Shown piece by piece: positions 1-64,000 of a stretch of DNA of 64,000 nt (positions are counted from its first letter, which is position 1; every line of letters begins with the position of its first letter). The notes under the pieces were generated by a model. That model saw only the letters and a list, made by a program, of their open reading frames with translations. It was not told the origin of the DNA and searched no databases. The position numbers were made by a program, and so were the translations under genes. The stretch spans positions 1-64,000 of the forward strand of contig JAUXUK010000106.1 in the NCBI GenBank assembly GCA_030680805.1. The letters run 5' to 3'. This DNA comes from Sulfuritalea sp. (GTDB lineage Bacteria; Pseudomonadota; Gammaproteobacteria; Burkholderiales; Rhodocyclaceae).

Positions 1-1
1 A

Positions 2-2188
2 GCCATGCGGCAGGAACAGCGTAAGCCCGTTCATGCGGCCCCACTTGACCTCGCCCGAGGCGATGAACTGATCGATCACCACCTGCGCGCCGTTGACGAA
101 ATCACCATATTGAGCTTCCCAGATCACGAGTTCGTTGGGCACGGATGTGGCATAGCCATATTCGAAACCCAGCACCGCCTCCTCTGACAACACCGAGTCG
201 ATGACGACGAAATCGCCCTGGTCCGGGCTCACGTGCTGCAGCGGAACGTAAATGCCCTGGTCCCACCGCTCGCGGTTCTGATCATGCAGCACGGCATGGC
301 GATGGAAAAACGTGCCGCGGCCGGAATCCTGTCCGGAGATGCGGATGGAGTAACCCTCGTTGAGCAAACTGGCGTAAGCGAGCATTTCCGCCATGCCCCA
401 GTCCAGCGGCATCTGGCCCAGCGCCATCTGGCGCCGGTCTTCGATGATCTTCTGCACCCGCGGATGGAGCTTGAAATCCCTGGGAATGGTGGTGACCTTT
501 TCACCCAGCATTTTCAACGTTTCCAGCGGCAGGCGCGTGTCGTCGTTCTCGTTCCACTTGGTTCCCTTGAACGGTTTCCAGTTGGTCTCGAACGGCGGGC
601 GGTAATTGGACAGTATCGTCTGGTTGGTGTGATAACCGTGATCGAGCGCATCGCGGAAGGTGGATATCATCTGGTCGCTCTCGTCGGCGGAAATGACGCT
701 CTCTGCGATGAGGCGGTTCGCGTACACTTTGCGCGGCGTGGGATGCGAATGAATTTTTCGGTACATCAGCGGTTGCGTCACCATCGGCTCGTCCTGCTCG
801 TTGTGGCCGAGCTTGCGGAAGCAGACGATGTCGATCACCACGTCCCTCTTGAACTCCTGGCGGAACTCCATGGCGATCTGCGTCACCAGCGCCACGGCTT
901 CCGGATCGTCGCCATTGACGTGGAAAATCGGCGCCTCGATCATCTTGAAGATGTCGGTGCAATACAAGGAGGAACGGTAGTCGCGCAGATCCGAGGTCGT
1001 AAAGCCGATCTGGTTGTTGACCACGATATGCACCGTGCCGCCGGTGCCGTAACCACGGGTATTGGAGAAATTGAGCATCTCCTGATTGACGCCCTGGCCG
1101 GCGACGGCGGCGTCGCCATGGATCAACACCGGCAATGCCTGACGCTTGCCGTCGGGGCCGCGGCGTACCTGGCGGGCATAGACCGATCCGGCAACGACGG
1201 GGTTGACGATCTCGAGGTGCGATGGATTGAATGCCAGCGTAAGGTGCACCGGGCCGCCCGGGGTCCCGACGTCGGACGAATAGCCCATGTGGTACTTAAC
1301 GTCGCCCGCCGAGAGCGCCTGCTTCTTCTTGCCTTCGAACTCGTCGAACAGCATCGAGGGCTGCTTGCCCAGAGTGTTGACCAGCACGTTAAGGCGGCCG
1401 CGATGGGCCATGCCGATCACCATTTCCTGCACGCCGACGATGCCGGCGGTACGGATCAGCTGGTCCATGGCGAGTATCAGCGCTTCGCCGCCTTCGAGCG
1501 AGAAGCGCTTCTGGCCCACATACTTGGTGTGCAGGTAGCGCTCCAGCGTTTCGGCATGGGTCAGTTGCACCAGGAAGCGCTTCTTGTCTTCAGGGCTGTA
1601 GGCCGGGGTCGAGCGAACCGGTTCCAGCTTGTTCTGCAGCCAGCGCTTCTGGCCCACATCGGACAGGTACATGAACTCGGCGCCGATGGTCCCGCAGAAC
1701 GTCTGCCGGCAGGCTTCGAGGATTTCCCGCAGGGTGGCGTTCTCGGGCACGGCGGCGAACGATCCCGTCTGGAACACCTGACCAAGATCTGCCTCGGTGA
1801 ATCCGTAGTGGGACGGCTCCAGTTCCGGAATCGATGGGCGTTCGCTGCGCTTCAGCGGATCGAGTTGCGCCCAGCGATTGCCGAGAAAGCGGTAGGCATT
1901 GATCAGCTGCAGCACCTTGATCTGCCTGCCGTCGGAACTCGCGGCACGGGACGACTCCTGCAGGGTACCGTCCTTGGCACGCTGGGCAAACGACGTGATC
2001 ACCGGATAGTGGGCGACATCCGGCCCGGTGTAGTTGCCGGCTCCCGGCAGCGTGCCGAGCTTGTCGAAATAGTCGCGCCAGACGGGCTCTACGGAAGCCG
2101 GATTGGCGAGATAGGCGTCGTACAAGGCTTCGATGTACGGCGTGTTGGTGCCGAACAGATACGAGTTGGCCAGCATCTGCTTCATCAT
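2..2188 (-). CDS. sucA: 2-oxoglutarate dehydrogenase E1 component, 3' end outside window
   Basis: This is the thiamine-diphosphate E1 subunit of the 2-oxoglutarate dehydrogenase complex, which decarboxylates 2-oxoglutarate in the TCA cycle. About 729 residues of a usual ~940 are present; the C-terminus runs off the left edge. The N-terminus (MKQMLANSYLFGTN, then PASVEPVWRDYF) is typical of SucA. Further in, the family motifs MVIGMAHRGRLNVL, HGDAAVAGQGV, HIVVNNQIGFTTS and CFRKLGHNEQDEP are all readable. The start is one of two adjacent ATGs (2188 or 2185), preceded by an AGGTGA ribosome site. It lies downstream of gltA on the same strand, but a terminator hairpin separates the two. Confidence 0.97.
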   Translation of the reverse strand, partial: MMKQMLANSYLFGTNTPYIEALYDAYLANPASVEPVWRDYFDKLGTLPGAGNYTGPDVAHYPVITSFAQRAKDGTLQESSRAASSDGRQIKVLQLINAYRFLGNRWAQLDPLKRSERPSIPELEPSHYGFTEADLGQVFQTGSFAAVPENATLREILEACRQTFCGTIGAEFMYLSDVGQKRWLQNKLEPVRSTPAYSPEDKKRFLVQLTHAETLERYLHTKYVGQKRFSLEGGEALILAMDQLIRTAGIVGVQEMVIGMAHRGRLNVLVNTLGKQPSMLFDEFEGKKKQALSAGDVKYHMGYSSDVGTPGGPVHLTLAFNPSHLEIVNPVVAGSVYARQVRRGPDGKRQALPVLIHGDAAVAGQGVNQEMLNFSNTRGYGTGGTVHIVVNNQIGFTTSDLRDYRSSLYCTDIFKMIEAPIFHVNGDDPEAVALVTQIAMEFRQEFKRDVVIDIVCFRKLGHNEQDEPMVTQPLMYRKIHSHPTPRKVYANRLIAESVISADESDQMISTFRDALDHGYHTNQTILSNYRPPFETNWKPFKGTKWNENDDTRLPLETLKMLGEKVTTIPRDFKLHPRVQKIIEDRRQMALGQMPLDWGMAEMLAYASLLNEGYSIRISGQDSGRGTFFHRHAVLHDQNRERWDQGIYVPLQHVSPDQGDFVVIDSVLSEEAVLGFEYGYATSVPNELVIWEAQYGDFVNGAQVVIDQFIASGEVKWGRMNGLTLFLPHG

Positions 2189-2211
2189 TGCATCACCTGA
2201 TCCTGAATGAG

Positions 2212-2240
2212 AAAAAAACGAGGGGCGTCATCCGCCCCTC
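2212..2240 (-). terminator. Rho-independent terminator after gltA
   Basis: Read on the minus strand, GAGGGGCG and CGCCCCTC form an 8-bp stem around a 5-nt loop, followed by a run of seven T. It lies between the gltA stop and the sucA start and ends only about 24 nt before sucA. Confidence 0.85.
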
Positions 2241-2259
2241 AATTGATCCGGCAAACGAC

Positions 2260-3552
2260 TCAGCGCTTGGCCAGCGGCGTAACGTCGCGGCGAGCGGCAC
2301 CGATGTAGAGCTGGCGCGGACGACCGATCTTGTATTCCGGATCGGTGATCATCTCTTCCCACTGCGTCATCCAGCCGACGGTGCGGGCCAGCGCGAAAAT
2401 GCAGGTGAACATCGAGGTCGGAATGCCGAGCGCCTTTTGCACGATACCGGAATAGAAGTCGACGTTCGGGTAGAGCTTCTTCTCGACGAAGTAGGGATCT
2501 TCGAGCGCGATCTTTTCGAGTTCCTTGGCCAGCTTGAACAGGCGGTCGTTTTCCAGACCCAACTCGCTCAGGACATCGGCGCAGACCTTGCTCATCAGCT
2601 TGGCGCGCGGGTCGAAGTTCTTGTACACGCGATGGCCAAAGCCCATCAGCTTGAAGCTGTCGTTCTTGTCCTTGGCGCGCTTGATGTACTCGCCGACACG
2701 CGAGACGTCACCGATTTCCTCGAGCATTTGCAGGCAGGCTTCGTTGGCGCCACCGTGCGCCGGGCCCCACAGGCAGGCAATGCCGGCCGAGATGCAGGCG
2801 AAGGGGTTGGCGCCACTTGATCCGGCCAGGCGCACGGTCGAGGTCGAGGCGTTCTGCTCGTGGTCGGCATGCAAGGTGAAGATGGTATCCAGCGCGTGCA
2901 CCAGCACCGGGTTCGGCTTGTATTCCTCGCAGGGCGTGCCGAACATCATGTGCATGAAGTTGGCCGTGTAGTCGAGGTCGTTGCGCGGGTACATGAAGGG
3001 CTGGCCGGTGTTGTACTTGTAGGCCATGGCCACGATGGTCGGCAATTTTGCGACCAGTCGGTTGAACGAGATACTGCGATCCTCCGGATCGGCGAAATCG
3101 GTGACATCGTGATAGAAGGCCGATAGCGCGCCGACCACGCCGACCATGACCGCCATCGGGTGCGCGTCGCGGCGGAAGCCCTGATAGAGCCGCACCAATT
3201 GCTCGTGCACCATGGTGTGCTTCTTGATCGTGGTTTCGAATTCGCTCTTCTGTTTGGCGTTCGGCAGTTCGCCGTTCTTCAGCAGCCAGGCGACTTCGAG
3301 GAAGTTGCAGTTTTCCGCCAATTGCTCGATCGGATAGCCGCGATACAGCAGTTCGCCCTTGTCACCGTCGATGAAGGTGACCTTCGACTGGCAGCTTGCC
3401 GTCGAGAGAAAACCGGAGTCGTAGGTAAACAGCCCGGTCTTGGCTCCCAGCGTGCGGATGTCGATGACATCGTTGCCATGTACGCCCGTCATCACCGGAA
3501 ATTCGACGGTCTTGCCATCGATGGTCAGGCTTGCTGTGCGATTCGTGCTCAT
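2260..3552 (-). CDS. gltA: citrate synthase (type II, hexameric)
   Basis: Condenses oxaloacetate and acetyl-CoA to citrate. The 430-residue length matches Gram-negative type II citrate synthases. The catalytic regions are visible: the histidine in [11 protein letters not shown], the [15 protein letters not shown] segment and the C-terminal arginine-rich part. I use ATG 3552 ([14 protein letters not shown]), which has an AGAGGA site 7 nt upstream. A longer frame to 3597 exists but would run into sdhE. It is the last gene of the leftward sdhCDABE-gltA operon before a terminator. Confidence 0.97.
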
Positions 3553-3593
3553 AGTCAGATCCTCTTTAAGGCCCGTTGAAATGCGACTGCTAC

Positions 3594-3860
3594 TCAAAAA
3601 TCAGCTGCGGGTGATACTTCCCGCAGCCGCTCAATCATTGCCGCCTGTTGCGGATCGTCGGCGGCTTCCCTGCCACTTACCAGCGCCCACAGATCGTGGT
3701 CTTGCAGTTCCAGCAAACTTTCCAGCGCCGCTTCGCCTTGCTCATCGAGAGTGTCTTCATAACGCTCCCAGAAGCGGTCGAACACCAGATCCAGTTCCAG
3801 CAGGGCGCGCCGGCAATGCCATTTCAGGCGATTGATGCGCGCCTTGCGATTCTCATCCAT
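3594..3860 (-). CDS. sdhE: FAD assembly factor SdhE (DUF339)
   Basis: An 88-residue protein of the SdhE/YgfY family, which promotes covalent flavin attachment to SdhA. The N-terminus carries the expected [20 protein letters not shown] stretch, equivalent to the conserved RGMRELD region of the family, and an acidic helical middle ([12 protein letters not shown]). It sits 2 nt after sdhB and before gltA, the usual betaproteobacterial position, so function follows from both sequence and context. Confidence 0.93.
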
Positions 3861-3862
3861 TC

Positions 3863-4585
3863 TCAGACGGCCCGACGGACCATCATTTCCTTGATTTTTC
3901 CGATTGCCTTGGTCGGGTTCAGGCCCTTGGGACAGACATCGACGCAGTTCATGATGGTGTGGCAGCGGAACAGGCGATACGGGTCCTCAAGATCATCCAG
4001 ACGTTCGCTGGTGGCCTGGTCACGCGTATCGGCGATGAACCGGTAGGCGGCGAGCAGGCCGGCCGGGCCGACAAACTTGTCCGGGTTCCACCAGAAGGAC
4101 GGGCAGGACGTCGAGCAGCAGGCGCAGAGGATGCACTCGTACAAGCCATTCAGTTCCTCGCGGTCCTCCGGCGACTGCAGGCGCTCGCGCTCGGGTGGCG
4201 GATCGTTGTTGATCAGGTAGGGCTTGATCGAGTTGTACTGCTTGAAGAACTGCGTCATGTCGACGATCAGGTCGCGGATCACCGGCAGGCCGGGCAGCGG
4301 GCGCAGGACGATCGGCTTGCCCTCGGGGAAGCTGTCCATCGCGGTCAGGCAGGCCAGGCCGTTCTTGCCGTTGATGTTCATCGCGTCGGAGCCGCAGACG
4401 CCTTCGCGGCAGGAGCGGCGGAAGGAAATGGAATCGTCATGCGCCTTGAGCTTGACCATGGCGTCGAGCAGCTTGCGGTCGGTCGAGTCGATCTCGACCG
4501 AGATGTCCTGCATGTAAGGCTTGGCGTCCTGGTCCGGATCGTAACGGTAGATCCTGAACTGGACGGTACGGGTGGCATTCGTCAT
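3863..4585 (-). CDS. sdhB: succinate dehydrogenase iron-sulfur subunit
   Basis: The 240-residue electron-transfer subunit of complex II. Three cysteine clusters are visible: SCREGVCGSDAMNINGKNGL for the [2Fe-2S] centre, CILCACCSTSCPSFWWNPD for the [4Fe-4S] centre, and CHTIMNCVDVCPKGLNP for the [3Fe-4S] centre. Length and order agree with E. coli SdhB. It follows sdhA with a 13-nt gap and precedes sdhE. Confidence 0.97.
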   Translation of the reverse strand: MTNATRTVQFRIYRYDPDQDAKPYMQDISVEIDSTDRKLLDAMVKLKAHDDSISFRRSCREGVCGSDAMNINGKNGLACLTAMDSFPEGKPIVLRPLPGLPVIRDLIVDMTQFFKQYNSIKPYLINNDPPPERERLQSPEDREELNGLYECILCACCSTSCPSFWWNPDKFVGPAGLLAAYRFIADTRDQATSERLDDLEDPYRLFRCHTIMNCVDVCPKGLNPTKAIGKIKEMMVRRAV

Positions 4586-4598
4586 CGTCGGTTCCTTG

Positions 4599-6386
4599 TC
4601 AGTAGGCGCGCTTCTTCAGCTCGATGGTGTCGACGCTCATCGGCTTCATTTGCACCGCCTTGTAGTCGAGACGACTGCCTTCTCGGTACCAGAGGGTGTG
4701 TTTCAGCCAGTTCTTGTCGTCGCGTCCATCGGGAGTCTCCGGCGTGTCGATCGCGTCATCGCGGACGTGGGCGCCGCGCGACTCGGTGCGGGCATTGGCT
4801 GAAGTGATGGTCGCCTTGGCGACTTCGATCAGGTTGTCGAGTTCCAGCGCCTCGATGCGGGCCGTGTTGAATACCTTCGACTTGTCCTTGATTTGGGTCT
4901 GCGCCACCTGCCCGGCGATCTCGTCGATACGCTTGACGCCTTCGGCCAGCATGTCCTTGAAGCGGAACACGCCGGCATGCTTCTGCATGGTGCGCTGCAT
5001 GGACAAGCGCGTCTCATGCACGTCGGCGCCGTCTTTCTGATGATTGAGGCGATCGAGCCGCGCAAGAGTCTTGTCGATGGCTTCCTGCGGCAGGGGTTTG
5101 TGCGCCTTGACGTTGCCGCGAAGGTCGTTCACCGCCGTTTCGCCAGCCGACTTGCCGAACACCAGCAGGTCGAGCAGGGAATTGGTGCCCAGTCGGTTCG
5201 CGCCATGCACCGACGCGCAGGCACACTCGCCGGCAGCATAGAAGCCCTGTACCGGGGTGCTCTGGTTGCCGTCCTTGGGCACCACTACCTGACCGTGGTA
5301 GTTGGTGGGAATGCCGCCCATCTGGTAGTGACACGTCGGCACCACCGGCAGCGGTTCCTTGAGGCAATCGACACCCGCAAACTGGATGCCGATTTCATGG
5401 ATGCCGGGCAGGCGCTTCATGATGGTTTCCGGCGGCAGGTGGGTGATGTCGAGCAGAACGAAATCCTTGTTCGGCCCACAGCCACGGCCTTCGTTGATCT
5501 CGGTGGTCATGGCGCGTGATACCACGTCGCGCGAGGCCAGGTCCTTGGCATTCGGCGCATAACGCTCCATGAAGCGTTCGCCCGCCGAGTTGCGCAGGAT
5601 GCCGCCTTCGCCGCGCACCCCTTCGGTAATCAGCACCCCGGCACCGGCGACGCCGGTCGGGTGAAATTGCCAGAATTCCATGTCTTCCAGCGGTATGCCA
5701 GCGCGGGCCGCCATGCCGACACCGTCGCCGGTGTTGATGAAGGCATTGGTCGAAGAGTAATAGATGCGCCCCGCTCCACCCGTCGCGAAAATGGTCGCCT
5801 TGGCGTGGAATACGACGACTTCGCCGGTTTCCATGTCCATCGCCGTAACGCCCAGCACATCGCCCGCGGCATCGCGCACCAGATCGAGCGCCTGCCACTC
5901 GACGAAGAATTGCGTATTCACCTTGATGTTGCGCTGGTACATCGCGTGCAGCATGGCATGGCCGGTGCGGTCAGCGGCCGCACAGGAGCGGCGCACCGGC
6001 TTTTCGCCGAAGTTCGACATGTGGCCGCCGAAGGGACGCTGGTAGATCTTGCCGTTGTCGAGGCGGTCGAAAGGCATGCCGTAGTGCTCGAGTTCGACCA
6101 CCACTTCGTTGGCCTTGCGACACATGAATTCAATGGCATCCTGGTCACCGAGCCAGTCGGAGCCCTTGACCGTGTCGTACATGTGCCAGTGCCAGTGGTC
6201 TTCCTCGGAATTGCCCAGGCTGGCGGCGACGCCGCCCTGCGCCGCGACGGTATGCGAGCGGGTCGGAAAAACCTTGGTCAGCACGGCGGTCTTGTAGCCC
6301 GCCTCGGACAATTGAATCGCGGCGCGCAGGCCGGCACCGCCGGCGCCGACGATCACCGCATCGAACTTGCGAACGGTATAGCTCAC
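4599..6386 (-). CDS. sdhA: succinate dehydrogenase flavoprotein subunit
   Basis: The FAD-bearing catalytic subunit, about 595 residues. It starts with the Rossmann motif DAVIVGAGGAGLRAA, has SHTVAAQGGVAASLGN with the histidine that binds FAD covalently, the active-site stretch HPTGVAGAGVLITEGVRGEGG, and GECACASVHGANRLGTNSLLDL. I choose GTG 6386: it overlaps the sdhD stop as GTGA and has a GGAG site 6 nt upstream. An in-frame TTG at 6398 would add four residues and lies on that ribosome site. Confidence 0.96.
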   Translation of the reverse strand: MSYTVRKFDAVIVGAGGAGLRAAIQLSEAGYKTAVLTKVFPTRSHTVAAQGGVAASLGNSEEDHWHWHMYDTVKGSDWLGDQDAIEFMCRKANEVVVELEHYGMPFDRLDNGKIYQRPFGGHMSNFGEKPVRRSCAAADRTGHAMLHAMYQRNIKVNTQFFVEWQALDLVRDAAGDVLGVTAMDMETGEVVVFHAKATIFATGGAGRIYYSSTNAFINTGDGVGMAARAGIPLEDMEFWQFHPTGVAGAGVLITEGVRGEGGILRNSAGERFMERYAPNAKDLASRDVVSRAMTTEINEGRGCGPNKDFVLLDITHLPPETIMKRLPGIHEIGIQFAGVDCLKEPLPVVPTCHYQMGGIPTNYHGQVVVPKDGNQSTPVQGFYAAGECACASVHGANRLGTNSLLDLLVFGKSAGETAVNDLRGNVKAHKPLPQEAIDKTLARLDRLNHQKDGADVHETRLSMQRTMQKHAGVFRFKDMLAEGVKRIDEIAGQVAQTQIKDKSKVFNTARIEALELDNLIEVAKATITSANARTESRGAHVRDDAIDTPETPDGRDDKNWLKHTLWYREGSRLDYKAVQMKPMSVDTIELKKRAY

Positions 6387-6730
6387 TGCAGTCTCCAAAT
6401 GATCTGAACGGCCCAGCCGGCATAGCCGACCAGGGCGAGAAGCGTCAGTACATGCAGGATGACGCGAACCGCCGCGGAGTTGAGGTAGTCCATCCAGATG
6501 TCCCTCACGCCTACCCAGGCGTGGTAGCAGAGGCTGATGATGAACAGGAAGGTGATGTAGCGGATGAAACCGTTGGCCATGAAGGCGTGCCAGGCTTCAC
6601 GCGAAGCGGCTGCGCCGCCCAGCGTTGCCGCGAATATGATCAAGGTATAGACGGCCATGACAACGCCGGTGACGCGCTGTGCCAGCCAGTCCATGAGGCC
6701 GTAATGGGCACCGACAACAAGTCGCTTCAT
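6383..6730 (-). CDS. sdhD: succinate dehydrogenase membrane anchor subunit
   Basis: A 115-residue protein with three hydrophobic segments, one of the two cytochrome b556 anchor subunits. Visible features are GLMDWLAQRVTGVVMAVYTL (ubiquinone-site region) and the haem-side histidine in LCYHAWVGVRDIWMDY. It begins 1 nt after the sdhC stop and overlaps the sdhA start by 4 nt, so the genes are translationally coupled. Confidence 0.94.
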   Translation of the reverse strand: MKRLVVGAHYGLMDWLAQRVTGVVMAVYTLIIFAATLGGAAASREAWHAFMANGFIRYITFLFIISLCYHAWVGVRDIWMDYLNSAAVRVILHVLTLLALVGYAGWAVQIIWRLQ

Positions 6731-6731
6731 G

Positions 6732-7127
6732 TCAGTAGGCTCCCAGCAGCTTGAGGCCGAAGATCAGGGTCAGCGTCAGGCTGATGACCATGACGGCTAC
6801 GGCAGAGGCGTGCGCCTGTTCTTTTTCGACACCGACATGAATATCAATCAGGAGGATGCGGATACCCATGCAGAAGTGGTGCAGGAAAGCCCACAGCAGC
6901 CCCACCAGAATCAGCTTGACCAGCAGATTGCCGGTGACCGCGGAGAACATCGCGACGCTCTCCGCACTGGTGCCGAGAGACAACTGGAGCAACCAGATCA
7001 GCAGCGGCAGCATGAGGAACAGGCCCGCTCCGCTGACGCGGTGCAATATCGACGCAAACCCGGCCAGGGGCAGCCTGATTTCATGAAGCGCCAAATATTT
7101 CGGGCGCTGTTTGCTCATCTCTGGCAT
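6732..7127 (-). CDS. sdhC: succinate dehydrogenase cytochrome b556 subunit
   Basis: The large membrane anchor of complex II, 131 residues with three membrane spans. The family signature SILHRVSGAGLFLMLPLLI and the haem-ligand region LHHFCMGIRILLIDIH are present. I take ATG 7127 (MPEMSKQRPKYLAL), with a GGAG site about 10 nt upstream; the frame is open to 7169. It is the first gene of the sdh-gltA operon. Confidence 0.94.
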   Translation of the reverse strand: MPEMSKQRPKYLALHEIRLPLAGFASILHRVSGAGLFLMLPLLIWLLQLSLGTSAESVAMFSAVTGNLLVKLILVGLLWAFLHHFCMGIRILLIDIHVGVEKEQAHASAVAVMVISLTLTLIFGLKLLGAY

Positions 7128-7157
7128 AAGAAGGAATCTCCGAATTTGATGCGCTGC

Positions 7158-7186
7158 ACTATAAAACAAACCGTGTCAGGTTGAAA
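7158..7186 (-). promoter_or_regulatory. possible sigma-70 promoter of sdhC operon
   Basis: On the minus strand a TATAGT -10 (7163-7158) stands 17 nt after a weak TTTCAA -35 (7186-7181), giving a leader of roughly 25 nt before sdhC. The -35 matches only half of the consensus. Confidence 0.35.
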
Positions 7187-7207
7187 CAATTTTTATGCGC
7201 TGTCGGC

Positions 7208-7984
7208 CTAGCCGAGCTCGTTGAAATAGCAGTGGTCGTTGGTCGAGTAAAGCCCGCGCCGCCACTCGACCGGCTTGTCGCCGTAGGAAAAGCTCACGCG
7301 CTCGACCGACAACAGCGGGCTGCCCTCCGGCACGCGCAGCAGTTCGGCACTGGCGCGGTCGGCCGGCACGGCGCGCAGGCGCTCTTCGGCGCGGATCATG
7401 CGGATGCCGAAACGGTTTTCGAAGAAGCTGTAGAGCGAGCCCTGATAGTCGCGCAGCATCTCGAGGGTAACGGTGCCGAATATGCTGCCCGGCAAATAGA
7501 TTTCATCCACCACCACTGGCTTGCCGGCAAACTGCAGCAGGCGGCGCACGATGTTGATCGGATCGCCGATGTTCAGTTCGAGCATGCGGGCGACTTCGGG
7601 ACCCGCCTTGGCGCGCCAGCATTCGAGGGGGACGCTCTGGGCCTGCTCGATGCCTCCGGCCAGTGGCACCAGCCGCAGGAAGCGGAAGAAGGCACGCGGA
7701 TCATCATGGGAGGCGACGAAAGTGCCTTTGCCTTGCCTGCGTATCAGAAGGTTTTCGGCCGCCATTTCGTCGATGGCCTTGCGCACGGTTCCCTGGCTGA
7801 CGTTGAATCGTGTCGCGAGTTCCCCTTCGCTGGGAATGGCCTCGCCCGGTCGCCACTCGCCGGATTCGAGGCGCTGCAGCAGCAGGCTCTTGATCTGGCG
7901 GTAGAGCGGACTGAAGGTCGGCGAGGACGCCGCCCCGGAGGAAGCCCCTTTTGGAGGCGCAATAGAATCCGGCATGAACGGCAT
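7208..7984 (-). CDS. GntR-family transcriptional regulator (HutC/UTRA type)
   Basis: A 258-residue regulator. Residues ~25-95 form a GntR winged helix-turn-helix (IKSLLLQRLESGEWRPGEA, FNVSQGTVRKAIDEMAAE, LIRRQGKGTFVA), and the rest is a UTRA ligand-binding domain ending in VSFSYGDKPVEWRR. It lies between the sdh operon and divergent mdh. The 18-bp palindrome at 8023-8040 is the obvious operator, so I infer that it controls itself and mdh, and possibly the sdh side. Its effector cannot be told from sequence. An in-frame ATG at 7975 is an alternative start. Confidence 0.92.
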   Translation of the reverse strand: MPFMPDSIAPPKGASSGAASSPTFSPLYRQIKSLLLQRLESGEWRPGEAIPSEGELATRFNVSQGTVRKAIDEMAAENLLIRRQGKGTFVASHDDPRAFFRFLRLVPLAGGIEQAQSVPLECWRAKAGPEVARMLELNIGDPINIVRRLLQFAGKPVVVDEIYLPGSIFGTVTLEMLRDYQGSLYSFFENRFGIRMIRAEERLRAVPADRASAELLRVPEGSPLLSVERVSFSYGDKPVEWRRGLYSTNDHCYFNELG

Positions 7985-8022
7985 TTGAACACATTTTCAA
8001 TGACTCGTCCACACCACATCTT

Positions 8023-8040
8023 ATGTCTTATATAAGACAT
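8023..8040. promoter_or_regulatory. perfect 18-bp palindromic operator
   Basis: ATGTCTTATATAAGACAT is a perfect palindrome between the divergent gntR and mdh genes. It lies just upstream of the mdh -35. On the minus strand it falls between a TAAGAT -10 (8023-8018) and a weak -35 for gntR. This is the arrangement expected of a GntR-family site repressing both directions. Confidence 0.75.
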
Positions 8041-8050
8041 TTGACAGATA

Positions 8051-8079
8051 TTGACACAGCGCAGCACAGGATTTAAGAT
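8051..8079 (+). promoter_or_regulatory. mdh: sigma-70 promoter of mdh
   Basis: TTGACA (8051-8056), a 17-nt spacer and TAAGAT (8074-8079) form a near-consensus promoter. The predicted transcript would have a leader of about 110 nt before the mdh ATG. Confidence 0.7.
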
Positions 8080-8196
8080 TCACCGCAACGGTCCAGCCGT
8101 ATCGGCGTAAAGTTGCGTTTTGCACCCCGCCTCCAGATCGATCCGCTTTCTTGCAGTCTTGTCCAATCGATTCAAATTGATACAGGAGTTCTACAA

Positions 8197-9186
8197 ATGG
8201 CAAAAGCCCCCGTTCGAGTTGCAGTGACCGGCGCCGCCGGGCAAATCGGATACGCCCTGGTTTTTCGCATCGCCGCCGGCGAAATGCTGGGCAAGGATCA
8301 ACCCGTGATCCTGCAGATGCTGGAACTGCCGATGGAGAAGGCCCAGGCAGCATTGAAGGGCGTGATGATGGAACTCGATGATTGCGCCTTCCCGACATTG
8401 GCCGGCATGGTCGGCACCGATGATCCGAAAGTCGCCTTCAAGGATGCGGATTACGCACTGCTGGTCGGCGCCAAGCCGCGCGGCCCGGGCATGGAGCGCA
8501 AGGACCTGTTGATGGAAAACGCCAAGATCTTCATCGAGCAGGGCAAGGCATTGAACGACGTCGCCTCGCGCAATGTCAAAGTTCTGGTAGTCGGCAACCC
8601 GGCCAACACCAATGCCTACATCGCCATGAAATCAGCACCCAGCCTGCCGAAGAAGAACTTCACCGCAATGCTGCGCCTCGATCACAACCGCGCCGTGTCG
8701 CAGCTTGCCACGCGCACCGGCAAGACCGTGTCCGATGTCGAGAAGATGATCGTCTGGGGCAACCACTCGCCGACGATGTATCCGGATCTGCGCTTCTGTA
8801 CCGTGGCCGGCGCCGCCGCCCCCGCCGCCATCGGTGACGAAACCTGGTATCGCGACACCTATATCCCCACCGTCGGCAAGCGCGGCGCAGCGATCATCGC
8901 CGCGCGCGGCGCATCGTCCGCCGCGTCGGCGGCCAATGCCGCGATCGGCCACATGCACGACTGGGCGCTGGGTACCAACGGCAAGTGGGTCACCATGGGC
9001 ATTCCTTCCGACGGCAGCTACGGCATTCAGCAGGACATCATCTACGGCGTGCCCGTCACCTGCGAAAACGGTGAGTACAAGCGCGTCGAAGGCCTCAGCG
9101 TCGACGACTACTCGCGCGGCATGATGAACAAGACCCTCGCCGAACTGCAGGAAGAGCAAGCCGGCGTCGCCAGCCTCCTCGGCTGA
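8197..9186 (+). CDS. mdh: malate dehydrogenase
   Basis: Oxidises malate to oxaloacetate with NAD. The 329-residue protein starts [19 protein letters not shown] with the NAD-binding glycine motif. It contains [14 protein letters not shown], the substrate/NAD region [11 protein letters not shown], and the catalytic histidine in [13 protein letters not shown]. The start ATG 8197 has an AGGAG site 8 nt upstream; the longer frame from 8113 is untranslated leader. It heads a rightward TCA gene set with the lyase and acnB. Confidence 0.97.
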
Positions 9187-9231
9187 TGGCAGGCGGCGGG
9201 ATGCAGTGGAGCACGCTGCGGTAAATCCGAC

Positions 9232-10269
9232 GTGAGCCCACCCCTTCATCCTGCCGCCGTGCTGTATCGTGGGGAGAAGCCCTTCCCCGCGCTCGCCGCC
9301 TGCGAACACTTTGCCGGCTCGGAAAAAACCATTCGCAAGGCCTTGCACCTGCAGACGGAATTGCTGGTCGACGAGCGGCCGGTGTTCGACGTCACCGCGG
9401 ATTGCGAGGATGGAGCGGCCGCCGGTCGCGAGGCCGAGCATGCGAACATGGTGGCCGACCTGCTGCTGGCCCCGGCCAACGGCTACGGCAGGCTGGGCGC
9501 CCGCATTCACGACGTGACGCATCCGCATTGGCGGGAAGACCTGCAAATCATCGTCGGTCGCGCCGGCCAGCAACTAGCCTACATCGTCCTGCCTAAAGTC
9601 GCCAACGCCGACGATGCGCTGACGCAGATCGTCGCCCTCGACCAAGTGCGTGCGCTCTACAACATCGAACGTCCAATACCGGTCCATGTCCTGATCGAGA
9701 CACCCGGTGCGCTGCATGAGGTCTGGCAGATCGCCGCCCTGCCCCACGTCGAATCGATCGACTTCGGCCTGATGGATTTCGTCAGCGCGCATCACGGCGC
9801 AATTCCCGGCAGCGCCATGCGCTCACCGGGCCAGTTCTCGCATCCGCTGATTGCGCGCGCCAAGTGCGACGTCTCTGCCGCAGCCCTGGGCAATGGCGTG
9901 ATCCCCACGCACAACGTCACCACGGAACTCAACGATCCCGACGTGGTGCGCGAAGACGCGCGTCGCGCCCGCAACGAGTTCGGCTTCCTGCGCATGTGGA
10001 GCATTCACCCGCGCCAGATCCAGCCCATCGTCGAGGCCATGCGCCCGGATTTTGACGAGGTAACCGAAGCCACCGGCATCCTGCTCGCCGCGCAGAGCGC
10101 CCACTGGGGGCCGATTGCCTGGGAAGGCAAGCTGCACGACCGCGCCTCATTTCGTTACTACTGGGAGTTGTTGCGGCGGGCTCACGCCACGGGCGCCGAT
10201 TTGCCGCCCGAAGCCAGCCACAGATTTTTTCATCCCGACACGCAAGCTCCGCAAACCGTTTCCCACTGA
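9232..10269 (+). CDS. HpcH/HpaI aldolase or citrate lyase beta-like protein
   Basis: A 345-residue TIM-barrel C-C lyase of the CitE/HpcH family, with a GTG start. Family signs include DVTADCEDGAAAG for the metal/substrate site, VLPKVANADD, HVLIETPGALHEVWQIAALP and MWSIHPRQIQPIVEA. Relatives cleave (3S)-malyl-CoA or citramalyl-CoA, or are of unknown substrate. Its place between mdh and acnB suggests C4/C5 acid metabolism, but the substrate is not determined by sequence. The ribosome site is weak. Confidence 0.88.
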   Translation: MSPPLHPAAVLYRGEKPFPALAACEHFAGSEKTIRKALHLQTELLVDERPVFDVTADCEDGAAAGREAEHANMVADLLLAPANGYGRLGARIHDVTHPHWREDLQIIVGRAGQQLAYIVLPKVANADDALTQIVALDQVRALYNIERPIPVHVLIETPGALHEVWQIAALPHVESIDFGLMDFVSAHHGAIPGSAMRSPGQFSHPLIARAKCDVSAAALGNGVIPTHNVTTELNDPDVVREDARRARNEFGFLRMWSIHPRQIQPIVEAMRPDFDEVTEATGILLAAQSAHWGPIAWEGKLHDRASFRYYWELLRRAHATGADLPPEASHRFFHPDTQAPQTVSH

Positions 10270-10290
10270 TCCCAACAAGAGGAATTCATC

Positions 10291-12888
10291 ATGCTTGAAG
10301 CCTATCGCCAACACGTCGCCGAACGCGCCAGCCTTGGTATTCCGCCGCTGCCGCTGACCAAGCAGCAGACCGAAGAACTGGTAGTCCTGCTGAAGACTCC
10401 GCCCAAGGGCGAAGGGGCAGTCCTGGTCGACCTGATCACGCATCGCGTTCCGGCCGGCGTGGATGACGCGGCCAAGGTCAAGGCCGAGTTCCTCGCTCGC
10501 GTTGCCAAGGGTGAGGACACGTGCCCGCTGATCTCCCGCGAAAAGGCCACCGAACTGCTCGGCACCATGGTCGGCGGCTACAACGTCAAGCCGCTGATCG
10601 ACGTGCTCGATGACACCGTGGTCGGCGCCACCGCGGCCAAGGCCTTGAAATCCACGCTGCTGATGTTCGACTTTTTCCACGACGTCGCCGAAAAGGCCAA
10701 GGCCGGCAGCGCCAACGCCAAGGCGGTGATGCAGTCCTGGGCCGATGCGGAGTGGTTCACCCAGCGCCCCGACGTGCCGAAGAAGATTTCGGTCACCGTC
10801 TTCAAGGTCACCGGCGAAACCAACACCGACGACCTCTCCCCGGCGCCCGACGCCTGGAGCCGTCCCGACATTCCGCTGCACGCACTGGCGATGCTGAAGA
10901 ACGCCCGCGACGGCATCACGCCCGAGAAACCCGGCGAGCGCGGACCCATGAAGCTGATCGAGGAACTGAAGAAGAAGGGCCACGCGGTCGCCTATGTCGG
11001 CGACGTGGTCGGCACCGGATCCAGCCGCAAGTCGGCCACCAATTCCGTACTGTGGTGGACCGGCGATGACATCCCCTTCGTCCCCAACAAGCGCTACGGC
11101 GGCTTCTGCCTCGGCAGCAAGATCGCGCCGATCTTCTTCAACACCCAGGAAGATGCCGGCGCCTTCCCCATCGAGTGCGATGTCGCACAAATGGCCATGG
11201 GCGACGTGGTCGACATCTATCCCTATGACAAGAAGGTCGAGAAGAACGGTGCTGTGATTTCCAGCTTCGACTACAAGTCGGAAGTGCTGCTCGACGAAGT
11301 GCGCGCCGGCGGCCGCATCAACCTGATCATCGGCCGCGGCCTCACCACCAAGGCACGCGAGTTCCTCGGCCTGCCCGCTTCCACGCTGTTCCGCCTGCCG
11401 CAGCCTCCGGTCGATTCCGGCAAGGGCTTCTCGCTGGCGCAGAAGATGGTCGGCCGCGCCTGCGGCTTCCCCGAAGGCAAAGGCGTGCGCCCCGGCACCT
11501 ACTGCGAACCGAAGATGACCTCGGTCGGCAGCCAGGACACCACCGGCCCGATGACCCGCGACGAACTGAAAGACCTCGCCTGCCTGGGCTTCTCCGCCGA
11601 CCTGGTGATGCAGTCCTTCTGCCACACCGCTGCCTATCCGAAGCTGGTGGACGTCAAGACGCATCGCACCCTGCCCTCCTTCATCACCGCGCGCGGCGGC
11701 ATTTCACTCAAGCCCGGCGACGGCGTGATCCACTCCTGGCTCAACCGCCTGCTGCTGCCTGACACCGTGGGCACCGGCGGCGATTCGCACACGCGTTTCC
11801 CGATCGGCATTTCCTTCCCGGCCGGATCCGGTCTCGTCGCCTTCGCCGCCGCCACCGGCGTCATGCCGCTGGACATGCCCGAATCGGTGCTGGTGCGATT
11901 CAAGGGCTCGCTGGCCGAAGCCGGCAAGCGCGGCATCACACTGCGCGATCTGGTCAATGCAATTCCCTTCTACGCCATCAAGCAGGGCCTGCTGACCGTG
12001 GCCAAGCAGGGCAAGAAGAACATCTTTTCGGGGCGCATCCTCGAAATCGAAGGCCTGCCCGACCTCAAGGTGGAACAGGCATTCGAACTCACCGACGCCT
12101 CGGCCGAGCGTTCCGCCGCCGGCTGCGCCGTGCGCCTGAACAAGGAGCCGATCGTCGAGTACATGCGCTCCAACATCACGCTGATGAAGTGGATGATCGC
12201 CGAAGGCTACGAGGACAGGCGCGCGCTGGGCCGCCGCGTCAAGGCCATGGAAGCGTGGATCGCCAACGGCACGCTGATTCAGCCCGATGCCGATGCCGAG
12301 TACGCCGCCGTGATCGAGATCGACCTGGCCGACGTCAAGGAACCCATCCTCGCCTGCCCCAACGATCCGGATGACGTCAAGGTGCTGTCCGAAGTCGCCG
12401 GCGAGAAGATCGACGAAGTCTTTATCGGTTCCTGCATGACCAACATCGGCCATTTCCGCGCCGCCGGCAAGGTGCTCGAAGGCAAGACTGATATTCCCAC
12501 TCGCCTCTGGATCGCCCCGCCGACCAAGATGGACGCCATGATCCTCAACGAGGAAGGCTACTACGCCATCCTCGGCAAGTCCGGTGCGCGCATGGAAATG
12601 CCGGGATGCTCACTGTGCATGGGCAACCAGGCGCAGATCAAGAAGGGCAGCACGGCCGTGTCGACCTCCACCCGCAACTTCCCCAACCGGCTGGGCATCG
12701 ACACCCGCGTCTATCTGAGTTCCGCCGAACTGGCGGCAGTGACGGCGCTGATGGGCAGGATTCCGACCATGGCCGAGTACCTGGAGCAGGTGCAGGCGGT
12801 GAATGCCAAGGCCGCCGATGTCTATCGCTACATGAATTTCGACCAGATCGCCGAGTTCAAGGAAGTCGCGGATACCGTCACGCTGTAA
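10291..12888 (+). CDS. acnB: aconitate hydratase B
   Basis: Isomerises citrate to isocitrate. The 865-residue length and the domain order with the swivel domain before the catalytic core identify the AcnB type. The N-terminal HEAT-like part starts [20 protein letters not shown]. Ligands of the [4Fe-4S] cluster lie in [10 protein letters not shown] near residue 445 and in [14 protein letters not shown] near the C-terminus. A GAGGAA site precedes the ATG. A strong terminator follows about 120 nt after the stop. Confidence 0.97.
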
Positions 12889-12981
12889 TCGCTGCGAATC
12901 GGCGAGAAATCGCCGTGTCGCCATCCGCAGCGGCGAGGAGAGCGTACTTTGCTCGACCGCCCTGCTGCGCAGGGGCTTCAT

Positions 12982-13016
12982 CAGCGCCGACTTTTTGCTT
13001 TGCAAACGAAACGCCC
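12982..13016. repeat. 35-nt repeat before terminator, copy 1
   Basis: This block, beginning CAGCGCCGACTTTTTGC and ending AACGAAACGCCC, is identical to 15547-15581. In both places it runs directly into a strong terminator hairpin. Its first 15 nt also contain the inverse of the dispersed GAAAASTCGGCGCTG motif. Confidence 0.85.
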
Positions 13017-13044
13017 CCGTGGAGAAATCCACGGGGGCGTTTTT
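13010..13044 (+). terminator. Rho-independent terminator after acnB
   Basis: AACGCCCCCGTGG pairs perfectly with CCACGGGGGCGTT around a 6-nt loop, followed by a T run. It closes the mdh-lyase-acnB unit. Confidence 0.9.
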
Positions 13045-13089
13045 CATGGGACGATTCGATCTCGTCCCGTTCCGCCCCATCCGACCTGA

Positions 13090-13308
13090 ATGCACGCCGA
13101 AGATCTGCAACTGCTTGTCACCCGCGAAATGCCCTTTGGCAAGTACAAGGGAAGGCTGATCGCCGATCTGCCCGGCAACTACCTGAACTGGTTTGCCCGC
13201 GAAGGCTTTCCACCCGGGGAGATTGGCCGCCTGCTGGCGCTGATGCATGAAGTTGATCACAATGGCCTGAATGACTTGTTGGCGCCGCTGCGCGCCAAGC
13301 GGTGCTGA
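13090..13308 (+). CDS. DUF3820 family protein
   Basis: A small 72-residue protein with the DUF3820 pattern: MPFGKYKGRLIADLPGNYL near residues 14-32 and a following LNWFAREGFPPGEIGRLL. No function is established for the family from what I can see here. It stands alone after the acnB terminator and just before the ECF sigma gene on the same strand. Confidence 0.8.
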   Translation: MHAEDLQLLVTREMPFGKYKGRLIADLPGNYLNWFAREGFPPGEIGRLLALMHEVDHNGLNDLLAPLRAKRC

Positions 13309-13345
13309 ACGTCGCTTGTGGCGAATCCCGCCGAGAAAAGGCGAT

Positions 13346-13370
13346 GGAACTTTTTCGCCGCCTGTTCGTT
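13346..13370 (+). promoter_or_regulatory. putative ECF promoter upstream of the sigma factor gene
   Basis: GGAAC (13346-13350), 16 nt, then CGTT (13367-13370) matches the general GGAAC/CGT layout of group 4 sigma factors. The same spacing recurs at 14903-14927 in this gene cluster. Transcription would begin about 20 nt before the sigma ATG. Confidence 0.5.
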
Positions 13371-13395
13371 TGGTAATTACGATGCTACGGAACGA

Positions 13396-13986
13396 ATGAC
13401 CCGAATGGCCGATGAAGCCGAAAGCGAACTCATCGCCCGTGCGCAGAAAGGCGACCATCGAGCCTTCACTGCGCTCGTCCGCAGTTATCAGGATCGCGTG
13501 TTCCGTTTCATCCTGCGCCTGATCGGCGCACGCGATGAAGCCATGGATCTGACTCAGGAGACCTTCATGAAAGCGCATCAGGCCCTGCCGGGCTGGCGGC
13601 CGGAGGCGCAGTTCCGCACCTGGCTGTTCCGCATCGCGCACAATGCCGCGCTCGACGTGCTGCGCCGACGCAAGCATGTCGAATTCGTTTCCATCGACGA
13701 TCTTCCCGGCGGAGACGAAGGCCATGCGCTACCCGATCCGGCGCGGCGGCCCGACGAACTGCTGGCCGACCGGCAGAGCATCGAACTGCTCGAGCGCACG
13801 CTGCGCGACCTGCCCGCAGAGCACCGCGAAATCCTGCTGCTGCGCGAACTGGAAGAGATGTCCTACACCGAAATTGCCGCCACGCTGGGCATCGCCGAAG
13901 GCACCGTCAAATCCCGCATTGCCCGCGCCCGCAGCGCAGCCCTCGCCGGCTACCAACGCCACACCGGAGAACACCGCGATGAATGA
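13396..13986 (+). CDS. ECF-type RNA polymerase sigma factor
   Basis: A ~196-residue group 4 sigma factor. Region 2 is readable (FTALVRSYQDRVFRFILRL, DLTQETFMKAHQAL, FRTWLFRIAHNAALDVLRRR) and so is region 4 (LPAEHREILLLRELEEMSYTEIAATL, GTVKSRIARARSA). I use ATG 13396 (MTRMADEAE); the frame is open from 13318 but the extra N-terminus does not resemble the family. The stop overlaps the anti-sigma ATG, which points to coupled translation. Probably autoregulated from the promoter at 13346. Confidence 0.92.
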   Translation: MTRMADEAESELIARAQKGDHRAFTALVRSYQDRVFRFILRLIGARDEAMDLTQETFMKAHQALPGWRPEAQFRTWLFRIAHNAALDVLRRRKHVEFVSIDDLPGGDEGHALPDPARRPDELLADRQSIELLERTLRDLPAEHREILLLRELEEMSYTEIAATLGIAEGTVKSRIARARSAALAGYQRHTGEHRDE

Positions 13987-14443
13987 ACAGCCAAGCGCCA
14001 TGCACGCCCCCGATCTGCCCGAACTGTCCGCCTATCTGGACCGCGAACTCGATGCCGACGGGCGACAGCGCGTCGCCGCCCATCTCGCGGCTTGCCCCGT
14101 CTGTGCCGCGCGCTTTGCCGAGTTGCAGGCACTCTCGGCCGGCTTCAGGGCGCTACCCGTGGAAGCCCTTGGGTTCGATCTGGCCGGTGTCGTCGAAGGC
14201 CGCCTCGCTGCGGCGCCCCGCGCACCGGCGGCGCGCCAGCGGCGCGACTGGTGGGCTGGCCTGCCGGTTGCGATGGGTGCCGCAGCGTCGATTGCCGCAG
14301 GCGTCTTCATGGGCTCGGCGCTGGTCACCGGCGGCGTTGCGACGGCACCGCGCATGGCTGCCCTGCGCGTCTTCGACACCATGCCGCCGGGCAACTTGTG
14401 CATCGGCCTCGAATCCTGCTACGCCAAGGGAAACGTCAAATGA
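13979..14443 (+). CDS. zinc-finger anti-sigma factor (zf-HC2)
   Basis: A 154-residue membrane anti-sigma factor. The cytoplasmic N-terminal domain has the HxxxCxxC zinc motif in AAHLAACPVCAARF near residues 36-49. A membrane span follows at roughly residues 90-120 (LPVAMGAAASIAAGVFMGSA), then a short periplasmic tail with two cysteines (GNLCIGLESC). It overlaps the sigma gene by 8 nt and the next gene by 4 nt. It should hold the sigma factor at the membrane until a periplasmic signal arrives. Confidence 0.9.
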   Translation: MNEQPSAMHAPDLPELSAYLDRELDADGRQRVAAHLAACPVCAARFAELQALSAGFRALPVEALGFDLAGVVEGRLAAAPRAPAARQRRDWWAGLPVAMGAAASIAAGVFMGSALVTGGVATAPRMAALRVFDTMPPGNLCIGLESCYAKGNVK

Positions 14444-14895
14444 AACCGACCCATCTGCGCATCGCGCTCGTCCTGTCAGTCCTCGTCAATCTCGGCGTAC
14501 TCGGCGCCGTCGCCTACCGCGCCATGGCGCCGTCCGCCGCGCCAGCGGCCGGCGAAAGCCTGTCACGCCATCTTCAACTCGGCACGGATCAACTCCACCG
14601 CTGGCACGAGTCGGAGGCCGCCTTCCTCAAGCAACTCGGTACCGGTGCCGAGCAGATCCGCACCCACCGCGACCGCATGATCGGCGCGATCTTTGCCGAA
14701 ACGCCGGATCAGGCGCTGGTCGACGCCGAGCGCACGGCCATCGCCCGCCTGCAGGAGGAACAACAAAAACTGGTTATCGCGCAACTGCTGCGCGAGCGCG
14801 AGCTGCTGCAAGCGCCCCAGCGCGAGAAGCTGGCCCGCCTGCTGCTGGCACAGCCGGTCGGACCGTCGACCATCGAGCAGTTGCACCGCGATTGA
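14440..14895 (+). CDS. periplasmic metal-sensor-like protein (Spy/ZraP/CnrX-like)
   Basis: A 151-residue protein with one N-terminal membrane anchor (IALVLSVLVNLGVLGAVAYR) and a helical, charged periplasmic part (LHRWHESEAAFLKQL, AIARLQEEQQKLVIAQLLRE). This resembles the heavy-metal sensor/Spy-like group. Its position directly after a sigma/anti-sigma pair recalls the CnrYXH arrangement, in which a periplasmic sensor modulates the anti-sigma factor. The metal is not evident. ATG 14440 overlaps the preceding stop as ATGA. Confidence 0.75.
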   Translation: MKPTHLRIALVLSVLVNLGVLGAVAYRAMAPSAAPAAGESLSRHLQLGTDQLHRWHESEAAFLKQLGTGAEQIRTHRDRMIGAIFAETPDQALVDAERTAIARLQEEQQKLVIAQLLRERELLQAPQREKLARLLLAQPVGPSTIEQLHRD

Positions 14896-14902
14896 CGCCG
14901 AA

Positions 14903-14927
14903 GGAACATTTCCGTCTGCCGCTCGTT
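14903..14927 (+). promoter_or_regulatory. putative ECF promoter, second copy
   Basis: GGAAC (14903-14907), 16 nt, CGTT (14924-14927), the same boxes and spacing as at 13346-13370. It precedes the His-rich periplasmic protein gene by about 75 nt. Confidence 0.5.
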
Positions 14928-15001
14928 CAAGTCGGTGAGGTCCACGCTTCGACGCATAGGGCGCGACAGCGGACATCGCTCAACTGAATGGAGAAGCAAA
15001 C

Positions 15002-15502
15002 ATGAAACAGCAGACATCGCGCGCACTGGGCGCAATCCTTTTTGCCGCCGGCCTTTCCTTGGCCGCCACAGGTCACACGGCGCCGGCGGAGCACAAGCAC
15101 GACGCGCACGCCGAGCACGGCGCGCCGGCAAAGTTGCAGCTGAATGCCGGAAAGAAATGGGAAACCGACGAGGCCCTGCGCAAATCGATGAGAAGCATCC
15201 GCCAGGCGGTCGAGGCCTCGCTGCACGATATCCACGAAAACCGCATGAAGCCTGCCGGTTACGGAGCCTTGGCGAGCAAGGTCGAAGGCGAAGTCGGCAA
15301 CATCGTTGCCAACTGCAAGCTTGAACCGAAGGCCGACGCACAGTTGCATCTGGTTGTGGCCGAGCTGCTGTCGGGCGCCGAACAGATGGCCGGCAAGGTC
15401 AAGAAAGTCAAGCGCGAGGACGGCGCGGTGAAAGTGATCGGCGCGCTGGAAAAATACGCCACCTATTTCGACGATCCGCAATTCAAGCCGATCGCGCATT
15501 GA
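15002..15502 (+). CDS. His-rich periplasmic protein, function unknown
   Basis: A 166-residue protein with a clear signal peptide (RALGAILFAAGLSLAATGHT, cleavage near residue 27). A histidine cluster follows (EHKHDAHAEHGA), then a helical domain with one cysteine (VANCKLEPKADAQLHLVVAEL). The histidine run suggests metal binding, which fits its position behind a sigma/anti-sigma/metal-sensor set and a shared ECF promoter. I do not recognise a named family with certainty. ATG 15002 has a weak GAGAAG site. Confidence 0.75.
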   Translation: MKQQTSRALGAILFAAGLSLAATGHTAPAEHKHDAHAEHGAPAKLQLNAGKKWETDEALRKSMRSIRQAVEASLHDIHENRMKPAGYGALASKVEGEVGNIVANCKLEPKADAQLHLVVAELLSGAEQMAGKVKKVKREDGAVKVIGALEKYATYFDDPQFKPIAH

Positions 15503-15535
15503 GCGATTCGAACGGCACGCGGAAAACATCCCGTG

Positions 15536-15561
15536 CGCCGTGTCGCCAGCGCCGACTTTTT
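15536..15561 (-). repeat. dispersed 26-nt motif, copy 1 (intergenic)
   Basis: On the minus strand: AAAAAGTCGGCGCTGG, then CGACACGGCG. It is the only full-length copy outside a gene and overlaps the 35-nt repeat that precedes the terminator. Confidence 0.75.
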
Positions 15562-15581
15562 GCTTTGCAAACGAAACGCCC
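15547..15581. repeat. 35-nt repeat before terminator, copy 2
   Basis: Identical over 35 nt to 12982-13016 and likewise joined to a terminator stem. Confidence 0.85.
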
Positions 15582-15609
15582 TCGCAGAGCAATCTGCGGG
15601 GGCGTTTTT
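15575..15609 (+). terminator. Rho-independent terminator between convergent genes
   Basis: AACGCCCTCGCAGA pairs with TCTGCGGGGGCGTT (one G-T pair) around a 4-nt loop and is followed by a T run. It ends the sigma-factor cluster and faces the leftward cyclase gene. Confidence 0.85.
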
Positions 15610-15621
15610 CATGGCCGCCGC

Positions 15622-17352
15622 CTAGGCCGACAGGCTCTGCTCGAAGAAGCGCAGGGTGTTGCGCCCAGCCGCCTTCGACTGATACATGGCGAGGTCCGCC
15701 TGCTTCAGCAGTTCATCGACGCTGGTGCGCTGGTCCGCAAACAGCGTGACGCCGATGCTCGGCGTGCTGCTGTGCTCCTTGCCGAGCAGCTCGTAGACCG
15801 CATCGAGCGTGGCGAGGATTTTTCCCCCGACGGCTTCGGCCTGCCGCCTTGCCTCGGCCCCGTTTTCGCTGAGGTCGGTAAGCAGCACCACGAACTCGTC
15901 GCCACCGAGGCGCGCTGCCGTATCCACCTCGCGGATGCAACTGTTCAGCCGTTGCGCCACCTGCTGCAGCAGCAGGTCGCCATGGTCGTGACCGTGCGTG
16001 TCATTGAGTTTCTTGAAGTTGTCGAGGTCGATCAGCAGCAGCGCGCCGCGCCGTCCGCTGCGGGCGCAGGCCGCCAGCGCCCATTGCAGCCGATCGATCA
16101 GCAGCCTGCGGTTGGGCAACTGGGTGAGATCGTCGTAGAGCGCCAGGTGCCGGATCTGCTCCTCGGCCGCCTTGTGCTCGCTGAGGTCCATCATCGTCGC
16201 GACATAATTCGTCGTGGTCGAGCCATCGCCGCATTTGACGGTCGCGATCGTGAGCCATACCGGATGGATTTCGCCGCTCTTGCGACGATTCCAGATCTCT
16301 CCCTGCCATGATCCGGTGCGATGAATGCTCTCCCACATCGCCGCATAGAATGCGGCGTCATGGCGTCCGGACTTGAGCAGGCCCGGCGTCAGCCCGATGA
16401 CCGCATCCGCGGCGTAGCCGGTCAGCACCGAGAAAGCCTGATTCACCCGCTGGATCACGCAATCCGCGTCGGTGACCATGATGCCGACACTGGCCTCGAA
16501 CGCCGCGGCGGCTATCTGCAGCTGTGCTTCCGCGAGCTTGCGTTCGGTAACATCGTGAGCAACGACGACCACCCGCGCCACCCGGCCTTCGCTGTCCCGG
16601 ATCACCCCGCCCACTGATTCCATCTGCCGGATGCTGCCGTCCGCCAGATGGAAGCGGTATTCGCTGCGCTGGCCGATCCCGCTTCTGACGGTTTCCTTGA
16701 AGGCGGCGATGATGCGCGGCCGGTCTTCATCATGGACCTCGGCGAACGAATCCGTGCCGATCAGGTTCTCCGTAGCGCCGAAAAGCTTCTTGTAGGAAGG
16801 GCTGTTGTAGATGCGGCGCCCTTCCAGATCGAGCACCGCAATGAAGTCGCCGAGATTCTCAGCGATCAGGCGGAAAAACCTTTCCTGCTCGCGCAAGGCC
16901 GTTTCGGCCGTCTTGCGCGCGGCGATGTCGGTCAGCACGAGCAGCAGCAACAGCGGCACGCCGTCCCTGAACAGCCGAAGCCCATCCATCTGCGCGAAGA
17001 ACGGCGATCCGTCCGCGTGCAGCAGCGTGATTTCCAGGGTCAATGGCCCATCGCGGCAGGCCAGAGCGGAAAGATGCGCGCTCAGCAACGCATGGTCCGC
17101 AGGTGCCACGAATCGCGAAAAAGGCGTCGCCACCATTTCTTCGCGGGCCAGCCCGAGCAGCGCAACACCGGCGCGATTCACATCGGTGATCGCACCCTGC
17201 CCGGTCACCGCAAAGCAGGCGCTGGGAGCGAACTCGAAGAACTCGCCATGGCGATCGCGCGACAAGGCTGCGGCCGTCACGGGATGCGATGCCTCGTCCA
17301 GTTCCTTTTCCAGTTGAACCTTGCGAGCCTGATCGTCCGGCCTCAACTCCAT
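15622..17352 (-). CDS. diguanylate cyclase with three PAS domains
   Basis: A 576-residue soluble protein without membrane spans. It has three PAS-like segments (roughly residues 35-150, 155-275 and 280-400) and a C-terminal GGDEF domain. The active site AARLGGDEFVVLL is intact and a product-inhibition site REVD stands five residues before it, so it is probably an active, feedback-controlled cyclic di-GMP synthase. The sensed signal is unknown. It overlaps the preceding small gene by 10 nt. Confidence 0.92.
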   Translation of the reverse strand: MELRPDDQARKVQLEKELDEASHPVTAAALSRDRHGEFFEFAPSACFAVTGQGAITDVNRAGVALLGLAREEMVATPFSRFVAPADHALLSAHLSALACRDGPLTLEITLLHADGSPFFAQMDGLRLFRDGVPLLLLLVLTDIAARKTAETALREQERFFRLIAENLGDFIAVLDLEGRRIYNSPSYKKLFGATENLIGTDSFAEVHDEDRPRIIAAFKETVRSGIGQRSEYRFHLADGSIRQMESVGGVIRDSEGRVARVVVVAHDVTERKLAEAQLQIAAAAFEASVGIMVTDADCVIQRVNQAFSVLTGYAADAVIGLTPGLLKSGRHDAAFYAAMWESIHRTGSWQGEIWNRRKSGEIHPVWLTIATVKCGDGSTTTNYVATMMDLSEHKAAEEQIRHLALYDDLTQLPNRRLLIDRLQWALAACARSGRRGALLLIDLDNFKKLNDTHGHDHGDLLLQQVAQRLNSCIREVDTAARLGGDEFVVLLTDLSENGAEARRQAEAVGGKILATLDAVYELLGKEHSSTPSIGVTLFADQRTSVDELLKQADLAMYQSKAAGRNTLRFFEQSLSA

Positions 17353-17624
17353 CGGAGTGACGATGCAAACGCCGGGCTGCCACCTGGACGGCCGGCCACA
17401 GCGGACAGTACGTTCGGATTCCCTGTCATCGATCCAGCCCCCTGATTGGCGTAGGCCCAGTTGAGATGGGCGACACGCAACGCGACCAGTTGCCGTTGCG
17501 CATCCGCATCACCGCCGGAAGCCTTGCCAAGAAGCTCCTGAAAAAACGCTTCGCTCGCACGGTCCATTTCCGCCGGTGAGGTTGATAGCGGCAGACCGAC
17601 GATTTCATTCAGTCGAGGAATCAT
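17343..17624 (-). CDS. hypothetical protein coupled to diguanylate cyclase
   Basis: A 93-residue protein starting MIPRLNEIVGLPLSTSPAEM with a strong GGAGGGG site just upstream. It is helical and polar, without signal peptide or membrane span, and I do not recognise a family. Its 3' end overlaps the cyclase start by 10 nt, so the two are probably co-translated. Confidence 0.6.
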   Translation of the reverse strand: MIPRLNEIVGLPLSTSPAEMDRASEAFFQELLGKASGGDADAQRQLVALRVAHLNWAYANQGAGSMTGNPNVLSAVAGRPGGSPAFASSLRWS

Positions 17625-17679
17625 ACACCCCTCCCCTGTCTGCGGAGCCGGCATGGAATCCCGCGCGAATCCGGCGCTG

Positions 17680-18075
17680 CTAGCTGGCGGCCTTCGGCGC
17701 ACGGCGTGGCTTGATGACTTCGACCTTTGCCAATGTCTTGTTCAGTTGGACGTCGTCCAGCCCCCCGAGCAGCAGCAGACCAGCCCGCAACAGCTCGCTT
17801 CTGCGGACGCTGGCGCCGGAGAGCATCAGGCGCGTCTTCAATGCGCCCAATTGGGCGTACTCGGCTTCCGTGATCGTGTAGCGGCGGGAGACCGGCTTGG
17901 GCTTCTTCTGCTTCTGGCCGTTGGATTTGGAAGGTGCCGCGACCAGGGACTTTGCCGCGGGTTTTGCGGCAACGGCTCTGGAAAGCCTTACGCGTCTGGC
18001 CGCGGTCGGGGTTTTCGATTCGGCGGCAGTGGGCACCAGTTTCTTCGTACGCGCCTGGACTTTGGCTATTGGCAT
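17680..18075 (-). CDS. Lys/Ala-rich protein with ribbon-helix-helix-like C-terminus
   Basis: A 131-residue basic protein. Residues 1-65 are low-complexity and rich in Lys, Ala and Pro (RVRLSRAVAAKPAAKSLVAA). Residues 66-105 (YTITEAEYAQLGALKTRL, RRSELLRAGLLLL) look like a short ribbon-helix-helix DNA-binding fold. A nucleoid-associated or regulatory role is inference. The N-terminal tail resembles that of the HU protein at 61458-61823. Confidence 0.6.
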   Translation of the reverse strand: MPIAKVQARTKKLVPTAAESKTPTAARRVRLSRAVAAKPAAKSLVAAPSKSNGQKQKKPKPVSRRYTITEAEYAQLGALKTRLMLSGASVRRSELLRAGLLLLGGLDDVQLNKTLAKVEVIKPRRAPKAAS

Positions 18076-18319
18076 TCAATATCTCTCCGTCGTGGTCGGC
18101 GCGGACGCCGAAGGGTTTCCGGAAACATTTTCCGGAAGGGCTCGAACTGCCGGACACGGAACGGCTGCACAGCCGCCATGAAAGACCGAAAGCCGATCGC
18201 ACCCTAAGTTATTCTATGCATGGCATGCAGGATGCAAATACCCGCGGACAGGTATTCGGGCTACCGACTTGGGGGTATTTTCGGGTGAACCGGACGAAGA
18301 AGCCCTATCTGAGAACGGT

Positions 18320-18964
18320 TCAGGGCAGGATCAGGCCGGTGCGAATTGCATATTTCGTCAGTTCAACCACGTTGTGCAACTGAAGTTTCCGCATGAGATT
18401 GCGCCGGTGCACGTCGACCGTGCTCGGCGATATGTGCAATTCGGCGGCAATGTACGGTGCGGTCTTGCCGTCGGCCAGCAAGGTCGCCACCTGAAGCTCA
18501 CGCCGCGACAGCGGATTCTCGTCCGGATCGGCGGAACGGCTGCGCCGGTTGCGCAGGCTGTCGGTGACCAGTGCGGTGACCTGCGGGCAGAGGTAGCTGG
18601 CCCCGTCCATCAGGCTGAGAATCCCCCGCTTCAGTTCGGAGCCCGCTGCCGATTTGACGATGTAGCCGCGGGCGCCGACGTCGAGCATCTGCTGGACGAT
18701 GCGACGATCGAGGTAGGTGGACAAGGCCAGCACCTTGATTTCCGGGTGCTTCGCCCGCAGCCGTCGCGCGGTTTCGATGCCGGATATCCCCGGCAGCGCA
18801 ACATCCATCACCACCACGTCGGGCAATAGCTCCCCCGCGAGGCGCAATGCCGTCTCGCCATCGCCGACTGTCGCCACCACCTTGAAACCCTTGTCCTGCT
18901 CCAGCACTGACTGCAGGGCGTCGCGCACCATGGTGTGGTCATCGACAAGCATTATTTGGATCAT
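18320..18964 (-). CDS. NarL/FixJ-family response regulator
   Basis: A 214-residue two-component regulator. The receiver domain (residues 1-120) has the acidic pair in MLVDDHTM, the phospho-acceptor in VVVMDVALPG and the lysine in GYIVKSAAGS. The LuxR-type helix-turn-helix (residues ~150-210) reads LSRRELQVATLLADGKT and HISPSTVDVHRRNLMRKLQL. The start ATG 18964 has an AGGAGA site 7 nt upstream, inside the 3' end of the kinase gene, which shows translational coupling. Confidence 0.94.
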   Translation of the reverse strand: MIQIMLVDDHTMVRDALQSVLEQDKGFKVVATVGDGETALRLAGELLPDVVVMDVALPGISGIETARRLRAKHPEIKVLALSTYLDRRIVQQMLDVGARGYIVKSAAGSELKRGILSLMDGASYLCPQVTALVTDSLRNRRSRSADPDENPLSRRELQVATLLADGKTAPYIAAELHISPSTVDVHRRNLMRKLQLHNVVELTKYAIRTGLILP

Positions 18965-20627
18965 CGCAGATCTCCTTTCCCTCAATGATGCGGGGCACGC
19001 TCAGGGTGACCGTGGTGCCGTTGCCGGGGCTGCTGTCGATATCGACCTCGCCACCGAGGTTGATCATCCGCTCGTGGATCGAGCGCAGCCCGAAACTGCC
19101 GTGCCCATGCCCGGCGCCGATGTGTTCTGCCGGTTCGAATCCCTTTCCGGCATCGCTCACCACAAGGACAAGGCGCTCGTGGTGGCACAGGCAGGTGAGG
19201 CTGGCTTCCTTCACCCCGGCATGCTTGGCGGCGTTGATCAACAGTTCGCGCGCCGCGCGATAGAGCACCGCCTGCACCTCATCGACCAGGCGCTTGCCGC
19301 ACTCGCCGACATCGACATGCACCTTGAGCCCGAAAGAGCGCCCTGTTTCCTCACCCAGCCATTCCAGTGCCGGCCCGAGACCAAGCGTGTTCAGGATCGG
19401 CGGACTCAGTTGCTGGGTGATGCTGCGCGCCGCCCGGTCGGCCTGTTCCACCAGGTCCACGACCTGCCCGAGCGCGGCTTGCGGCAGGTCGTCCGGCAGC
19501 GACGTGAGCTTGATCTTGATCACCGCCAGCAACTGGCCCAGGTTGTCGTGCAGGTCCTCCGCCAGCTTGCGTCGCTCGCGCTCTTCGAACATGGTCAGTT
19601 GCGCGGACACTCGGCGTAGTTCCCTGGTGCGCTCGACCACCCGTTTATCCAGGCTCGCGGCCAGCAGCGCCAGATTTTCCTCGGCCTGCCGGCGCCGGCT
19701 GATGTCGCGATCGACGCCGCGGTAGCCGATCATCCTTCCGGCCGCATCGCGAATCGGCGTCCCGTTGCTCAGCGTGTCATGGCGCCCCCCGATCGAATCG
19801 AGGACGATGTTTTCCAGATCGCGGAAGGATTCCTCGCGCATGACGATCGCCGCAAACGCCGCGCCGACACGCAGCGCCTCATCGGGCGGCATCAAGTCGA
19901 AGGCCGTCCTGCCGATGATGTCTTCCGGCGCATAACCGAGCAGTACCCGAACGCTCTCCGAGGCGTAGGTATAGCGCCCCGCCAGATCCACCTCCCAGAT
20001 CCAGTCGGCGGAAATATCGGCCACGTCGCGAAAGCGTCGTTCGGATTCGCGCAGTGCCTGCTCGATGCGCTTGTACCCGGTCACATCGACCACGACCGCG
20101 CGGCATTCCTGCCGGTCGGGTGACAGTGTTGCGGTGATCTGTACTGTCTGCGGCGCCAGCCCGGCTATCGCCAGTTCCAGTTCGCAGTTCTGCGCTGCCT
20201 CGCCCGCGAATGCGCCTTGCAGGAAGGCCTTGAATCGCGGGCGGTCGGCCGCCGCGACGAAGGCGGAAAAGCGCCGGCCGGCCAGCCGGTCGCGTTCCTG
20301 TCCGAGCAGGCGCGCGCCGGTCAGGTTGAGCCGGGCAATCGCCCCGTCGCGGTCCAGGCTGAAGAAACCCGCCGGGGAAAAATCATGGAAATCGGCGAAA
20401 CGCTCCAGAGCCGCCTCGATCTCGGATTGCGAGCGGCGCAATTCCTCGCTCTGCAACTCCAGTTCGATCTGGTGCGCCTGCAGTTCATGCAGCAGGTGCC
20501 GCGTATCCGCCGCGTCAAGCTGAATCGCACCGGGCGAAGGCTTCCCGGGGCGCAGCAGCTCTTCGGCGCGGCGCCGAAGTTCGGCGCCATCGTTCGGCGG
20601 CGGCGCCCGAGGCGGGTCACGCTTCAC
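18939..20627 (-). CDS. PAS-domain sensor histidine kinase (NarX-like HisKA_3)
   Basis: A 562-residue soluble kinase. It has an N-terminal helical stretch (HLLHELQAHQIELELQSEEL), two PAS domains (about 70-185 and 200-320), a HisKA_3 dimerisation domain with the phospho-histidine in ERRKLAEDLHDNLGQLL, and an ATP-binding domain ending in HGSFGLRSIHERMINLGG. It overlaps the response-regulator start by 26 nt and the CheB-CheR gene by 4 nt, so the three genes form one coupled signalling unit. Confidence 0.94.
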   Translation of the reverse strand: MKRDPPRAPPPNDGAELRRRAEELLRPGKPSPGAIQLDAADTRHLLHELQAHQIELELQSEELRRSQSEIEAALERFADFHDFSPAGFFSLDRDGAIARLNLTGARLLGQERDRLAGRRFSAFVAAADRPRFKAFLQGAFAGEAAQNCELELAIAGLAPQTVQITATLSPDRQECRAVVVDVTGYKRIEQALRESERRFRDVADISADWIWEVDLAGRYTYASESVRVLLGYAPEDIIGRTAFDLMPPDEALRVGAAFAAIVMREESFRDLENIVLDSIGGRHDTLSNGTPIRDAAGRMIGYRGVDRDISRRRQAEENLALLAASLDKRVVERTRELRRVSAQLTMFEERERRKLAEDLHDNLGQLLAVIKIKLTSLPDDLPQAALGQVVDLVEQADRAARSITQQLSPPILNTLGLGPALEWLGEETGRSFGLKVHVDVGECGKRLVDEVQAVLYRAARELLINAAKHAGVKEASLTCLCHHERLVLVVSDAGKGFEPAEHIGAGHGHGSFGLRSIHERMINLGGEVDIDSSPGNGTTVTLSVPRIIEGKEICDDPNNACR

Positions 20628-23395
20628 TTCCGTCCCTTCGGCGGCTCGCCGCCGCCCCGGTGCGGTTGCGCCGTCTCCAGATGCGCAACGCGTTGTTCCA
20701 GCACCTCCTGGGCCTGCCGCAAGATGCCTTCCAGAGCCCTGGACTGGTCGAGTTGCGTATCCTGCTCGTTGCAGCGGCCTTGCAGCATTGCCAGCGCCTC
20801 GCGCAGTGTCGCCTCGAGTGTCCTGGCCGCGCTGATGTCGATAAAGGTGATCACCACACCGTCGATGCGGTTGCCCTGGGTACGGTAGGGCATGATGCGC
20901 ACCCTGAACCAGCGCCCGTCGCGCGCCGCTACCTGCCGCTCCATGAATACCAGCGAACGCAGCACCTCGCGCGCATCGGCGGCCAGACCCGGATAGTCGA
21001 GTTCCGTGGCAAGGTCCGTCACGGGCCGGCCGGCGTCGCCGGGAATCAGCTTGATGATCCCGGTCGTCTGCGCGGTGAAGCGCCTCACCTTGAGCCGGTC
21101 GTCGAGGAACAGGGTGGCGATGTCGGTGCTGTCGAGCAAATTCTTCATGTCGTCGCCGGCCTGCGACAGTTCTTCCACCTTGGCCGTCAGCTCGTGGTTG
21201 ACCGTCTGCAGTTCCTCGTTCATCGACTGCATTTCTTCCTTGGACGTGGTCAGTTCCTCGTTGGTGCTCTGCAACTCCTCGTTGGTGCTCTGCAATTCCT
21301 CGTTGGCGGACTTGAGCTCCTCCTGCGAGGTCTGCATTTCCTCGCGGGTCGTCTGCAATTCCTCGTGCGCCAACTGCAGTTGCTGCGCCAGTTCGGCAAT
21401 GCGCGACTGGTCGGCGCTGGTCCGCGCCGCCTTGCCCGAGGCCTTGACCACAGGCACGGCGGGAACGTCGGCAAATACCACCAGCACCATGCCGCGCAGC
21501 ACCGCCGGCTCGGTCAGGGCCTGGATCGTCAGATTCACGCGCTGGCCCGCGCCGTTGGTCTCCAGCGCAAGGTCTTTCAGCACGAGGGTACTGTTTTCGC
21601 GCACGGCCTTGGCGAAGGCCCCGTTCAAGGCGCCGGCCAATCCTTCGCGGGCCATGGCGAACAGGTTGAGATTGGCCTTGCCGGCCGCCGGCTCGAGGTA
21701 TTTTCCGGTCTTGCCGCTGACATACACGAGGTCGCCCCGGCCGGTGGTCAGCACGGCGGCCGGCGCATAGCGCCGCAACAGCAGCGCCTCGGTCTCGGCC
21801 TGGAGGCTGGCCGCCGAACCGGCTGGCGGCGAAGACGGCGACTGCAATGAAACCGCCGCTTCGGCGCGGCTGCGGGCATGGGTCAGCGGGAAGTCGACCG
21901 GGGTCGCCCGCAGCAGGTTGTCCTGGCGCCGGTAGAGCCGGTTCTTGCCGGGCAGTGCGGCGAACAGGTCGGTCGCGGCACCGACGGTCTCGGAACTTCC
22001 CAGCGCCAGGACGCCACCCGGGTTGAGGCTGTAATGGAACAGGGGCAGCAGCTTCTTCTGCAGGTCGGCGTCCAGGTAGATCAGCAGGTTGCGGCAGGAC
22101 AGCAGGTCGAGCTTGGTAAACGGCGGATCCATCACCAGGTTCTGCTGGGCGAAGATCACCATTTCGCGAATTTCCTTGTTCAGCTTGTAACCGCGCTCTT
22201 CCTGCACGAAGAAGCGCCGCAGGCGCTCCTCGTCGACGTCGGCGGCGATATTGGCCGGATAGGCGCCGACGCGCGCCTTGTCGATGGCATCGTGATCGAG
22301 GTCGGTGGCGAACACCTGCAGGGAATAGCGGGCGGAGGGCTTCAGCGTGTCCAGCGCCTCGCGGAAGACGATTGCCAGCGAATACGCCTCCTCGCCCGTC
22401 GAGCAGGCCGGCACCCAGGCGCGCAGCACGCCACCATTGGGGCGGGCGGCCAGCAAGCCGGGGATGACCTCGTTACGAAGCTGTTCCCACAGCGCCGGAT
22501 CGCGGAAGAAACTGGTGACGCCGATCAGGAGCTCCTTGAACAGCAGGCCGGCTTCCTGCGGATTTTCACGCAGGTAGCGGACATAGTCGGCAATGCGCGG
22601 CAACTGGTGCAGGCCCATGCGCCGCTCGATGCGCCGGTAGATGGTGCTTTTCTTGTAGAAGGAAAAATCATGGCCGGTTTGGGCGCGCAAAATCAGCACG
22701 ACTTTCTCCAGACCGCTCTGGTCCTTGTCTTCGAGTTCGTCGGCGGACCGGATCGGGAGCAGCGGGACATGCTGCAGATAGCTGATGATCCGTCCCGCGA
22801 GTTCCTCGGCCGGCGCGACCACGTCGGCCAGCCCCGCATCCACGGCGCTGCGCGGCATGCCGTCGAACTTCGCCGTCGCCGGCGTCTGCACGAATACCGC
22901 CCCCGCCATCTCCTTGATCGCGCGCAGGCCCAGCGTGCCGTCCGAGCCCATGCCGGAGAGGATCACGCCGATGCTGTTTTCCTGCTGGTCGGCCGCCAGG
23001 GAGCGGAAGAAATAATCGATGGGCAGGCGCAGGCCGCGCGGCGCCGCCGGTTCCAGCAGATGCAGGACGCCATGCAGGATGGACAGGTCGCGGTTGGGCG
23101 GGATCACATAGACATGGTCCGGCGCGACCTTCATGCGATCCCTGATCTGCTCCACCGGCATCGCGGTGGACCGTTGCAGCAACTCGGCCATGACACCCTT
23201 GTGGGTCGGATCGAGGTGCTGGACCACGACGAAAGCCAGGCCGCAGGCCGGCGGCACATGCTTGAAAAATACTTCCAGTGCCTCCAGCCCGCCGGCCGAA
23301 GCACCGATGCCGACAACGGTGAAGGCCGCGTTCGTTGCGGGCGCTTTCTCGACCGGACTGGCAGACATCTGATTCCTGCTCTTCTTCGCTGCCAT
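20624..23395 (-). CDS. CheB-CheR fusion with coiled coil and PAS domain
   Basis: A ~923-residue hybrid. Residues ~20-205 are a CheB methylesterase with its Ser, His and Asp sites (GIGASAGG, QHLDPTHKG, SGMGSDGTLG). Residues ~220-480 are a CheR methyltransferase (PACSTGEEAYSLA, LLSCRNLLIYLD). Then come a heptad coiled coil (EELQSTNEELQSTNEEL) and a C-terminal PAS domain. No CheB receiver domain is visible. I use ATG 23395 (MAAKKSRNQ); an in-frame ATG at 23476 would add 27 residues. The ATGA overlap with the kinase gene suggests it helps control that kinase. Confidence 0.93.
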   Translation of the reverse strand: MAAKKSRNQMSASPVEKAPATNAAFTVVGIGASAGGLEALEVFFKHVPPACGLAFVVVQHLDPTHKGVMAELLQRSTAMPVEQIRDRMKVAPDHVYVIPPNRDLSILHGVLHLLEPAAPRGLRLPIDYFFRSLAADQQENSIGVILSGMGSDGTLGLRAIKEMAGAVFVQTPATAKFDGMPRSAVDAGLADVVAPAEELAGRIISYLQHVPLLPIRSADELEDKDQSGLEKVVLILRAQTGHDFSFYKKSTIYRRIERRMGLHQLPRIADYVRYLRENPQEAGLLFKELLIGVTSFFRDPALWEQLRNEVIPGLLAARPNGGVLRAWVPACSTGEEAYSLAIVFREALDTLKPSARYSLQVFATDLDHDAIDKARVGAYPANIAADVDEERLRRFFVQEERGYKLNKEIREMVIFAQQNLVMDPPFTKLDLLSCRNLLIYLDADLQKKLLPLFHYSLNPGGVLALGSSETVGAATDLFAALPGKNRLYRRQDNLLRATPVDFPLTHARSRAEAAVSLQSPSSPPAGSAASLQAETEALLLRRYAPAAVLTTGRGDLVYVSGKTGKYLEPAAGKANLNLFAMAREGLAGALNGAFAKAVRENSTLVLKDLALETNGAGQRVNLTIQALTEPAVLRGMVLVVFADVPAVPVVKASGKAARTSADQSRIAELAQQLQLAHEELQTTREEMQTSQEELKSANEELQSTNEELQSTNEELTTSKEEMQSMNEELQTVNHELTAKVEELSQAGDDMKNLLDSTDIATLFLDDRLKVRRFTAQTTGIIKLIPGDAGRPVTDLATELDYPGLAADAREVLRSLVFMERQVAARDGRWFRVRIMPYRTQGNRIDGVVITFIDISAARTLEATLREALAMLQGRCNEQDTQLDQSRALEGILRQAQEVLEQRVAHLETAQPHRGGGEPPKGRK

Positions 23396-23670
23396 GGACT
23401 TCTCTTTCCTCGCTTGGCCCTGGGGAAATTCATCGCGTTTGGCAGCCGCGACCACCCACTCCGGCTGCATATCCACTATACCCCGCTAGCGCCCGGGCTG
23501 AGGACATTGCTTGCGGCAAGGCCCGTCGGAAGTTTGAATGCCATCCTGCGGGCAACGGCAGGAAAGGCGCGACACGCAATGAGTGCCCGAGGGCAAGGGT
23601 GCGATGTCCCGCTTCCTCCCGGTCGCCTGACAACTCGACCGGGACGCCGCGATCGACCCCGGAACAAGCG

Positions 23671-23790
23671 TCAGGAAACGGCGATCTTGGTCGCCGCACT
23701 GCCCTGCTTCTTGGGCAGCACCGCCTCCAGCACGCCATCCACCGACAGCTTGATGTCCTCTTTCCTGACGCCCGGAATTTCCGCCTTGAT
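23671..23790 (-). pseudogene. Hsp20 small heat-shock protein remnant with internal deletion
   Basis: The minus strand reads IKAEIPGVRKEDIKLSVDG joined directly to VLEAVLPKKQGSAATKIAVS and a stop. The first part is the start of an alpha-crystallin domain and the second is its last strand plus the C-terminal tail. About 40 central residues that normally lie between them are missing, as is the N-terminal arm. No in-frame start is present before an upstream TGA. I read this as a decayed hsp20 gene. The stretch 23477-23670 holds nothing else I can support. Confidence 0.75.
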
Positions 23791-23792
23791 GC

Positions 23793-24017
23793 TTACTGGC
23801 TGTTGCGCAGGATCCCTTCGACATCAGTCTCGGCTTGCAGCCAGTCCGACATCTCGTTGCCTGATGCAAAGCCACGCTGTTCGGCACGGTAGTAGGCGGC
23901 CTCGGCGATCATTTGTTCGCGCGGGCAATCCTGGGAATCGGCCGCAACCAATTCAGGCACTGGTCGCGATGAGCCGTTGCCTTTGGACTTCCTGGGTAGT
24001 TCGTTTTGGGTTTTCAT
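23793..24017 (-). CDS. DUF2934 domain protein
   Basis: A 74-residue protein with the DUF2934 pattern in its second half (EQMIAEAAYYRAEQRGFASG, then NEMSDWLQAETDV). The start ATG 24017 (MKTQNELPRKSKGNG) has a clear GAGGAG site 6 nt upstream; the longer frame to 24191 has none. The domain's function is unknown; it often occurs near stress genes, which fits the Hsp20 remnant 2 nt downstream. Confidence 0.8.
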   Translation of the reverse strand: MKTQNELPRKSKGNGSSRPVPELVAADSQDCPREQMIAEAAYYRAEQRGFASGNEMSDWLQAETDVEGILRNSQ

Positions 24018-24109
24018 CTTGGTCTCCTCATGGGTTTCAGGTTTTGCGGCGGAATCCGCCGGCAATGAAAAGCAATAATCTCCTTCAAGAATCTGCAAAC
24101 TCGACTGCA

Positions 24110-24472
24110 TCAGGCGCCCCCGTTCAGCAGCAGGCATCGATCCAGCGCCTGTCCAAGGCATTTCCCTTGCGAGGCATTCAGGCGACGGCAATTCACGCAG
24201 ATGGCAGCGTTTGTCGTCGTCATGGCCGCCGGCGAATAATCTTCCTTTCGCAACAAGTCCTCCGCCAGCGATCCGACACGGGCTGCGCGCTGGCGTTGCG
24301 GGTCATTCGGCGGAATCCGATCCACCCATCCGCGGCTGACCCGCACCACCCCCTCCAGCAAGCTCTTGTTCCTGCCGCCATCACACTCAACCGGCTCGGC
24401 TTCGTGAACCGCGCCCGAGGTCGACGGATAGCCGGTCGCCCCGACGCCTGTCACGCTGGGCGTCAAAGGCAT
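24110..24472 (-). CDS. possible small protein overlapping the PAS gene
   Basis: A 120-residue frame starting at ATG 24472, 7 nt after a GGAG site that lies within the 3' end of the PAS-domain gene. The product has a cysteine-bearing C-terminus (ICVNCRRLNASQGKCLGQAL) but no recognisable family. It could be non-coding; low confidence. Confidence 0.25.
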   Translation of the reverse strand: MPLTPSVTGVGATGYPSTSGAVHEAEPVECDGGRNKSLLEGVVRVSRGWVDRIPPNDPQRQRAARVGSLAEDLLRKEDYSPAAMTTTNAAICVNCRRLNASQGKCLGQALDRCLLLNGGA

Positions 24473-24879
24473 CGATCTGCTCCGGCGCGGCGTACGTTGA
24501 GCAAGAACATTTCCTGCCCGTCGGTGACGATCCGCAACAGATTGAGTTCCACCGCGAAATGAGCACCTTGGGCGTCGGTCGCCTGAAACCTCCGCCACTC
24601 GCCGTCCGAACACAGGTAAACCAGATGGCGCGCGCTGTAACTCGGAGAACTCCCGTTGAGGAACAGCCCATCGATGAACTCCGGTATTTGCCGCCCCACC
24701 ATCTGGGCATGCCTGATCCTGAATATCTGCCCGGCGGGCTCGCCGCAACTGAGAACCCTTCCTGCGCGATCAACGATCAGGGTGCCGTACTCGTCCCCGT
24801 TTCCAGAGGTTGCGGCAACCCGAAACGAATCCCGCCCGGCTTCAGCCGGCTGCAATAGGCCCGGGTCTCGTCCAATCAT
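24463..24879 (-). CDS. single PAS-domain protein
   Basis: A ~138-residue soluble protein made up almost entirely of one PAS-like domain (GTLIVDRAGRVLSCGEPAGQ, then MVGRQIPEFIDGLF and LNLLRIVTDGQEMFLLNVRR). It has no output domain. It may be a free-standing sensor or partner for a kinase or cyclase such as those just downstream. I use ATG 24879, with a TTAGGT site 8 nt upstream; an in-frame GTG at 24888 also exists. Confidence 0.7.
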   Translation of the reverse strand: MIGRDPGLLQPAEAGRDSFRVAATSGNGDEYGTLIVDRAGRVLSCGEPAGQIFRIRHAQMVGRQIPEFIDGLFLNGSSPSYSARHLVYLCSDGEWRRFQATDAQGAHFAVELNLLRIVTDGQEMFLLNVRRAGADRCL

Positions 24880-25036
24880 GGCGTGCACCTAACGCAAGGC
24901 GTTCCGGCGCCAGCCGGAATGGATGTAGTTCTCGGTCTGCATGCGCAAAACATATCTGCTTGAGGTGACCGCAGGAATACCCCGGTCTGCGTATTTTGGC
25001 TACCGGAAAATGGGTAAGCCGCGCTGCCGGCACAAT

Positions 25037-25075
25037 GAAAAACGCCCCCGGTAATGTCATTTCCGGGGGCGTTTT
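25037..25075 (-). terminator. Rho-independent terminator
   Basis: A 14-bp perfect stem (AAAAACGCCCCCGG with CCGGGGGCGTTTTT) around an 11-nt loop. On the minus strand it follows the gene ending at 25116. Its stem resembles the two terminators at 13010 and 15575, but it lacks their 35-nt leader. Confidence 0.85.
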
Positions 25076-25115
25076 TCTTTGCGCACCGAAGACTTGAAGT
25101 CCGGTGCAGGGGAAG

Positions 25116-25418
25116 CTACGGTCGTCGCGATTCCCGACGACCGGGCGGCATCTTGTCAGAATAAAGATCGCGGCCGGCTTCATGGACGTCGCGACGCAAC
25201 TGGCGGCGCTCTTCGGGCGACAGGCGCCCACCACCTCTCGATTCGTCGCGCGGTGAAAACTGCTGGGGACGCTGCTCGGCAGGCATCATCCGCTGCGGAC
25301 CGCCACCCGCATTGCGGCCCTGCTGCTGTCGAAACGGCCCCTGTGCCGCAGCCGCGGTAGCCAGAAACCACAGCACGCTTGCCACACCGGCCCATCTCGC
25401 CCTGCCCATTGTGTTCAC
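25116..25418 (-). CDS. secreted Arg/Gln-rich small protein
   Basis: About 100 residues. The N-terminus is a signal peptide (RARWAGVASVLWFLATAAAA); the mature part is rich in Gln, Arg, Gly and Pro and ends with LSPEERRQLRRDVHEAGRDL, a stretch common in small periplasmic proteins of betaproteobacteria. I choose GTG 25418, which has an AAAAGG site 6 nt upstream; ATG 25409 is an alternative. It follows the 47-residue peptide gene by 19 nt, probably as one operon. Confidence 0.7.
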   Translation of the reverse strand: MNTMGRARWAGVASVLWFLATAAAAQGPFRQQQGRNAGGGPQRMMPAEQRPQQFSPRDESRGGGRLSPEERRQLRRDVHEAGRDLYSDKMPPGRRESRRP

Positions 25419-25437
25419 AACCAACCTTTTGTCGTCA

Positions 25438-25581
25438 TCAGCGAAAGATACTGTAAATATTGTAAACCTGCTGGCCCGCCACGTGGCTGGCGGCCATCAG
25501 GTGATCGACACCCACCTGCGGTTCCGCGCCCCACAAGGCCAGCCCTGCGGCCAGGGCCATGCTGAAGAATAGTGCTTTCAT
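25438..25581 (-). CDS. 47-residue secreted peptide
   Basis: A short gene starting MKALFFSMALAAGLALWGAE, a typical signal peptide, with a mature part of about 28 residues (VGVDHLMAASHVAGQQVYNI and a short tail). An AGAGGC site lies 6 nt before the ATG. It heads the operon with the Arg/Gln-rich protein and lies downstream of a tandem TTTGTAA site next to ompR. No family recognised. Confidence 0.6.
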   Translation of the reverse strand: MKALFFSMALAAGLALWGAEPQVGVDHLMAASHVAGQQVYNIYSIFR

Positions 25582-25682
25582 GATTGCCTCTGATGCCTGG
25601 TTTCCGGTTTATCGATGCCGTTCTTCCGGCACGCTTGCATTCTCGGCAGGGCCTGTAAGCCAAGTGTTGCCGTCCGCCGGCC

Positions 25683-25699
25683 TTTGTAATCGTTTGTAA
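25683..25699. promoter_or_regulatory. tandem TTTGTAA site, OmpR/PhoB-type spacing
   Basis: TTTGTAA occurs at 25683-25689 and again at 25693-25699, exactly one helical turn apart. This is the layout bound by OmpR-family regulators. It lies about 100 nt upstream of the secreted-peptide operon and originally faced ompR, before the intervening repeat element. Confidence 0.5.
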
Positions 25700-25736
25700 A
25701 GCCCGCTGGCAGGAAGCCGTCGATCCGGCTAGGATT

Positions 25737-26005
25737 GGAGCCTATGTCAGCAGGAATCATGCCCCGCGTTGAGACCAGGATCGGCTGGATGCAAGGCGCA
25801 GTGCGCGGCCAATGGTTGTTCCAAGGCTGCGCGCTGCAACGCCGCAGACGCCGATCCTGGTCTCAACCCGAAGGGCCGCCGGGCGTTGGGCGCGCTGCCA
25901 CGTTGTCGGTCGTTTGCATGGTGGTACCATGCCGCACTCCCTCCGCCTCGCATCGCATCCCAACGCCCGGCGGCGCGGGGTATGATTCCTACTGACATAG
26001 GCTCC
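25737..26005. mobile_element. MITE-like element with nested inverted repeats
   Basis: A 269-bp unit bounded by 31-bp inverted repeats (25737-25767 and 25975-26005; 29 of 31 match; outer end GGAGCCTATGTCAG). Inside are two perfect hairpin stems placed symmetrically: 18 bp (GTTGAGACCAGGATCGGC, 25768-25785 with 25850-25867) and 16 bp (GCCGCCGGGCGTTGGG, 25875-25890 with 25959-25974). It has no transposase. The short frames inside it look spurious. It ends 6 bp before the ompR ATG. No clear target-site duplication was found. Confidence 0.8.
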
Positions 26006-26011
26006 TAGCCC

Positions 26012-26740
26012 ATGAACGAAACCAAGACCAAGATTCTGGTCGTCGATGACGACCTGCGGCTGCGCCAGTTGCTCGAGCGCTATCTTTCCGATCAGGGCTT
26101 TACCGTCAAGGCCGTGCCTGATGCACCGGGCATGGACCGCGCGCTGGAGCGCGAACTGTACGACCTGATCGTGCTCGACCTGATGCTGCCCGGGGAAGAC
26201 GGCCTGGCCATCTGCCGCCGCCTGCGCGGCGCGGCCAATCCGGTGAGCATCATCATGCTGACGGCCAAAGGAGACGAGGTCGACCGCATTGTCGGCCTTG
26301 AAATCGGCGCCGACGACTACCTGCCCAAGCCCTTCAACCCGCGCGAACTGGTGGCGCGCATCCATGCCGTGCTGCGCCGCCAGGCGCCGCCTCCGCCTCC
26401 GGGCGCGCCGACCATCACGGAGGAAAGCGTGAGTTTCGGCAAGGTGCGGATCAATCTGGCAACGCGGGAGCTGGAACGCGACGACGTGGCAACCCTGCTC
26501 ACTTCGGGCGAGTTCGGCCTGCTGCGCGTCCTGCTGGAACATCCAAGGCAACCGATGAGCCGCGACAAGCTGATGGAACTGGCGCGAGGCCGGGAATACG
26601 AGGTATTCGATCGCGCCATCGACGTGCAGATTTCCCGCCTGCGCAAGCTGGTCGAAGAAGATCCGGCCAAGCCGCGCTACATCCAGACGGTGTGGGGCTT
26701 CGGCTATGTTTTCGTTCCTGACGGAACGAAACACGAGTGA
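26012..26740 (+). CDS. ompR: OmpR-type response regulator
   Basis: A 242-residue regulator. The receiver has DDD at residues 14-16, the phospho-acceptor in LIVLDLMLPGEDG and the lysine in DDYLPKPFNP. The winged-helix output domain contains TSGEFGLLRVLLEHPRQPMS, FDRAIDVQISRLRKLVEEDP and YIQTVWGFGYVFVP. A proline run (PPPPPG) forms the linker. The ATG is only 6 bp after the MITE-like element and has no good ribosome site, so the insertion may have changed its expression. It overlaps envZ by 4 nt (GTGA). Confidence 0.94.
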   Translation: MNETKTKILVVDDDLRLRQLLERYLSDQGFTVKAVPDAPGMDRALERELYDLIVLDLMLPGEDGLAICRRLRGAANPVSIIMLTAKGDEVDRIVGLEIGADDYLPKPFNPRELVARIHAVLRRQAPPPPPGAPTITEESVSFGKVRINLATRELERDDVATLLTSGEFGLLRVLLEHPRQPMSRDKLMELARGREYEVFDRAIDVQISRLRKLVEEDPAKPRYIQTVWGFGYVFVPDGTKHE

Positions 26741-28083
26741 AACTCCTGCCGCGCACGCTGCTGTGGCGCACTTTTCTTCTGGTTGCCTTGCTGATGCTGC
26801 TCTCCGTCGCGGCATGGTTCTTCATCTTCACCACCTACGAGCGCGAGCCGCGCGCACGGCAACTGGCGCAAACCCTGGTCAGCGTCGCCAACCTGACCCG
26901 CGCCGCCTTGATCTCGGCCCGTCCCGAGGCGCGCCGTGACCTGTTGCGCGAATTGTCGGACCGCGAAGGCATCCACATCTATCCGGCCGATGCGGCGGAT
27001 CGTGTCGAAGACCTCCCCAACCGGGCCTTTCTGCGCCGGGTCGAGGAGCTGGTCAGGGAACAGCTCGGACCGAGGACCCGGCTGACGCTGGAGCGGGAAG
27101 GCGAACGGGCCCTGTTCGTCAATTTCCGGATCGACGACAGCGACGAAGGTGACTACTGGCTGGCCCTGCCTCGTGAGCGCATTGATCGCGTGATTCCGCT
27201 GAGCTGGCTGGGCTGGGGCGTGGCCGCGCTGCTGCTGTCGCTGCTCGGCGCCTGGTTCATCGTGTTCCGCATTACCCGCCCGCTCAAGGCCTTGCAGCAG
27301 GCGGCGCGAAAAGTCGGCGCTGGCGAGACGGCGGATCGCCTCGATGAAGGCGGCCCCACCGAACTGGCGACCGTCGCCCGGGCCTTCAACCAGATGAGCG
27401 CCGATCTGGCCCAGCTCGACCAGGACCGCGCCCTGATCCTGGCCGGCATTTCGCACGATCTGCGCACGCCGCTGACCCGCCTGCGCATGGGCATCGAAAT
27501 GGCCGCCGACGATGGCCTGCGCGAAGGCATGACGGCCGACATCGAGGAGATGGACAAGACCATCGGCCAGTTCCTCGACTTCGCCCGCTCGGAAAGCGGC
27601 GAAGCCCTGCAGGAGGTCGATGTCGCCGCCCTGCTGGAAGAACTCGCCGCGCAATACCGGCGGCGGGGATTCGCTGTCGAACTCGCCGTCTCGCCAGCGC
27701 CGAGTTTTCGCGGCGCGATGTCTGTGCGGCCGCAGGCCCTGCGCCGCGCCATCAGCAATCTGATCGACAACGCGCTGCGCTACGCCGGCACCGAATCGCC
27801 CGTGGAACTGGCGCTGAGCGCCGCTGCCGGCGAGTTCAGCATCGAGGTGCGCGATAGCGGCCCCGGCATTCCGCCTGAAGATGCCGAACGCGTGAAGCGC
27901 CCCTTCGCCCGGCTCGAATCCGCCCGCACCAACGCGGCAGGTGCCGGCCTCGGCCTGGCCATCGTCGACCGCATCGCGCGCTCCCACAACGGACGCCTCG
28001 AACTGCTGGCGCGCGAAGGCGGCGGGCTGATTGCCCGCCTTGTGCTGCTCCCTGCCAACCCGCCATCCACCACCGCCTCATGA
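26737..28083 (+). CDS. envZ: EnvZ-like sensor histidine kinase
   Basis: A 448-residue membrane kinase with a GTG start overlapping ompR. It has two membrane spans (residues ~10-32 and ~158-178) around a periplasmic sensor, a HAMP domain (FRITRPLKALQQAARKVGAG), the phospho-histidine in AGISHDLRTPLTRLRMGIEM, and ATP-binding boxes (SNLIDNALRYAG, VRDSGPGIP, GAGLGLAIVDRIA). Two copies of the dispersed 26-nt motif lie inside the gene in opposite orientation, at 27308 and 27684. It overlaps the haemoglobin gene by 4 nt. Confidence 0.93.
   Translation: MKLLPRTLLWRTFLLVALLMLLSVAAWFFIFTTYEREPRARQLAQTLVSVANLTRAALISARPEARRDLLRELSDREGIHIYPADAADRVEDLPNRAFLRRVEELVREQLGPRTRLTLEREGERALFVNFRIDDSDEGDYWLALPRERIDRVIPLSWLGWGVAALLLSLLGAWFIVFRITRPLKALQQAARKVGAGETADRLDEGGPTELATVARAFNQMSADLAQLDQDRALILAGISHDLRTPLTRLRMGIEMAADDGLREGMTADIEEMDKTIGQFLDFARSESGEALQEVDVAALLEELAAQYRRRGFAVELAVSPAPSFRGAMSVRPQALRRAISNLIDNALRYAGTESPVELALSAAAGEFSIEVRDSGPGIPPEDAERVKRPFARLESARTNAAGAGLGLAIVDRIARSHNGRLELLAREGGGLIARLVLLPANPPSTTAS
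27308..27333 (+). repeat. dispersed 26-nt motif, copy 2 (in envZ)
   Basis: GAAAAGTCGGCGCTGG then CGAGACGGCG. Here it encodes KVGAGETA in the HAMP region. Confidence 0.75.
27684..27709 (-). repeat. dispersed 26-nt motif, copy 3 (in envZ, inverted)
   Basis: The reverse complement reads GAAAACTCGGCGCTGG then CGAGACGGCG, one mismatch from copy 2. It is antisense to the gene, which encodes VSPAPSF here. Confidence 0.75.
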
Positions 28084-28478
28084 ACGAAATCGCCACCCCT
28101 TTTTCCCGCATCGGCGGGGAGCCCGCCGTGCGCGGCCTGGTGCAGCGTTTCTACGAACTGATGGATACGCTGCCCGAGGCCTACGGCATCCGCAAGCTGC
28201 ACGCCTCGGACCTTGCCAGCGCCGAGGAAAAGCTGTTCATGTTTCTGTGTGGCTGGCTCGGCGGTCCCCAGCTCTACGTGGAGAAATTCGGCCACCCCAA
28301 GCTGCGTGCGCGCCATATGCCTTTCCCGATCGGCAGCAACGAAGCCGAGCAATGGATGCTGTGCATGCGGCAGGCGATGGCTGAGGTGATTCCCGACGAA
28401 GGCTTACGCGCCTCGCTGGACAAATCGCTCAACGATCTCGCCTATCACATGCGAAATCGCAACGACCCACCCGCTTAA
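28080..28478 (+). CDS. group II truncated haemoglobin
   Basis: A 132-residue haem protein of the TrHbII class. It has the B10 tyrosine in VQRFYELMD, the proximal histidine in LRARHMPFPIG and the G8 tryptophan in EAEQWMLCM. Relatives bind oxygen and NO and are linked to nitrosative or oxygen stress. Its ATG overlaps the envZ stop (ATGA), so it is translated with ompR-envZ. Its 3' end overlaps the convergent permease gene by 4 nt. Confidence 0.93.
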   Translation: MNEIATPFSRIGGEPAVRGLVQRFYELMDTLPEAYGIRKLHASDLASAEEKLFMFLCGWLGGPQLYVEKFGHPKLRARHMPFPIGSNEAEQWMLCMRQAMAEVIPDEGLRASLDKSLNDLAYHMRNRNDPPA

Positions 28479-29617
28479 AGGTCTGCGCTGGCCTGTTCCC
28501 GCCGCAGCGTCAGCGCGTGGCGGTGGCGCGCCATCAGGCGCGGATCGGTGGCGATGACGCCGATGGTCTCGCCGATCACCATGACCACGCCCAGCACCGG
28601 CAGCACCAGCATCAAACCCGACACGCCCGCGACCGCACCGCCGACGAAAATCATCAGCACCGTCACCAGCGGATGCAAGGCGAGGCTCTTGCCGATGGTG
28701 AGCGGCATATAGACGAAGTCATCGAGCAGGCGCACCAGAATGAACAGGGCCACCGCCCAGTAGGCCATGGCCGGCGCATCGGGAAAATCGGTCGCTGCCA
28801 CCAGCACCACCAGCAAGCCGCCGAGGATCGAACCGACGTAGGGAATCCACGCCAGTACGGCGCAGATCAGGCCCAGCGCGAAGGGGCCGGGAATGCCCAG
28901 CAGCCACAGGCCGGCGGCCAGCGTCAGGGTGTCGAGGACGGTGAGCTTGATCAGCCCCTGAAAGTAGGCGCGCGAAGTGCGATCGATTTCATGCAGCAGG
29001 TACAGGGTCTTTTCAAAGAAGGCATTGGGTACCGCGCCGCCCAGAAAGCGCTGGAAGCGACGACCGTCGCGCAGGAAGAAGAACGCGAGGAAGGGCGCCA
29101 GAATCAGCGACGGCGCCCAGGCCATGATGCCGATGGCGACCGGCTCGAGGTGATCGGCAAGGCTGCCGGCGCCCTGCGCCAATCGCCCCGCCACCGTGTC
29201 CGCCAGATGGGCATCGGCCAGCGGCGCCCAATGCCTCTCCAGCGCTCGCAGCGACTGGTCGAGCAATTGCAGGCCGCCCTTGACGTAGCCGATGACGGCG
29301 TCCTGCCAGCCGGCGACGTGGCTGGTGACCCAGGGGGCAAGCGCCACGCCGACGACCGAGAACGCTGCAAGAAACCCCACAGTGGCCGCACTGGCCGCCG
29401 CCTCGCGGCTCATGCCGCGATAGATCAGCGCCTGCATCGAGGGATAGAGGAAATAGTAAAGGATCAGCGCCAGCAGAAAGGGCACCACCAGCCACAGGAT
29501 TTTCTGGAAGAAGAACAACAGCAGGCAGGTGATCGCAATGATCGAGGCCCAGACGATGGGGCCGGAGCCGTGATGGCCCTCCTCCACCGTGCCGTTCGCG
29601 GACGACGCTTCGCGCAT
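28475..29617 (-). CDS. AI-2E family transporter (PerM/YhhT-like)
   Basis: A ~380-residue membrane protein with about eight hydrophobic segments (LLFFFQKILWLVVPFLLALI, MAWAPSLILAPFLAFFFLRD, LGLICAVLAWIPYVGSILGG). The ILAPFLAFFFLRDG and AWIPYVGSILGG stretches are typical of the AI-2E exporter superfamily, whose true substrates are mostly unknown. Its ATG overlaps the stop of the cNMP protein gene (TGATG), so the two are coupled. Confidence 0.9.
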   Translation of the reverse strand: MREASSANGTVEEGHHGSGPIVWASIIAITCLLLFFFQKILWLVVPFLLALILYYFLYPSMQALIYRGMSREAAASAATVGFLAAFSVVGVALAPWVTSHVAGWQDAVIGYVKGGLQLLDQSLRALERHWAPLADAHLADTVAGRLAQGAGSLADHLEPVAIGIMAWAPSLILAPFLAFFFLRDGRRFQRFLGGAVPNAFFEKTLYLLHEIDRTSRAYFQGLIKLTVLDTLTLAAGLWLLGIPGPFALGLICAVLAWIPYVGSILGGLLVVLVAATDFPDAPAMAYWAVALFILVRLLDDFVYMPLTIGKSLALHPLVTVLMIFVGGAVAGVSGLMLVLPVLGVVMVIGETIGVIATDPRLMARHRHALTLRREQASADL

Positions 29618-30165
29618 CACAGGTGCTGGTGACCACCAGCGGCGAGGGCCATGTCACGCATGCGGGCCCCCAGGTGGCGCGCCAGCTCGCGCGAAATCTT
29701 CGAGGCAATGCGGGCGTGCGTTTCGAGCAGCCCGACAAAATCGTCGCGAAAGAACACAATCAGCTGGCAGGCGGTGGCGGCGCGCGCCTGCGCCGAACGT
29801 GGCGAATTGTCGAGCAGGGCGAGTTCGCCGAAGAAGGTGCCGGGACCAAGCTGGGCCAGGCGGCCGGTGTCTCCCTGCCGCCGTCGCGGATGGAAACCGG
29901 CAGGCTCATTCAGATCGAGTTGCGCCACACGGCCTGCGTCTCCCTGATCATGGCGGCTGATCAGCACCTCGCCCGAGGCGACGATGTAGATCGCCTGACC
30001 CTCTTCGCCCTCGTCGAAGATCACTTCGTCGGCAAGGTAGTCGCGCTCGTGCAGCAGGCCATCGACGATCTGCAACTCGGCCGGCGTCAGGTTGACGAAC
30101 AGGCTGAGGTTGCGCAGGCGCTCCAGGCGCGGCGTTGTTTTTCTGGGGCGAAACAGATTGACCAC
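29617..30165 (-). CDS. cyclic-nucleotide-binding domain protein with internal duplication
   Basis: A ~182-residue protein consisting of one cNMP-binding (Crp-type) beta-roll (AIYIVASGEVLISRHD, GPGTFFGELALLDNSPRSA, ATACQLIVFF) and a helical tail. It has no DNA-binding domain. A 23-residue stretch is inserted after the third strand, made by partial duplication: QGDAGRVAQL and QGDTGRLAQL, 69 nt apart. I choose GTG 30165, with a GGGAG site 5 nt upstream; TTG 30177 is the open frame's first start. Coupled to the AI-2E permease gene. Confidence 0.85.
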   Translation of the reverse strand: MVNLFRPRKTTPRLERLRNLSLFVNLTPAELQIVDGLLHERDYLADEVIFDEGEEGQAIYIVASGEVLISRHDQGDAGRVAQLDLNEPAGFHPRRRQGDTGRLAQLGPGTFFGELALLDNSPRSAQARAATACQLIVFFRDDFVGLLETHARIASKISRELARHLGARMRDMALAAGGHQHL

Positions 30166-30191
30166 GGTTACTCCCAATCAATGGCCGGATT

Positions 30192-30746
30192 CTAACCGGC
30201 GTCCGGCTCTTGAAGCGGAAAGCACGCCAGCGTCTGGTAGCTCGCCGCCGAAGGATGCAGATGGGTTTCGACCAGGGCGAATTCGCCGACCCGCCAGCCG
30301 ATCGGCGTTCCCAGCCGCGGCAGCGAGGCACAGCGCGCGCGGCGCGCCAGCGTGATGTGCGGCACCTGCGCCGAAGCGGAGCGCGGGTCGATGACGAAAC
30401 CGGCGTCGGTCAACCCGGCGGCCAGCGACCCGGCCAACCGCTTCAGGGCCGGCGGCGTCTGGCGGCACCCGGCCCACAGGATGCCGCGCTGCGGCCAGAA
30501 GCCGAGACGGTCGAGGCTGAGATCGAAGGCCTCGGCGCGCACCCCGGCGGCGATCCGTTCGAGATCGACAAGCTGCGCAGGGGTCACCGATCCGACGAAG
30601 GCCAGCGTCAGATGCAGTGCTGCCGGACGCATCACCCGGCCGCCCCCACGGGCCGCCAGATCGTGCGCCAGCGCGGACAGGTGCGAAACCGCCTCATCGT
30701 CCGGCCAGAGGGCAAAGAACACTCGCCGCGAGCGAGCTTCGGTCAT
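30192..30746 (-). CDS. thpR: RNA 2',3'-cyclic phosphodiesterase (2'-5' RNA ligase family)
   Basis: A 184-residue member of the 2H phosphoesterase family with both HxTx motifs, HLTLAFVGSV near residue 45 and HITLARRAR near residue 130. The N-terminal RRVFFALWPDDE is typical. It opens 2',3'-cyclic phosphates on RNA and can ligate tRNA halves in vitro. It lies 6 nt after ispF on the same strand. Confidence 0.93.
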   Translation of the reverse strand: MTEARSRRVFFALWPDDEAVSHLSALAHDLAARGGGRVMRPAALHLTLAFVGSVTPAQLVDLERIAAGVRAEAFDLSLDRLGFWPQRGILWAGCRQTPPALKRLAGSLAAGLTDAGFVIDPRSASAQVPHITLARRARCASLPRLGTPIGWRVGEFALVETHLHPSAASYQTLACFPLQEPDAG

Positions 30747-30752
30747 GCGGGG

Positions 30753-31241
30753 CTACTCCACGTGCAGCAGCAGCACCACGGCATGCGCTGCAATGCCTTC
30801 GCTGCGGCCTTCGAAACCCAATCGCTCGTTGGTCTTGCCCTTGACATTCACGCACTCGCTTGCAATGCCGAGATCGGCCGCGATGTTGCTGCACATCGCC
30901 GCCACGTGGGCTGCGATGCGCGGTGCCTGCGCAATGACGGTGGCGTCGACATTGCCCACCTGCCAGCCGGCCGCCCGCACGGCGCTCATGGCTCCACGAA
31001 GCAGCGTGCGGCTGTCGGCCCCCGCCCACTGCGTGTCGCTGTCGGGGAACATGCCGCCGATGTCGCCGAGGCCGGCGCCACCAAGGAGCGCATCGGTAAT
31101 CGCGTGCAGCAGCACATCCGCATCCGAATGTCCGAGCAGGCCCTGAGGGTGGGGAATCTCGACGCCGCCCAGAATCAGCTTGCGACCCGGTGTCAGCGCA
31201 TGCACGTCATAGCCCTGACCGACGCGGAATGGAGTCTTCAT
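30753..31241 (-). CDS. ispF: 2-C-methyl-D-erythritol 2,4-cyclodiphosphate synthase
   Basis: A 162-residue enzyme of the MEP isoprenoid pathway. The metal-site motif [28 protein letters not shown] and the substrate loop ADSRTLL are intact, as is the C-terminal [23 protein letters not shown] 31241 is used; an in-frame TTG lies three codons earlier. Its usual partner ispD is nearly 4 kb upstream on the same strand. Confidence 0.96.
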
Positions 31242-31347
31242 TTCAGGCAATCCCTTTCACAACAACCGCGGAAGAAGCCGTTCTCTTCCCAGGCTTGATA
31301 GTGTATCGACATGCGACGGCGGCAAACCCGCCAAGCTCCACCTCGGT

Positions 31348-34122
31348 TCAAATCCGTTGCACAAAATCCTCGAAGCCTGCGACAGGCAGCGGCCGGCTGA
31401 ACAGATAGCCCTGATAGGCATGGCAGCCATGGGCTTCGAGAAACTCGCGCTGCGCCTCGGTCTCCACGCCCTCGGCAACGACCGCCAGGCCGAGACTGTG
31501 CCCCAGAGCCACGATGGTGCGGGCGATGGCGGCATCGTTCAAATCCGTGAGCACGTCGCGCACGAATGACTGGTCGATCTTCAACTGATCCAGCGGCAAA
31601 CGCTTCAAGTACGAAAGCGATGAATACCCGGTGCCGAAATCGTCCATCGAGAAGCCGACACCGCGGGCTTGCAGGGCCAGCATCTTCGCGATAATGTCCT
31701 CGGCATTGTCCAGCAGCAGGCTCTCGGTGAGTTCCAGTTTGAGCCTGTCGGGCCGGGTACCGAAAAAATCGACCACGGCCAGCACCTGCTCGACGAAATT
31801 TGGCAGGCTGAACTGGCGCGCGCTGACGTTCACCGCGACAGTGAGATGGGCAAGTTCCGGCTTTGCCGCCCATATCACCAGTTGCTCGCAGGCGGATTCC
31901 AGCACCCAATGGCCGAGCGGCAGAATCAGTCCGCTTTCTTCGGCCAGGGGAATGAAATCCGCGGGCGACACCAGCCCGCGCTCGGGATGCTGCCAGCGCA
32001 CCAGTGCTTCGGCGCCGAACACCCGGCCGGATGAATTCACCTGCGCCTGGTAGTGCAGGAGAAACTGCTTCTCGACGATGGCCTTGCGCAGGTCGACTTC
32101 CATGGCGGCCCGCGCCGTGACCGCGGCCTGCATGTCGGGATCAAAGAAACGCAGGGTGTTGCGTCCTGCCGCCTTGGCCTGATACATGGCCATATCGGCC
32201 CGCTTCAACAACTCGTCGATGGTGTCCTGATGATTGACAAACAGGGTGACGCCGATACTGGGGGTGCTGTGATGCCTGTAATTCGCCAGTTCGTACGTTT
32301 CATTGAGTGCGTCGAGAATCTTCTCGCCGACGATTTCGGTCTGGGTGGCGGCTTCCTGCATGTTTCCGCTCAGGTCTTCCAGCATCACCACGAATTCGTC
32401 GCCGCCCAGGCGAGCCACGGTGTCACCCTCGCGCACACAGGTGACCAGGCGGCGGGCGACCTGTTGCAGCAGCAGATCGCCGATGTCATGGCCAAGCGTA
32501 TCGTTGAGGGTCTTGAAGTTGTCCAGGTCGATAAACAGCAGCGCACCGCATTTTTCGCTGCGGGCGCTCGCGGCCATCGCTTGATGGAGCCGATCGAGCA
32601 GCAGCCGGCGGTTGGGCAGGTCGGTCAGCAAATCAAAGAAGGCCAGTTGCTCGATCTTGTCGGCTGCCGTCTTGCGCTCGGTGATGTCCTGGATGGCCCC
32701 GATTTGCAGCATGGGCTTGCCCGCGCTGTCACATTCAAAATCGCCCCAGGCGACCACCCAGCGCGTTTCGCCATCGCGGCGACGAATGACCCGGTATTCG
32801 CGCGAGAATGCTTTTCCATTCTTCATCGTGACCTTGAATTCGTCCTTCACCCGCTGGAGGTCGTCCGGATGGAGCAGGCTCCGCCAGCCCGCCAGATCCC
32901 GTGTGAAGCTCGCGTCGATACCCAGGATTTCATCGTACAGCGGTGAGCTTTCCCAGCGGCCGCTCGCCAGATCGATGACGTAGCTGCCGATCTGCGCCGC
33001 CTGCTGCGACAAGCGCAGCAGCCGTTCGCTGCGGACCAGCGCAGCCTCCACCTGCTTGCGCTGGGTGATGTCCTTGCCGACGCCTCGATAGCCGGCAAAG
33101 CTGCCGTCGGTGTCGAAAAACGGCGCGCCGCTGGTTGTTGTAAAAAACGAACCCCCGTCCGCGGCGACATACTCGTATTCAAAGTCGCGGAATGGCAAAC
33201 GGGCTTCAAGCAGGTCTTTGTGTTGCGCCCATGCCCCATCCGATACGAGAAGCCCGGCAAGTTCCCATCGCGTCTTGCCGAGGAAATCCTTCTTCATCTG
33301 ATCGCGCCGGTCCTTGCTCCCCCCCTGAAAATCGGTGAATCGATACTCGGCGTCCTGCTCCCAGTACCAGTCGGCCGAAAGCTCGGTCAGGCTGCGGAAG
33401 CGGGCCTCGCTGTTGCCCAGCGCGGAAAGCTCGCGCCTGATCTCTGCCGTCATCCGGTTGAAAGCCCGCCCGACGCGGCCAATCTCGTCATCGCTTGCCA
33501 CCTTCACGGTGACATCGAAATCTCCCCGTGCCACCGCGAGGCTGGCGGCTTCGAGCCGGGACAGATGGCGCGTCAGCCAGATGCCGAGCAGGACCAGCAG
33601 GAAGATCGATAGCACGATTTCCAGCGAAGCGATCGCCAGGCTTTGCCGCACCAGTTTCTCGCGTGCCTGATGCATGAACTCGGTTGAAACACCGAACTGC
33701 AGGTGACCATAGGACTGGCCGCCGATACCGATCGGAATCCGGGTATCGAATCGCCGCTCGCTGCTGTTGATGTCGATTTCTTGCTGGACGGCGGGAAGCG
33801 GTTTGTCCAAGGCCCAGCCATCGCTGGCGACTCGCTTGCCGCTGCGGTCGAACAGGACGAAGTAAACAATGCCTTCCTGGCGCCTGCTTTCGCTGAATAC
33901 ACCCTGAATCGGGCCGTAGTCGAGCGTCGCCATCTCGGGAGCAATCGACGCGTTGAGCAGTACCGAAAGCTCGCTCAGGCGAAGCTCGGCTTGTTCCTGC
34001 AGGCTTGTTTCGATCAGACGAACGTTGCTGATGACCAGCACCGTCAGCATCACGACCTCGATCAGAAAACTGCCGAGGATGAGTTTCCAGCGCAGCGACA
34101 CGCTTGGCCAACGTAAACTCAT
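31348..34122 (-). CDS. membrane GGDEF-EAL protein with PAS domains
   Basis: A ~924-residue cyclic di-GMP enzyme. Order: membrane span (residues ~13-35), periplasmic domain, second span (~175-195), HAMP, two PAS domains (~255-360 and ~380-490), GGDEF (~500-660) and EAL (~670-920). The GGDEF site is intact (ARLGGDEFVVML) with an RxxD inhibition site. The EAL domain keeps EALVRW, DDFGTGYSS, KIDQSFV and AEGVETEAQ, so both activities are possible. It starts just after the PhnD-like gene, suggesting that this binding protein feeds its periplasmic domain. Confidence 0.93.
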   Translation of the reverse strand: MSLRWPSVSLRWKLILGSFLIEVVMLTVLVISNVRLIETSLQEQAELRLSELSVLLNASIAPEMATLDYGPIQGVFSESRRQEGIVYFVLFDRSGKRVASDGWALDKPLPAVQQEIDINSSERRFDTRIPIGIGGQSYGHLQFGVSTEFMHQAREKLVRQSLAIASLEIVLSIFLLVLLGIWLTRHLSRLEAASLAVARGDFDVTVKVASDDEIGRVGRAFNRMTAEIRRELSALGNSEARFRSLTELSADWYWEQDAEYRFTDFQGGSKDRRDQMKKDFLGKTRWELAGLLVSDGAWAQHKDLLEARLPFRDFEYEYVAADGGSFFTTTSGAPFFDTDGSFAGYRGVGKDITQRKQVEAALVRSERLLRLSQQAAQIGSYVIDLASGRWESSPLYDEILGIDASFTRDLAGWRSLLHPDDLQRVKDEFKVTMKNGKAFSREYRVIRRRDGETRWVVAWGDFECDSAGKPMLQIGAIQDITERKTAADKIEQLAFFDLLTDLPNRRLLLDRLHQAMAASARSEKCGALLFIDLDNFKTLNDTLGHDIGDLLLQQVARRLVTCVREGDTVARLGGDEFVVMLEDLSGNMQEAATQTEIVGEKILDALNETYELANYRHHSTPSIGVTLFVNHQDTIDELLKRADMAMYQAKAAGRNTLRFFDPDMQAAVTARAAMEVDLRKAIVEKQFLLHYQAQVNSSGRVFGAEALVRWQHPERGLVSPADFIPLAEESGLILPLGHWVLESACEQLVIWAAKPELAHLTVAVNVSARQFSLPNFVEQVLAVVDFFGTRPDRLKLELTESLLLDNAEDIIAKMLALQARGVGFSMDDFGTGYSSLSYLKRLPLDQLKIDQSFVRDVLTDLNDAAIARTIVALGHSLGLAVVAEGVETEAQREFLEAHGCHAYQGYLFSRPLPVAGFEDFVQRI

Positions 34123-34126
34123 CAAC

Positions 34127-34996
34127 TCAGGACCCCGGCTTGATCGCCAGCAAGCGGCGCAGTTCCGGCAGATAGATATCCAGGTTCTTCAGATGCGCCG
34201 GGTTGATCGGGACCACGTTGTTGTAGCTGCTGGCCGCAAGAAACTTCTTGCCCTCGTCGGTTTCGGCAAAGCGCAGCAGCGAATTCCTGAGCTTTGCCTG
34301 CTGATCTTTCGGCATCCGGGGATGCACCAGGATCAGCGTACTGGGCATGGACGGGACGTCGCCCGTCTCGAACAACACGCGTACCAGCTGCAACTTGTCC
34401 GGCGGCACCAGGCCCAATGCAAAATTGACGGTGATCGCCGCGTCGACATCCCCGGTAGCCACCGACAGGATGGCCGAGTTCTGGGATGCCGCGGTCACAA
34501 GCTTCAGGTCATTCAGACCGATACTGCGCTTTTCGAGCTCTTGCAGGGTCAATATGGAATTCAGTACCAACCGGTCGTTGATGGCGACGCTGCGTCCCTT
34601 CAACTGTTCGATGTTGTCGATCGGCCCGTTTTTCCTTACCGTAATGATCCCCTTGAGCGGCCTTTCGAAACTGCCGATCGGCACGTAGTCGGCGTCGAGT
34701 TGCGACAGACGTCCCATGTGCGGCGCGGTAAAGATGATGTCGAACTCCGGCTTGAGTATGCGTTCAACGTGAGAGCGGATGTTGGGCGCGGTGTACAACT
34801 CGACCGTTCGCCCCGTGTCCTTTTCGAAATGCCTGGCCAGGGGCTGAAACAGCGGCACCAGGACATTCGGCGACAAATACGGGATCAATGCCATGCGCAG
34901 CGGCGGCTGCTGGGCCGCCAGCGGGGCCATGGACAGCAGCAGCCCGAGGCTCAACAGCAATCCGAGCGCCCGTGGCGCCCATGGTCGATGGTTCAT
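34127..34996 (-). CDS. PhnD-like periplasmic substrate-binding protein
   Basis: A 289-residue secreted protein with a signal peptide (LGLLLSLGLLLSMAPLAAQQ) and the PhnD/phosphonate-type binding fold (LARHFEKDTGRTVELYTAPN, FDIIFTAPHMGRLSQ, GRSVAINDRLVLNSILTL). No ABC permease or ATPase is nearby. It sits directly before the GGDEF-EAL gene with a 4-nt gap, so I infer a sensory role: ligand capture reported to the cyclic di-GMP enzyme. The ligand may be an anion such as phosphate or phosphonate. Confidence 0.88.
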   Translation of the reverse strand: MNHRPWAPRALGLLLSLGLLLSMAPLAAQQPPLRMALIPYLSPNVLVPLFQPLARHFEKDTGRTVELYTAPNIRSHVERILKPEFDIIFTAPHMGRLSQLDADYVPIGSFERPLKGIITVRKNGPIDNIEQLKGRSVAINDRLVLNSILTLQELEKRSIGLNDLKLVTAASQNSAILSVATGDVDAAITVNFALGLVPPDKLQLVRVLFETGDVPSMPSTLILVHPRMPKDQQAKLRNSLLRFAETDEGKKFLAASSYNNVVPINPAHLKNLDIYLPELRRLLAIKPGS

Positions 34997-35122
34997 GGTC
35001 AGCGATCCTCCCGTGTGGCTCGGCCGTGCTCCGCCTGATTCTGCTTGAGGCAGCAGAGAAGTATCCGCGACCTCGTTATTCCAGTCAAATATTCGTCGTG
35101 CCCTTCAATACCGGCCGGATAT

Positions 35123-35821
35123 TCAGGCCCGCGCCCGGTTTTGCAGTATCCACTCGGCAAGCTGGAGATCCAGCGGATAGGTGACCTTGAGGTTGCTGAC
35201 ATCCGCCGCCACCAGGCGTGGCGAGAGCCCGAGCGCTTCGATGGCGCTGGCTTCGTCCGTCACCTTCGGCGCAACAGCCAGCCCATCGAGCAACAGTCGA
35301 TGGCGGAACATCTGCGGCGTCTGCGCCTGCCACAGGTTTTCCCGCGACACCGTCTGCAGGATCCGGCAGCCGTTGAAGGCATGCTTGAGGGTATCGGCGA
35401 CCGGCACGGCAAGCAGGCCGCCGGCATCATCCTCGCCGACCTCGGCAATCAGCTTCTCGACCATCGCGACCGTGAGACAGGGCCGCGCGGCATCGTGCAC
35501 CAGGACCCAGTCGTTGCCGATGTCGCCGAGTTCAACGGCCATCCGACGCAAGCCGTTGGCGACACTTTGGGCACGGGCTTCGCCACCACAGCGCAGAACG
35601 CGCAGTTTCGGGCCGAGCTCGGCCATCTGTGCGGCGGGCCACAGCGTATCGTCCGGCGCCAGCACCACAAATACATTGGCGATCGCCGGTGTGGCGCACA
35701 ATGTCGCCAACGCATGCCGGATCATGGGCTGACCGGCGAGCGGCAGGTATTGCTTGGGTAGCGCGGCATCGCCCATGCGCGAACCGGTGCCGGCGGCTGG
35801 AACCAAGGCGTAATAGTTCAT
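35123..35821 (-). CDS. ispD: 2-C-methyl-D-erythritol 4-phosphate cytidylyltransferase
   Basis: A 232-residue enzyme of the MEP pathway. Visible motifs are the nucleotide-binding start ALVPAAGTGSRMGDALPK-like region, LVHDAARPCL, and VTDEASAIEALG. The product is used by IspE and IspF. It normally lies beside ispF; here the PhnD-like and GGDEF-EAL genes separate them. The gene diverges from the DUF4010 gene. Confidence 0.95.
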   Translation of the reverse strand: MNYYALVPAAGTGSRMGDAALPKQYLPLAGQPMIRHALATLCATPAIANVFVVLAPDDTLWPAAQMAELGPKLRVLRCGGEARAQSVANGLRRMAVELGDIGNDWVLVHDAARPCLTVAMVEKLIAEVGEDDAGGLLAVPVADTLKHAFNGCRILQTVSRENLWQAQTPQMFRHRLLLDGLAVAPKVTDEASAIEALGLSPRLVAADVSNLKVTYPLDLQLAEWILQNRARA

Positions 35822-35869
35822 GTCTCAATTCTATACAATCGGCTTAAGGTAAATCGCGAAAGACAGAAC

Positions 35870-37123
35870 ATGTTCGCCGCAGAACCCGGATACGAAACCC
35901 TGCAGGCCTTTGCCACCAGCATCGGCATCGGCCTCTTGATCGGCCTTGAGCGCGAGCGCCAGTCCGATCTAAAGGCCGGCTTGCGCACCTTTGCCCTGGT
36001 GGGGCTGCTCGGCTGCGTCAGCGCCTTGCTGGCGCAGATCACCGACAGCGGCTGGATTCTGGCTGCCGGCCTGATTGCGATTTCCGCCATGATGATCGCC
36101 GCGCATGTCTCCGACCCGCTCGACACCGGCGATCCGGGAACCACCTCGGTGGTCGCGCTGATGGTCTGCTACGCGCTGGGGGCGATGGTCTGGTTCGGCT
36201 ACACCTCGACCGCGGTCATGCTGGCCATCGCGACGACGATCCTGTTGTACTTCAAGGCCCAGTTGCACGGTATTTCAAAAAGCCTGACGCATGTCGATCT
36301 GCTCTCGATCCTGCAGTTCGGCGTGCTGGCGCTGGTGATCCTGCCGATACTTCCGGACCGGGATTTCGGCCCCTACCAGGCGCTGAATCCGCACAACATC
36401 TGGTGGATGGTGGTGCTGATCTCGGGCGTATCGCTGGCGGGCTACGCGGCGCTGCGACTGGCCGGGACACACCATGGCGCCGTGCTGATCGGGCTGTTTG
36501 GCGGCTTCGCTTCATCCACCGCGACCACCATGATCTTCGCCCGCCATGCACGTGCCAATGCCGATCTCGGGCGCACCGCGATGGTGGTCATCCTGCTTGC
36601 CAACATTGTTGTCATGGTGCGCCTTGGCGTGGTTTCCTTCGCCGTCGCGCCGGAAATCGCCGGGCCGCTGTTCAGCGTGCTCGGCGGCGGCATCGTGCTG
36701 GGAATAGCGGCCACCCTGTGGGGCTGGCGCCAGCTCGAAGGCGGCGACGCGCTGCCGATGCCCAATGTCACCAACCCGACCGAGATCAGGACGGCGGTGA
36801 CCTTTGGCGCCCTCTACGCGCTGATCCTGATGCTGTCCGCCTGGCTGCAGGACGTGGCCGGCAACCGCGGCCTCTACCTGTTGGCGCTGGCCTCCGGCTT
36901 GACCGATGTCGATGCGATCACCCTGTCTTCCTTGCGCATGTTCAGCATGGAAAAACTGTCGGCCGCACAGACCATAACGGCGATAATATTGGCAACCCTT
37001 TCCAACCTCGCCTTCAAGACCGGGCTGGTGGTCGTGATCGGCGGTCCGGCCCTGGCCCGCCTTGCCTTGCCTGGTCTGGCCGCCATCGCGGCGGGTCTGG
37101 TCGGCGGCCTTGTGTTGATCTGA
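35870..37123 (+). CDS. MgtC/DUF4010 membrane protein
   Basis: A 417-residue integral membrane protein with about twelve hydrophobic segments. The N-terminal part has the MgtC/SapB signature (ATSIGIGLLIGLERERQS, then RTFALVGLLGCVSALL); the C-terminal half is DUF4010-like (ASGLTDVDAITLSSLRMFSM). Function is unknown; relation to Mg transport is only by name. Its stop overlaps the next ATG (TGATG). Confidence 0.88.
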   Translation: MFAAEPGYETLQAFATSIGIGLLIGLERERQSDLKAGLRTFALVGLLGCVSALLAQITDSGWILAAGLIAISAMMIAAHVSDPLDTGDPGTTSVVALMVCYALGAMVWFGYTSTAVMLAIATTILLYFKAQLHGISKSLTHVDLLSILQFGVLALVILPILPDRDFGPYQALNPHNIWWMVVLISGVSLAGYAALRLAGTHHGAVLIGLFGGFASSTATTMIFARHARANADLGRTAMVVILLANIVVMVRLGVVSFAVAPEIAGPLFSVLGGGIVLGIAATLWGWRQLEGGDALPMPNVTNPTEIRTAVTFGALYALILMLSAWLQDVAGNRGLYLLALASGLTDVDAITLSSLRMFSMEKLSAAQTITAIILATLSNLAFKTGLVVVIGGPALARLALPGLAAIAAGLVGGLVLI

Positions 37124-39441
37124 TGCCCCGGATCGTTGATTCCGAAAGCGAGCAGCAAATGAAAGACGATGTTCTTGCCAATCGGAAACCAGCTGCCATG
37201 TCGATACACAAACTCGTCGTCGCCAAGGGAATCTACTATGTCGAGATTCCGCAGGCCGGGCTGACCCTGCTGTGCGGCGCACCCGCCGACAGCGTCAAGC
37301 ACCTGTTCCGGCGCGGCATCATCCAGACCACCGAGCGCAACGGCGTGACCTTCGAGACCGGTCCCAACGCCATCCTGCTGTCGGATTCGATGATCCAGAA
37401 CGGGCACCTGTGCAATCTGGCCGAGTTCCCCATCCTGCAGATGCTCTATCGGCAGGGCATGCTTATTCCCAACCATCCCAACAATAGCGGCAGGAAGCCG
37501 AAGCTGATCGGCACCCCGGAACAACTCGCCGCCCAACTGCGCTACATCCACCGCGGCAACTATGGCCTGATCTCCGCCGAGGAGATGATGCAGGAAGGGA
37601 TTGACGCTGCCGCGGCCAACGAGCTCATGCGCGTCAAACTCAAATTTGCGTTTGGCCAGATCGCCCTGCCCGATGCATTTGTCGACTGCCTCCCGGTCAC
37701 CAGCGGGCCCGTCGAGATTGCAGACGGCGTGCAGATCGAGCGCCTCGCCTACAACGTGTTCGAGATTCGCCACGCCGGCGACGCCGTGAAAATTGACCTC
37801 AATCTCGGCCGGGACGAGACCTACCCCTGCCCCTACCCGCTGAGCCATGTTGCCATCGACCGCCACTATTTCGCCGTGATTCACGCCGGCGACGGCGACG
37901 GCTGGGACTACAACCGCCCGGCCATGGGCAGCGTCCTCATCCACCAGGGGCGGGTGTATCTGATCGATGCCGGGCCGAACATCCACTACAGCCTCGACGC
38001 GCTGGGCATCGGCAAGAAGGAAGTGGCGGGAATCTTCCACACCCATTGCCACGACGATCATTTCGCCGGGCTCACTACCCTGCTCCAGTGCGATCAGCCG
38101 CTGCAGTATTTCGCCACGCCGCTGGTGCGCGCCTCGGTGACACGGAAGTTCTGCGCGCTGCTGTCGATACCGGAGAGCGAGTTCGGCCGCTACTTCGACA
38201 TCCACGATCTGGAAGAAGGCCAGTGGAACGACATCATGGGGCTGGAGGTGCGGCCGATTGTTTCGCCGCATCCGGTGGAAACCACCATCTTCAATTTCCG
38301 CGTGCTGTGGGAAGGCGGCTACCGGACCTATGCCCACCTCGCCGATATCGCCTCCTTCTCCGTGCTCGATGCAATGATCTGTTCCGACGCCGCCGCGCCC
38401 GGCATGAGTGCCGATGCCGCCGAAGCGGTCAAGGCCGCCTACCTGGAACCTGCCGACATCAAGAAGATCGACATCGGCGGCGGCATGATCCACGGCAACG
38501 CCATCGATTTCGCGTCAGACGAATCGAACCGGCTGCTGCTGGCGCATACCTCGCGGGATTTGACCGATGCCGAGCGGCGCATCGGATCGGGGGCCCCGTT
38601 CGGCACGCTGGATGTGATGATTCCGGGCGAGCAGAACTTCCTGCTGCGCGACGCCAGCGAGTTCCTCAAGAGCTATTTTCCGGCGGTACCGATGGAGCGG
38701 CTGCACATGCTCCTGAACAACCGGATCGTGACCTTCAATCCGGAAACCATCATTACCCCGGCGGGAAAAATCCCCCGCGAGATTTACCTCCTGCTGGCCG
38801 GCAAAGTCGAAATACTCACCCAGGAACCCGGCAACTCGCATTTCCTGTTCAGCGGATCGCTGCTCGCCGAATCAGCCGCCATCCATAGCCAGGTCAGCGA
38901 GGAAACTTATCGTTCCGTGGGATTCGTCCAGGCCTTGCGTCTCCCGGCCGACCTCTACCGCGGCTTCATCGAGCGCTTCTTTTCCAACACCGAGCTGGTC
39001 GAGGTGCGCAGGATCGAGGAAAAGCTCAGGCACACCTACCTGTTCAGCGATGCCGTTACCAGCACCACGCTGTTCGCCCTCGCCAAGAGCTGCAGGATCA
39101 CCGAACTGGCGGTCGGTGAACGCTTCACCGGCGACCCCGAGCAGATGCATTTGATCGGCAGGGGGCGACTCGCCACGGGCGACGGGGGTGACGCGCAGGT
39201 GCTCGGCAGCGGCCAATACTGGGGTTCCTACGCCCTCTTTCGCGAGATAGCGGAACACGCACATGACCGCCGGAGCGCGACAGATGCCACGCGCACCTGC
39301 GTCGCGCTGGAGAGCAGCGAAATCTATTCCGTGCCCTTGCGGCTGATTTCGCGCATTCCCGTGGTGCGCTGGAAGCTGTTCGAGGCCTTCCGCAACACCC
39401 ACCCCTACGCCGCTCCGCGCTTTCGCGGCACCCCGCGGTAA
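37123..39441 (+). CDS. metallo-beta-lactamase protein with C-terminal cNMP-like domains
   Basis: A ~772-residue protein. An N-terminal ~200 residues of unknown fold lead into a metallo-beta-lactamase domain with the metal motif HCHDDH at residues 308-313 and further conserved histidines (SPHPVETTIF). The C-terminal ~230 residues look like one or two Crp-type beta-rolls (REIYLLLAGKVEILTQEPGN, LGSGQYWGSYALFREIAEHA) without DNA-binding domain. ATG 37123 overlaps the previous stop; ATGs at 37159 and 37198 are possible starts. The substrate is unknown. Confidence 0.8.
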   Translation: MPRIVDSESEQQMKDDVLANRKPAAMSIHKLVVAKGIYYVEIPQAGLTLLCGAPADSVKHLFRRGIIQTTERNGVTFETGPNAILLSDSMIQNGHLCNLAEFPILQMLYRQGMLIPNHPNNSGRKPKLIGTPEQLAAQLRYIHRGNYGLISAEEMMQEGIDAAAANELMRVKLKFAFGQIALPDAFVDCLPVTSGPVEIADGVQIERLAYNVFEIRHAGDAVKIDLNLGRDETYPCPYPLSHVAIDRHYFAVIHAGDGDGWDYNRPAMGSVLIHQGRVYLIDAGPNIHYSLDALGIGKKEVAGIFHTHCHDDHFAGLTTLLQCDQPLQYFATPLVRASVTRKFCALLSIPESEFGRYFDIHDLEEGQWNDIMGLEVRPIVSPHPVETTIFNFRVLWEGGYRTYAHLADIASFSVLDAMICSDAAAPGMSADAAEAVKAAYLEPADIKKIDIGGGMIHGNAIDFASDESNRLLLAHTSRDLTDAERRIGSGAPFGTLDVMIPGEQNFLLRDASEFLKSYFPAVPMERLHMLLNNRIVTFNPETIITPAGKIPREIYLLLAGKVEILTQEPGNSHFLFSGSLLAESAAIHSQVSEETYRSVGFVQALRLPADLYRGFIERFFSNTELVEVRRIEEKLRHTYLFSDAVTSTTLFALAKSCRITELAVGERFTGDPEQMHLIGRGRLATGDGGDAQVLGSGQYWGSYALFREIAEHAHDRRSATDATRTCVALESSEIYSVPLRLISRIPVVRWKLFEAFRNTHPYAAPRFRGTPR

Positions 39442-39514
39442 CGCTCATGGCAGTGAGTAGCACCCATTGATGATGAAACACGCGAAAAGCGAATTGAAGG
39501 CCCGCCCCTCCCAT

Positions 39515-39532
39515 CCTCCCCTCGCGGGGAGG
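39515..39532. other. GC-rich hairpin in intergenic region
   Basis: CCTCCCC and GGGGAGG form a 7-bp stem with a 4-nt loop, between the MBL gene and the MEMO-AMMECR1 fusion. There is no proper T run, so it may be a weak terminator or a repeat fragment. Confidence 0.4.
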
Positions 39533-39624
39533 CTTCTGATCAGTTCGCTGCGCTCGACTATCACCAGCCGCTCCGAACATGTTGTTTCACGTCAAGAGGT
39601 CACGACAGCCAGGAGGCATTGACC

Positions 39625-41003
39625 ATGAACCCTGCCACCGCGACTCGTCCGCCGGCCGTTGCCGGCATGTTCTATCCGGGTGATCCCGCCAGCCTGCGCG
39701 ATGACCTCCTGACCTGCCTCACCGCCGTTGCCTGCCCGCGAAGCGGAAGCCCAGGCACGCAAGGCGGAGCAGCGCCGAGTTTTCATAGCGGCCTGCTCAA
39801 GGCCATCATCGTGCCGCATGCCGGCTACATTTATTCCGGCGGCACCGCGGGCCACGCTTATGCTCTGCTGGCACCGCTGGCAGCCCGCATCCGCCGCGTG
39901 GTCCTGCTCGGGCCTTGCCACCGGGTGTCCGTGCGCGGCCTGGCGGCGCCCAGCGCCACGGCTTTCGCCACGCCGCTGGGCAGCATCGCTCTCGACCGTG
40001 CCGCGCTCGATGCGCTGGCCGATCTGCCGCAAGTCGTCGTCAGCGACGCCGCCCATGCCGAGGAACATTCCCTGGAGGTACAACTGCCCTTCCTGCAAAC
40101 CGTGCTCGGCGAATTTGAACTGGTGCCGCTGGCGGTAGGCGATGCCAGCGCCGAAGAAGTGGCCGCAGTGCTGGATCGCCTCTGGGGCGGGCCGGAGACC
40201 CTGATCGTGATCAGCTCCGATCTCTCGCACTTTCACAGTTACCGCGAAGCGCAATCCATCGACAACGCCACGGTGGCGCACATCCTGGCCCTGGACCCGC
40301 TCACCAGCTTCGACCAGGCCTGCGGCGCGCTGCCGATCAACGGCCTGCTCGCCGTGGGGCGGCGGCGTGGCCTCAGGATCGAGCGCGTCGCGCAATGCAA
40401 TTCGGGCGATACGGCCGGCGACAAGGGGCGCGTGGTCGGCTATGCCTCCTTTGCGCTGTTCGAACCGGAGGCCGAGTCCGACACGCTCGGCCCTGCCCTG
40501 CTGGTACGTGCCCGCAATGCCATCGCGGCCAGGCTCAAACAACCGACCCAGGCCGAACCCGACCATCCCGCGTTGTCCCAGCCCGGCGCCACCTTCGTCA
40601 CGCTGATGCAAGACGGACAACTGCGCGGCTGCATCGGTTCGCTCGAAGCGCATCGTGCGCTGGATGACGATGTGCGCGCCAACGCCGTCGCTGCGGCCTT
40701 CAGCGATCCGCGCTTCCCGCCGCTGACGCTGGCCGAGTTGCCGCACACCCGCGTCGAAGTCTCGCTGCTCAGCGCGCCACAGCCGATGAAGTTCAGCAGC
40801 GAAGCCGACGCCCTGCGCCAACTGCGGCCTCATGTCGACGGCGTCATCCTGATCGCGGGCCAGCGCAGGAGCACCTTCCTGCCGCAAGTCTGGGAACAAT
40901 TGCCCGAGCCGCGCCTGTTCATGGCCCACCTCAAGCAGAAGGCCGGCCTGCCGGCCGACTGGTGGTCTTCCGAAGTAGAACTGCAGCGCTACGAGGTGCA
41001 GAA

Positions 41004-41028
<25 letters not shown>
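39625..41028 (+). CDS. AmmeMemoRadiSam system protein B-A fusion (MEMO1 + AMMECR1)
   Basis: A 467-residue fusion. Residues ~8-275 match the MEMO1 family (PPAVAGMFYPGDPASLRDDL, IVPHAGYIYSGGTAGHAYAL, GPCHRVSVRG, SSDLSHFHSY). Residues ~285-467 match AMMECR1 (ATFVTLMQDGQLRGCIGSLE, AFSDPRFPPLTLAELPHTRV). These proteins occur with a radical SAM enzyme in a widespread system of unknown function. ATG 39625 has AGGAGG 8 nt upstream. It overlaps the radical SAM gene by 25 nt. Confidence 0.93.
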
Positions 41029-42101
<1,073 letters not shown>

Positions 42102-42226
42102 GGCAACTCGCTTGCTCCGCGCGACCTTCGGGTCGTCGCCCGCGCCGGATTTTCTGCAAGTCCTTGGCTAGAATGGGTTGGCCGCAAAGCCTCATTAAAC
42201 AGAATCGTTCTCTTTGGAGAGACAAA

Positions 42227-42877
42227 ATGCCTGCCCTGTTGAATAGATTCGCGCTGCTCGCCGCTCTGGCCTTGTCCATTTCGTCCCATGCCGCGGACGC
42301 ACCGCCTGCCGAAGCCGCGCTGAAGGCCAAGCTGCAATTCGAACGCAGCAGCGGCCGCCTGTCCGTGGTGAAAGCCCGCGTCGAAGTGAATGGAAGGCGC
42401 GTGACGGAACTCGGCAAGGGAGAAACCGGCGAGGTCCTGATCGAGCCCGGCCGCACGCTGATCAAGATCGACACGACATACTCGCCGGGGCAAATGGTTT
42501 TTTCATTTACCAGCGAGAAGGGCAGCGAATATCGCTTCGAGATTTTCGACAGCATCGACAAAATGGATGCCGATCATTTGTTCGGGCGGCCGCCGAAAGT
42601 CTCCAATGGAGAGGTTCTGGAAGCCAGCGGCGTATTGAAGGCGCTCTTGTTCAGCGCAAAGACGCCGACTCCGGCTTCACCCGAACCGGCGCCCGTCCGG
42701 CCGCCGGCCAAAACCGAAACCGCTGCGCCCGTCGCAGCCTCTCCTGCCGTGCAAGCAGCTCCCGCCTCCGCGTCGGTCAAGACCCAGCTTGAGGAGCTGA
42801 AGAAGCTCTTCGATCAAGGCCTGATCAGCAACGAGGTCTATCAGGAAAAGCAGAAGAAGATTCTCGAAGGTCTGTAG
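42227..42877 (+). CDS. secreted protein with C-terminal SHOCT domain
   Basis: A 216-residue protein. A signal peptide (FALLAALALSISSHAADA) is followed by a beta-rich domain of about 120 residues (LSVVKARVEVNGRRVTELGK), an Ala/Pro linker, and a short SHOCT domain at the end (LEELKKLFDQGLISNEVYQE). SHOCT motifs are short oligomerisation elements. GGAGAG precedes ATG 42227. It lies 32 nt before the caspase-TolB gene and is probably co-expressed with it. Confidence 0.8.
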   Translation: MPALLNRFALLAALALSISSHAADAPPAEAALKAKLQFERSSGRLSVVKARVEVNGRRVTELGKGETGEVLIEPGRTLIKIDTTYSPGQMVFSFTSEKGSEYRFEIFDSIDKMDADHLFGRPPKVSNGEVLEASGVLKALLFSAKTPTPASPEPAPVRPPAKTETAAPVAASPAVQAAPASASVKTQLEELKKLFDQGLISNEVYQEKQKKILEGL

Positions 42878-42909
42878 GCGATTCAGGCGCGACCATTTGG
42901 AGCCTCTTC

Positions 42910-45129
42910 ATGCGTTCGGCACTTCCCCGCTTGGCGGTCCTGGCTTGGCTCGGCCTGTTTGCTGCGCTGTCCATTGCCGCAGAGCCGCAGCGTAATCTCG
43001 CGATAGCCGAGGGGGCCGGAGGCGGCGGAAAGCGTATCGCGCTGGTCATCGGCAACGCGGCCTACCCTGGTGCCGCCGCACTGAAAAATCCTGCCAACGA
43101 CGCGCGGGACATCGCAGCCAAGCTGAAAAAGCTCGGCTTCGACGTCACGGTTCGCACCGATATGCGCTACCGCGAAATGCTGCGTTCGCTCACCGAGTTT
43201 GGCGACATGGTGCAGGCCGGCAGCGAAGCCCTGTTCTTCTATGCCGGCCACGGCATGCAGGTGCGCGGCCGGAATTACCTGATTCCACTCGATGCCGAGA
43301 TCCGCACGGAAACCTCGGTGAGCAGCGAAGCGGTCGATGTCGACCAGTTGCTCGACAAGCTCTCTCCGGCGCGCCTGTCGGTGGTGATCCTCGACGCCTG
43401 CCGCAACAACCCCTTCGAGCGGCGCTTCAGGGGCGGCGGGCAGGGTTTGGCCCAGATCAATGCGCCCACCGGCACCCTGATCGCCTACGCCACGGCTCCG
43501 GGAAAGGTTGCCGCCGACGGTGAAGGAAGAAACGGCCTCTACACGTCGGAACTGCTGACGGCGATGGATGTCCCCGGCATCAAGATCGAAGACGTGTTCA
43601 AGCGCGTGCGCACCAATGTCATCAAAAGGAGCGGCGATGCCCAGACGCCCTGGGAATCGTCTTCGCTCACCGGGGACTTCTACTTTCGCCCTGCCGAAAA
43701 AGTCGGCGGCATAAAGCCCGAACCGGTACGTTTGCAGACCGCGGAAGAAATCGAGCAGGAGTTCTGGGATGGAATCAGGGACAGCAGGCAGGCACAGGAC
43801 TTCGAGGACTACCTGAAGCTGTATCCCAACGGGCGCTTCATCCCCCTCGCGCGACAGAAGCTGAAGGGCCTGCCGCCGGGAACTTCATCACCCTCCTTTC
43901 CCTCCGCAGCCGGTGCCGGCAATAGCCGTATCGGAATTGCAGTACCTGACTTCGGCGGCGACCGTGCCATCGCGCAAATCCTGGCTTCGGTGCTGCGCGA
44001 AGACCTCGAACGCGGCGCGGGGTTTCGCCTGGTGGCTCCAGGCATGGCGACAACCATGAGTCCGGCCGCCGACAAGCTCGCGGACGTGAGCGCCCGGGGT
44101 GCCAATTTCTATGTCGCCGGAGGCGTTGCACCGGCAAGCGACGGTCGTCACGAAACCCGTGTGCGCCTGTTTGACTCGCGGCAGGGCGCCTCGCTCGGCG
44201 GCATGAGCTACGTACACGCCTCCACCCAGGCGCGCCAGACCGCGCACCGCATGGCCGACTTCATTTACGAAAAACTCACGGGCGAGCCGGGCGCGTTTTC
44301 GGGGCGAATTGCCTACGTTGTGCGCAGCGCCGACCGCTATCAGCTCCAGATCGCCGATTCCGATGGGGCCAACGTCCAGACGGCCATGGCCTCCAGGCTG
44401 TCTGTCTCCTCCCCGGTCTGGTCGCCGGACGGCGCTTCAATTGCCTATGTCTCCTACGAATACTCGAAGCCGGAATTGAAACATCCCCATCCGGTCGCGT
44501 TCACCCAGTCCCTGGCGACCGGAAAACGGACGGTAGCGCTCAATCTTCCGGTCGGTCCGAAGACGATGAGCATTGCCTGGTCGCCCGATGGCGCCACATT
44601 GGCGATCATGGCGAAACAGGACAACGGTTCCGTTTTCTACACGGTATCGCCGCAAGGGACGAACGTGCGCCTGATCGCGAGCACGACGAGCCAGGACAAT
44701 CATCCTTCGTTTTCCCGGGATGGCCGGCAGCTTTACTTTTCTTCCGATCGAAGCGGCATCCGGCGGATATACCGCGCATCCCTGAGTGGTGGTGAAGCGG
44801 AACTTGTGACAAAGGATGGCAGGGAAAGCTTTTCTCCCGCGGTATCGCCCAATGGCGAAACCCTTGCCTATCTGACCAGCGACAGCGGGACCCAGCGCCT
44901 CACGCTGATGAATCTCGCGGACGGAACCGTCTCGTTCCTGAACGACTCGCCGGTGGAGCCGAGGCTGAGCTTCTCAGCCAACAGCCAGTTCGTGATGTTC
45001 ATCGGCAATACGGAAAATGGCCGGGGTTTGCGTGCTGCGTCGGTCAAGACGCATGTTTCGAATCAATGGAAAACAGCGCTCGATGGCGCCATCTTCATGG
45101 ATGTGGCCTTCGGGCCGTACGTGAGGTAG
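42910..45129 (+). CDS. secreted caspase-like protease fused to a TolB-like protein
   Basis: A 739-residue protein. A signal peptide (LAVLAWLGLFAALSIAAEP) leads to a caspase/metacaspase domain (~40-260) with the catalytic dyad H114 (FFYAGHGMQ) and C164 (ILDACRNNPF). After a linker, residues ~340-460 resemble the TolB N-terminal domain (VPDFGGDRAIAQILASVLRE, GANFYVAGGV). Residues ~465-739 form a WD-like TolB propeller (SPVWSPDGASIAYVSYE, HPSFSRDGRQLYFSSDRSG, SPAVSPNGETLAYLTSDSG). Expected in the periplasm. Substrate and partner are unknown. Confidence 0.88.
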   Translation: MRSALPRLAVLAWLGLFAALSIAAEPQRNLAIAEGAGGGGKRIALVIGNAAYPGAAALKNPANDARDIAAKLKKLGFDVTVRTDMRYREMLRSLTEFGDMVQAGSEALFFYAGHGMQVRGRNYLIPLDAEIRTETSVSSEAVDVDQLLDKLSPARLSVVILDACRNNPFERRFRGGGQGLAQINAPTGTLIAYATAPGKVAADGEGRNGLYTSELLTAMDVPGIKIEDVFKRVRTNVIKRSGDAQTPWESSSLTGDFYFRPAEKVGGIKPEPVRLQTAEEIEQEFWDGIRDSRQAQDFEDYLKLYPNGRFIPLARQKLKGLPPGTSSPSFPSAAGAGNSRIGIAVPDFGGDRAIAQILASVLREDLERGAGFRLVAPGMATTMSPAADKLADVSARGANFYVAGGVAPASDGRHETRVRLFDSRQGASLGGMSYVHASTQARQTAHRMADFIYEKLTGEPGAFSGRIAYVVRSADRYQLQIADSDGANVQTAMASRLSVSSPVWSPDGASIAYVSYEYSKPELKHPHPVAFTQSLATGKRTVALNLPVGPKTMSIAWSPDGATLAIMAKQDNGSVFYTVSPQGTNVRLIASTTSQDNHPSFSRDGRQLYFSSDRSGIRRIYRASLSGGEAELVTKDGRESFSPAVSPNGETLAYLTSDSGTQRLTLMNLADGTVSFLNDSPVEPRLSFSANSQFVMFIGNTENGRGLRAASVKTHVSNQWKTALDGAIFMDVAFGPYVR

Positions 45130-45338
45130 CGCCAGCGCTGCTGTCACCGCCTGCCGACGCGGGACACCGCAAGCGTCAGCAGTGCCTCGGCATCTTCCGT
45201 GGTGACTGTGCGTTTCGTACCGCGACAAGGCCCGGTCTGTGCCTGCCGGAATCGGCCCGATTCCTGTCCGATGGCATGCGGGCGCAGGCAATTCGGCGCG
45301 AGTGATATGCTCGCCCGCTATAAGAACGGGAGCCCATC

Positions 45339-46310
45339 ATGCTGATCAACTGCGTCGCCTACCAGGACGGCCGCAAGCTGGCTGATCTCGACATCGAGCA
45401 GATCAGCGACTACCTCGAGCGGCAAGACTGCTTCGTCTGGGTCGCGCTGCGCGACGGGACTCGCGAAGAGCTGGAGAAAATGCGCGAGGAATTCTCGCTG
45501 CACCCGCTGGCCGTCGAGGATGCGCACAACGGCCATCAGCGGCCGAAGATCGAAGAATACGGCTATGGCGAAAGCCTGTTCGCGGTGGTCCATTCGCTCG
45601 AGCCGCAAGGTGGCGAGATAGCGGTCGGCGAGGTCGACATTTTCGTCGGCAAGAACTTCGTGCTGTCGGTACGCAACCGCAGCAGCCAGACCTTGCTCGG
45701 CGTGCGCGAGCGTTGCGAACGCGAGCCCGAGTTGCTCAAGCAGGGCGCCGGTTTCGTGCTCTATGCCATCATGGATGCCGTCGTCGATCGCTATTTTCCG
45801 CTGATCGACTCCATCGAGTCCGAACTGGAAGCCGTCGAAGAACACATTTTCGACAAGGGTACGGCGCGTTTGAACATCAAGCGGCTGTACGACCTCAAGA
45901 GTCAGGTAATGGTCCTCAAGCATGCCGTGGCGCCGCTCATGGAAGCCGTCGGCAAGCTCACCAGCGGCCGCGTGCCGCCGGTCTGCATGAACAGCCGCGA
46001 CTATTTCCGCGACGTCTACGACCATCTGGTTCGCATCAACGCGCAGCTCGAAACCGTTCGCGACACCATCGGCACCGCAATTCAGGTCAGCCTGTCCTCG
46101 GTGGCCATCGAACAAAGCGACGTAGCCAAGAAGCTCGCCGCCTGGGCCGGTATTTTCGCCACGGCCACCGCCTTTGCCGGCATCTGGGGCATGAACTTCA
46201 AAGCCATGCCGGAACTGCAATGGGAATACGGCTACCCGATGGCGCTGGGCGTCATCGTTGGCGTCTGCGGCCTCCTCTTCTTCCGCTTCCGGCGCATGGG
46301 CTGGCTGTAA
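45339..46310 (+). CDS. corA: CorA-family magnesium/cobalt transporter
   Basis: A 323-residue channel. A cytoplasmic N-terminal domain (LHPLAVEDAHNGHQRPKIEE) leads to a long helix and two C-terminal membrane spans, with the gating motif GMN in FAGIWGMNFKAMPEL. It ends with a basic tail (FFRFRRMGWL). A GGGAG site precedes the ATG. The ~200 nt before it hold no gene I can support. Confidence 0.94.
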   Translation: MLINCVAYQDGRKLADLDIEQISDYLERQDCFVWVALRDGTREELEKMREEFSLHPLAVEDAHNGHQRPKIEEYGYGESLFAVVHSLEPQGGEIAVGEVDIFVGKNFVLSVRNRSSQTLLGVRERCEREPELLKQGAGFVLYAIMDAVVDRYFPLIDSIESELEAVEEHIFDKGTARLNIKRLYDLKSQVMVLKHAVAPLMEAVGKLTSGRVPPVCMNSRDYFRDVYDHLVRINAQLETVRDTIGTAIQVSLSSVAIEQSDVAKKLAAWAGIFATATAFAGIWGMNFKAMPELQWEYGYPMALGVIVGVCGLLFFRFRRMGWL

Positions 46311-46337
46311 TCGACTGAAGCGGTGATTGGCGGCGCG

Positions 46338-46343
46338 TATAAT
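46338..46343 (+). promoter_or_regulatory. mfd: consensus -10 box upstream of mfd
   Basis: TATAAT within a GC-rich context, about 40 nt before the mfd GTG. The -35 box is not clear; TGAAGC at 16 nt spacing is the best candidate. Confidence 0.45.
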
Positions 46344-46380
46344 CGCGCGCCTTCATGCTGTTCGCCAGTCTGTCCCTGCC

Positions 46381-49815
<3,435 letters not shown>

Positions 49816-50122
49816 GTAGAAAAGTTATGCCTACGGCGAAGCCGGAGACGGTATCCCTTGCGGACGGCGCTGGTGAGACGGCGATGGGTGGGTTCAGGCG
49901 AAGCAATTGCGGTTGGTGATACGGGATGACGGGCTTTCGGCTTGGATTCAACCGGTGGATGCAACACACTAGAAACTGCGTAAGCAGAAGGAGTGTTGCA
50001 TCCACCGGTTGAATCCAAGAAACTTCACCAGCCATACACCTCACGCGATTGGGCTGAGTAGCGGGAATCGCTGGTGCTGCCCATGATATGCTGCACGGCT
50101 AAATATAGGGAGCACCCCGACG
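49816..50122. other. intergenic repeat region between mfd and hsdM
   Basis: 307 nt without a supportable gene. It holds a partial copy of the dispersed motif (CGGCGCTGGTGAGACGGCG, 49865-49883) and the perfect inverted repeat at 49941-50019. A minus-strand frame covers it but looks spurious. It marks the left border of the restriction island. Confidence 0.6.
49941..50019. repeat. perfect 27-bp inverted repeat with 25-nt spacer
   Basis: 49941-49967 (CTTGGATTCAACCGG, then TGGATGCAACAC) is the exact reverse complement of 49993-50019. No T run follows, so it is not a simple terminator. It may be a miniature mobile element or paired insertion-sequence ends beside the restriction island. Confidence 0.85.
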
Positions 50123-52429
50123 GTGGATCAGGCAACGCACAACAAAATCGTATCCTTCATCTGGGGCATCGCCGATGATGTCCTGCGCGACCTATTCAAA
50201 CGCGGCAAGTACCCTGACGTAATTCTGCCAATGTGCGTCATCCGACGCATGGACGCGGTGCTTGAGCCGACCAAGCATCAAGTTCTCGCCACAAAAAGAA
50301 TGCTCGATGAGGCAGGGATAACCGAACAGCGCGCCGCTCTGTGCGATGCTGCGGGCCAGGCTTTCTACAACACCTCGAAGTTCACGCTGCGCGACCTCAA
50401 GTCGCGCGGCAGTCAGCAGCAACTGCTGGCCGACTTCGAGGACTACCTCAACGGCTTCTCGCCCAACGTCCAGGACATCCTCGACAACTTCAAGTTCCGC
50501 AACCAGCTCCAGACGCTGTCGAAGGCCGATGCCATCGGCACGCTGATCAGCAAGTTCCTCGACCCCGACATTGACCTCTCGCCGGCCGGCATTGACAACC
50601 ACTCGATGGGTACCGTCTTCGAGGAACTGGTCCGCAAGTTCAACGAGGAGAACAACGAGGAGGCGGGCGAACACTGGACACCACGCGATGCCGTGCGCCT
50701 GATGGCGAACCTCGTCTTCCTGCCCATCGAGGCCGAGATCAAGTCCGGCATGTATTTGCTGTACGACTGTGCCTGCGGCACGGGCGGCATGCTGACAGTG
50801 GCGGAAGAGACGCTCATCGGTATCGCCGACAAGCGCAGGCAGCAGGTCAAATGCCTGCTCTACGGCCAGGAAATCAATCCGGAGACCTACGCCGTCTGCA
50901 AAGCGGACATGCTGCTCAAGGGAGAAGGCGAAAGCGCCGACCACATTGTCGGCGGCGCGGAATGGTCCACGCTCGCGCACGACGCCTTCCCCGCCCAGGA
51001 GTTTGACTTCATGCTCGCCAACCCGCCTTACGGGAAGAGCTGGAAGAAGGATCTCGAGGTGATGGGCGGCAAGGATGGCATGCGCGACCCGCGCTTCAAG
51101 GTCATGCACCAGGGCGAGGAGCTGTCGCTCGTCACGCGCTCCAGCGACGGGCAGATGCTCTTCCTTGCCAACATGGCCTCGAAGATGAACGGGAAGTCTG
51201 CGCTTGGCAGCCGCATCGCCGAGGTCCACAACGGTTCGTCGCTCTTCACCGGCGACGCCGGCCAGGGCGAGAGCAACATCCGCCGCTGGCTGATCGAGAA
51301 CGACTGGCTGGAGGCCATCGTCGCGCTGCCGCTCAACCTCTTCTACAACACCGGCATTGCCACCTACGTCTGGGTGCTGTCCAACAGGAAGCCCGCGCAT
51401 CGCAAGGGCCGGGTCCAGCTTATCGACGCCAGCCAGTGGTTCAAGCCGCTGCGCAAGAACCTCGGCAAGAAGAACTGCGAGCTCTCGCCCGAGGACATCG
51501 AGCGCATCAGCCGCAGCTTCCTCGACTTCAAGGAAACGCCCGAGTCGAAGATCTTCCCCAACGCCGCCTTCGGCTACTGGAAGGTCACGGTCGAGCGCCC
51601 GCTGCGCCTGCACAGCCAGCTCACGCTCAAGGCCATCGAGACGCTGCGTTTCACCTCGGGTGACGAGGACATCCGCGCGGTGCTCTACGACGAGTTCGGC
51701 GACGACCTCTTCACCCGCTTCGCCAAGATTTCCGCCGCGCTGGAAAAGCGCCTGGCCGACTGGGGCAACGACGAGGACGAAGGCGACGACGAAGAGGGCG
51801 CCAGCGCCAGGAAGGGCCTGCCCGACAAGAAGCGCAAGAAGTTGCTCGACCCCAAGACCTGGGAGCGCGACGGCCGCCTGGTCGAAGTCGCCACCCAGCT
51901 GCGCGCGGCGCTGGGCGACGCGCTCTTCGAGGATCACAACCTGTTCCGCGACCGCGTGGACGCGGCGCTCGACAAGGCCGGCATCAAGCTCGCCGCCGCC
52001 GACCTGAAGCAGATCCTCAAGGCCGTGAGCTGGCGCGTCGAGACCGCCCCGCCCGTCATCGCCAAGCTGCACAAGCCCGGCAAGGCCAAGGCCGACCCGC
52101 TGTGCGGCCTGTTCGAGGCGACCGTGGACGGCAAGTCCGCCGTCGTCGAGTACGAGCCGGACGCCGACCTGCGCGACACCGAGCAAGTGCCGCTGCTCGA
52201 AGACGGCGGCATCGAGGCGTTCATCCGCCGCGAGGTGCTGCCCTACACGCCGGATGCGTGGATCAAGGAAGGCGCCACCAGGATCGGCTACGAGGTCAGC
52301 TTCACCCGGCACTTCTACAAACCGCAGCCGCTGCGCACGCTCGAAGAAATCAGCGCCGACATCCTCGCCATCGAGAAAGAGTCCGAAGGCTTGCTGCACG
52401 CAATAGTCGGCGCTGGCGGGACGGCATGA
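50123..52429 (+). CDS. hsdM: type I restriction-modification methyltransferase subunit
   Basis: A 768-residue N6-adenine methyltransferase with a GTG start. The N-terminal HsdM domain (KIVSFIWGIADDVLRDLFKR) is followed by the SAM motif YDCACGTGGMLTVAEE and the catalytic NPPYGKSW. It is longer than the common ~520 residues, with an acidic insert (NDEDEGDDEEG) and a helical C-terminal extension. It overlaps hsdS by 4 nt. The last codons include a partial copy of the dispersed motif (52402-52426). Confidence 0.95.
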   Translation: MDQATHNKIVSFIWGIADDVLRDLFKRGKYPDVILPMCVIRRMDAVLEPTKHQVLATKRMLDEAGITEQRAALCDAAGQAFYNTSKFTLRDLKSRGSQQQLLADFEDYLNGFSPNVQDILDNFKFRNQLQTLSKADAIGTLISKFLDPDIDLSPAGIDNHSMGTVFEELVRKFNEENNEEAGEHWTPRDAVRLMANLVFLPIEAEIKSGMYLLYDCACGTGGMLTVAEETLIGIADKRRQQVKCLLYGQEINPETYAVCKADMLLKGEGESADHIVGGAEWSTLAHDAFPAQEFDFMLANPPYGKSWKKDLEVMGGKDGMRDPRFKVMHQGEELSLVTRSSDGQMLFLANMASKMNGKSALGSRIAEVHNGSSLFTGDAGQGESNIRRWLIENDWLEAIVALPLNLFYNTGIATYVWVLSNRKPAHRKGRVQLIDASQWFKPLRKNLGKKNCELSPEDIERISRSFLDFKETPESKIFPNAAFGYWKVTVERPLRLHSQLTLKAIETLRFTSGDEDIRAVLYDEFGDDLFTRFAKISAALEKRLADWGNDEDEGDDEEGASARKGLPDKKRKKLLDPKTWERDGRLVEVATQLRAALGDALFEDHNLFRDRVDAALDKAGIKLAAADLKQILKAVSWRVETAPPVIAKLHKPGKAKADPLCGLFEATVDGKSAVVEYEPDADLRDTEQVPLLEDGGIEAFIRREVLPYTPDAWIKEGATRIGYEVSFTRHFYKPQPLRTLEEISADILAIEKESEGLLHAIVGAGGTA

Positions 52430-53832
52430 TCGCCGACCTCAAGCCCTACGCGGAGTACAAGGAGTCAGGGCTGCCGTGGCTTGGGCAGGTGCCGGGGCAT
52501 TGGGGCTCCCGCCGAATGAAGTTCCTGTTCAGGGAACGGTCGCAGAAGGGATTCCCGAATGAAACGCTCCTCGCGGCAACTCAAAGCAAAGGCGTCGTGC
52601 GAAAGGAGGACTACGGGCTACGCACAGTGACAGCAATGAACGGTCTCGAGAATCTCAAGCTCGTCGAGGTTGGTGACTTCGTCATCAGCCTCAGGTCATT
52701 TCAGGGAGGCATAGAGGTCTCCCATGCACGGGGCATCATCAGCCCCGCATACACAGTGCTTCGACCGCGCGTCGGCTTTGAACCGAGATACTTCAGGGCG
52801 TACTTCAAGTCGTCTGACTTCATCAGCAGTCTGACGTTGTTCGTAACAGGCATTCGTGAGGGACAGAACATCGACTACGAGCGCCTGAGTCGCGCGTTCA
52901 TGCCTCTCCCCCCGCCCGACGAGCAGGCGGCAATTGTGCGGTTTCTGGATTGGGCGAATGGGCGGCTGGAGCGGGCGATCCGGGCGAAGCGGAAGGTGAT
53001 CGCGCTGCTGGGCGAGCAGAAGCAGGCCATCATCCACCGCGCCGTCACCCGCGGCCTCGACCCCTCCGTCCCCCTCAAACCCTCCGGCATCCCCTGGCTC
53101 GGCGACATTCCGCAGCATTGGGACGCCCCGAGGGTGAAGCAATGTGCCCGGAAAATTTCGAAAGGGACGACTCCTTCGACTGAAGGGCGCGAGATTCTTG
53201 AGTTTGGCCCCGTGCGCTTTCTGAAGGCGGAAAACATCAGCGCAGGACGAATCACGGAGAAACCTCGTTGTTTCATCGATGAAGAAACGAACAATGTGAT
53301 CAGACGCTCTCAGCTTGCGCAAGATGACATCCTGTTCGTAATAGCAGGTGCGACGCTTGGTAAAACGGCTTTGGTACCTGAAGACGTGCTTCCCGCAAAC
53401 ACGAATCAAGCCGTCGCATTTATTCGCCCGAACAGCCGCGTCGTTCCCCACTTCCTGGAACTGTGGCTTCAGTCGCCGCGAATAAAAGAGCTCATTTGGC
53501 TGAGCGCCGTCCAATCGGCGCAGCCAAATCTATCAATGGCCGACCTTGGCAAATTCGTGATTCCGGTGCCGCTCCGAACGGAACAGGAGCAGATACTCGA
53601 GTTTGTGAATTCGGCTACCAAGCCACTTGCAGAAACCATCTCCCGCCTCGAACGCGAGATCGAGCTCCTGCGCGAATACCGCACCCGCCTCGTGGTCGAC
53701 GTGGTGACCGGCAAGCTCGATGTGCGCGAGGTGGCGGCGCGGCTGCCCGATGATGTGCCGCCCGACACCGTCGAGGACGCCACCGACCTGGGCATGGATA
53801 CCGAAGCCGCTGACGAGGAAGCCGTCGCATGA
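52426..53832 (+). CDS. hsdS: type I restriction-modification specificity subunit
   Basis: A 468-residue protein with two target-recognition domains. Each half begins with the same conserved segment (SGLPWLGQVPGHW near residue 14; SGIPWLGDIPQHW near residue 220) and ends in a helical spacer (RAIRAKRKVIALLGEQKQAI; EREIELLREYRTRLVVDVVT). The recognised sequence cannot be read from the protein. Base composition drops within each recognition domain, as is common for hsdS. ATG 52426 overlaps the hsdM stop and the next ATG overlaps its own stop. Confidence 0.94.
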   Translation: MIADLKPYAEYKESGLPWLGQVPGHWGSRRMKFLFRERSQKGFPNETLLAATQSKGVVRKEDYGLRTVTAMNGLENLKLVEVGDFVISLRSFQGGIEVSHARGIISPAYTVLRPRVGFEPRYFRAYFKSSDFISSLTLFVTGIREGQNIDYERLSRAFMPLPPPDEQAAIVRFLDWANGRLERAIRAKRKVIALLGEQKQAIIHRAVTRGLDPSVPLKPSGIPWLGDIPQHWDAPRVKQCARKISKGTTPSTEGREILEFGPVRFLKAENISAGRITEKPRCFIDEETNNVIRRSQLAQDDILFVIAGATLGKTALVPEDVLPANTNQAVAFIRPNSRVVPHFLELWLQSPRIKELIWLSAVQSAQPNLSMADLGKFVIPVPLRTEQEQILEFVNSATKPLAETISRLEREIELLREYRTRLVVDVVTGKLDVREVAARLPDDVPPDTVEDATDLGMDTEAADEEAVA

Positions 53833-55295
53833 CTACCGACCGCCCGGCCGATTACCTGGTAAGCCTGGTGCGCGAGCTGTGCAAGCTGCCGCAGGAGACC
53901 GAGTGGGCCGAGTTCAAGGAGAACGATGCCGAGCCGCAGCAGATCGGCGAGTATCTGTCGGCCTTGTCGAACTCGGCGGCTCTGGCCGGCAAGGCGTTTG
54001 CCTATCTGGTGTGGGGCATCCGCGATGGCGATCATGCCGTGGTGGGCACGGGCTTTTCGCCGGCCGCAGCCAAGGTCGGCAACGAGGAGCTGGAAAACTG
54101 GCTGCTGCGCGCGTTGGCGCCGAAGATCCATTTCCGCTTCTTCGCGGTGAGGGTGGATGGCTTGCCGGTGGTGCTGCTGGAGATCGAGCGGGCGTTCCGC
54201 CAGCCGGTGCAGTTCCAGGGGCAGGAGTTCATCCGCGTTGGCACTTACAAGAAGCGGCTCAAGGATTTTGCGGAGAAGGAACGCGCGCTGTGGCGGCTGT
54301 TCGACACGGCGCCCTTTGAGAGCGGCATCGCCAGCGAGCGGCAGGGGGACGAAGCGGTCCTCAAGCTGCTGGATTACCCTGCCTATTTCGACCTGCTGGC
54401 GAAACCGCTGCCGGACAACCGCGCCGGCATTTTGGCTGCGCTGGAAGAGGACAAACTGATCGCGCCTTGCCCGGCTGGGGGCTGGGACATCTGCAACCTT
54501 GGCGCAATCCTGTTCGCCAAGCGCCTGGATGACTTCGCCCAGCTCAAGCGCAAGGCAATGCGGGTGATCCAGTACAAGGGGGCGAGCCGGGCCGAAGGTG
54601 GGCGCGAACAGGTGGGCGGCAAGGGCTATGCCAGCGGTTTCGAGGGGCTGATCGGTTTTGTGAACGGCCTGCTGCCGTCCAACGAGGTGATCGGTCAGGC
54701 CTTGCGCAAGGACGTGCCGATGTATCCGGAGCTTGCGGTGCGCGAGCTGGTGGCGAATGCGCTGATCCACCAGGATTTCTTTATTTCCGGAACGGGACCG
54801 ATGGTGGAAATCTTTGCCGACCGCATCGAAATCACGAATCCCGGCGTGCCGCTGGTTGCAACCGAGCGTTTCGTCGATACGCCGCCACGGTCGCGCAATG
54901 AGGCCCTGGCGTCGCTGATGCGCCGCATCGGCATTTGCGAGGAACGGGGCAGCGGCTGGGACAAGATTGTTTTTCAAACCGAGCTTTATCAACTTCCTGC
55001 TCCTTTGGCGGAGGCCATCGAGGACCATACCCGGGTGGTACTGTTTGCTCATCGCCCCCTAAGCAAGATGGACAAGGCGGACCGGGTGCGGGCGGTGTAT
55101 CTGCACGCCTGTCTGCGGTATGTGAATCGCGAGGAATTGAACAACGCCTCCGTGCGCGGACGGTTCGGCATCGAGCCTGCCAACAAGGCGATGGCCTCCC
55201 GCCTGATAAAGGAGGCGCTGGAGGCAGGGATGATCCGGTTGGTGAATGAAAGCGTTGGCGACAAGCTCCGGGCGTATGTGCCGCGCTGGGCCTGA
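53829..55295 (+). CDS. AlbA_2 (Schlafen-like) DNA/RNA-binding ATPase-type protein
   Basis: A 488-residue protein. Residues ~15-150 carry an AlbA_2/Schlafen-type domain (ETEWAEFKENDAEPQQIGEY, YLVWGIRDGDHAVVGTGF). Residues ~285-400 contain a GHKL-like ATPase segment (YPELAVRELVANALIHQDFF, ERGSGWDKIVFQTE), and the tail looks like a winged helix. Such proteins are often found inside type I restriction operons. The ATGA overlap with hsdS shows co-translation. Its role, as regulator or accessory effector, is unproven. Confidence 0.88.
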   Translation: MTTDRPADYLVSLVRELCKLPQETEWAEFKENDAEPQQIGEYLSALSNSAALAGKAFAYLVWGIRDGDHAVVGTGFSPAAAKVGNEELENWLLRALAPKIHFRFFAVRVDGLPVVLLEIERAFRQPVQFQGQEFIRVGTYKKRLKDFAEKERALWRLFDTAPFESGIASERQGDEAVLKLLDYPAYFDLLAKPLPDNRAGILAALEEDKLIAPCPAGGWDICNLGAILFAKRLDDFAQLKRKAMRVIQYKGASRAEGGREQVGGKGYASGFEGLIGFVNGLLPSNEVIGQALRKDVPMYPELAVRELVANALIHQDFFISGTGPMVEIFADRIEITNPGVPLVATERFVDTPPRSRNEALASLMRRIGICEERGSGWDKIVFQTELYQLPAPLAEAIEDHTRVVLFAHRPLSKMDKADRVRAVYLHACLRYVNREELNNASVRGRFGIEPANKAMASRLIKEALEAGMIRLVNESVGDKLRAYVPRWA

Positions 55296-55318
55296 CTTGG
55301 TTGATGGGTCGTTGATTG
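55296..55318 (+). repeat. 23-bp direct repeat, copy 1
   Basis: CTTGGTTGATGGGTCGTTG plus ATTG, repeated exactly at 55384-55406. The two copies flank a short AT-rich stretch (55347-55376) upstream of hsdR. Confidence 0.8.
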
Positions 55319-55383
55319 CGGTGAGGCTGTCGGCGTGCTTGGGGTAATAATCTCACAATAAAACAACAAGTTGAGAGTTTTGG

Positions 55384-55406
55384 CTTGGTTGATGGGTCGT
55401 TGATTG
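55384..55406 (+). repeat. 23-bp direct repeat, copy 2
   Basis: Second copy of the repeat at 55296-55318, ending 11 nt before the hsdR start. Confidence 0.8.
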
Positions 55407-55417
55407 GGAGGGTTTGG

Positions 55418-58168
55418 ATGGTCACGGATACCAGCGAGAAGGGTCTCGAAACGCTGATCATGCGCCACATGACCGGCATGGACGGACTTGCCGTACCGCC
55501 GAACATGGCGGCCGAACCCCCGCCGCCCTATGGCGGCACCGGCTACACCGCCGGCAGCCCGAACGACTACGACCGCGCCCACGCGCTCGACGTGCCGCAG
55601 CTCTTTGCTTTTCTTCGCGCAACCCAGCCCGAGGCATTCCGGAAGCTGGCGCTGGCCGATGCGAACGACGCCAAGGACATCAACCGCATCAAGTTCCTTT
55701 CCCGCCTCTCCGGCGAGGTCGGCAAACGCGGCGTGATTGACGTGCTGCGCAAGGGAATCGAGCACCACCCTGCCGGACATTTCGATCTGTTTTACGGAAC
55801 GCCGACGCCCGGCAACGCGAAGGCGGCGGCATTGCATGCGCTGAACCGTTTCTCGATCACGCGCCAGCTTGCCTACAGTAGCGACGAGACGCGCCGTGCG
55901 CTGGACCTTGGCCTTTTCATCAACGGCTTGCCCGTGGCGACTTTCGAGCTGAAGAACAGCCTGACCAAGCAGACGGTCGAGGATGCCGTGGAACAGTACA
56001 AACGCGACCGCGATCCGCGCGAGCGGCTGTTCGAGTTCGGCCGCTGCGCGGTGCATTTTGCGGTGGATGACAGCGAAGTGCGGATGTGCACCGAGCTGCG
56101 GGGCAAGGGCTCGTGGTTCCTGCCCTTCAACAGGGGCCACAACGACGGCGCCGGCAACCCACCCAACCCGCACGGCCTCAAGACCGACTACCTGTGGAAA
56201 GAGCTGCTCACCCCGGCGGGGCTGACCAACATCCTCGAGAACTACGCCCAGATCGTCGAGGAGAAGGACCCGCGAACCGGCAAGAAGAAGCGCAAACAGG
56301 TGTGGCCGCGCTACCACCAGTTGAGCCTCGTGCGGCAGGCGCTGGCCAATGTGCGCGCCGAGGGCGCCGGCCGCCGCTACCTGATCCAGCACTCGGCGGG
56401 CAGCGGCAAGTCGAACTCCATTGCCTGGCTCGCGCATCAGCTCATCGGCCTGAAGCACGGCGAGAAGGAGGTCTTCGACTCTGTCATCGTGGTGACCGAC
56501 CGGCGCCTGCTCGACGACCAGATCCAGACCACCATCAAGCAGTTCATGCAGGTGGGCGCGACCGTGGGCCACGCCGCGCGCTCCGGCGATCTGCGCAAGT
56601 TCATCGAAGCGGGGAAGAAGATCATCGTCTCGACGGTGCAGAAGTTCCCCTTCATCCTCGACGAGATCGCCACCGAGGGCGGCAAGACCTTTGCCATCGT
56701 CATCGACGAGGCGCATTCCAGCCAGGGTGGCAAGACCTCGGCGGCGATGAGCCAGGCGCTAAGTGACGACGAGGAGGAACGAGACGCCGAGGACACGGTG
56801 AACGAGGCCCTCGAAAGACGCATGGCGGCGCGCAAGATGCTGACCAACGCCAGCTACTTCGCCTTCACCGCCACGCCCAAGAACAAGACGCTGGAGATGT
56901 TCGGCGAGCCGCTGCCGCCCGACGCCGAAGGCAAGGTCAAGCACCGGCCGTTCCACAGCTACACCATGAAGCAGGCCGTCGAGGAGGGCTTCATCCTCGA
57001 CGTGCTCAAGGCCTACACGCCGGTGGACAGCTACTACAAGCTGGTCAAGAAGACCGAGGATGACCCGGAGTTCGATACCAAGAGGGCGCAGAAGAAGCTG
57101 CGTCGCTACGTGGAGAGCCACGATCATGCGATTCGGCTCAAGGCCGAGATCATGGTGGATCACTTCCACGAGCAGGTGCTCGCGGCCGGCAAGATCGGTG
57201 GGCAGGCACGCGCGATGGTGATCACCAGCGGCATCGAGCGGGCGATCCAGTACTTCCACGCCTTCAAGACCTACCTGGCGGAGCGCAAGAGCCCCTGTCA
57301 GGCCATCGTCGCCTTCTCGGGCGAGCACGAGTACCACGGCGCGAAGGTGAGCGAGGCGTCGCTCAACGGGTTTTCGAGCGGCGATATCGCCGGGAAGATC
57401 CAGACCGACCCGTACCGCTTCCTGATCTGCGCCGACAAGTTCCAGACGGGCTACGACGAGCCGCTGCTGCACTCGATGTATGTGGATAAACCACTCTCCG
57501 GCATCAAGGCGGTGCAGACGCTCTCACGACTCAACCGCGCGCATCCGCAAAAACACGACTGCTTTGTGCTCGACTTCCAGAACAACAGCGAGGCGATCGT
57601 CTTCGCGTTTCAGGACTACTACCGTACAACATTGCTCGCGGAGGAGACGGACCCCAACAAGCTGCATGACCTGAGGGCGTCGCTGGATGCGGCGCAGGTA
57701 TATTCGCCGGACCAAATGCACCGAGTGGTGGAGTTGTTCCTCGGCGGCGCGGATCGCGACCAACTCGATCCGATCCTCGATGCGTGCGTGGCGGTTTACA
57801 CCGACACACTTGACGAGGACGGCCAGGTAGACTTCAAGAGTAAGGCCAAGGTGTTTTGCCGCACCTATAGCTTTCTCTCGTCGGTGATTGCATACAGCAA
57901 CGCGGCGTGGGAGAAGCTCTCCATCGCGCCACAGGTGGCCGCTGACAAGGCCTACCAGAACGCCAGGGAAAACACGCCGCACACGGCGCGCATGGCGCAC
58001 GATCAAGCGCTGGGAAGGGTGATGCAGATCCTGCTCAAGGATGACACGCAGGTCTACAAGCAATTCGTCGAAAACGAATCGTTCCGGCGATCTGTTGGCG
58101 ATATGGTGTATGCGCTGACGAGTCGCAGAGATGGTCTGCCGTTGCGAGATGACGCAGCGGGTGCCTGA
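55418..58168 (+). CDS. hsdR: type I restriction endonuclease subunit R
   Basis: A 916-residue translocating endonuclease. The nuclease domain has the D/ExK region (VATFELKNSLTKQTVEDAVE), then Walker A (IQHSAGSGKSNSIAWL), the DEAH box (VIDEAHSSQGGKTSAA), FAFTATPKNKTLEMFG and LSRLNRAHPQKHDCFVLDF. The start ATG 55418 has a GGGAGG site; the frame opens at 55385 within the direct repeat. A 122-nt gap separates it from the AlbA_2 gene, so it may have its own promoter. Confidence 0.95.
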   Translation: MVTDTSEKGLETLIMRHMTGMDGLAVPPNMAAEPPPPYGGTGYTAGSPNDYDRAHALDVPQLFAFLRATQPEAFRKLALADANDAKDINRIKFLSRLSGEVGKRGVIDVLRKGIEHHPAGHFDLFYGTPTPGNAKAAALHALNRFSITRQLAYSSDETRRALDLGLFINGLPVATFELKNSLTKQTVEDAVEQYKRDRDPRERLFEFGRCAVHFAVDDSEVRMCTELRGKGSWFLPFNRGHNDGAGNPPNPHGLKTDYLWKELLTPAGLTNILENYAQIVEEKDPRTGKKKRKQVWPRYHQLSLVRQALANVRAEGAGRRYLIQHSAGSGKSNSIAWLAHQLIGLKHGEKEVFDSVIVVTDRRLLDDQIQTTIKQFMQVGATVGHAARSGDLRKFIEAGKKIIVSTVQKFPFILDEIATEGGKTFAIVIDEAHSSQGGKTSAAMSQALSDDEEERDAEDTVNEALERRMAARKMLTNASYFAFTATPKNKTLEMFGEPLPPDAEGKVKHRPFHSYTMKQAVEEGFILDVLKAYTPVDSYYKLVKKTEDDPEFDTKRAQKKLRRYVESHDHAIRLKAEIMVDHFHEQVLAAGKIGGQARAMVITSGIERAIQYFHAFKTYLAERKSPCQAIVAFSGEHEYHGAKVSEASLNGFSSGDIAGKIQTDPYRFLICADKFQTGYDEPLLHSMYVDKPLSGIKAVQTLSRLNRAHPQKHDCFVLDFQNNSEAIVFAFQDYYRTTLLAEETDPNKLHDLRASLDAAQVYSPDQMHRVVELFLGGADRDQLDPILDACVAVYTDTLDEDGQVDFKSKAKVFCRTYSFLSSVIAYSNAAWEKLSIAPQVAADKAYQNARENTPHTARMAHDQALGRVMQILLKDDTQVYKQFVENESFRRSVGDMVYALTSRRDGLPLRDDAAGA

Positions 58169-58408
58169 AGAGGCCCTTTGGCGCAGTCTTCGAGGGCGCC
58201 GAAAGGCAGTGAATCTCGAAAACTGAATGGCTGCAATAAACCTTCAACAGCCATATGACGCCGGCAACCGATTGGACTGATTAGGGTCGAAAGTTCGCAT
58301 TCGCCTGAGGTGAGTTGGTCGTCCGCTTCGGCCGATAACCCGCCATCCAGCCCTCCTCAATCGATCCAAAGCGCGCCCCGGCCATCCGCAATTTCCCAAG
58401 CTCAAGCC

Positions 58409-58446
58409 TTGACCCACCGCTGTTGGTCATCTAGAATGACCAACAG
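58409..58446 (+). promoter_or_regulatory. toxin-antitoxin promoter with overlapping palindromic operator
   Basis: TTGACC (58409-58414), a 17-nt spacer and TAGAAT (58432-58437) form a near-consensus promoter. A perfect inverted repeat, CTGTTGGTCAT and ATGACCAACAG with a 5-nt centre (58420-58446), covers the -10 box. This is the expected site for autorepression by the antitoxin complex. Confidence 0.8.
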
Positions 58447-58460
58447 ACAAGGAGTCCGCC

Positions 58461-58691
58461 ATGCAGCAATTCAACATCGCCGAAGCCAAGGCCCATCTCT
58501 CCGAACTGGTGCAAAAAGCCATGATGGGCGAGGAAATCGTCATCGCCCGCGACAACAAGCCGTTGGCAATGCTGGTGCCCATCCAGCGTCCGGCGGGCAA
58601 ACGCATTCCCGGTTCGGGCAAGGGTCAAATCCTCTTCATGGCGGATAACTTCGACGCGATCCCCGAGGGATTCGAGGACTACACGGGGTGA
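58461..58691 (+). CDS. Phd/YefM-family antitoxin
   Basis: A 76-residue antitoxin. The N-terminal DNA-binding part (MQQFNIAEAKAHLSELVQKA, EEIVIARDNKPLAMLVP) is typical of Phd/YefM; the C-terminal ~30 residues should wrap the toxin. An AGGAG site precedes the ATG. It overlaps the toxin gene by 4 nt (GTGA) and is preceded by a palindrome over the promoter. Confidence 0.92.
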   Translation: MQQFNIAEAKAHLSELVQKAMMGEEIVIARDNKPLAMLVPIQRPAGKRIPGSGKGQILFMADNFDAIPEGFEDYTG

Positions 58692-59074
58692 TTGCGCTGC
58701 TCGACACCAATGCCTTCCTGCATTGGGTGGAGGGCGACGACAAGCTGTCAGCCAAGGCCAAGTCCTGTATCGCCAACCCGGACAACGAAATCCTTGTCAG
58801 TGTCGTGGTGGCGTGGGAACTGGCGATCAAGTCCGGCCAGGGCGGCATCAAGCTGGCGTTGCCGGTCGGCCGTTATGTGGCGAGCCATATCGAAGCAAAC
58901 GGTTTTCGCCTGCTCGGCATTGAACTCGACGATGTGGCCGCCATCGAAACCCTGCCCCTGCATCATCGCGATCCCTTCGACCGCCTGCTGGTGGCGCAGG
59001 CAAAAAACCGCAAGCTGCCCGTGGTCAGTTCCGACCGGGCGTTTTCCGACTATGGCGTCAAACGTATCTGGTAA
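58688..59074 (+). CDS. vapC: VapC-type PIN-domain toxin
   Basis: A 128-residue PIN ribonuclease with a GTG start overlapping the antitoxin stop. The acidic residues expected of the active site are in ALLDTNAFLHW (residue 6), AWELAIKSG, RDPFDRLLVAQA and VSSDRAF. It would cleave RNA, often tRNA, when freed from the antitoxin. It ends only 5 nt before the DAHP synthase gene, so the pair may have been inserted just upstream of a biosynthetic gene. Confidence 0.92.
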   Translation: MIALLDTNAFLHWVEGDDKLSAKAKSCIANPDNEILVSVVVAWELAIKSGQGGIKLALPVGRYVASHIEANGFRLLGIELDDVAAIETLPLHHRDPFDRLLVAQAKNRKLPVVSSDRAFSDYGVKRIW

Positions 59075-59079
59075 CCGAC

Positions 59080-60156
59080 ATGCAACAAACTGAAAACCTC
59101 AATATCGAAGCCTTCGAGCCGATGCCCACGCCCGAAGAAATCCATGCTCGCGTGCCACTGTCGGAAGCCGCCGCTGAGTCGGTGCTGGCGGGACGGCGCA
59201 CGCTGGAACGCATCCTCGACGGCAGCGATCCGCGCATTTTCGTGGTGGTCGGGCCCTGCTCGATCCACGACCCGGTCGCCGGCCTCGATTACGCGCGGCG
59301 CCTGAAGAAGCTGGCCGACGAAGTGTCCGGAACCATGGTGCTGGTGATGCGGGTGTATTTCGAGAAGCCGCGCACCGCGACCGGCTGGAAGGGCTACATC
59401 AACGACCCGCGCATGGACGATTCCTTCCATATCGAGGAAGGCATGCAGAAAGCACGCGAGTTTCTCCTCGCCGTGAGTGAAATCGGCCTGCCGGCGGCGA
59501 CCGAGGCGCTCGACCCGATCGGGCCGCAATATCTGGGCGACCTGATTGCGTGGGTGGCGATCGGCGCACGCACTTCCGAATCGCAAACCCACCGCGAAAT
59601 GTCGTCCGGCCTGTCGGCCCCCGTAGGTTTCAAGAACGGCACCGACGGCTCGCTGGACGCCGCGGTCAATGCCATCATTTCGGCGGGCAGCCCGCACAGC
59701 TTCCTCGGCATCAACATGCAGGGCCGTTCCTGCGTGGTGCGCACCGCCGGCAACCGCTACGGCCACCTGGTGCTGCGCGGCGGCGGCGGACGGCCGAACT
59801 ACGACACGGTCAGCGTCGCGCTGGCCGAAGACGCACTGGCCAAGGCCAAGCTGCCGCACAACATCGTGGTCGATTGCTCCCATGCCAACAGCTACAAGAA
59901 GCCGGAGTTGCAGCCGCTTGTCATGCACGACTGCATCAATCAGGTCGTCGACCAGCGCAAGGCGGGACACCGCTCCATCGTCGGCCTGATGATCGAAAGC
60001 TTCATCGAAGCCGGCAACCAGCCCATCCCTGCCGATCTTTCGCAACTGAAGTACGGCTGTTCGGTCACGGATGCCTGCGTCGACTGGTTGACCACTGAAA
60101 GAATGCTGCGCGAGGCCGATGCCGCGCTGCGCGGCGCGATCACCAACCCTGCCTGA
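59080..60156 (+). CDS. aroG: 3-deoxy-7-phosphoheptulonate synthase (class I)
   Basis: A 358-residue DAHP synthase, the first step of the shikimate pathway. Visible motifs are VVVGPCSIHDPVAGLDYARR, RVYFEKPRTATGWKGYINDP, ALDPIGPQYLGDLIAWVAIG, VDCSHANSYKKPE and LMIESFIEAGNQ. The length and N-terminal extension fit the AroF/G/H group; which amino acid inhibits it cannot be told. It follows the toxin gene by 5 nt without an obvious promoter of its own. Confidence 0.95.
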   Translation: MQQTENLNIEAFEPMPTPEEIHARVPLSEAAAESVLAGRRTLERILDGSDPRIFVVVGPCSIHDPVAGLDYARRLKKLADEVSGTMVLVMRVYFEKPRTATGWKGYINDPRMDDSFHIEEGMQKAREFLLAVSEIGLPAATEALDPIGPQYLGDLIAWVAIGARTSESQTHREMSSGLSAPVGFKNGTDGSLDAAVNAIISAGSPHSFLGINMQGRSCVVRTAGNRYGHLVLRGGGGRPNYDTVSVALAEDALAKAKLPHNIVVDCSHANSYKKPELQPLVMHDCINQVVDQRKAGHRSIVGLMIESFIEAGNQPIPADLSQLKYGCSVTDACVDWLTTERMLREADAALRGAITNPA

Positions 60157-60164
60157 GAATTTCC

Positions 60165-61391
60165 ATGAGCCTGATTCGAGCCTTTCGTGGCCTGCGCCCT
60201 GCCCCTGGCCAGGCGGGAGCGATCGCCGCCCCGCCCTATGATGTGCTGTCGAGCGACGAAGCAAGGGCGCGCGCAACGGGCAAGCCGTGGTCCTTCCTGC
60301 ATATCTCCAAGCCGGAAATCGACCTGCCGCGCGACACGGACCCCTATGCGCCGGCGGTGTATGCCAAGGCCGCCGAGAACCTGCGGAAAATGTTGGCTGC
60401 CGGCGTGCTGGTGCGCGATGACGCGCCCTGCTACTACGCCTATCGCCTGACCATGGGCGCGCATGTGCAGACCGGCCTCGTCGCCGCGGCCAGTGTCGCC
60501 GATTACGACAGCAACCGCATCCGCAAGCACGAGTTCACGCGGCCCGACAAGGAAGACGACCGCGTGCACCAGATCGAGGCGCTCAATGCGCAGACCGGCC
60601 CGGTGCTGCTGGCCTATCCGGGTTCCGCAACGGCCGACGCGCTGATCGATGCCATCGCGCAGGGAACTCCGGCCGCTGACGTCACCGCCGACGACGGTAT
60701 CCGCCACCAGATATGGGTACTGACGGATGCCGCGCGGATTACCGCGATCACGCAAACCTTCGATGCCATGACCGCGCTCTACATCGCCGACGGCCATCAC
60801 CGTTCCGCTGCCGCCTCACGCGTCGCCGCCGCGCGCCGCACGCCGGGGCAGGAACAGTCGGCAGGCTACTTCCTGTCGGTGATCTTCCCCCACCACCAGA
60901 TGAAGATCATGGACTACAACCGCGTCGTCAAGGATCTCAACGGCCTTGAAAACTCGGCGCTGGTGACACGGCTCGCTGCGGCCTTCACGGTCGAGGACAG
61001 CGCGCAGCGCGTGCATCCGGCCCACCCCGGCGAGTTCGGCATGTACCTCGCCGGACGCTGGCACAAGCTGACGATCAAGCCCGACCTGATTCCCGCCGAT
61101 CCGGTGGCGAGCCTCGATGTGTCGCTGCTTTCCGAACACGTGCTGGGCCCGCTGTTGGGCATCGCCGACCTGCGCCGCGACAAACGCATCGATTTCGTCG
61201 GCGGTATCCGCGGTCTGGCCGAACTGGAAAAGCGCGTCGACTCGGGCGAGATGGCAGTGGCATTTGCGCTGCACCCGACGCGCATGGACCAACTGATGGC
61301 GGTGGCCGACAGCAACAACGTGATGCCGCCGAAGTCGACCTGGTTCGAACCCAAGCTGGCCGATGGGCTGGTTTCCCACGTGCTGGATTGA
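60165..61391 (+). CDS. DUF1015 family protein
   Basis: A 408-residue protein of the DUF1015 family (RAFRGLRPAPGQAGAIAAPP, YDVLSSDEARA, ADGHHRSAAASRVAAARR). The fold and function are not established to my knowledge; the DGHHR motif suggests a catalytic or metal site. It begins 8 nt after aroG, probably co-transcribed. A copy of the dispersed motif lies inside at 60948, read as ENSALVTR. Confidence 0.88.
   Translation: MSLIRAFRGLRPAPGQAGAIAAPPYDVLSSDEARARATGKPWSFLHISKPEIDLPRDTDPYAPAVYAKAAENLRKMLAAGVLVRDDAPCYYAYRLTMGAHVQTGLVAAASVADYDSNRIRKHEFTRPDKEDDRVHQIEALNAQTGPVLLAYPGSATADALIDAIAQGTPAADVTADDGIRHQIWVLTDAARITAITQTFDAMTALYIADGHHRSAAASRVAAARRTPGQEQSAGYFLSVIFPHHQMKIMDYNRVVKDLNGLENSALVTRLAAAFTVEDSAQRVHPAHPGEFGMYLAGRWHKLTIKPDLIPADPVASLDVSLLSEHVLGPLLGIADLRRDKRIDFVGGIRGLAELEKRVDSGEMAVAFALHPTRMDQLMAVADSNNVMPPKSTWFEPKLADGLVSHVLD
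60948..60973 (+). repeat. dispersed 26-nt motif, copy 5 (in DUF1015 gene)
   Basis: GAAAACTCGGCGCTGG then TGACACGGCT. The reading frame here differs by one base from copies 2 and 4. Confidence 0.7.
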
Positions 61392-61412
61392 GGGCTCGAC
61401 CAGCACCAAAGA

Positions 61413-61440
61413 AAAAGGGCAACCCGCGGGTTGCCCTTTT
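61413..61440. terminator. bidirectional Rho-independent terminator
   Basis: AAAAGGGCAACCC and GGGTTGCCCTTTT form a perfect 13-bp stem with a 2-nt centre between the convergent DUF1015 and HU genes. A and T runs on both sides serve both strands. Confidence 0.9.
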
Positions 61441-61457
61441 CAATGAAACTAAGCTGC

Positions 61458-61823
61458 TTACTTCTTCTTGGCGGCAGGCTTCTTGGCGGCAGCGGGTTTC
61501 TTCGCAGCCGGTGCCTTCTTTGCGGGAGCCTTCTTGGCCACCGGCTTCTTGCCGGCAACAGCGGCCTTGAGGCCAGCACCTGCGGAGAACTTCGGAACGG
61601 CCTTGGCGGCGATCTTCAGCACGGCGCCGGTCTTCGGATTCTTGCCGGTGCGCGCGGAACGCATCACGGACTTGAAGGTACCAAACCCGATCAGTGCAAC
61701 CGGATTGCCCTTCGAGATTACGGAGGTGATCACTTCGGTCAACGCATCGATGGCCTTGTTCACTGCGGCCTTGGAAAGTTCGGCACGTTCTGCTACTGCT
61801 TCGATCAGTTCGCTCTTGTTCAT
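61458..61823 (-). CDS. HU-family DNA-binding protein with histone-H1-like tail
   Basis: A 121-residue nucleoid protein. Residues 1-90 are a normal HU/IHF fold (MNKSELIEAVAERAELSKAA, GFGTFKSVMRSARTGKNPKT). Residues ~91-121 are a tail of Lys, Ala and Pro repeats (KKPVAKKAPAKKAPAAKK) resembling eukaryotic histone H1. Such HU variants are known in several betaproteobacteria and bind or compact DNA more strongly. It is a single gene between two terminator-type boundaries. Confidence 0.93.
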   Translation of the reverse strand: MNKSELIEAVAERAELSKAAVNKAIDALTEVITSVISKGNPVALIGFGTFKSVMRSARTGKNPKTGAVLKIAAKAVPKFSAGAGLKAAVAGKKPVAKKAPAKKAPAAKKPAAAKKPAAKKK

Positions 61824-61922
61824 TGAATTCCCCTTTGGTTGAAAAATCGTATTGTTCCACTAAATCCGTTCAAGTTGCAAGCCCCGCAAGCCTTGCCGCC
61901 AAATTTTCCGTGCGCGCTCCGC

Positions 61923-62468
61923 TCACAGCCCCTTCACCGCATACACCGCCGGCAGGTTGCGCCAGGCGCCCTTGACGTCCATGCCGTAGCCGAAGACGTA
62001 GCGATTCGGCAGGTGCACACCAACGAAATCCGCGGATATCGGTTTGGCGCGGCCCAGGTTCTTGTCGGCGAACACGGCGCTCAGTACTTCGGTAGCGCCT
62101 TGTGCCAGAAGGCGTTTGCGGATCTCGGCGAGGGTCACGCCTTCGTCGAGGATGTCATCCACCACCAGCACGACACGGCCCGCGACATCGGAGCGCGGCT
62201 CGACGATCCAGGCCAGCTGCCCGCCCGTGGTGACGTCGCCGTAGCGCGAAACATGCAGGTAGTCGAAATCCAGCGGGAAAATCAGTTGCGGCAGGAGCTG
62301 CCCGGTGAATACCACCGCGCCGCCCATGACGGCGAGTACCAGCGGGTTGGCGTCAGCCAGGCGCGCGGTGATTTCCGCAGCCACTCGCCGTACCGCCAGC
62401 GCCGAGTTTTCGGCCGAACACAGCAGATCGGCTTCGTCGAAGATTTTCTGTGCTTCCTGCGGGCTCAT
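61923..62468 (-). CDS. hpt: hypoxanthine-guanine phosphoribosyltransferase
   Basis: A 181-residue purine salvage enzyme. The PRPP-binding motif [18 protein letters not shown] is clear, with [16 protein letters not shown] and [11 protein letters not shown] for the pyrophosphate and flexible loops. It overlaps the galU stop by 4 nt. Its N-terminal coding part contains a copy of the dispersed motif (62386-62411), read as ENSALAVRR. Confidence 0.94.
62386..62411 (-). repeat. dispersed 26-nt motif, copy 6 (in hpt)
   Basis: On the minus strand GAAAACTCGGCGCTGG then CGGTACGGCG, in the sense direction of hpt. Confidence 0.7.
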
Positions 62469-63331
62469 GCCATCCTCTTCAGCATCGCCGCAAAATCCCG
62501 GCCGACTTCCGGGTGGCGCAAACCGAAAGCCACCGTCGCTTCAAGGTAACCCAGCTTGGAGCCGCAATCGTAGCGCGCACCCTTGTAGCGATAGGCCAGT
62601 ACCTGCTCTTCGGCCAGCAGCGCGGCAATGCCGTCGGTGAGCTGTATCTCGCCGCCGGAACCCTTGCCGATGTGCGCGAGGTGATGAAAGATGCGCGGCG
62701 TCAGGATGTAACGGCCCACCACGGCCAGTGTCGATGGCGCTTCTTCGGGTCTGGGCTTTTCGACAATGCGCTGGATCTTTTCCAGCGTGTCGCTCATCGG
62801 CGCGCTGTCCACGATGCCGTAGCTCTTGGTGTCCTCGCGCGGCACCTGCTGCACGCCGATCACCGAGCTGCCGTAGTGGTCGTAAACATCAACCATCTGC
62901 TTCATGATCGGCGGATCGCCATCGAGCAGGTCGTCGGCCAGCAACACCGCAAAGGGTTCGTCGCCCACCGCCGGATAGGCGCAGAGCACCGCATGGCCGA
63001 GGCCCAAAGCTTCCGGCTGGCGGATGTAGATGCAGTTGATGTTCTTCGGAATCATGTTGCGCACGAACTCCAGCAACTCGGTCTTGCCGCGGTGCTCGAG
63101 CTCGCTTTCCAGTTCGTAGGCCTTGTCGAAGTGGTCCTCGATGGCGCGCTTGGAACGGCCGGTGACGAAAATCATGTCCGTGATGCCGGCGGCGACAGCT
63201 TCCTCCACCGCGTACTGGATCAGCGGCTTGTCCACGATGGGCATCATTTCCTTGGGACTGGCCTTGGTCGCGGGCAGGAAGCGGGTGCCCATGCCGGCAA
63301 CGGGGAATACGGCCTTGGTTACTTTCTTCAT
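62465..63331 (-). CDS. galU: UTP-glucose-1-phosphate uridylyltransferase
   Basis: A 288-residue enzyme making UDP-glucose. Motifs: [20 protein letters not shown] for nucleotide binding, [20 protein letters not shown], and [23 protein letters not shown] 63331 (MKKVTKAVF) has an AAGGAAC site 8 nt upstream; the longer frame to 63433 runs into the REP-like repeat and is spurious. Coupled to hpt by a 4-nt overlap. Confidence 0.95.
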
Positions 63332-63369
63332 TTCTTGTTCCTTGGCTTGGAATCGATGTCGGTAGATTC

Positions 63370-64000
<631 letters not shown>

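What the first reader, a model, noticed from the sequence alone, without database searches (positions are those of the whole stretch)
15536..62411. A dispersed 26-nt motif recurs on both strands and in different reading frames
GAAAASTCGGCGCTGG followed by YGNNACGGCK occurs six times almost complete: 15536-15561(-), 27308-27333(+), 27684-27709(-), 47396-47421(+), 60948-60973(+) and 62386-62411(-). Partial copies are at 12982-12996, 39770-39784, 49865-49883 and 52402-52426. Copies lie in unrelated genes (envZ, mfd, DUF1015, hpt). The same DNA is read as KVGAGxTA in two genes and as ENSALxxR in two others, and is antisense in one. Protein homology cannot explain that, so either a very short mobile repeat has spread into coding sequence or the DNA itself is a recognised site (uptake, recombination or nucleoid binding). 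The function is inference.
Basis: seen in the sequence. Interest (0 to 1): 0.8.

Follow-up and report, generated by a model that had tools for sequence, protein, structure and literature searches.

The report
Long DNA-uptake tag in Rhodocyclaceae
A 26-letter DNA word repeated hundreds of times across the chromosomes of one group of environmental bacteria behaves like the 'self' labels that two other bacterial families use when they take up DNA, so it probably marks a third, independent case of labelled bacterial sex.

Summary
The window holds 7 copies (<=3 mismatches; 0 in 100 shuffles) and its genome 408, on both strands, against 0 for the reversed pattern. All 31 held genomes of the genus have it. 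With a dialect-tolerant pattern, 73 of 395 family genomes, in 9 of 68 genera, carry >=100 copies. Outside the family, 386 genomes of the order have at most 5 of the standard form.

The 24-27-nt motif AAAGTCGGCGCTGGCGRNACGGCGA is constrained as DNA: 43 of 43 encoded peptides use motif codons. It arises in place, not as a 26-27-nt insertion. It is enriched between genes, lacks replication polarity, is absent from a 100-kb region with conjugation genes, and has dialects in different genomes. These are reported properties of Neisseriaceae DUS and Pasteurellaceae USS.

Best reading: an uptake sequence for natural transformation with an unidentified receptor. Uptake is inferred. ComEC and ComP-family pilins are near-universal in the family and do not discriminate; two motif-bearing genomes lack a ComP-family match; inverted pairs are rare; virus-labelled contigs and integron cassettes also carry copies. 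A 2025 paper calls Neisseriaceae and Pasteurellaceae the only families known with such signals.

The parts
15536..15561 (-). motif copy, 1 mismatch, intergenic, directly after a hairpin between two genes
27308..27333 (+). motif copy, 0 mismatches, read KVGAGETA in a RisS-type sensor kinase
27684..27709 (-). motif copy, 0 mismatches, antisense in the same sensor kinase
47396..47421 (+). motif copy, 0 mismatches, read KVGAGDTA in a variable linker loop of Mfd; other lineages carry the motif, some in other dialects, at this loop
52401..52426 (+). motif copy, 3 mismatches, at the 3' end of an hsdM-like gene
60948..60973 (+). motif copy, 0 mismatches, read ENSALVTR in a DUF1015 gene
62386..62411 (-). 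motif copy, 0 mismatches, read ENSALAVR in a phosphoribosyltransferase gene
59173..59198 (+). weak copy, 4 mismatches to the 26-mer, read ESVLAGRR in a DAHP synthase gene
49820..49883 (+). composite copy: the motif split after AAAGT by an insert of about 40 nt
12971..12996 (-). partial copy (first half only, 5 mismatches) after a hairpin flank similar to that of 15536
39770..39784 (-). half copy, GAAAACTCGGCGCTG

Best explanation
The motif is a DNA uptake sequence: a genome-wide self label for natural transformation in one set of Rhodocyclaceae genera (records labelled Sulfuritalea, Sulfurisoma, Rugosibacter and others). A surface receptor, most likely a minor type IV pilin (ComP-like, FimT or another), binds the bipartite site AAAGTC-N12-ACGGC(G) on extracellular DNA. 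The pilus retracts, ComEC imports one strand, and homologous recombination replaces the chromosomal allele. Because fragments with the motif enter more often, the motif accumulates in place at permissive sites (intergenic stretches, flexible protein loops) in frames that give tolerable peptides. When the receptor's preference shifts, the copies follow and a dialect arises. Shown: abundance, DNA-level constraint, in-place origin, lack of polarity, absence from one region with conjugation genes, distinct dialects, and presence of ComEC. Inferred: uptake itself, the receptor, and the drive.
For: Abundance: 408 copies in the own genome, control 0; 31 of 31 genus genomes, 22-570 copies; 73 of 395 family genomes with >=100, in 9 of 68 genera (counted by eye). 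Sharp 27-nt logo, about 36 bits in the own genome, 31-36 over five genomes. DNA-level constraint: 43 of 43 occurrences of four peptide forms are motif hits although GCT is 5% of Ala codons and AAA 18% of Lys codons. In-place origin: 174 alignments from 85 of 182 coding sites: 82 targets have the motif, 44 lack it without gap, 48 lack it with net lengths from -17 to +26 residues, 0 at -8 and 1 at -9. Permissive placement: 23 of 72 copies intergenic where 13% of DNA is (p=4e-5) and 28 of 65 where 17% is (p=8e-7); a variable Mfd loop holds it in 12 of 16 relatives from motif genera and 0 of 12 others. No polarity: 48 leading, 53 lagging. Zero copies in a 100-kb low-G+C region with TraU, TraG_N, TraH and TraI_2, against 114 in 35 other 20-kb stretches. 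Dialects: four forms in five genomes, a fifth in G074; at the Mfd loop clear for G074 and G052, weaker for G281 and g19. ComEC in 77 of 78. Some head-to-head pairs at gene ends. Similar traits are reported for DUS/USS (PMC2397512, PMC3630211, PMC12616744).
Against: I saw no transformation experiment on these bacteria; my paper searches listed none. ComEC and ComP-family pilins also occur in genera without the motif, and two motif-bearing genomes, G074 (98% complete) and G165 (91%), have no ComP_DUS match, so that pilin family is not shown to be the receptor. Inverted pairs, said to be numerous in DUS genomes, are rare: an exact pair in 6 of 31 genus genomes, one each, none in the own genome. 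The core is two to three times longer than DUS/USS cores. 8 of the 81 genomes in the nine motif genera fall below 100 copies (5-58), three of them with full-length comEC frames (G026, G269, G181), unexplained. G281 is motif-rich but its comEC is interrupted. The region without copies was extended post hoc and is one case. Virus-labelled contigs are not free of the motif: at least 120 stretches hold it (capped list), at 0.061 further copies per kb against 0.133 in genome loci, and an integron-like array carries one per cassette. In the own genome another repeat is more over-represented as 11-mers.
Confidence: 0.75

Rival explanations
1. A binding site for a chromosomal DNA-binding protein (nucleoid organiser, condensin loader or global regulator) that is spread around the chromosome and co-evolves with its protein.
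For: Hundreds of sites on both strands without polarity, DNA-level constraint and dialects would also follow from an internal binding protein; foreign DNA would lack the sites too.
Against: Patchy within one family, near background in some members of motif genera (G269, G205, G248), which an essential chromosome function would hardly allow. It does not by itself explain why copies arise and persist inside conserved genes. Spacing is close to random (CV 0.89, n=62).
Confidence: 0.16
2. A very short mobile repeat (REP- or MITE-like) that has copied itself into genes and intergenic DNA.
For: Dispersed, both strands, some composite copies with an insert at a constant point, some inverted pairs, copies in an integron-like array.
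Against: Orthologues lacking the motif show no consistent 8-9 residue gap; sharp borders with no conserved flanks; 49 of 72 sampled copies lie inside predicted genes; genome-wide dialects, and different dialect forms at one orthologous loop.
Confidence: 0.04
3. A recombination or segregation polarity site like Chi or KOPS.
For: Abundant, short, chromosomal.
Against: No orientation bias relative to replication: 48 leading, 53 lagging, p=0.69. About 26 nt is far longer than Chi or KOPS (recalled). Patchy across one family.
Confidence: 0.02
4. Conserved protein segments, or chance from codon usage.
For: The motif often reads KVGAGxTA, and some copies are shared by orthologues.
Against: Four coding frames on two strands plus intergenic copies; 49 observed against max 18 and 35 against max 7 in synonymous shuffles; rare codons fixed.
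Confidence: 0.01

Closest known systems
DNA uptake sequence (DUS) of Neisseriaceae, receptor ComP
   Same: Hundreds of copies on both strands, permissive positions, absence from newly acquired DNA (one region tested), distinct dialects, some inverted pairs at gene ends, ComP-family pilin in most genomes of the family.
   Different: 24-27 nt with a bipartite core (AAAGTC-N12-ACGGC) instead of up to about 13 nt with CTG; different sequence; 0.16-0.26 copies per kb in the samples; inverted pairs rare; different family; uptake untested.
Uptake signal sequence (USS) of Pasteurellaceae, proposed receptor ComN/PpdA
   Same: Abundant discontinuous motif, types within the family, one orientation favoured in reading frames (PMC2346458 abstract).
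   Different: USS has a 9-nt core and weaker AT-rich parts, up to 32 nt in all (PMC12616744); here both halves are sharply conserved and the second is G+C-rich; no shared sequence.
REP/BIME and MITE repeats
   Same: Dispersed short repeats, sometimes in inverted pairs.
   Different: No insertion footprint, most sampled copies inside genes, genome-wide dialects.
Chi and KOPS sites
   Same: Frequent recognised chromosomal motif.
   Different: No replication polarity; longer; patchy within one family.

Membership tests
Uptake sequence (functional class of DUS/USS) | Hundreds or more copies, far above composition | tested here: met
Uptake sequence (functional class of DUS/USS) | Both strands, no replication polarity | tested here: met
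   48 leading, 53 lagging in G001; 13 copies near origin, terminus or in the shift region left out
Uptake sequence (functional class of DUS/USS) | Permissive sites favoured (intergenic, tolerable frames); DNA-level conservation | tested here: met
Uptake sequence (functional class of DUS/USS) | Absent from recently acquired DNA | tested here: inconclusive
   one 100-kb region: 0 copies against 114 in 35 other stretches, extended post hoc; virus-labelled contigs and an integron-like array do carry copies
Uptake sequence (functional class of DUS/USS) | Distinct dialects in different genomes of the family | tested here: met
Uptake sequence (functional class of DUS/USS) | Dialects follow the species phylogeny | not tested
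   no tree was built
Uptake sequence (functional class of DUS/USS) | Frequent inverted pairs acting as terminators | tested here: inconclusive
   present but rare: 6 of 31 genomes, one each; two pairs in 400 kb of G001; termination itself not tested
Uptake sequence (functional class of DUS/USS) | Competence machinery encoded in the genome | tested here: met
   ComEC 77 of 78, ComP_DUS pilin 75 of 78, but also in motif-poor genera, and no ComP_DUS match in motif-bearing G074 and G165
Uptake sequence (functional class of DUS/USS) | Raises uptake or transformation; bound by a surface receptor | not testable with these tools
   needs experiment
Neisseriaceae DUS (sequence family) | Motif of up to about 13 nt with invariant CTG core | tested here: not met
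   27-nt logo; CTG not kept in the g10 dialect
Pasteurellaceae USS (sequence family) | 9-nt core with GCGG inner core, AT-rich outer parts | tested here: not met
   logo; core as given in PMC12616744
REP/MITE mobile repeat | Discrete insertion with empty sites in relatives | tested here: not met
   no mode at -8/-9 residues
Chi/KOPS | Orientation bias relative to replication | tested here: not met

The most novel reading that the evidence does not exclude
A third, independently evolved uptake-sequence system, in environmental Rhodocyclaceae. It would have the longest sharply conserved core of any such signal (about 24-27 nt, 31-36 bits, bipartite), with several dialects in one family, and it implies a receptor that reads roughly two and a half turns of DNA.
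Probability: 0.72. Interest if true: 0.9.

Novelty: new variant of a known kind. Interest (0 to 1): 0.85.

Why it matters
DUS and USS are the standard cases of bacteria that tell self DNA from foreign DNA at uptake, and a 2025 paper names their two families as the only ones known (PMC12616744, introduction). A third case in environmental bacteria would test whether such signals arise repeatedly by the same drive, offers a new set of dialects for receptor co-evolution, and would let recombination and competence be read straight from metagenome-assembled genomes. It may also serve as a marker for foreign islands in these genomes.

Tried and rejected
Mobile repeat: rejected by the orthologue test and the dialects. 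Protein-level explanation: rejected. Chi/KOPS-like polarity: rejected. A presence/absence receptor: ComEC and the ComP_DUS pilin are near-universal, and by eye a ComP-like pilin, a FimT-like pilin and PilW stand together in 16 of the 19 genomes looked at, motif-rich and motif-poor (not complete in G269, G039, G110). FimT seemed longer in some motif-rich genomes but not in G108, so this was dropped. I first took G281 for a motif loss linked to its interrupted comEC; its low count was a dialect effect (604 copies), so the link was dropped. G074, G039 and relatives first looked motif-poor for the same reason. Plasmid search with a 30-nt consensus: 113 records, best E 0.1, chance-like. A solved-structure search with the G000 pilin listed 18 type IV pilin or related sequences, none named ComP. 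The second half of the output scanned whole loci in one orientation only and is not used. No tree was built.
Full report
Observation. The genome in which the window lies (3.14 Mb, 107 contigs, 86% complete) has 191 forward and 217 reverse copies; the reversed pattern has none. The logo from 72 copies in 464 kb is RAAASTCGGCGCTGGCGRNACGGCGA with sharp borders and no conserved flanks. Mismatch classes 0/1/2/3/4 of the 24-nt core hold 37/17/14/4/5 copies, a peak rather than a decaying tail. It is not the most over-represented 11-mer of that sample; another repeat is.

Distribution. All 31 held genomes of the genus have it, from 22 (G026) to 570 copies (G004). In a first family sample 51 of 101 genomes had any match, but only a few were dense. 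With a dialect-tolerant pattern over 395 family genomes, 73 have at least 100 copies (counted by eye), all in 9 of 68 genera. Of the 81 genomes of those nine genera, 8 fall below: G292 58, G026 56, G334 31, G181 27, G248 11, G205 10, G269 5, G112 5. The other 314 genomes have at most 40 (G074, whose dialect that pattern reads poorly; 135), then 24; the reversed control reaches 17 (G315). In the order, 386 genomes of 50 other families have at most 5 copies of the standard form; other dialects were not sought there. Names come from another collection: Sulfurisoma sediminicola BSN1 237 copies, Rugosibacter sp. WOFB27 368, Sulfuritalea sp. UWPOB_SULF1 554, a MAG labelled Gammaproteobacteria 511; a MAG labelled Thiobacillus has 2. 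Equal counts and sizes tie UWPOB_SULF1 to G010 and BSN1 to G075, so the family is taken as Rhodocyclaceae and the window's genus as the one labelled Sulfuritalea; this is inference.

It is the DNA that is conserved. In predicted genes the motif is read in four of six frames: G000 26 and 9 in two sense frames, 9 and 5 in two antisense frames, none in the other two; G001 17, 3, 10 and 5. All 43 occurrences of the four resulting peptide patterns (20, 6, 13, 4) are motif DNA, although GCT is 5% of Ala codons and AAA 18% of Lys codons. Synonymous shuffles within genes give 8.2 (max 18) for 49 observed and 3.1 (max 7) for 35. Gene calls come from my own simple finder.

It arises in place. I aligned 182 coding sites with other held sequences; pairs not covering the site by 8 residues each side, and same-locus pairs, were dropped. 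The 174 remaining alignments come from 85 sites, some counted in both directions. 82 targets have the motif, 44 lack it without any gap, and 48 lack it with gaps whose net length runs from -17 to +26 residues, none at -8 and one at -9. The Mfd site alone gives 28 of the 174 (12, 3 and 13). A 26- or 27-nt insertion would have given a clear mode. In Mfd the window's copy sits in a linker loop of variable length; it has the motif within 3 mismatches in 12 of 16 relatives from motif genera and in 0 of 12 from others.

Position. Intergenic copies are enriched: 23 of 72 against 13% of DNA, and 28 of 65 against 17% (two of the 65 overlap gene ends). In the complete genome G001 (3.80 Mb, 40 stretches of 20 kb) orientation is 48 leading and 53 lagging, with replichores read from GC skew and 13 copies near origin, terminus or the shift left out. 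Spacing in G000 is close to random (CV 0.89, 62 intervals). Five consecutive stretches at 1.90-2.00 Mb of G001 have no copy, while the 35 other stretches have 114; one of those 35 (970-990 kb) also has none. The empty region has G+C 0.55-0.59, and its first 60 kb encode TraU, TraG_N, TraH, a TraD-like coupling protein and TraI_2 (5 of 6 scanned proteins matched), so it is probably an integrative conjugative element. I extended into it because its first stretch had no copies, so it is one post hoc case.

Dialects. Iterated profiles give: G000 AAAAgTCGGCGCTGGCGa.ACGGCGa; G001 AgAGTCGGCGCTGGCGa.ACGGCGa; G108 (g19) AAA.TCGGCGCTGgcgggACGGCAc; G281 (g19) AAAcTCGGCGCTGgCGgGGCGGCG; G039 (g10) aAAAGTCAGTc.c.gcgg.ACGGCG. 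Densities in the samples are 0.16-0.26 per kb. G269 has only 2 hits in 140 kb. G074 (g45) has GTCGACGCTGG. At the Mfd loop G074 carries AAAGTCGACGCTGGGGAGACGGCA (0 mismatches to its form, 3 to the standard) and G052 (g23) AGAGTCAGTCCCGGCGGGACGGCG (1 to the g10-type form, 5 to the standard; g23 has no profile of its own here). Weaker: G153, G212 and G048 are 1 from the g19 form and 2-3 from the standard; G281 is 3 from its own form and 4 from the standard; the g19-type ending also occurs in G129 and G165 (g46). Of the 21 loops in that set, 11 are within 3 mismatches of a form and 10 are not: five g10 genomes, both g66 genomes, G175, G111 and G269. Genome-wide change of the form, with substitution at the same site, is what a co-evolving reader of the DNA would produce.

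Machinery. ComEC is found in 77 of 78 family genomes tested and a ComP_DUS-family pilin in 75 of 78; two of the three without that pilin, G074 and G165, bear the motif. In G000 the pilin lies beside FimT (GspH) and PilW by Pfam; by eye the same trio stands together in 16 of 19 genomes looked at, motif-rich or not. The machinery is there but does not single out the receptor.

Comparison with print. [quoted passage not shown] PMC2346458 (abstract) reports one orientation favoured in reading frames; here sense copies outnumber antisense 35 to 14 in G000 and 20 to 15 in G001. PMC3630211 and PMC7371117 were seen as passages. Searches for an uptake sequence with Rhodocyclaceae, for the motif letters, and for related terms listed no report of this motif in the held library, which lacks most subscription papers and preprints.

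Verdict. The motif is a real, genome-wide recognised DNA site of one group of Rhodocyclaceae, and a DNA uptake sequence is the best explanation (0.75). The main rival is a chromosomal protein-binding site (0.16). Uptake specificity and the receptor remain to be shown by experiment.

Noticed in passing
window 49820-49883(+); also about L269 5105-5164(-), L280 2845-2904(-), L282 17194-17253(+), L073 6371-6430(+), L112 5473-5532(-): A composite form, AAAAGTTATGC...GGTATCCC...GGACGGCGCTGG, in which the motif is split after AAAGT by an insert of about 24-40 nt; 6 places in held sequence, the one in L112 with the motif hardly recognisable, and one at the Mfd loop of G003. It may be a small element that targets the motif.
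   Followed up: partly
L169 883-2238 (an IMG/VR contig): Five motif copies 316-385 bp apart in what looks like an integron cassette array: attC-like GCCTAAC...GTTAGGC by eye, one motif per cassette.
   Followed up: partly
G281: L415 1480-3048 and L416 513-3593: comEC is interrupted at its HLMSIS..VTMV stretch; the pieces lie on two contigs, and a serine recombinase gene (Resolvase, Recombinase, Zn_ribbon_recom) is next to the N-terminal piece, so an integrated element is likely.
   Followed up: partly
G001:C1 about 1,900,001-2,000,000 (L276, L383-L386): Probable integrative conjugative element: TraU, TraG_N, TraH, TraI_2 and a TraD-like protein in the first 60 kb, low G+C, free of motif copies over 100 kb.
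   Followed up: partly
G085 C66 and C104, G084 C50, G111 C1 1.46-1.50 Mb, G051 C12: Motif-poor genomes hold small clusters of copies within a few to 40 kb, as if islands had come from motif-rich donors.
   Followed up: no
L294, L298, L300, L303, L304 (own genome): A second abundant repeat, GAGGCGCAGAGGCGCAGA-like, in short clusters; the most over-represented 11-mers of the G000 sample.
   Followed up: no
L392 813-15569 (+), G001: A single open frame of 4918 aa made of short threonine/alanine-rich repeats (such as TTAEIAALTT); the stretch has no motif copy.
   Followed up: no
window 12971-13040(-) and 15536-15605(-): Two copies share a similar hairpin flank (CCCCGYRGATTKCTCYRCGRGGGCGTTTCGTTTGCAAAGC) just before the motif, one with a truncated motif; perhaps a duplicated terminator.
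   Followed up: no
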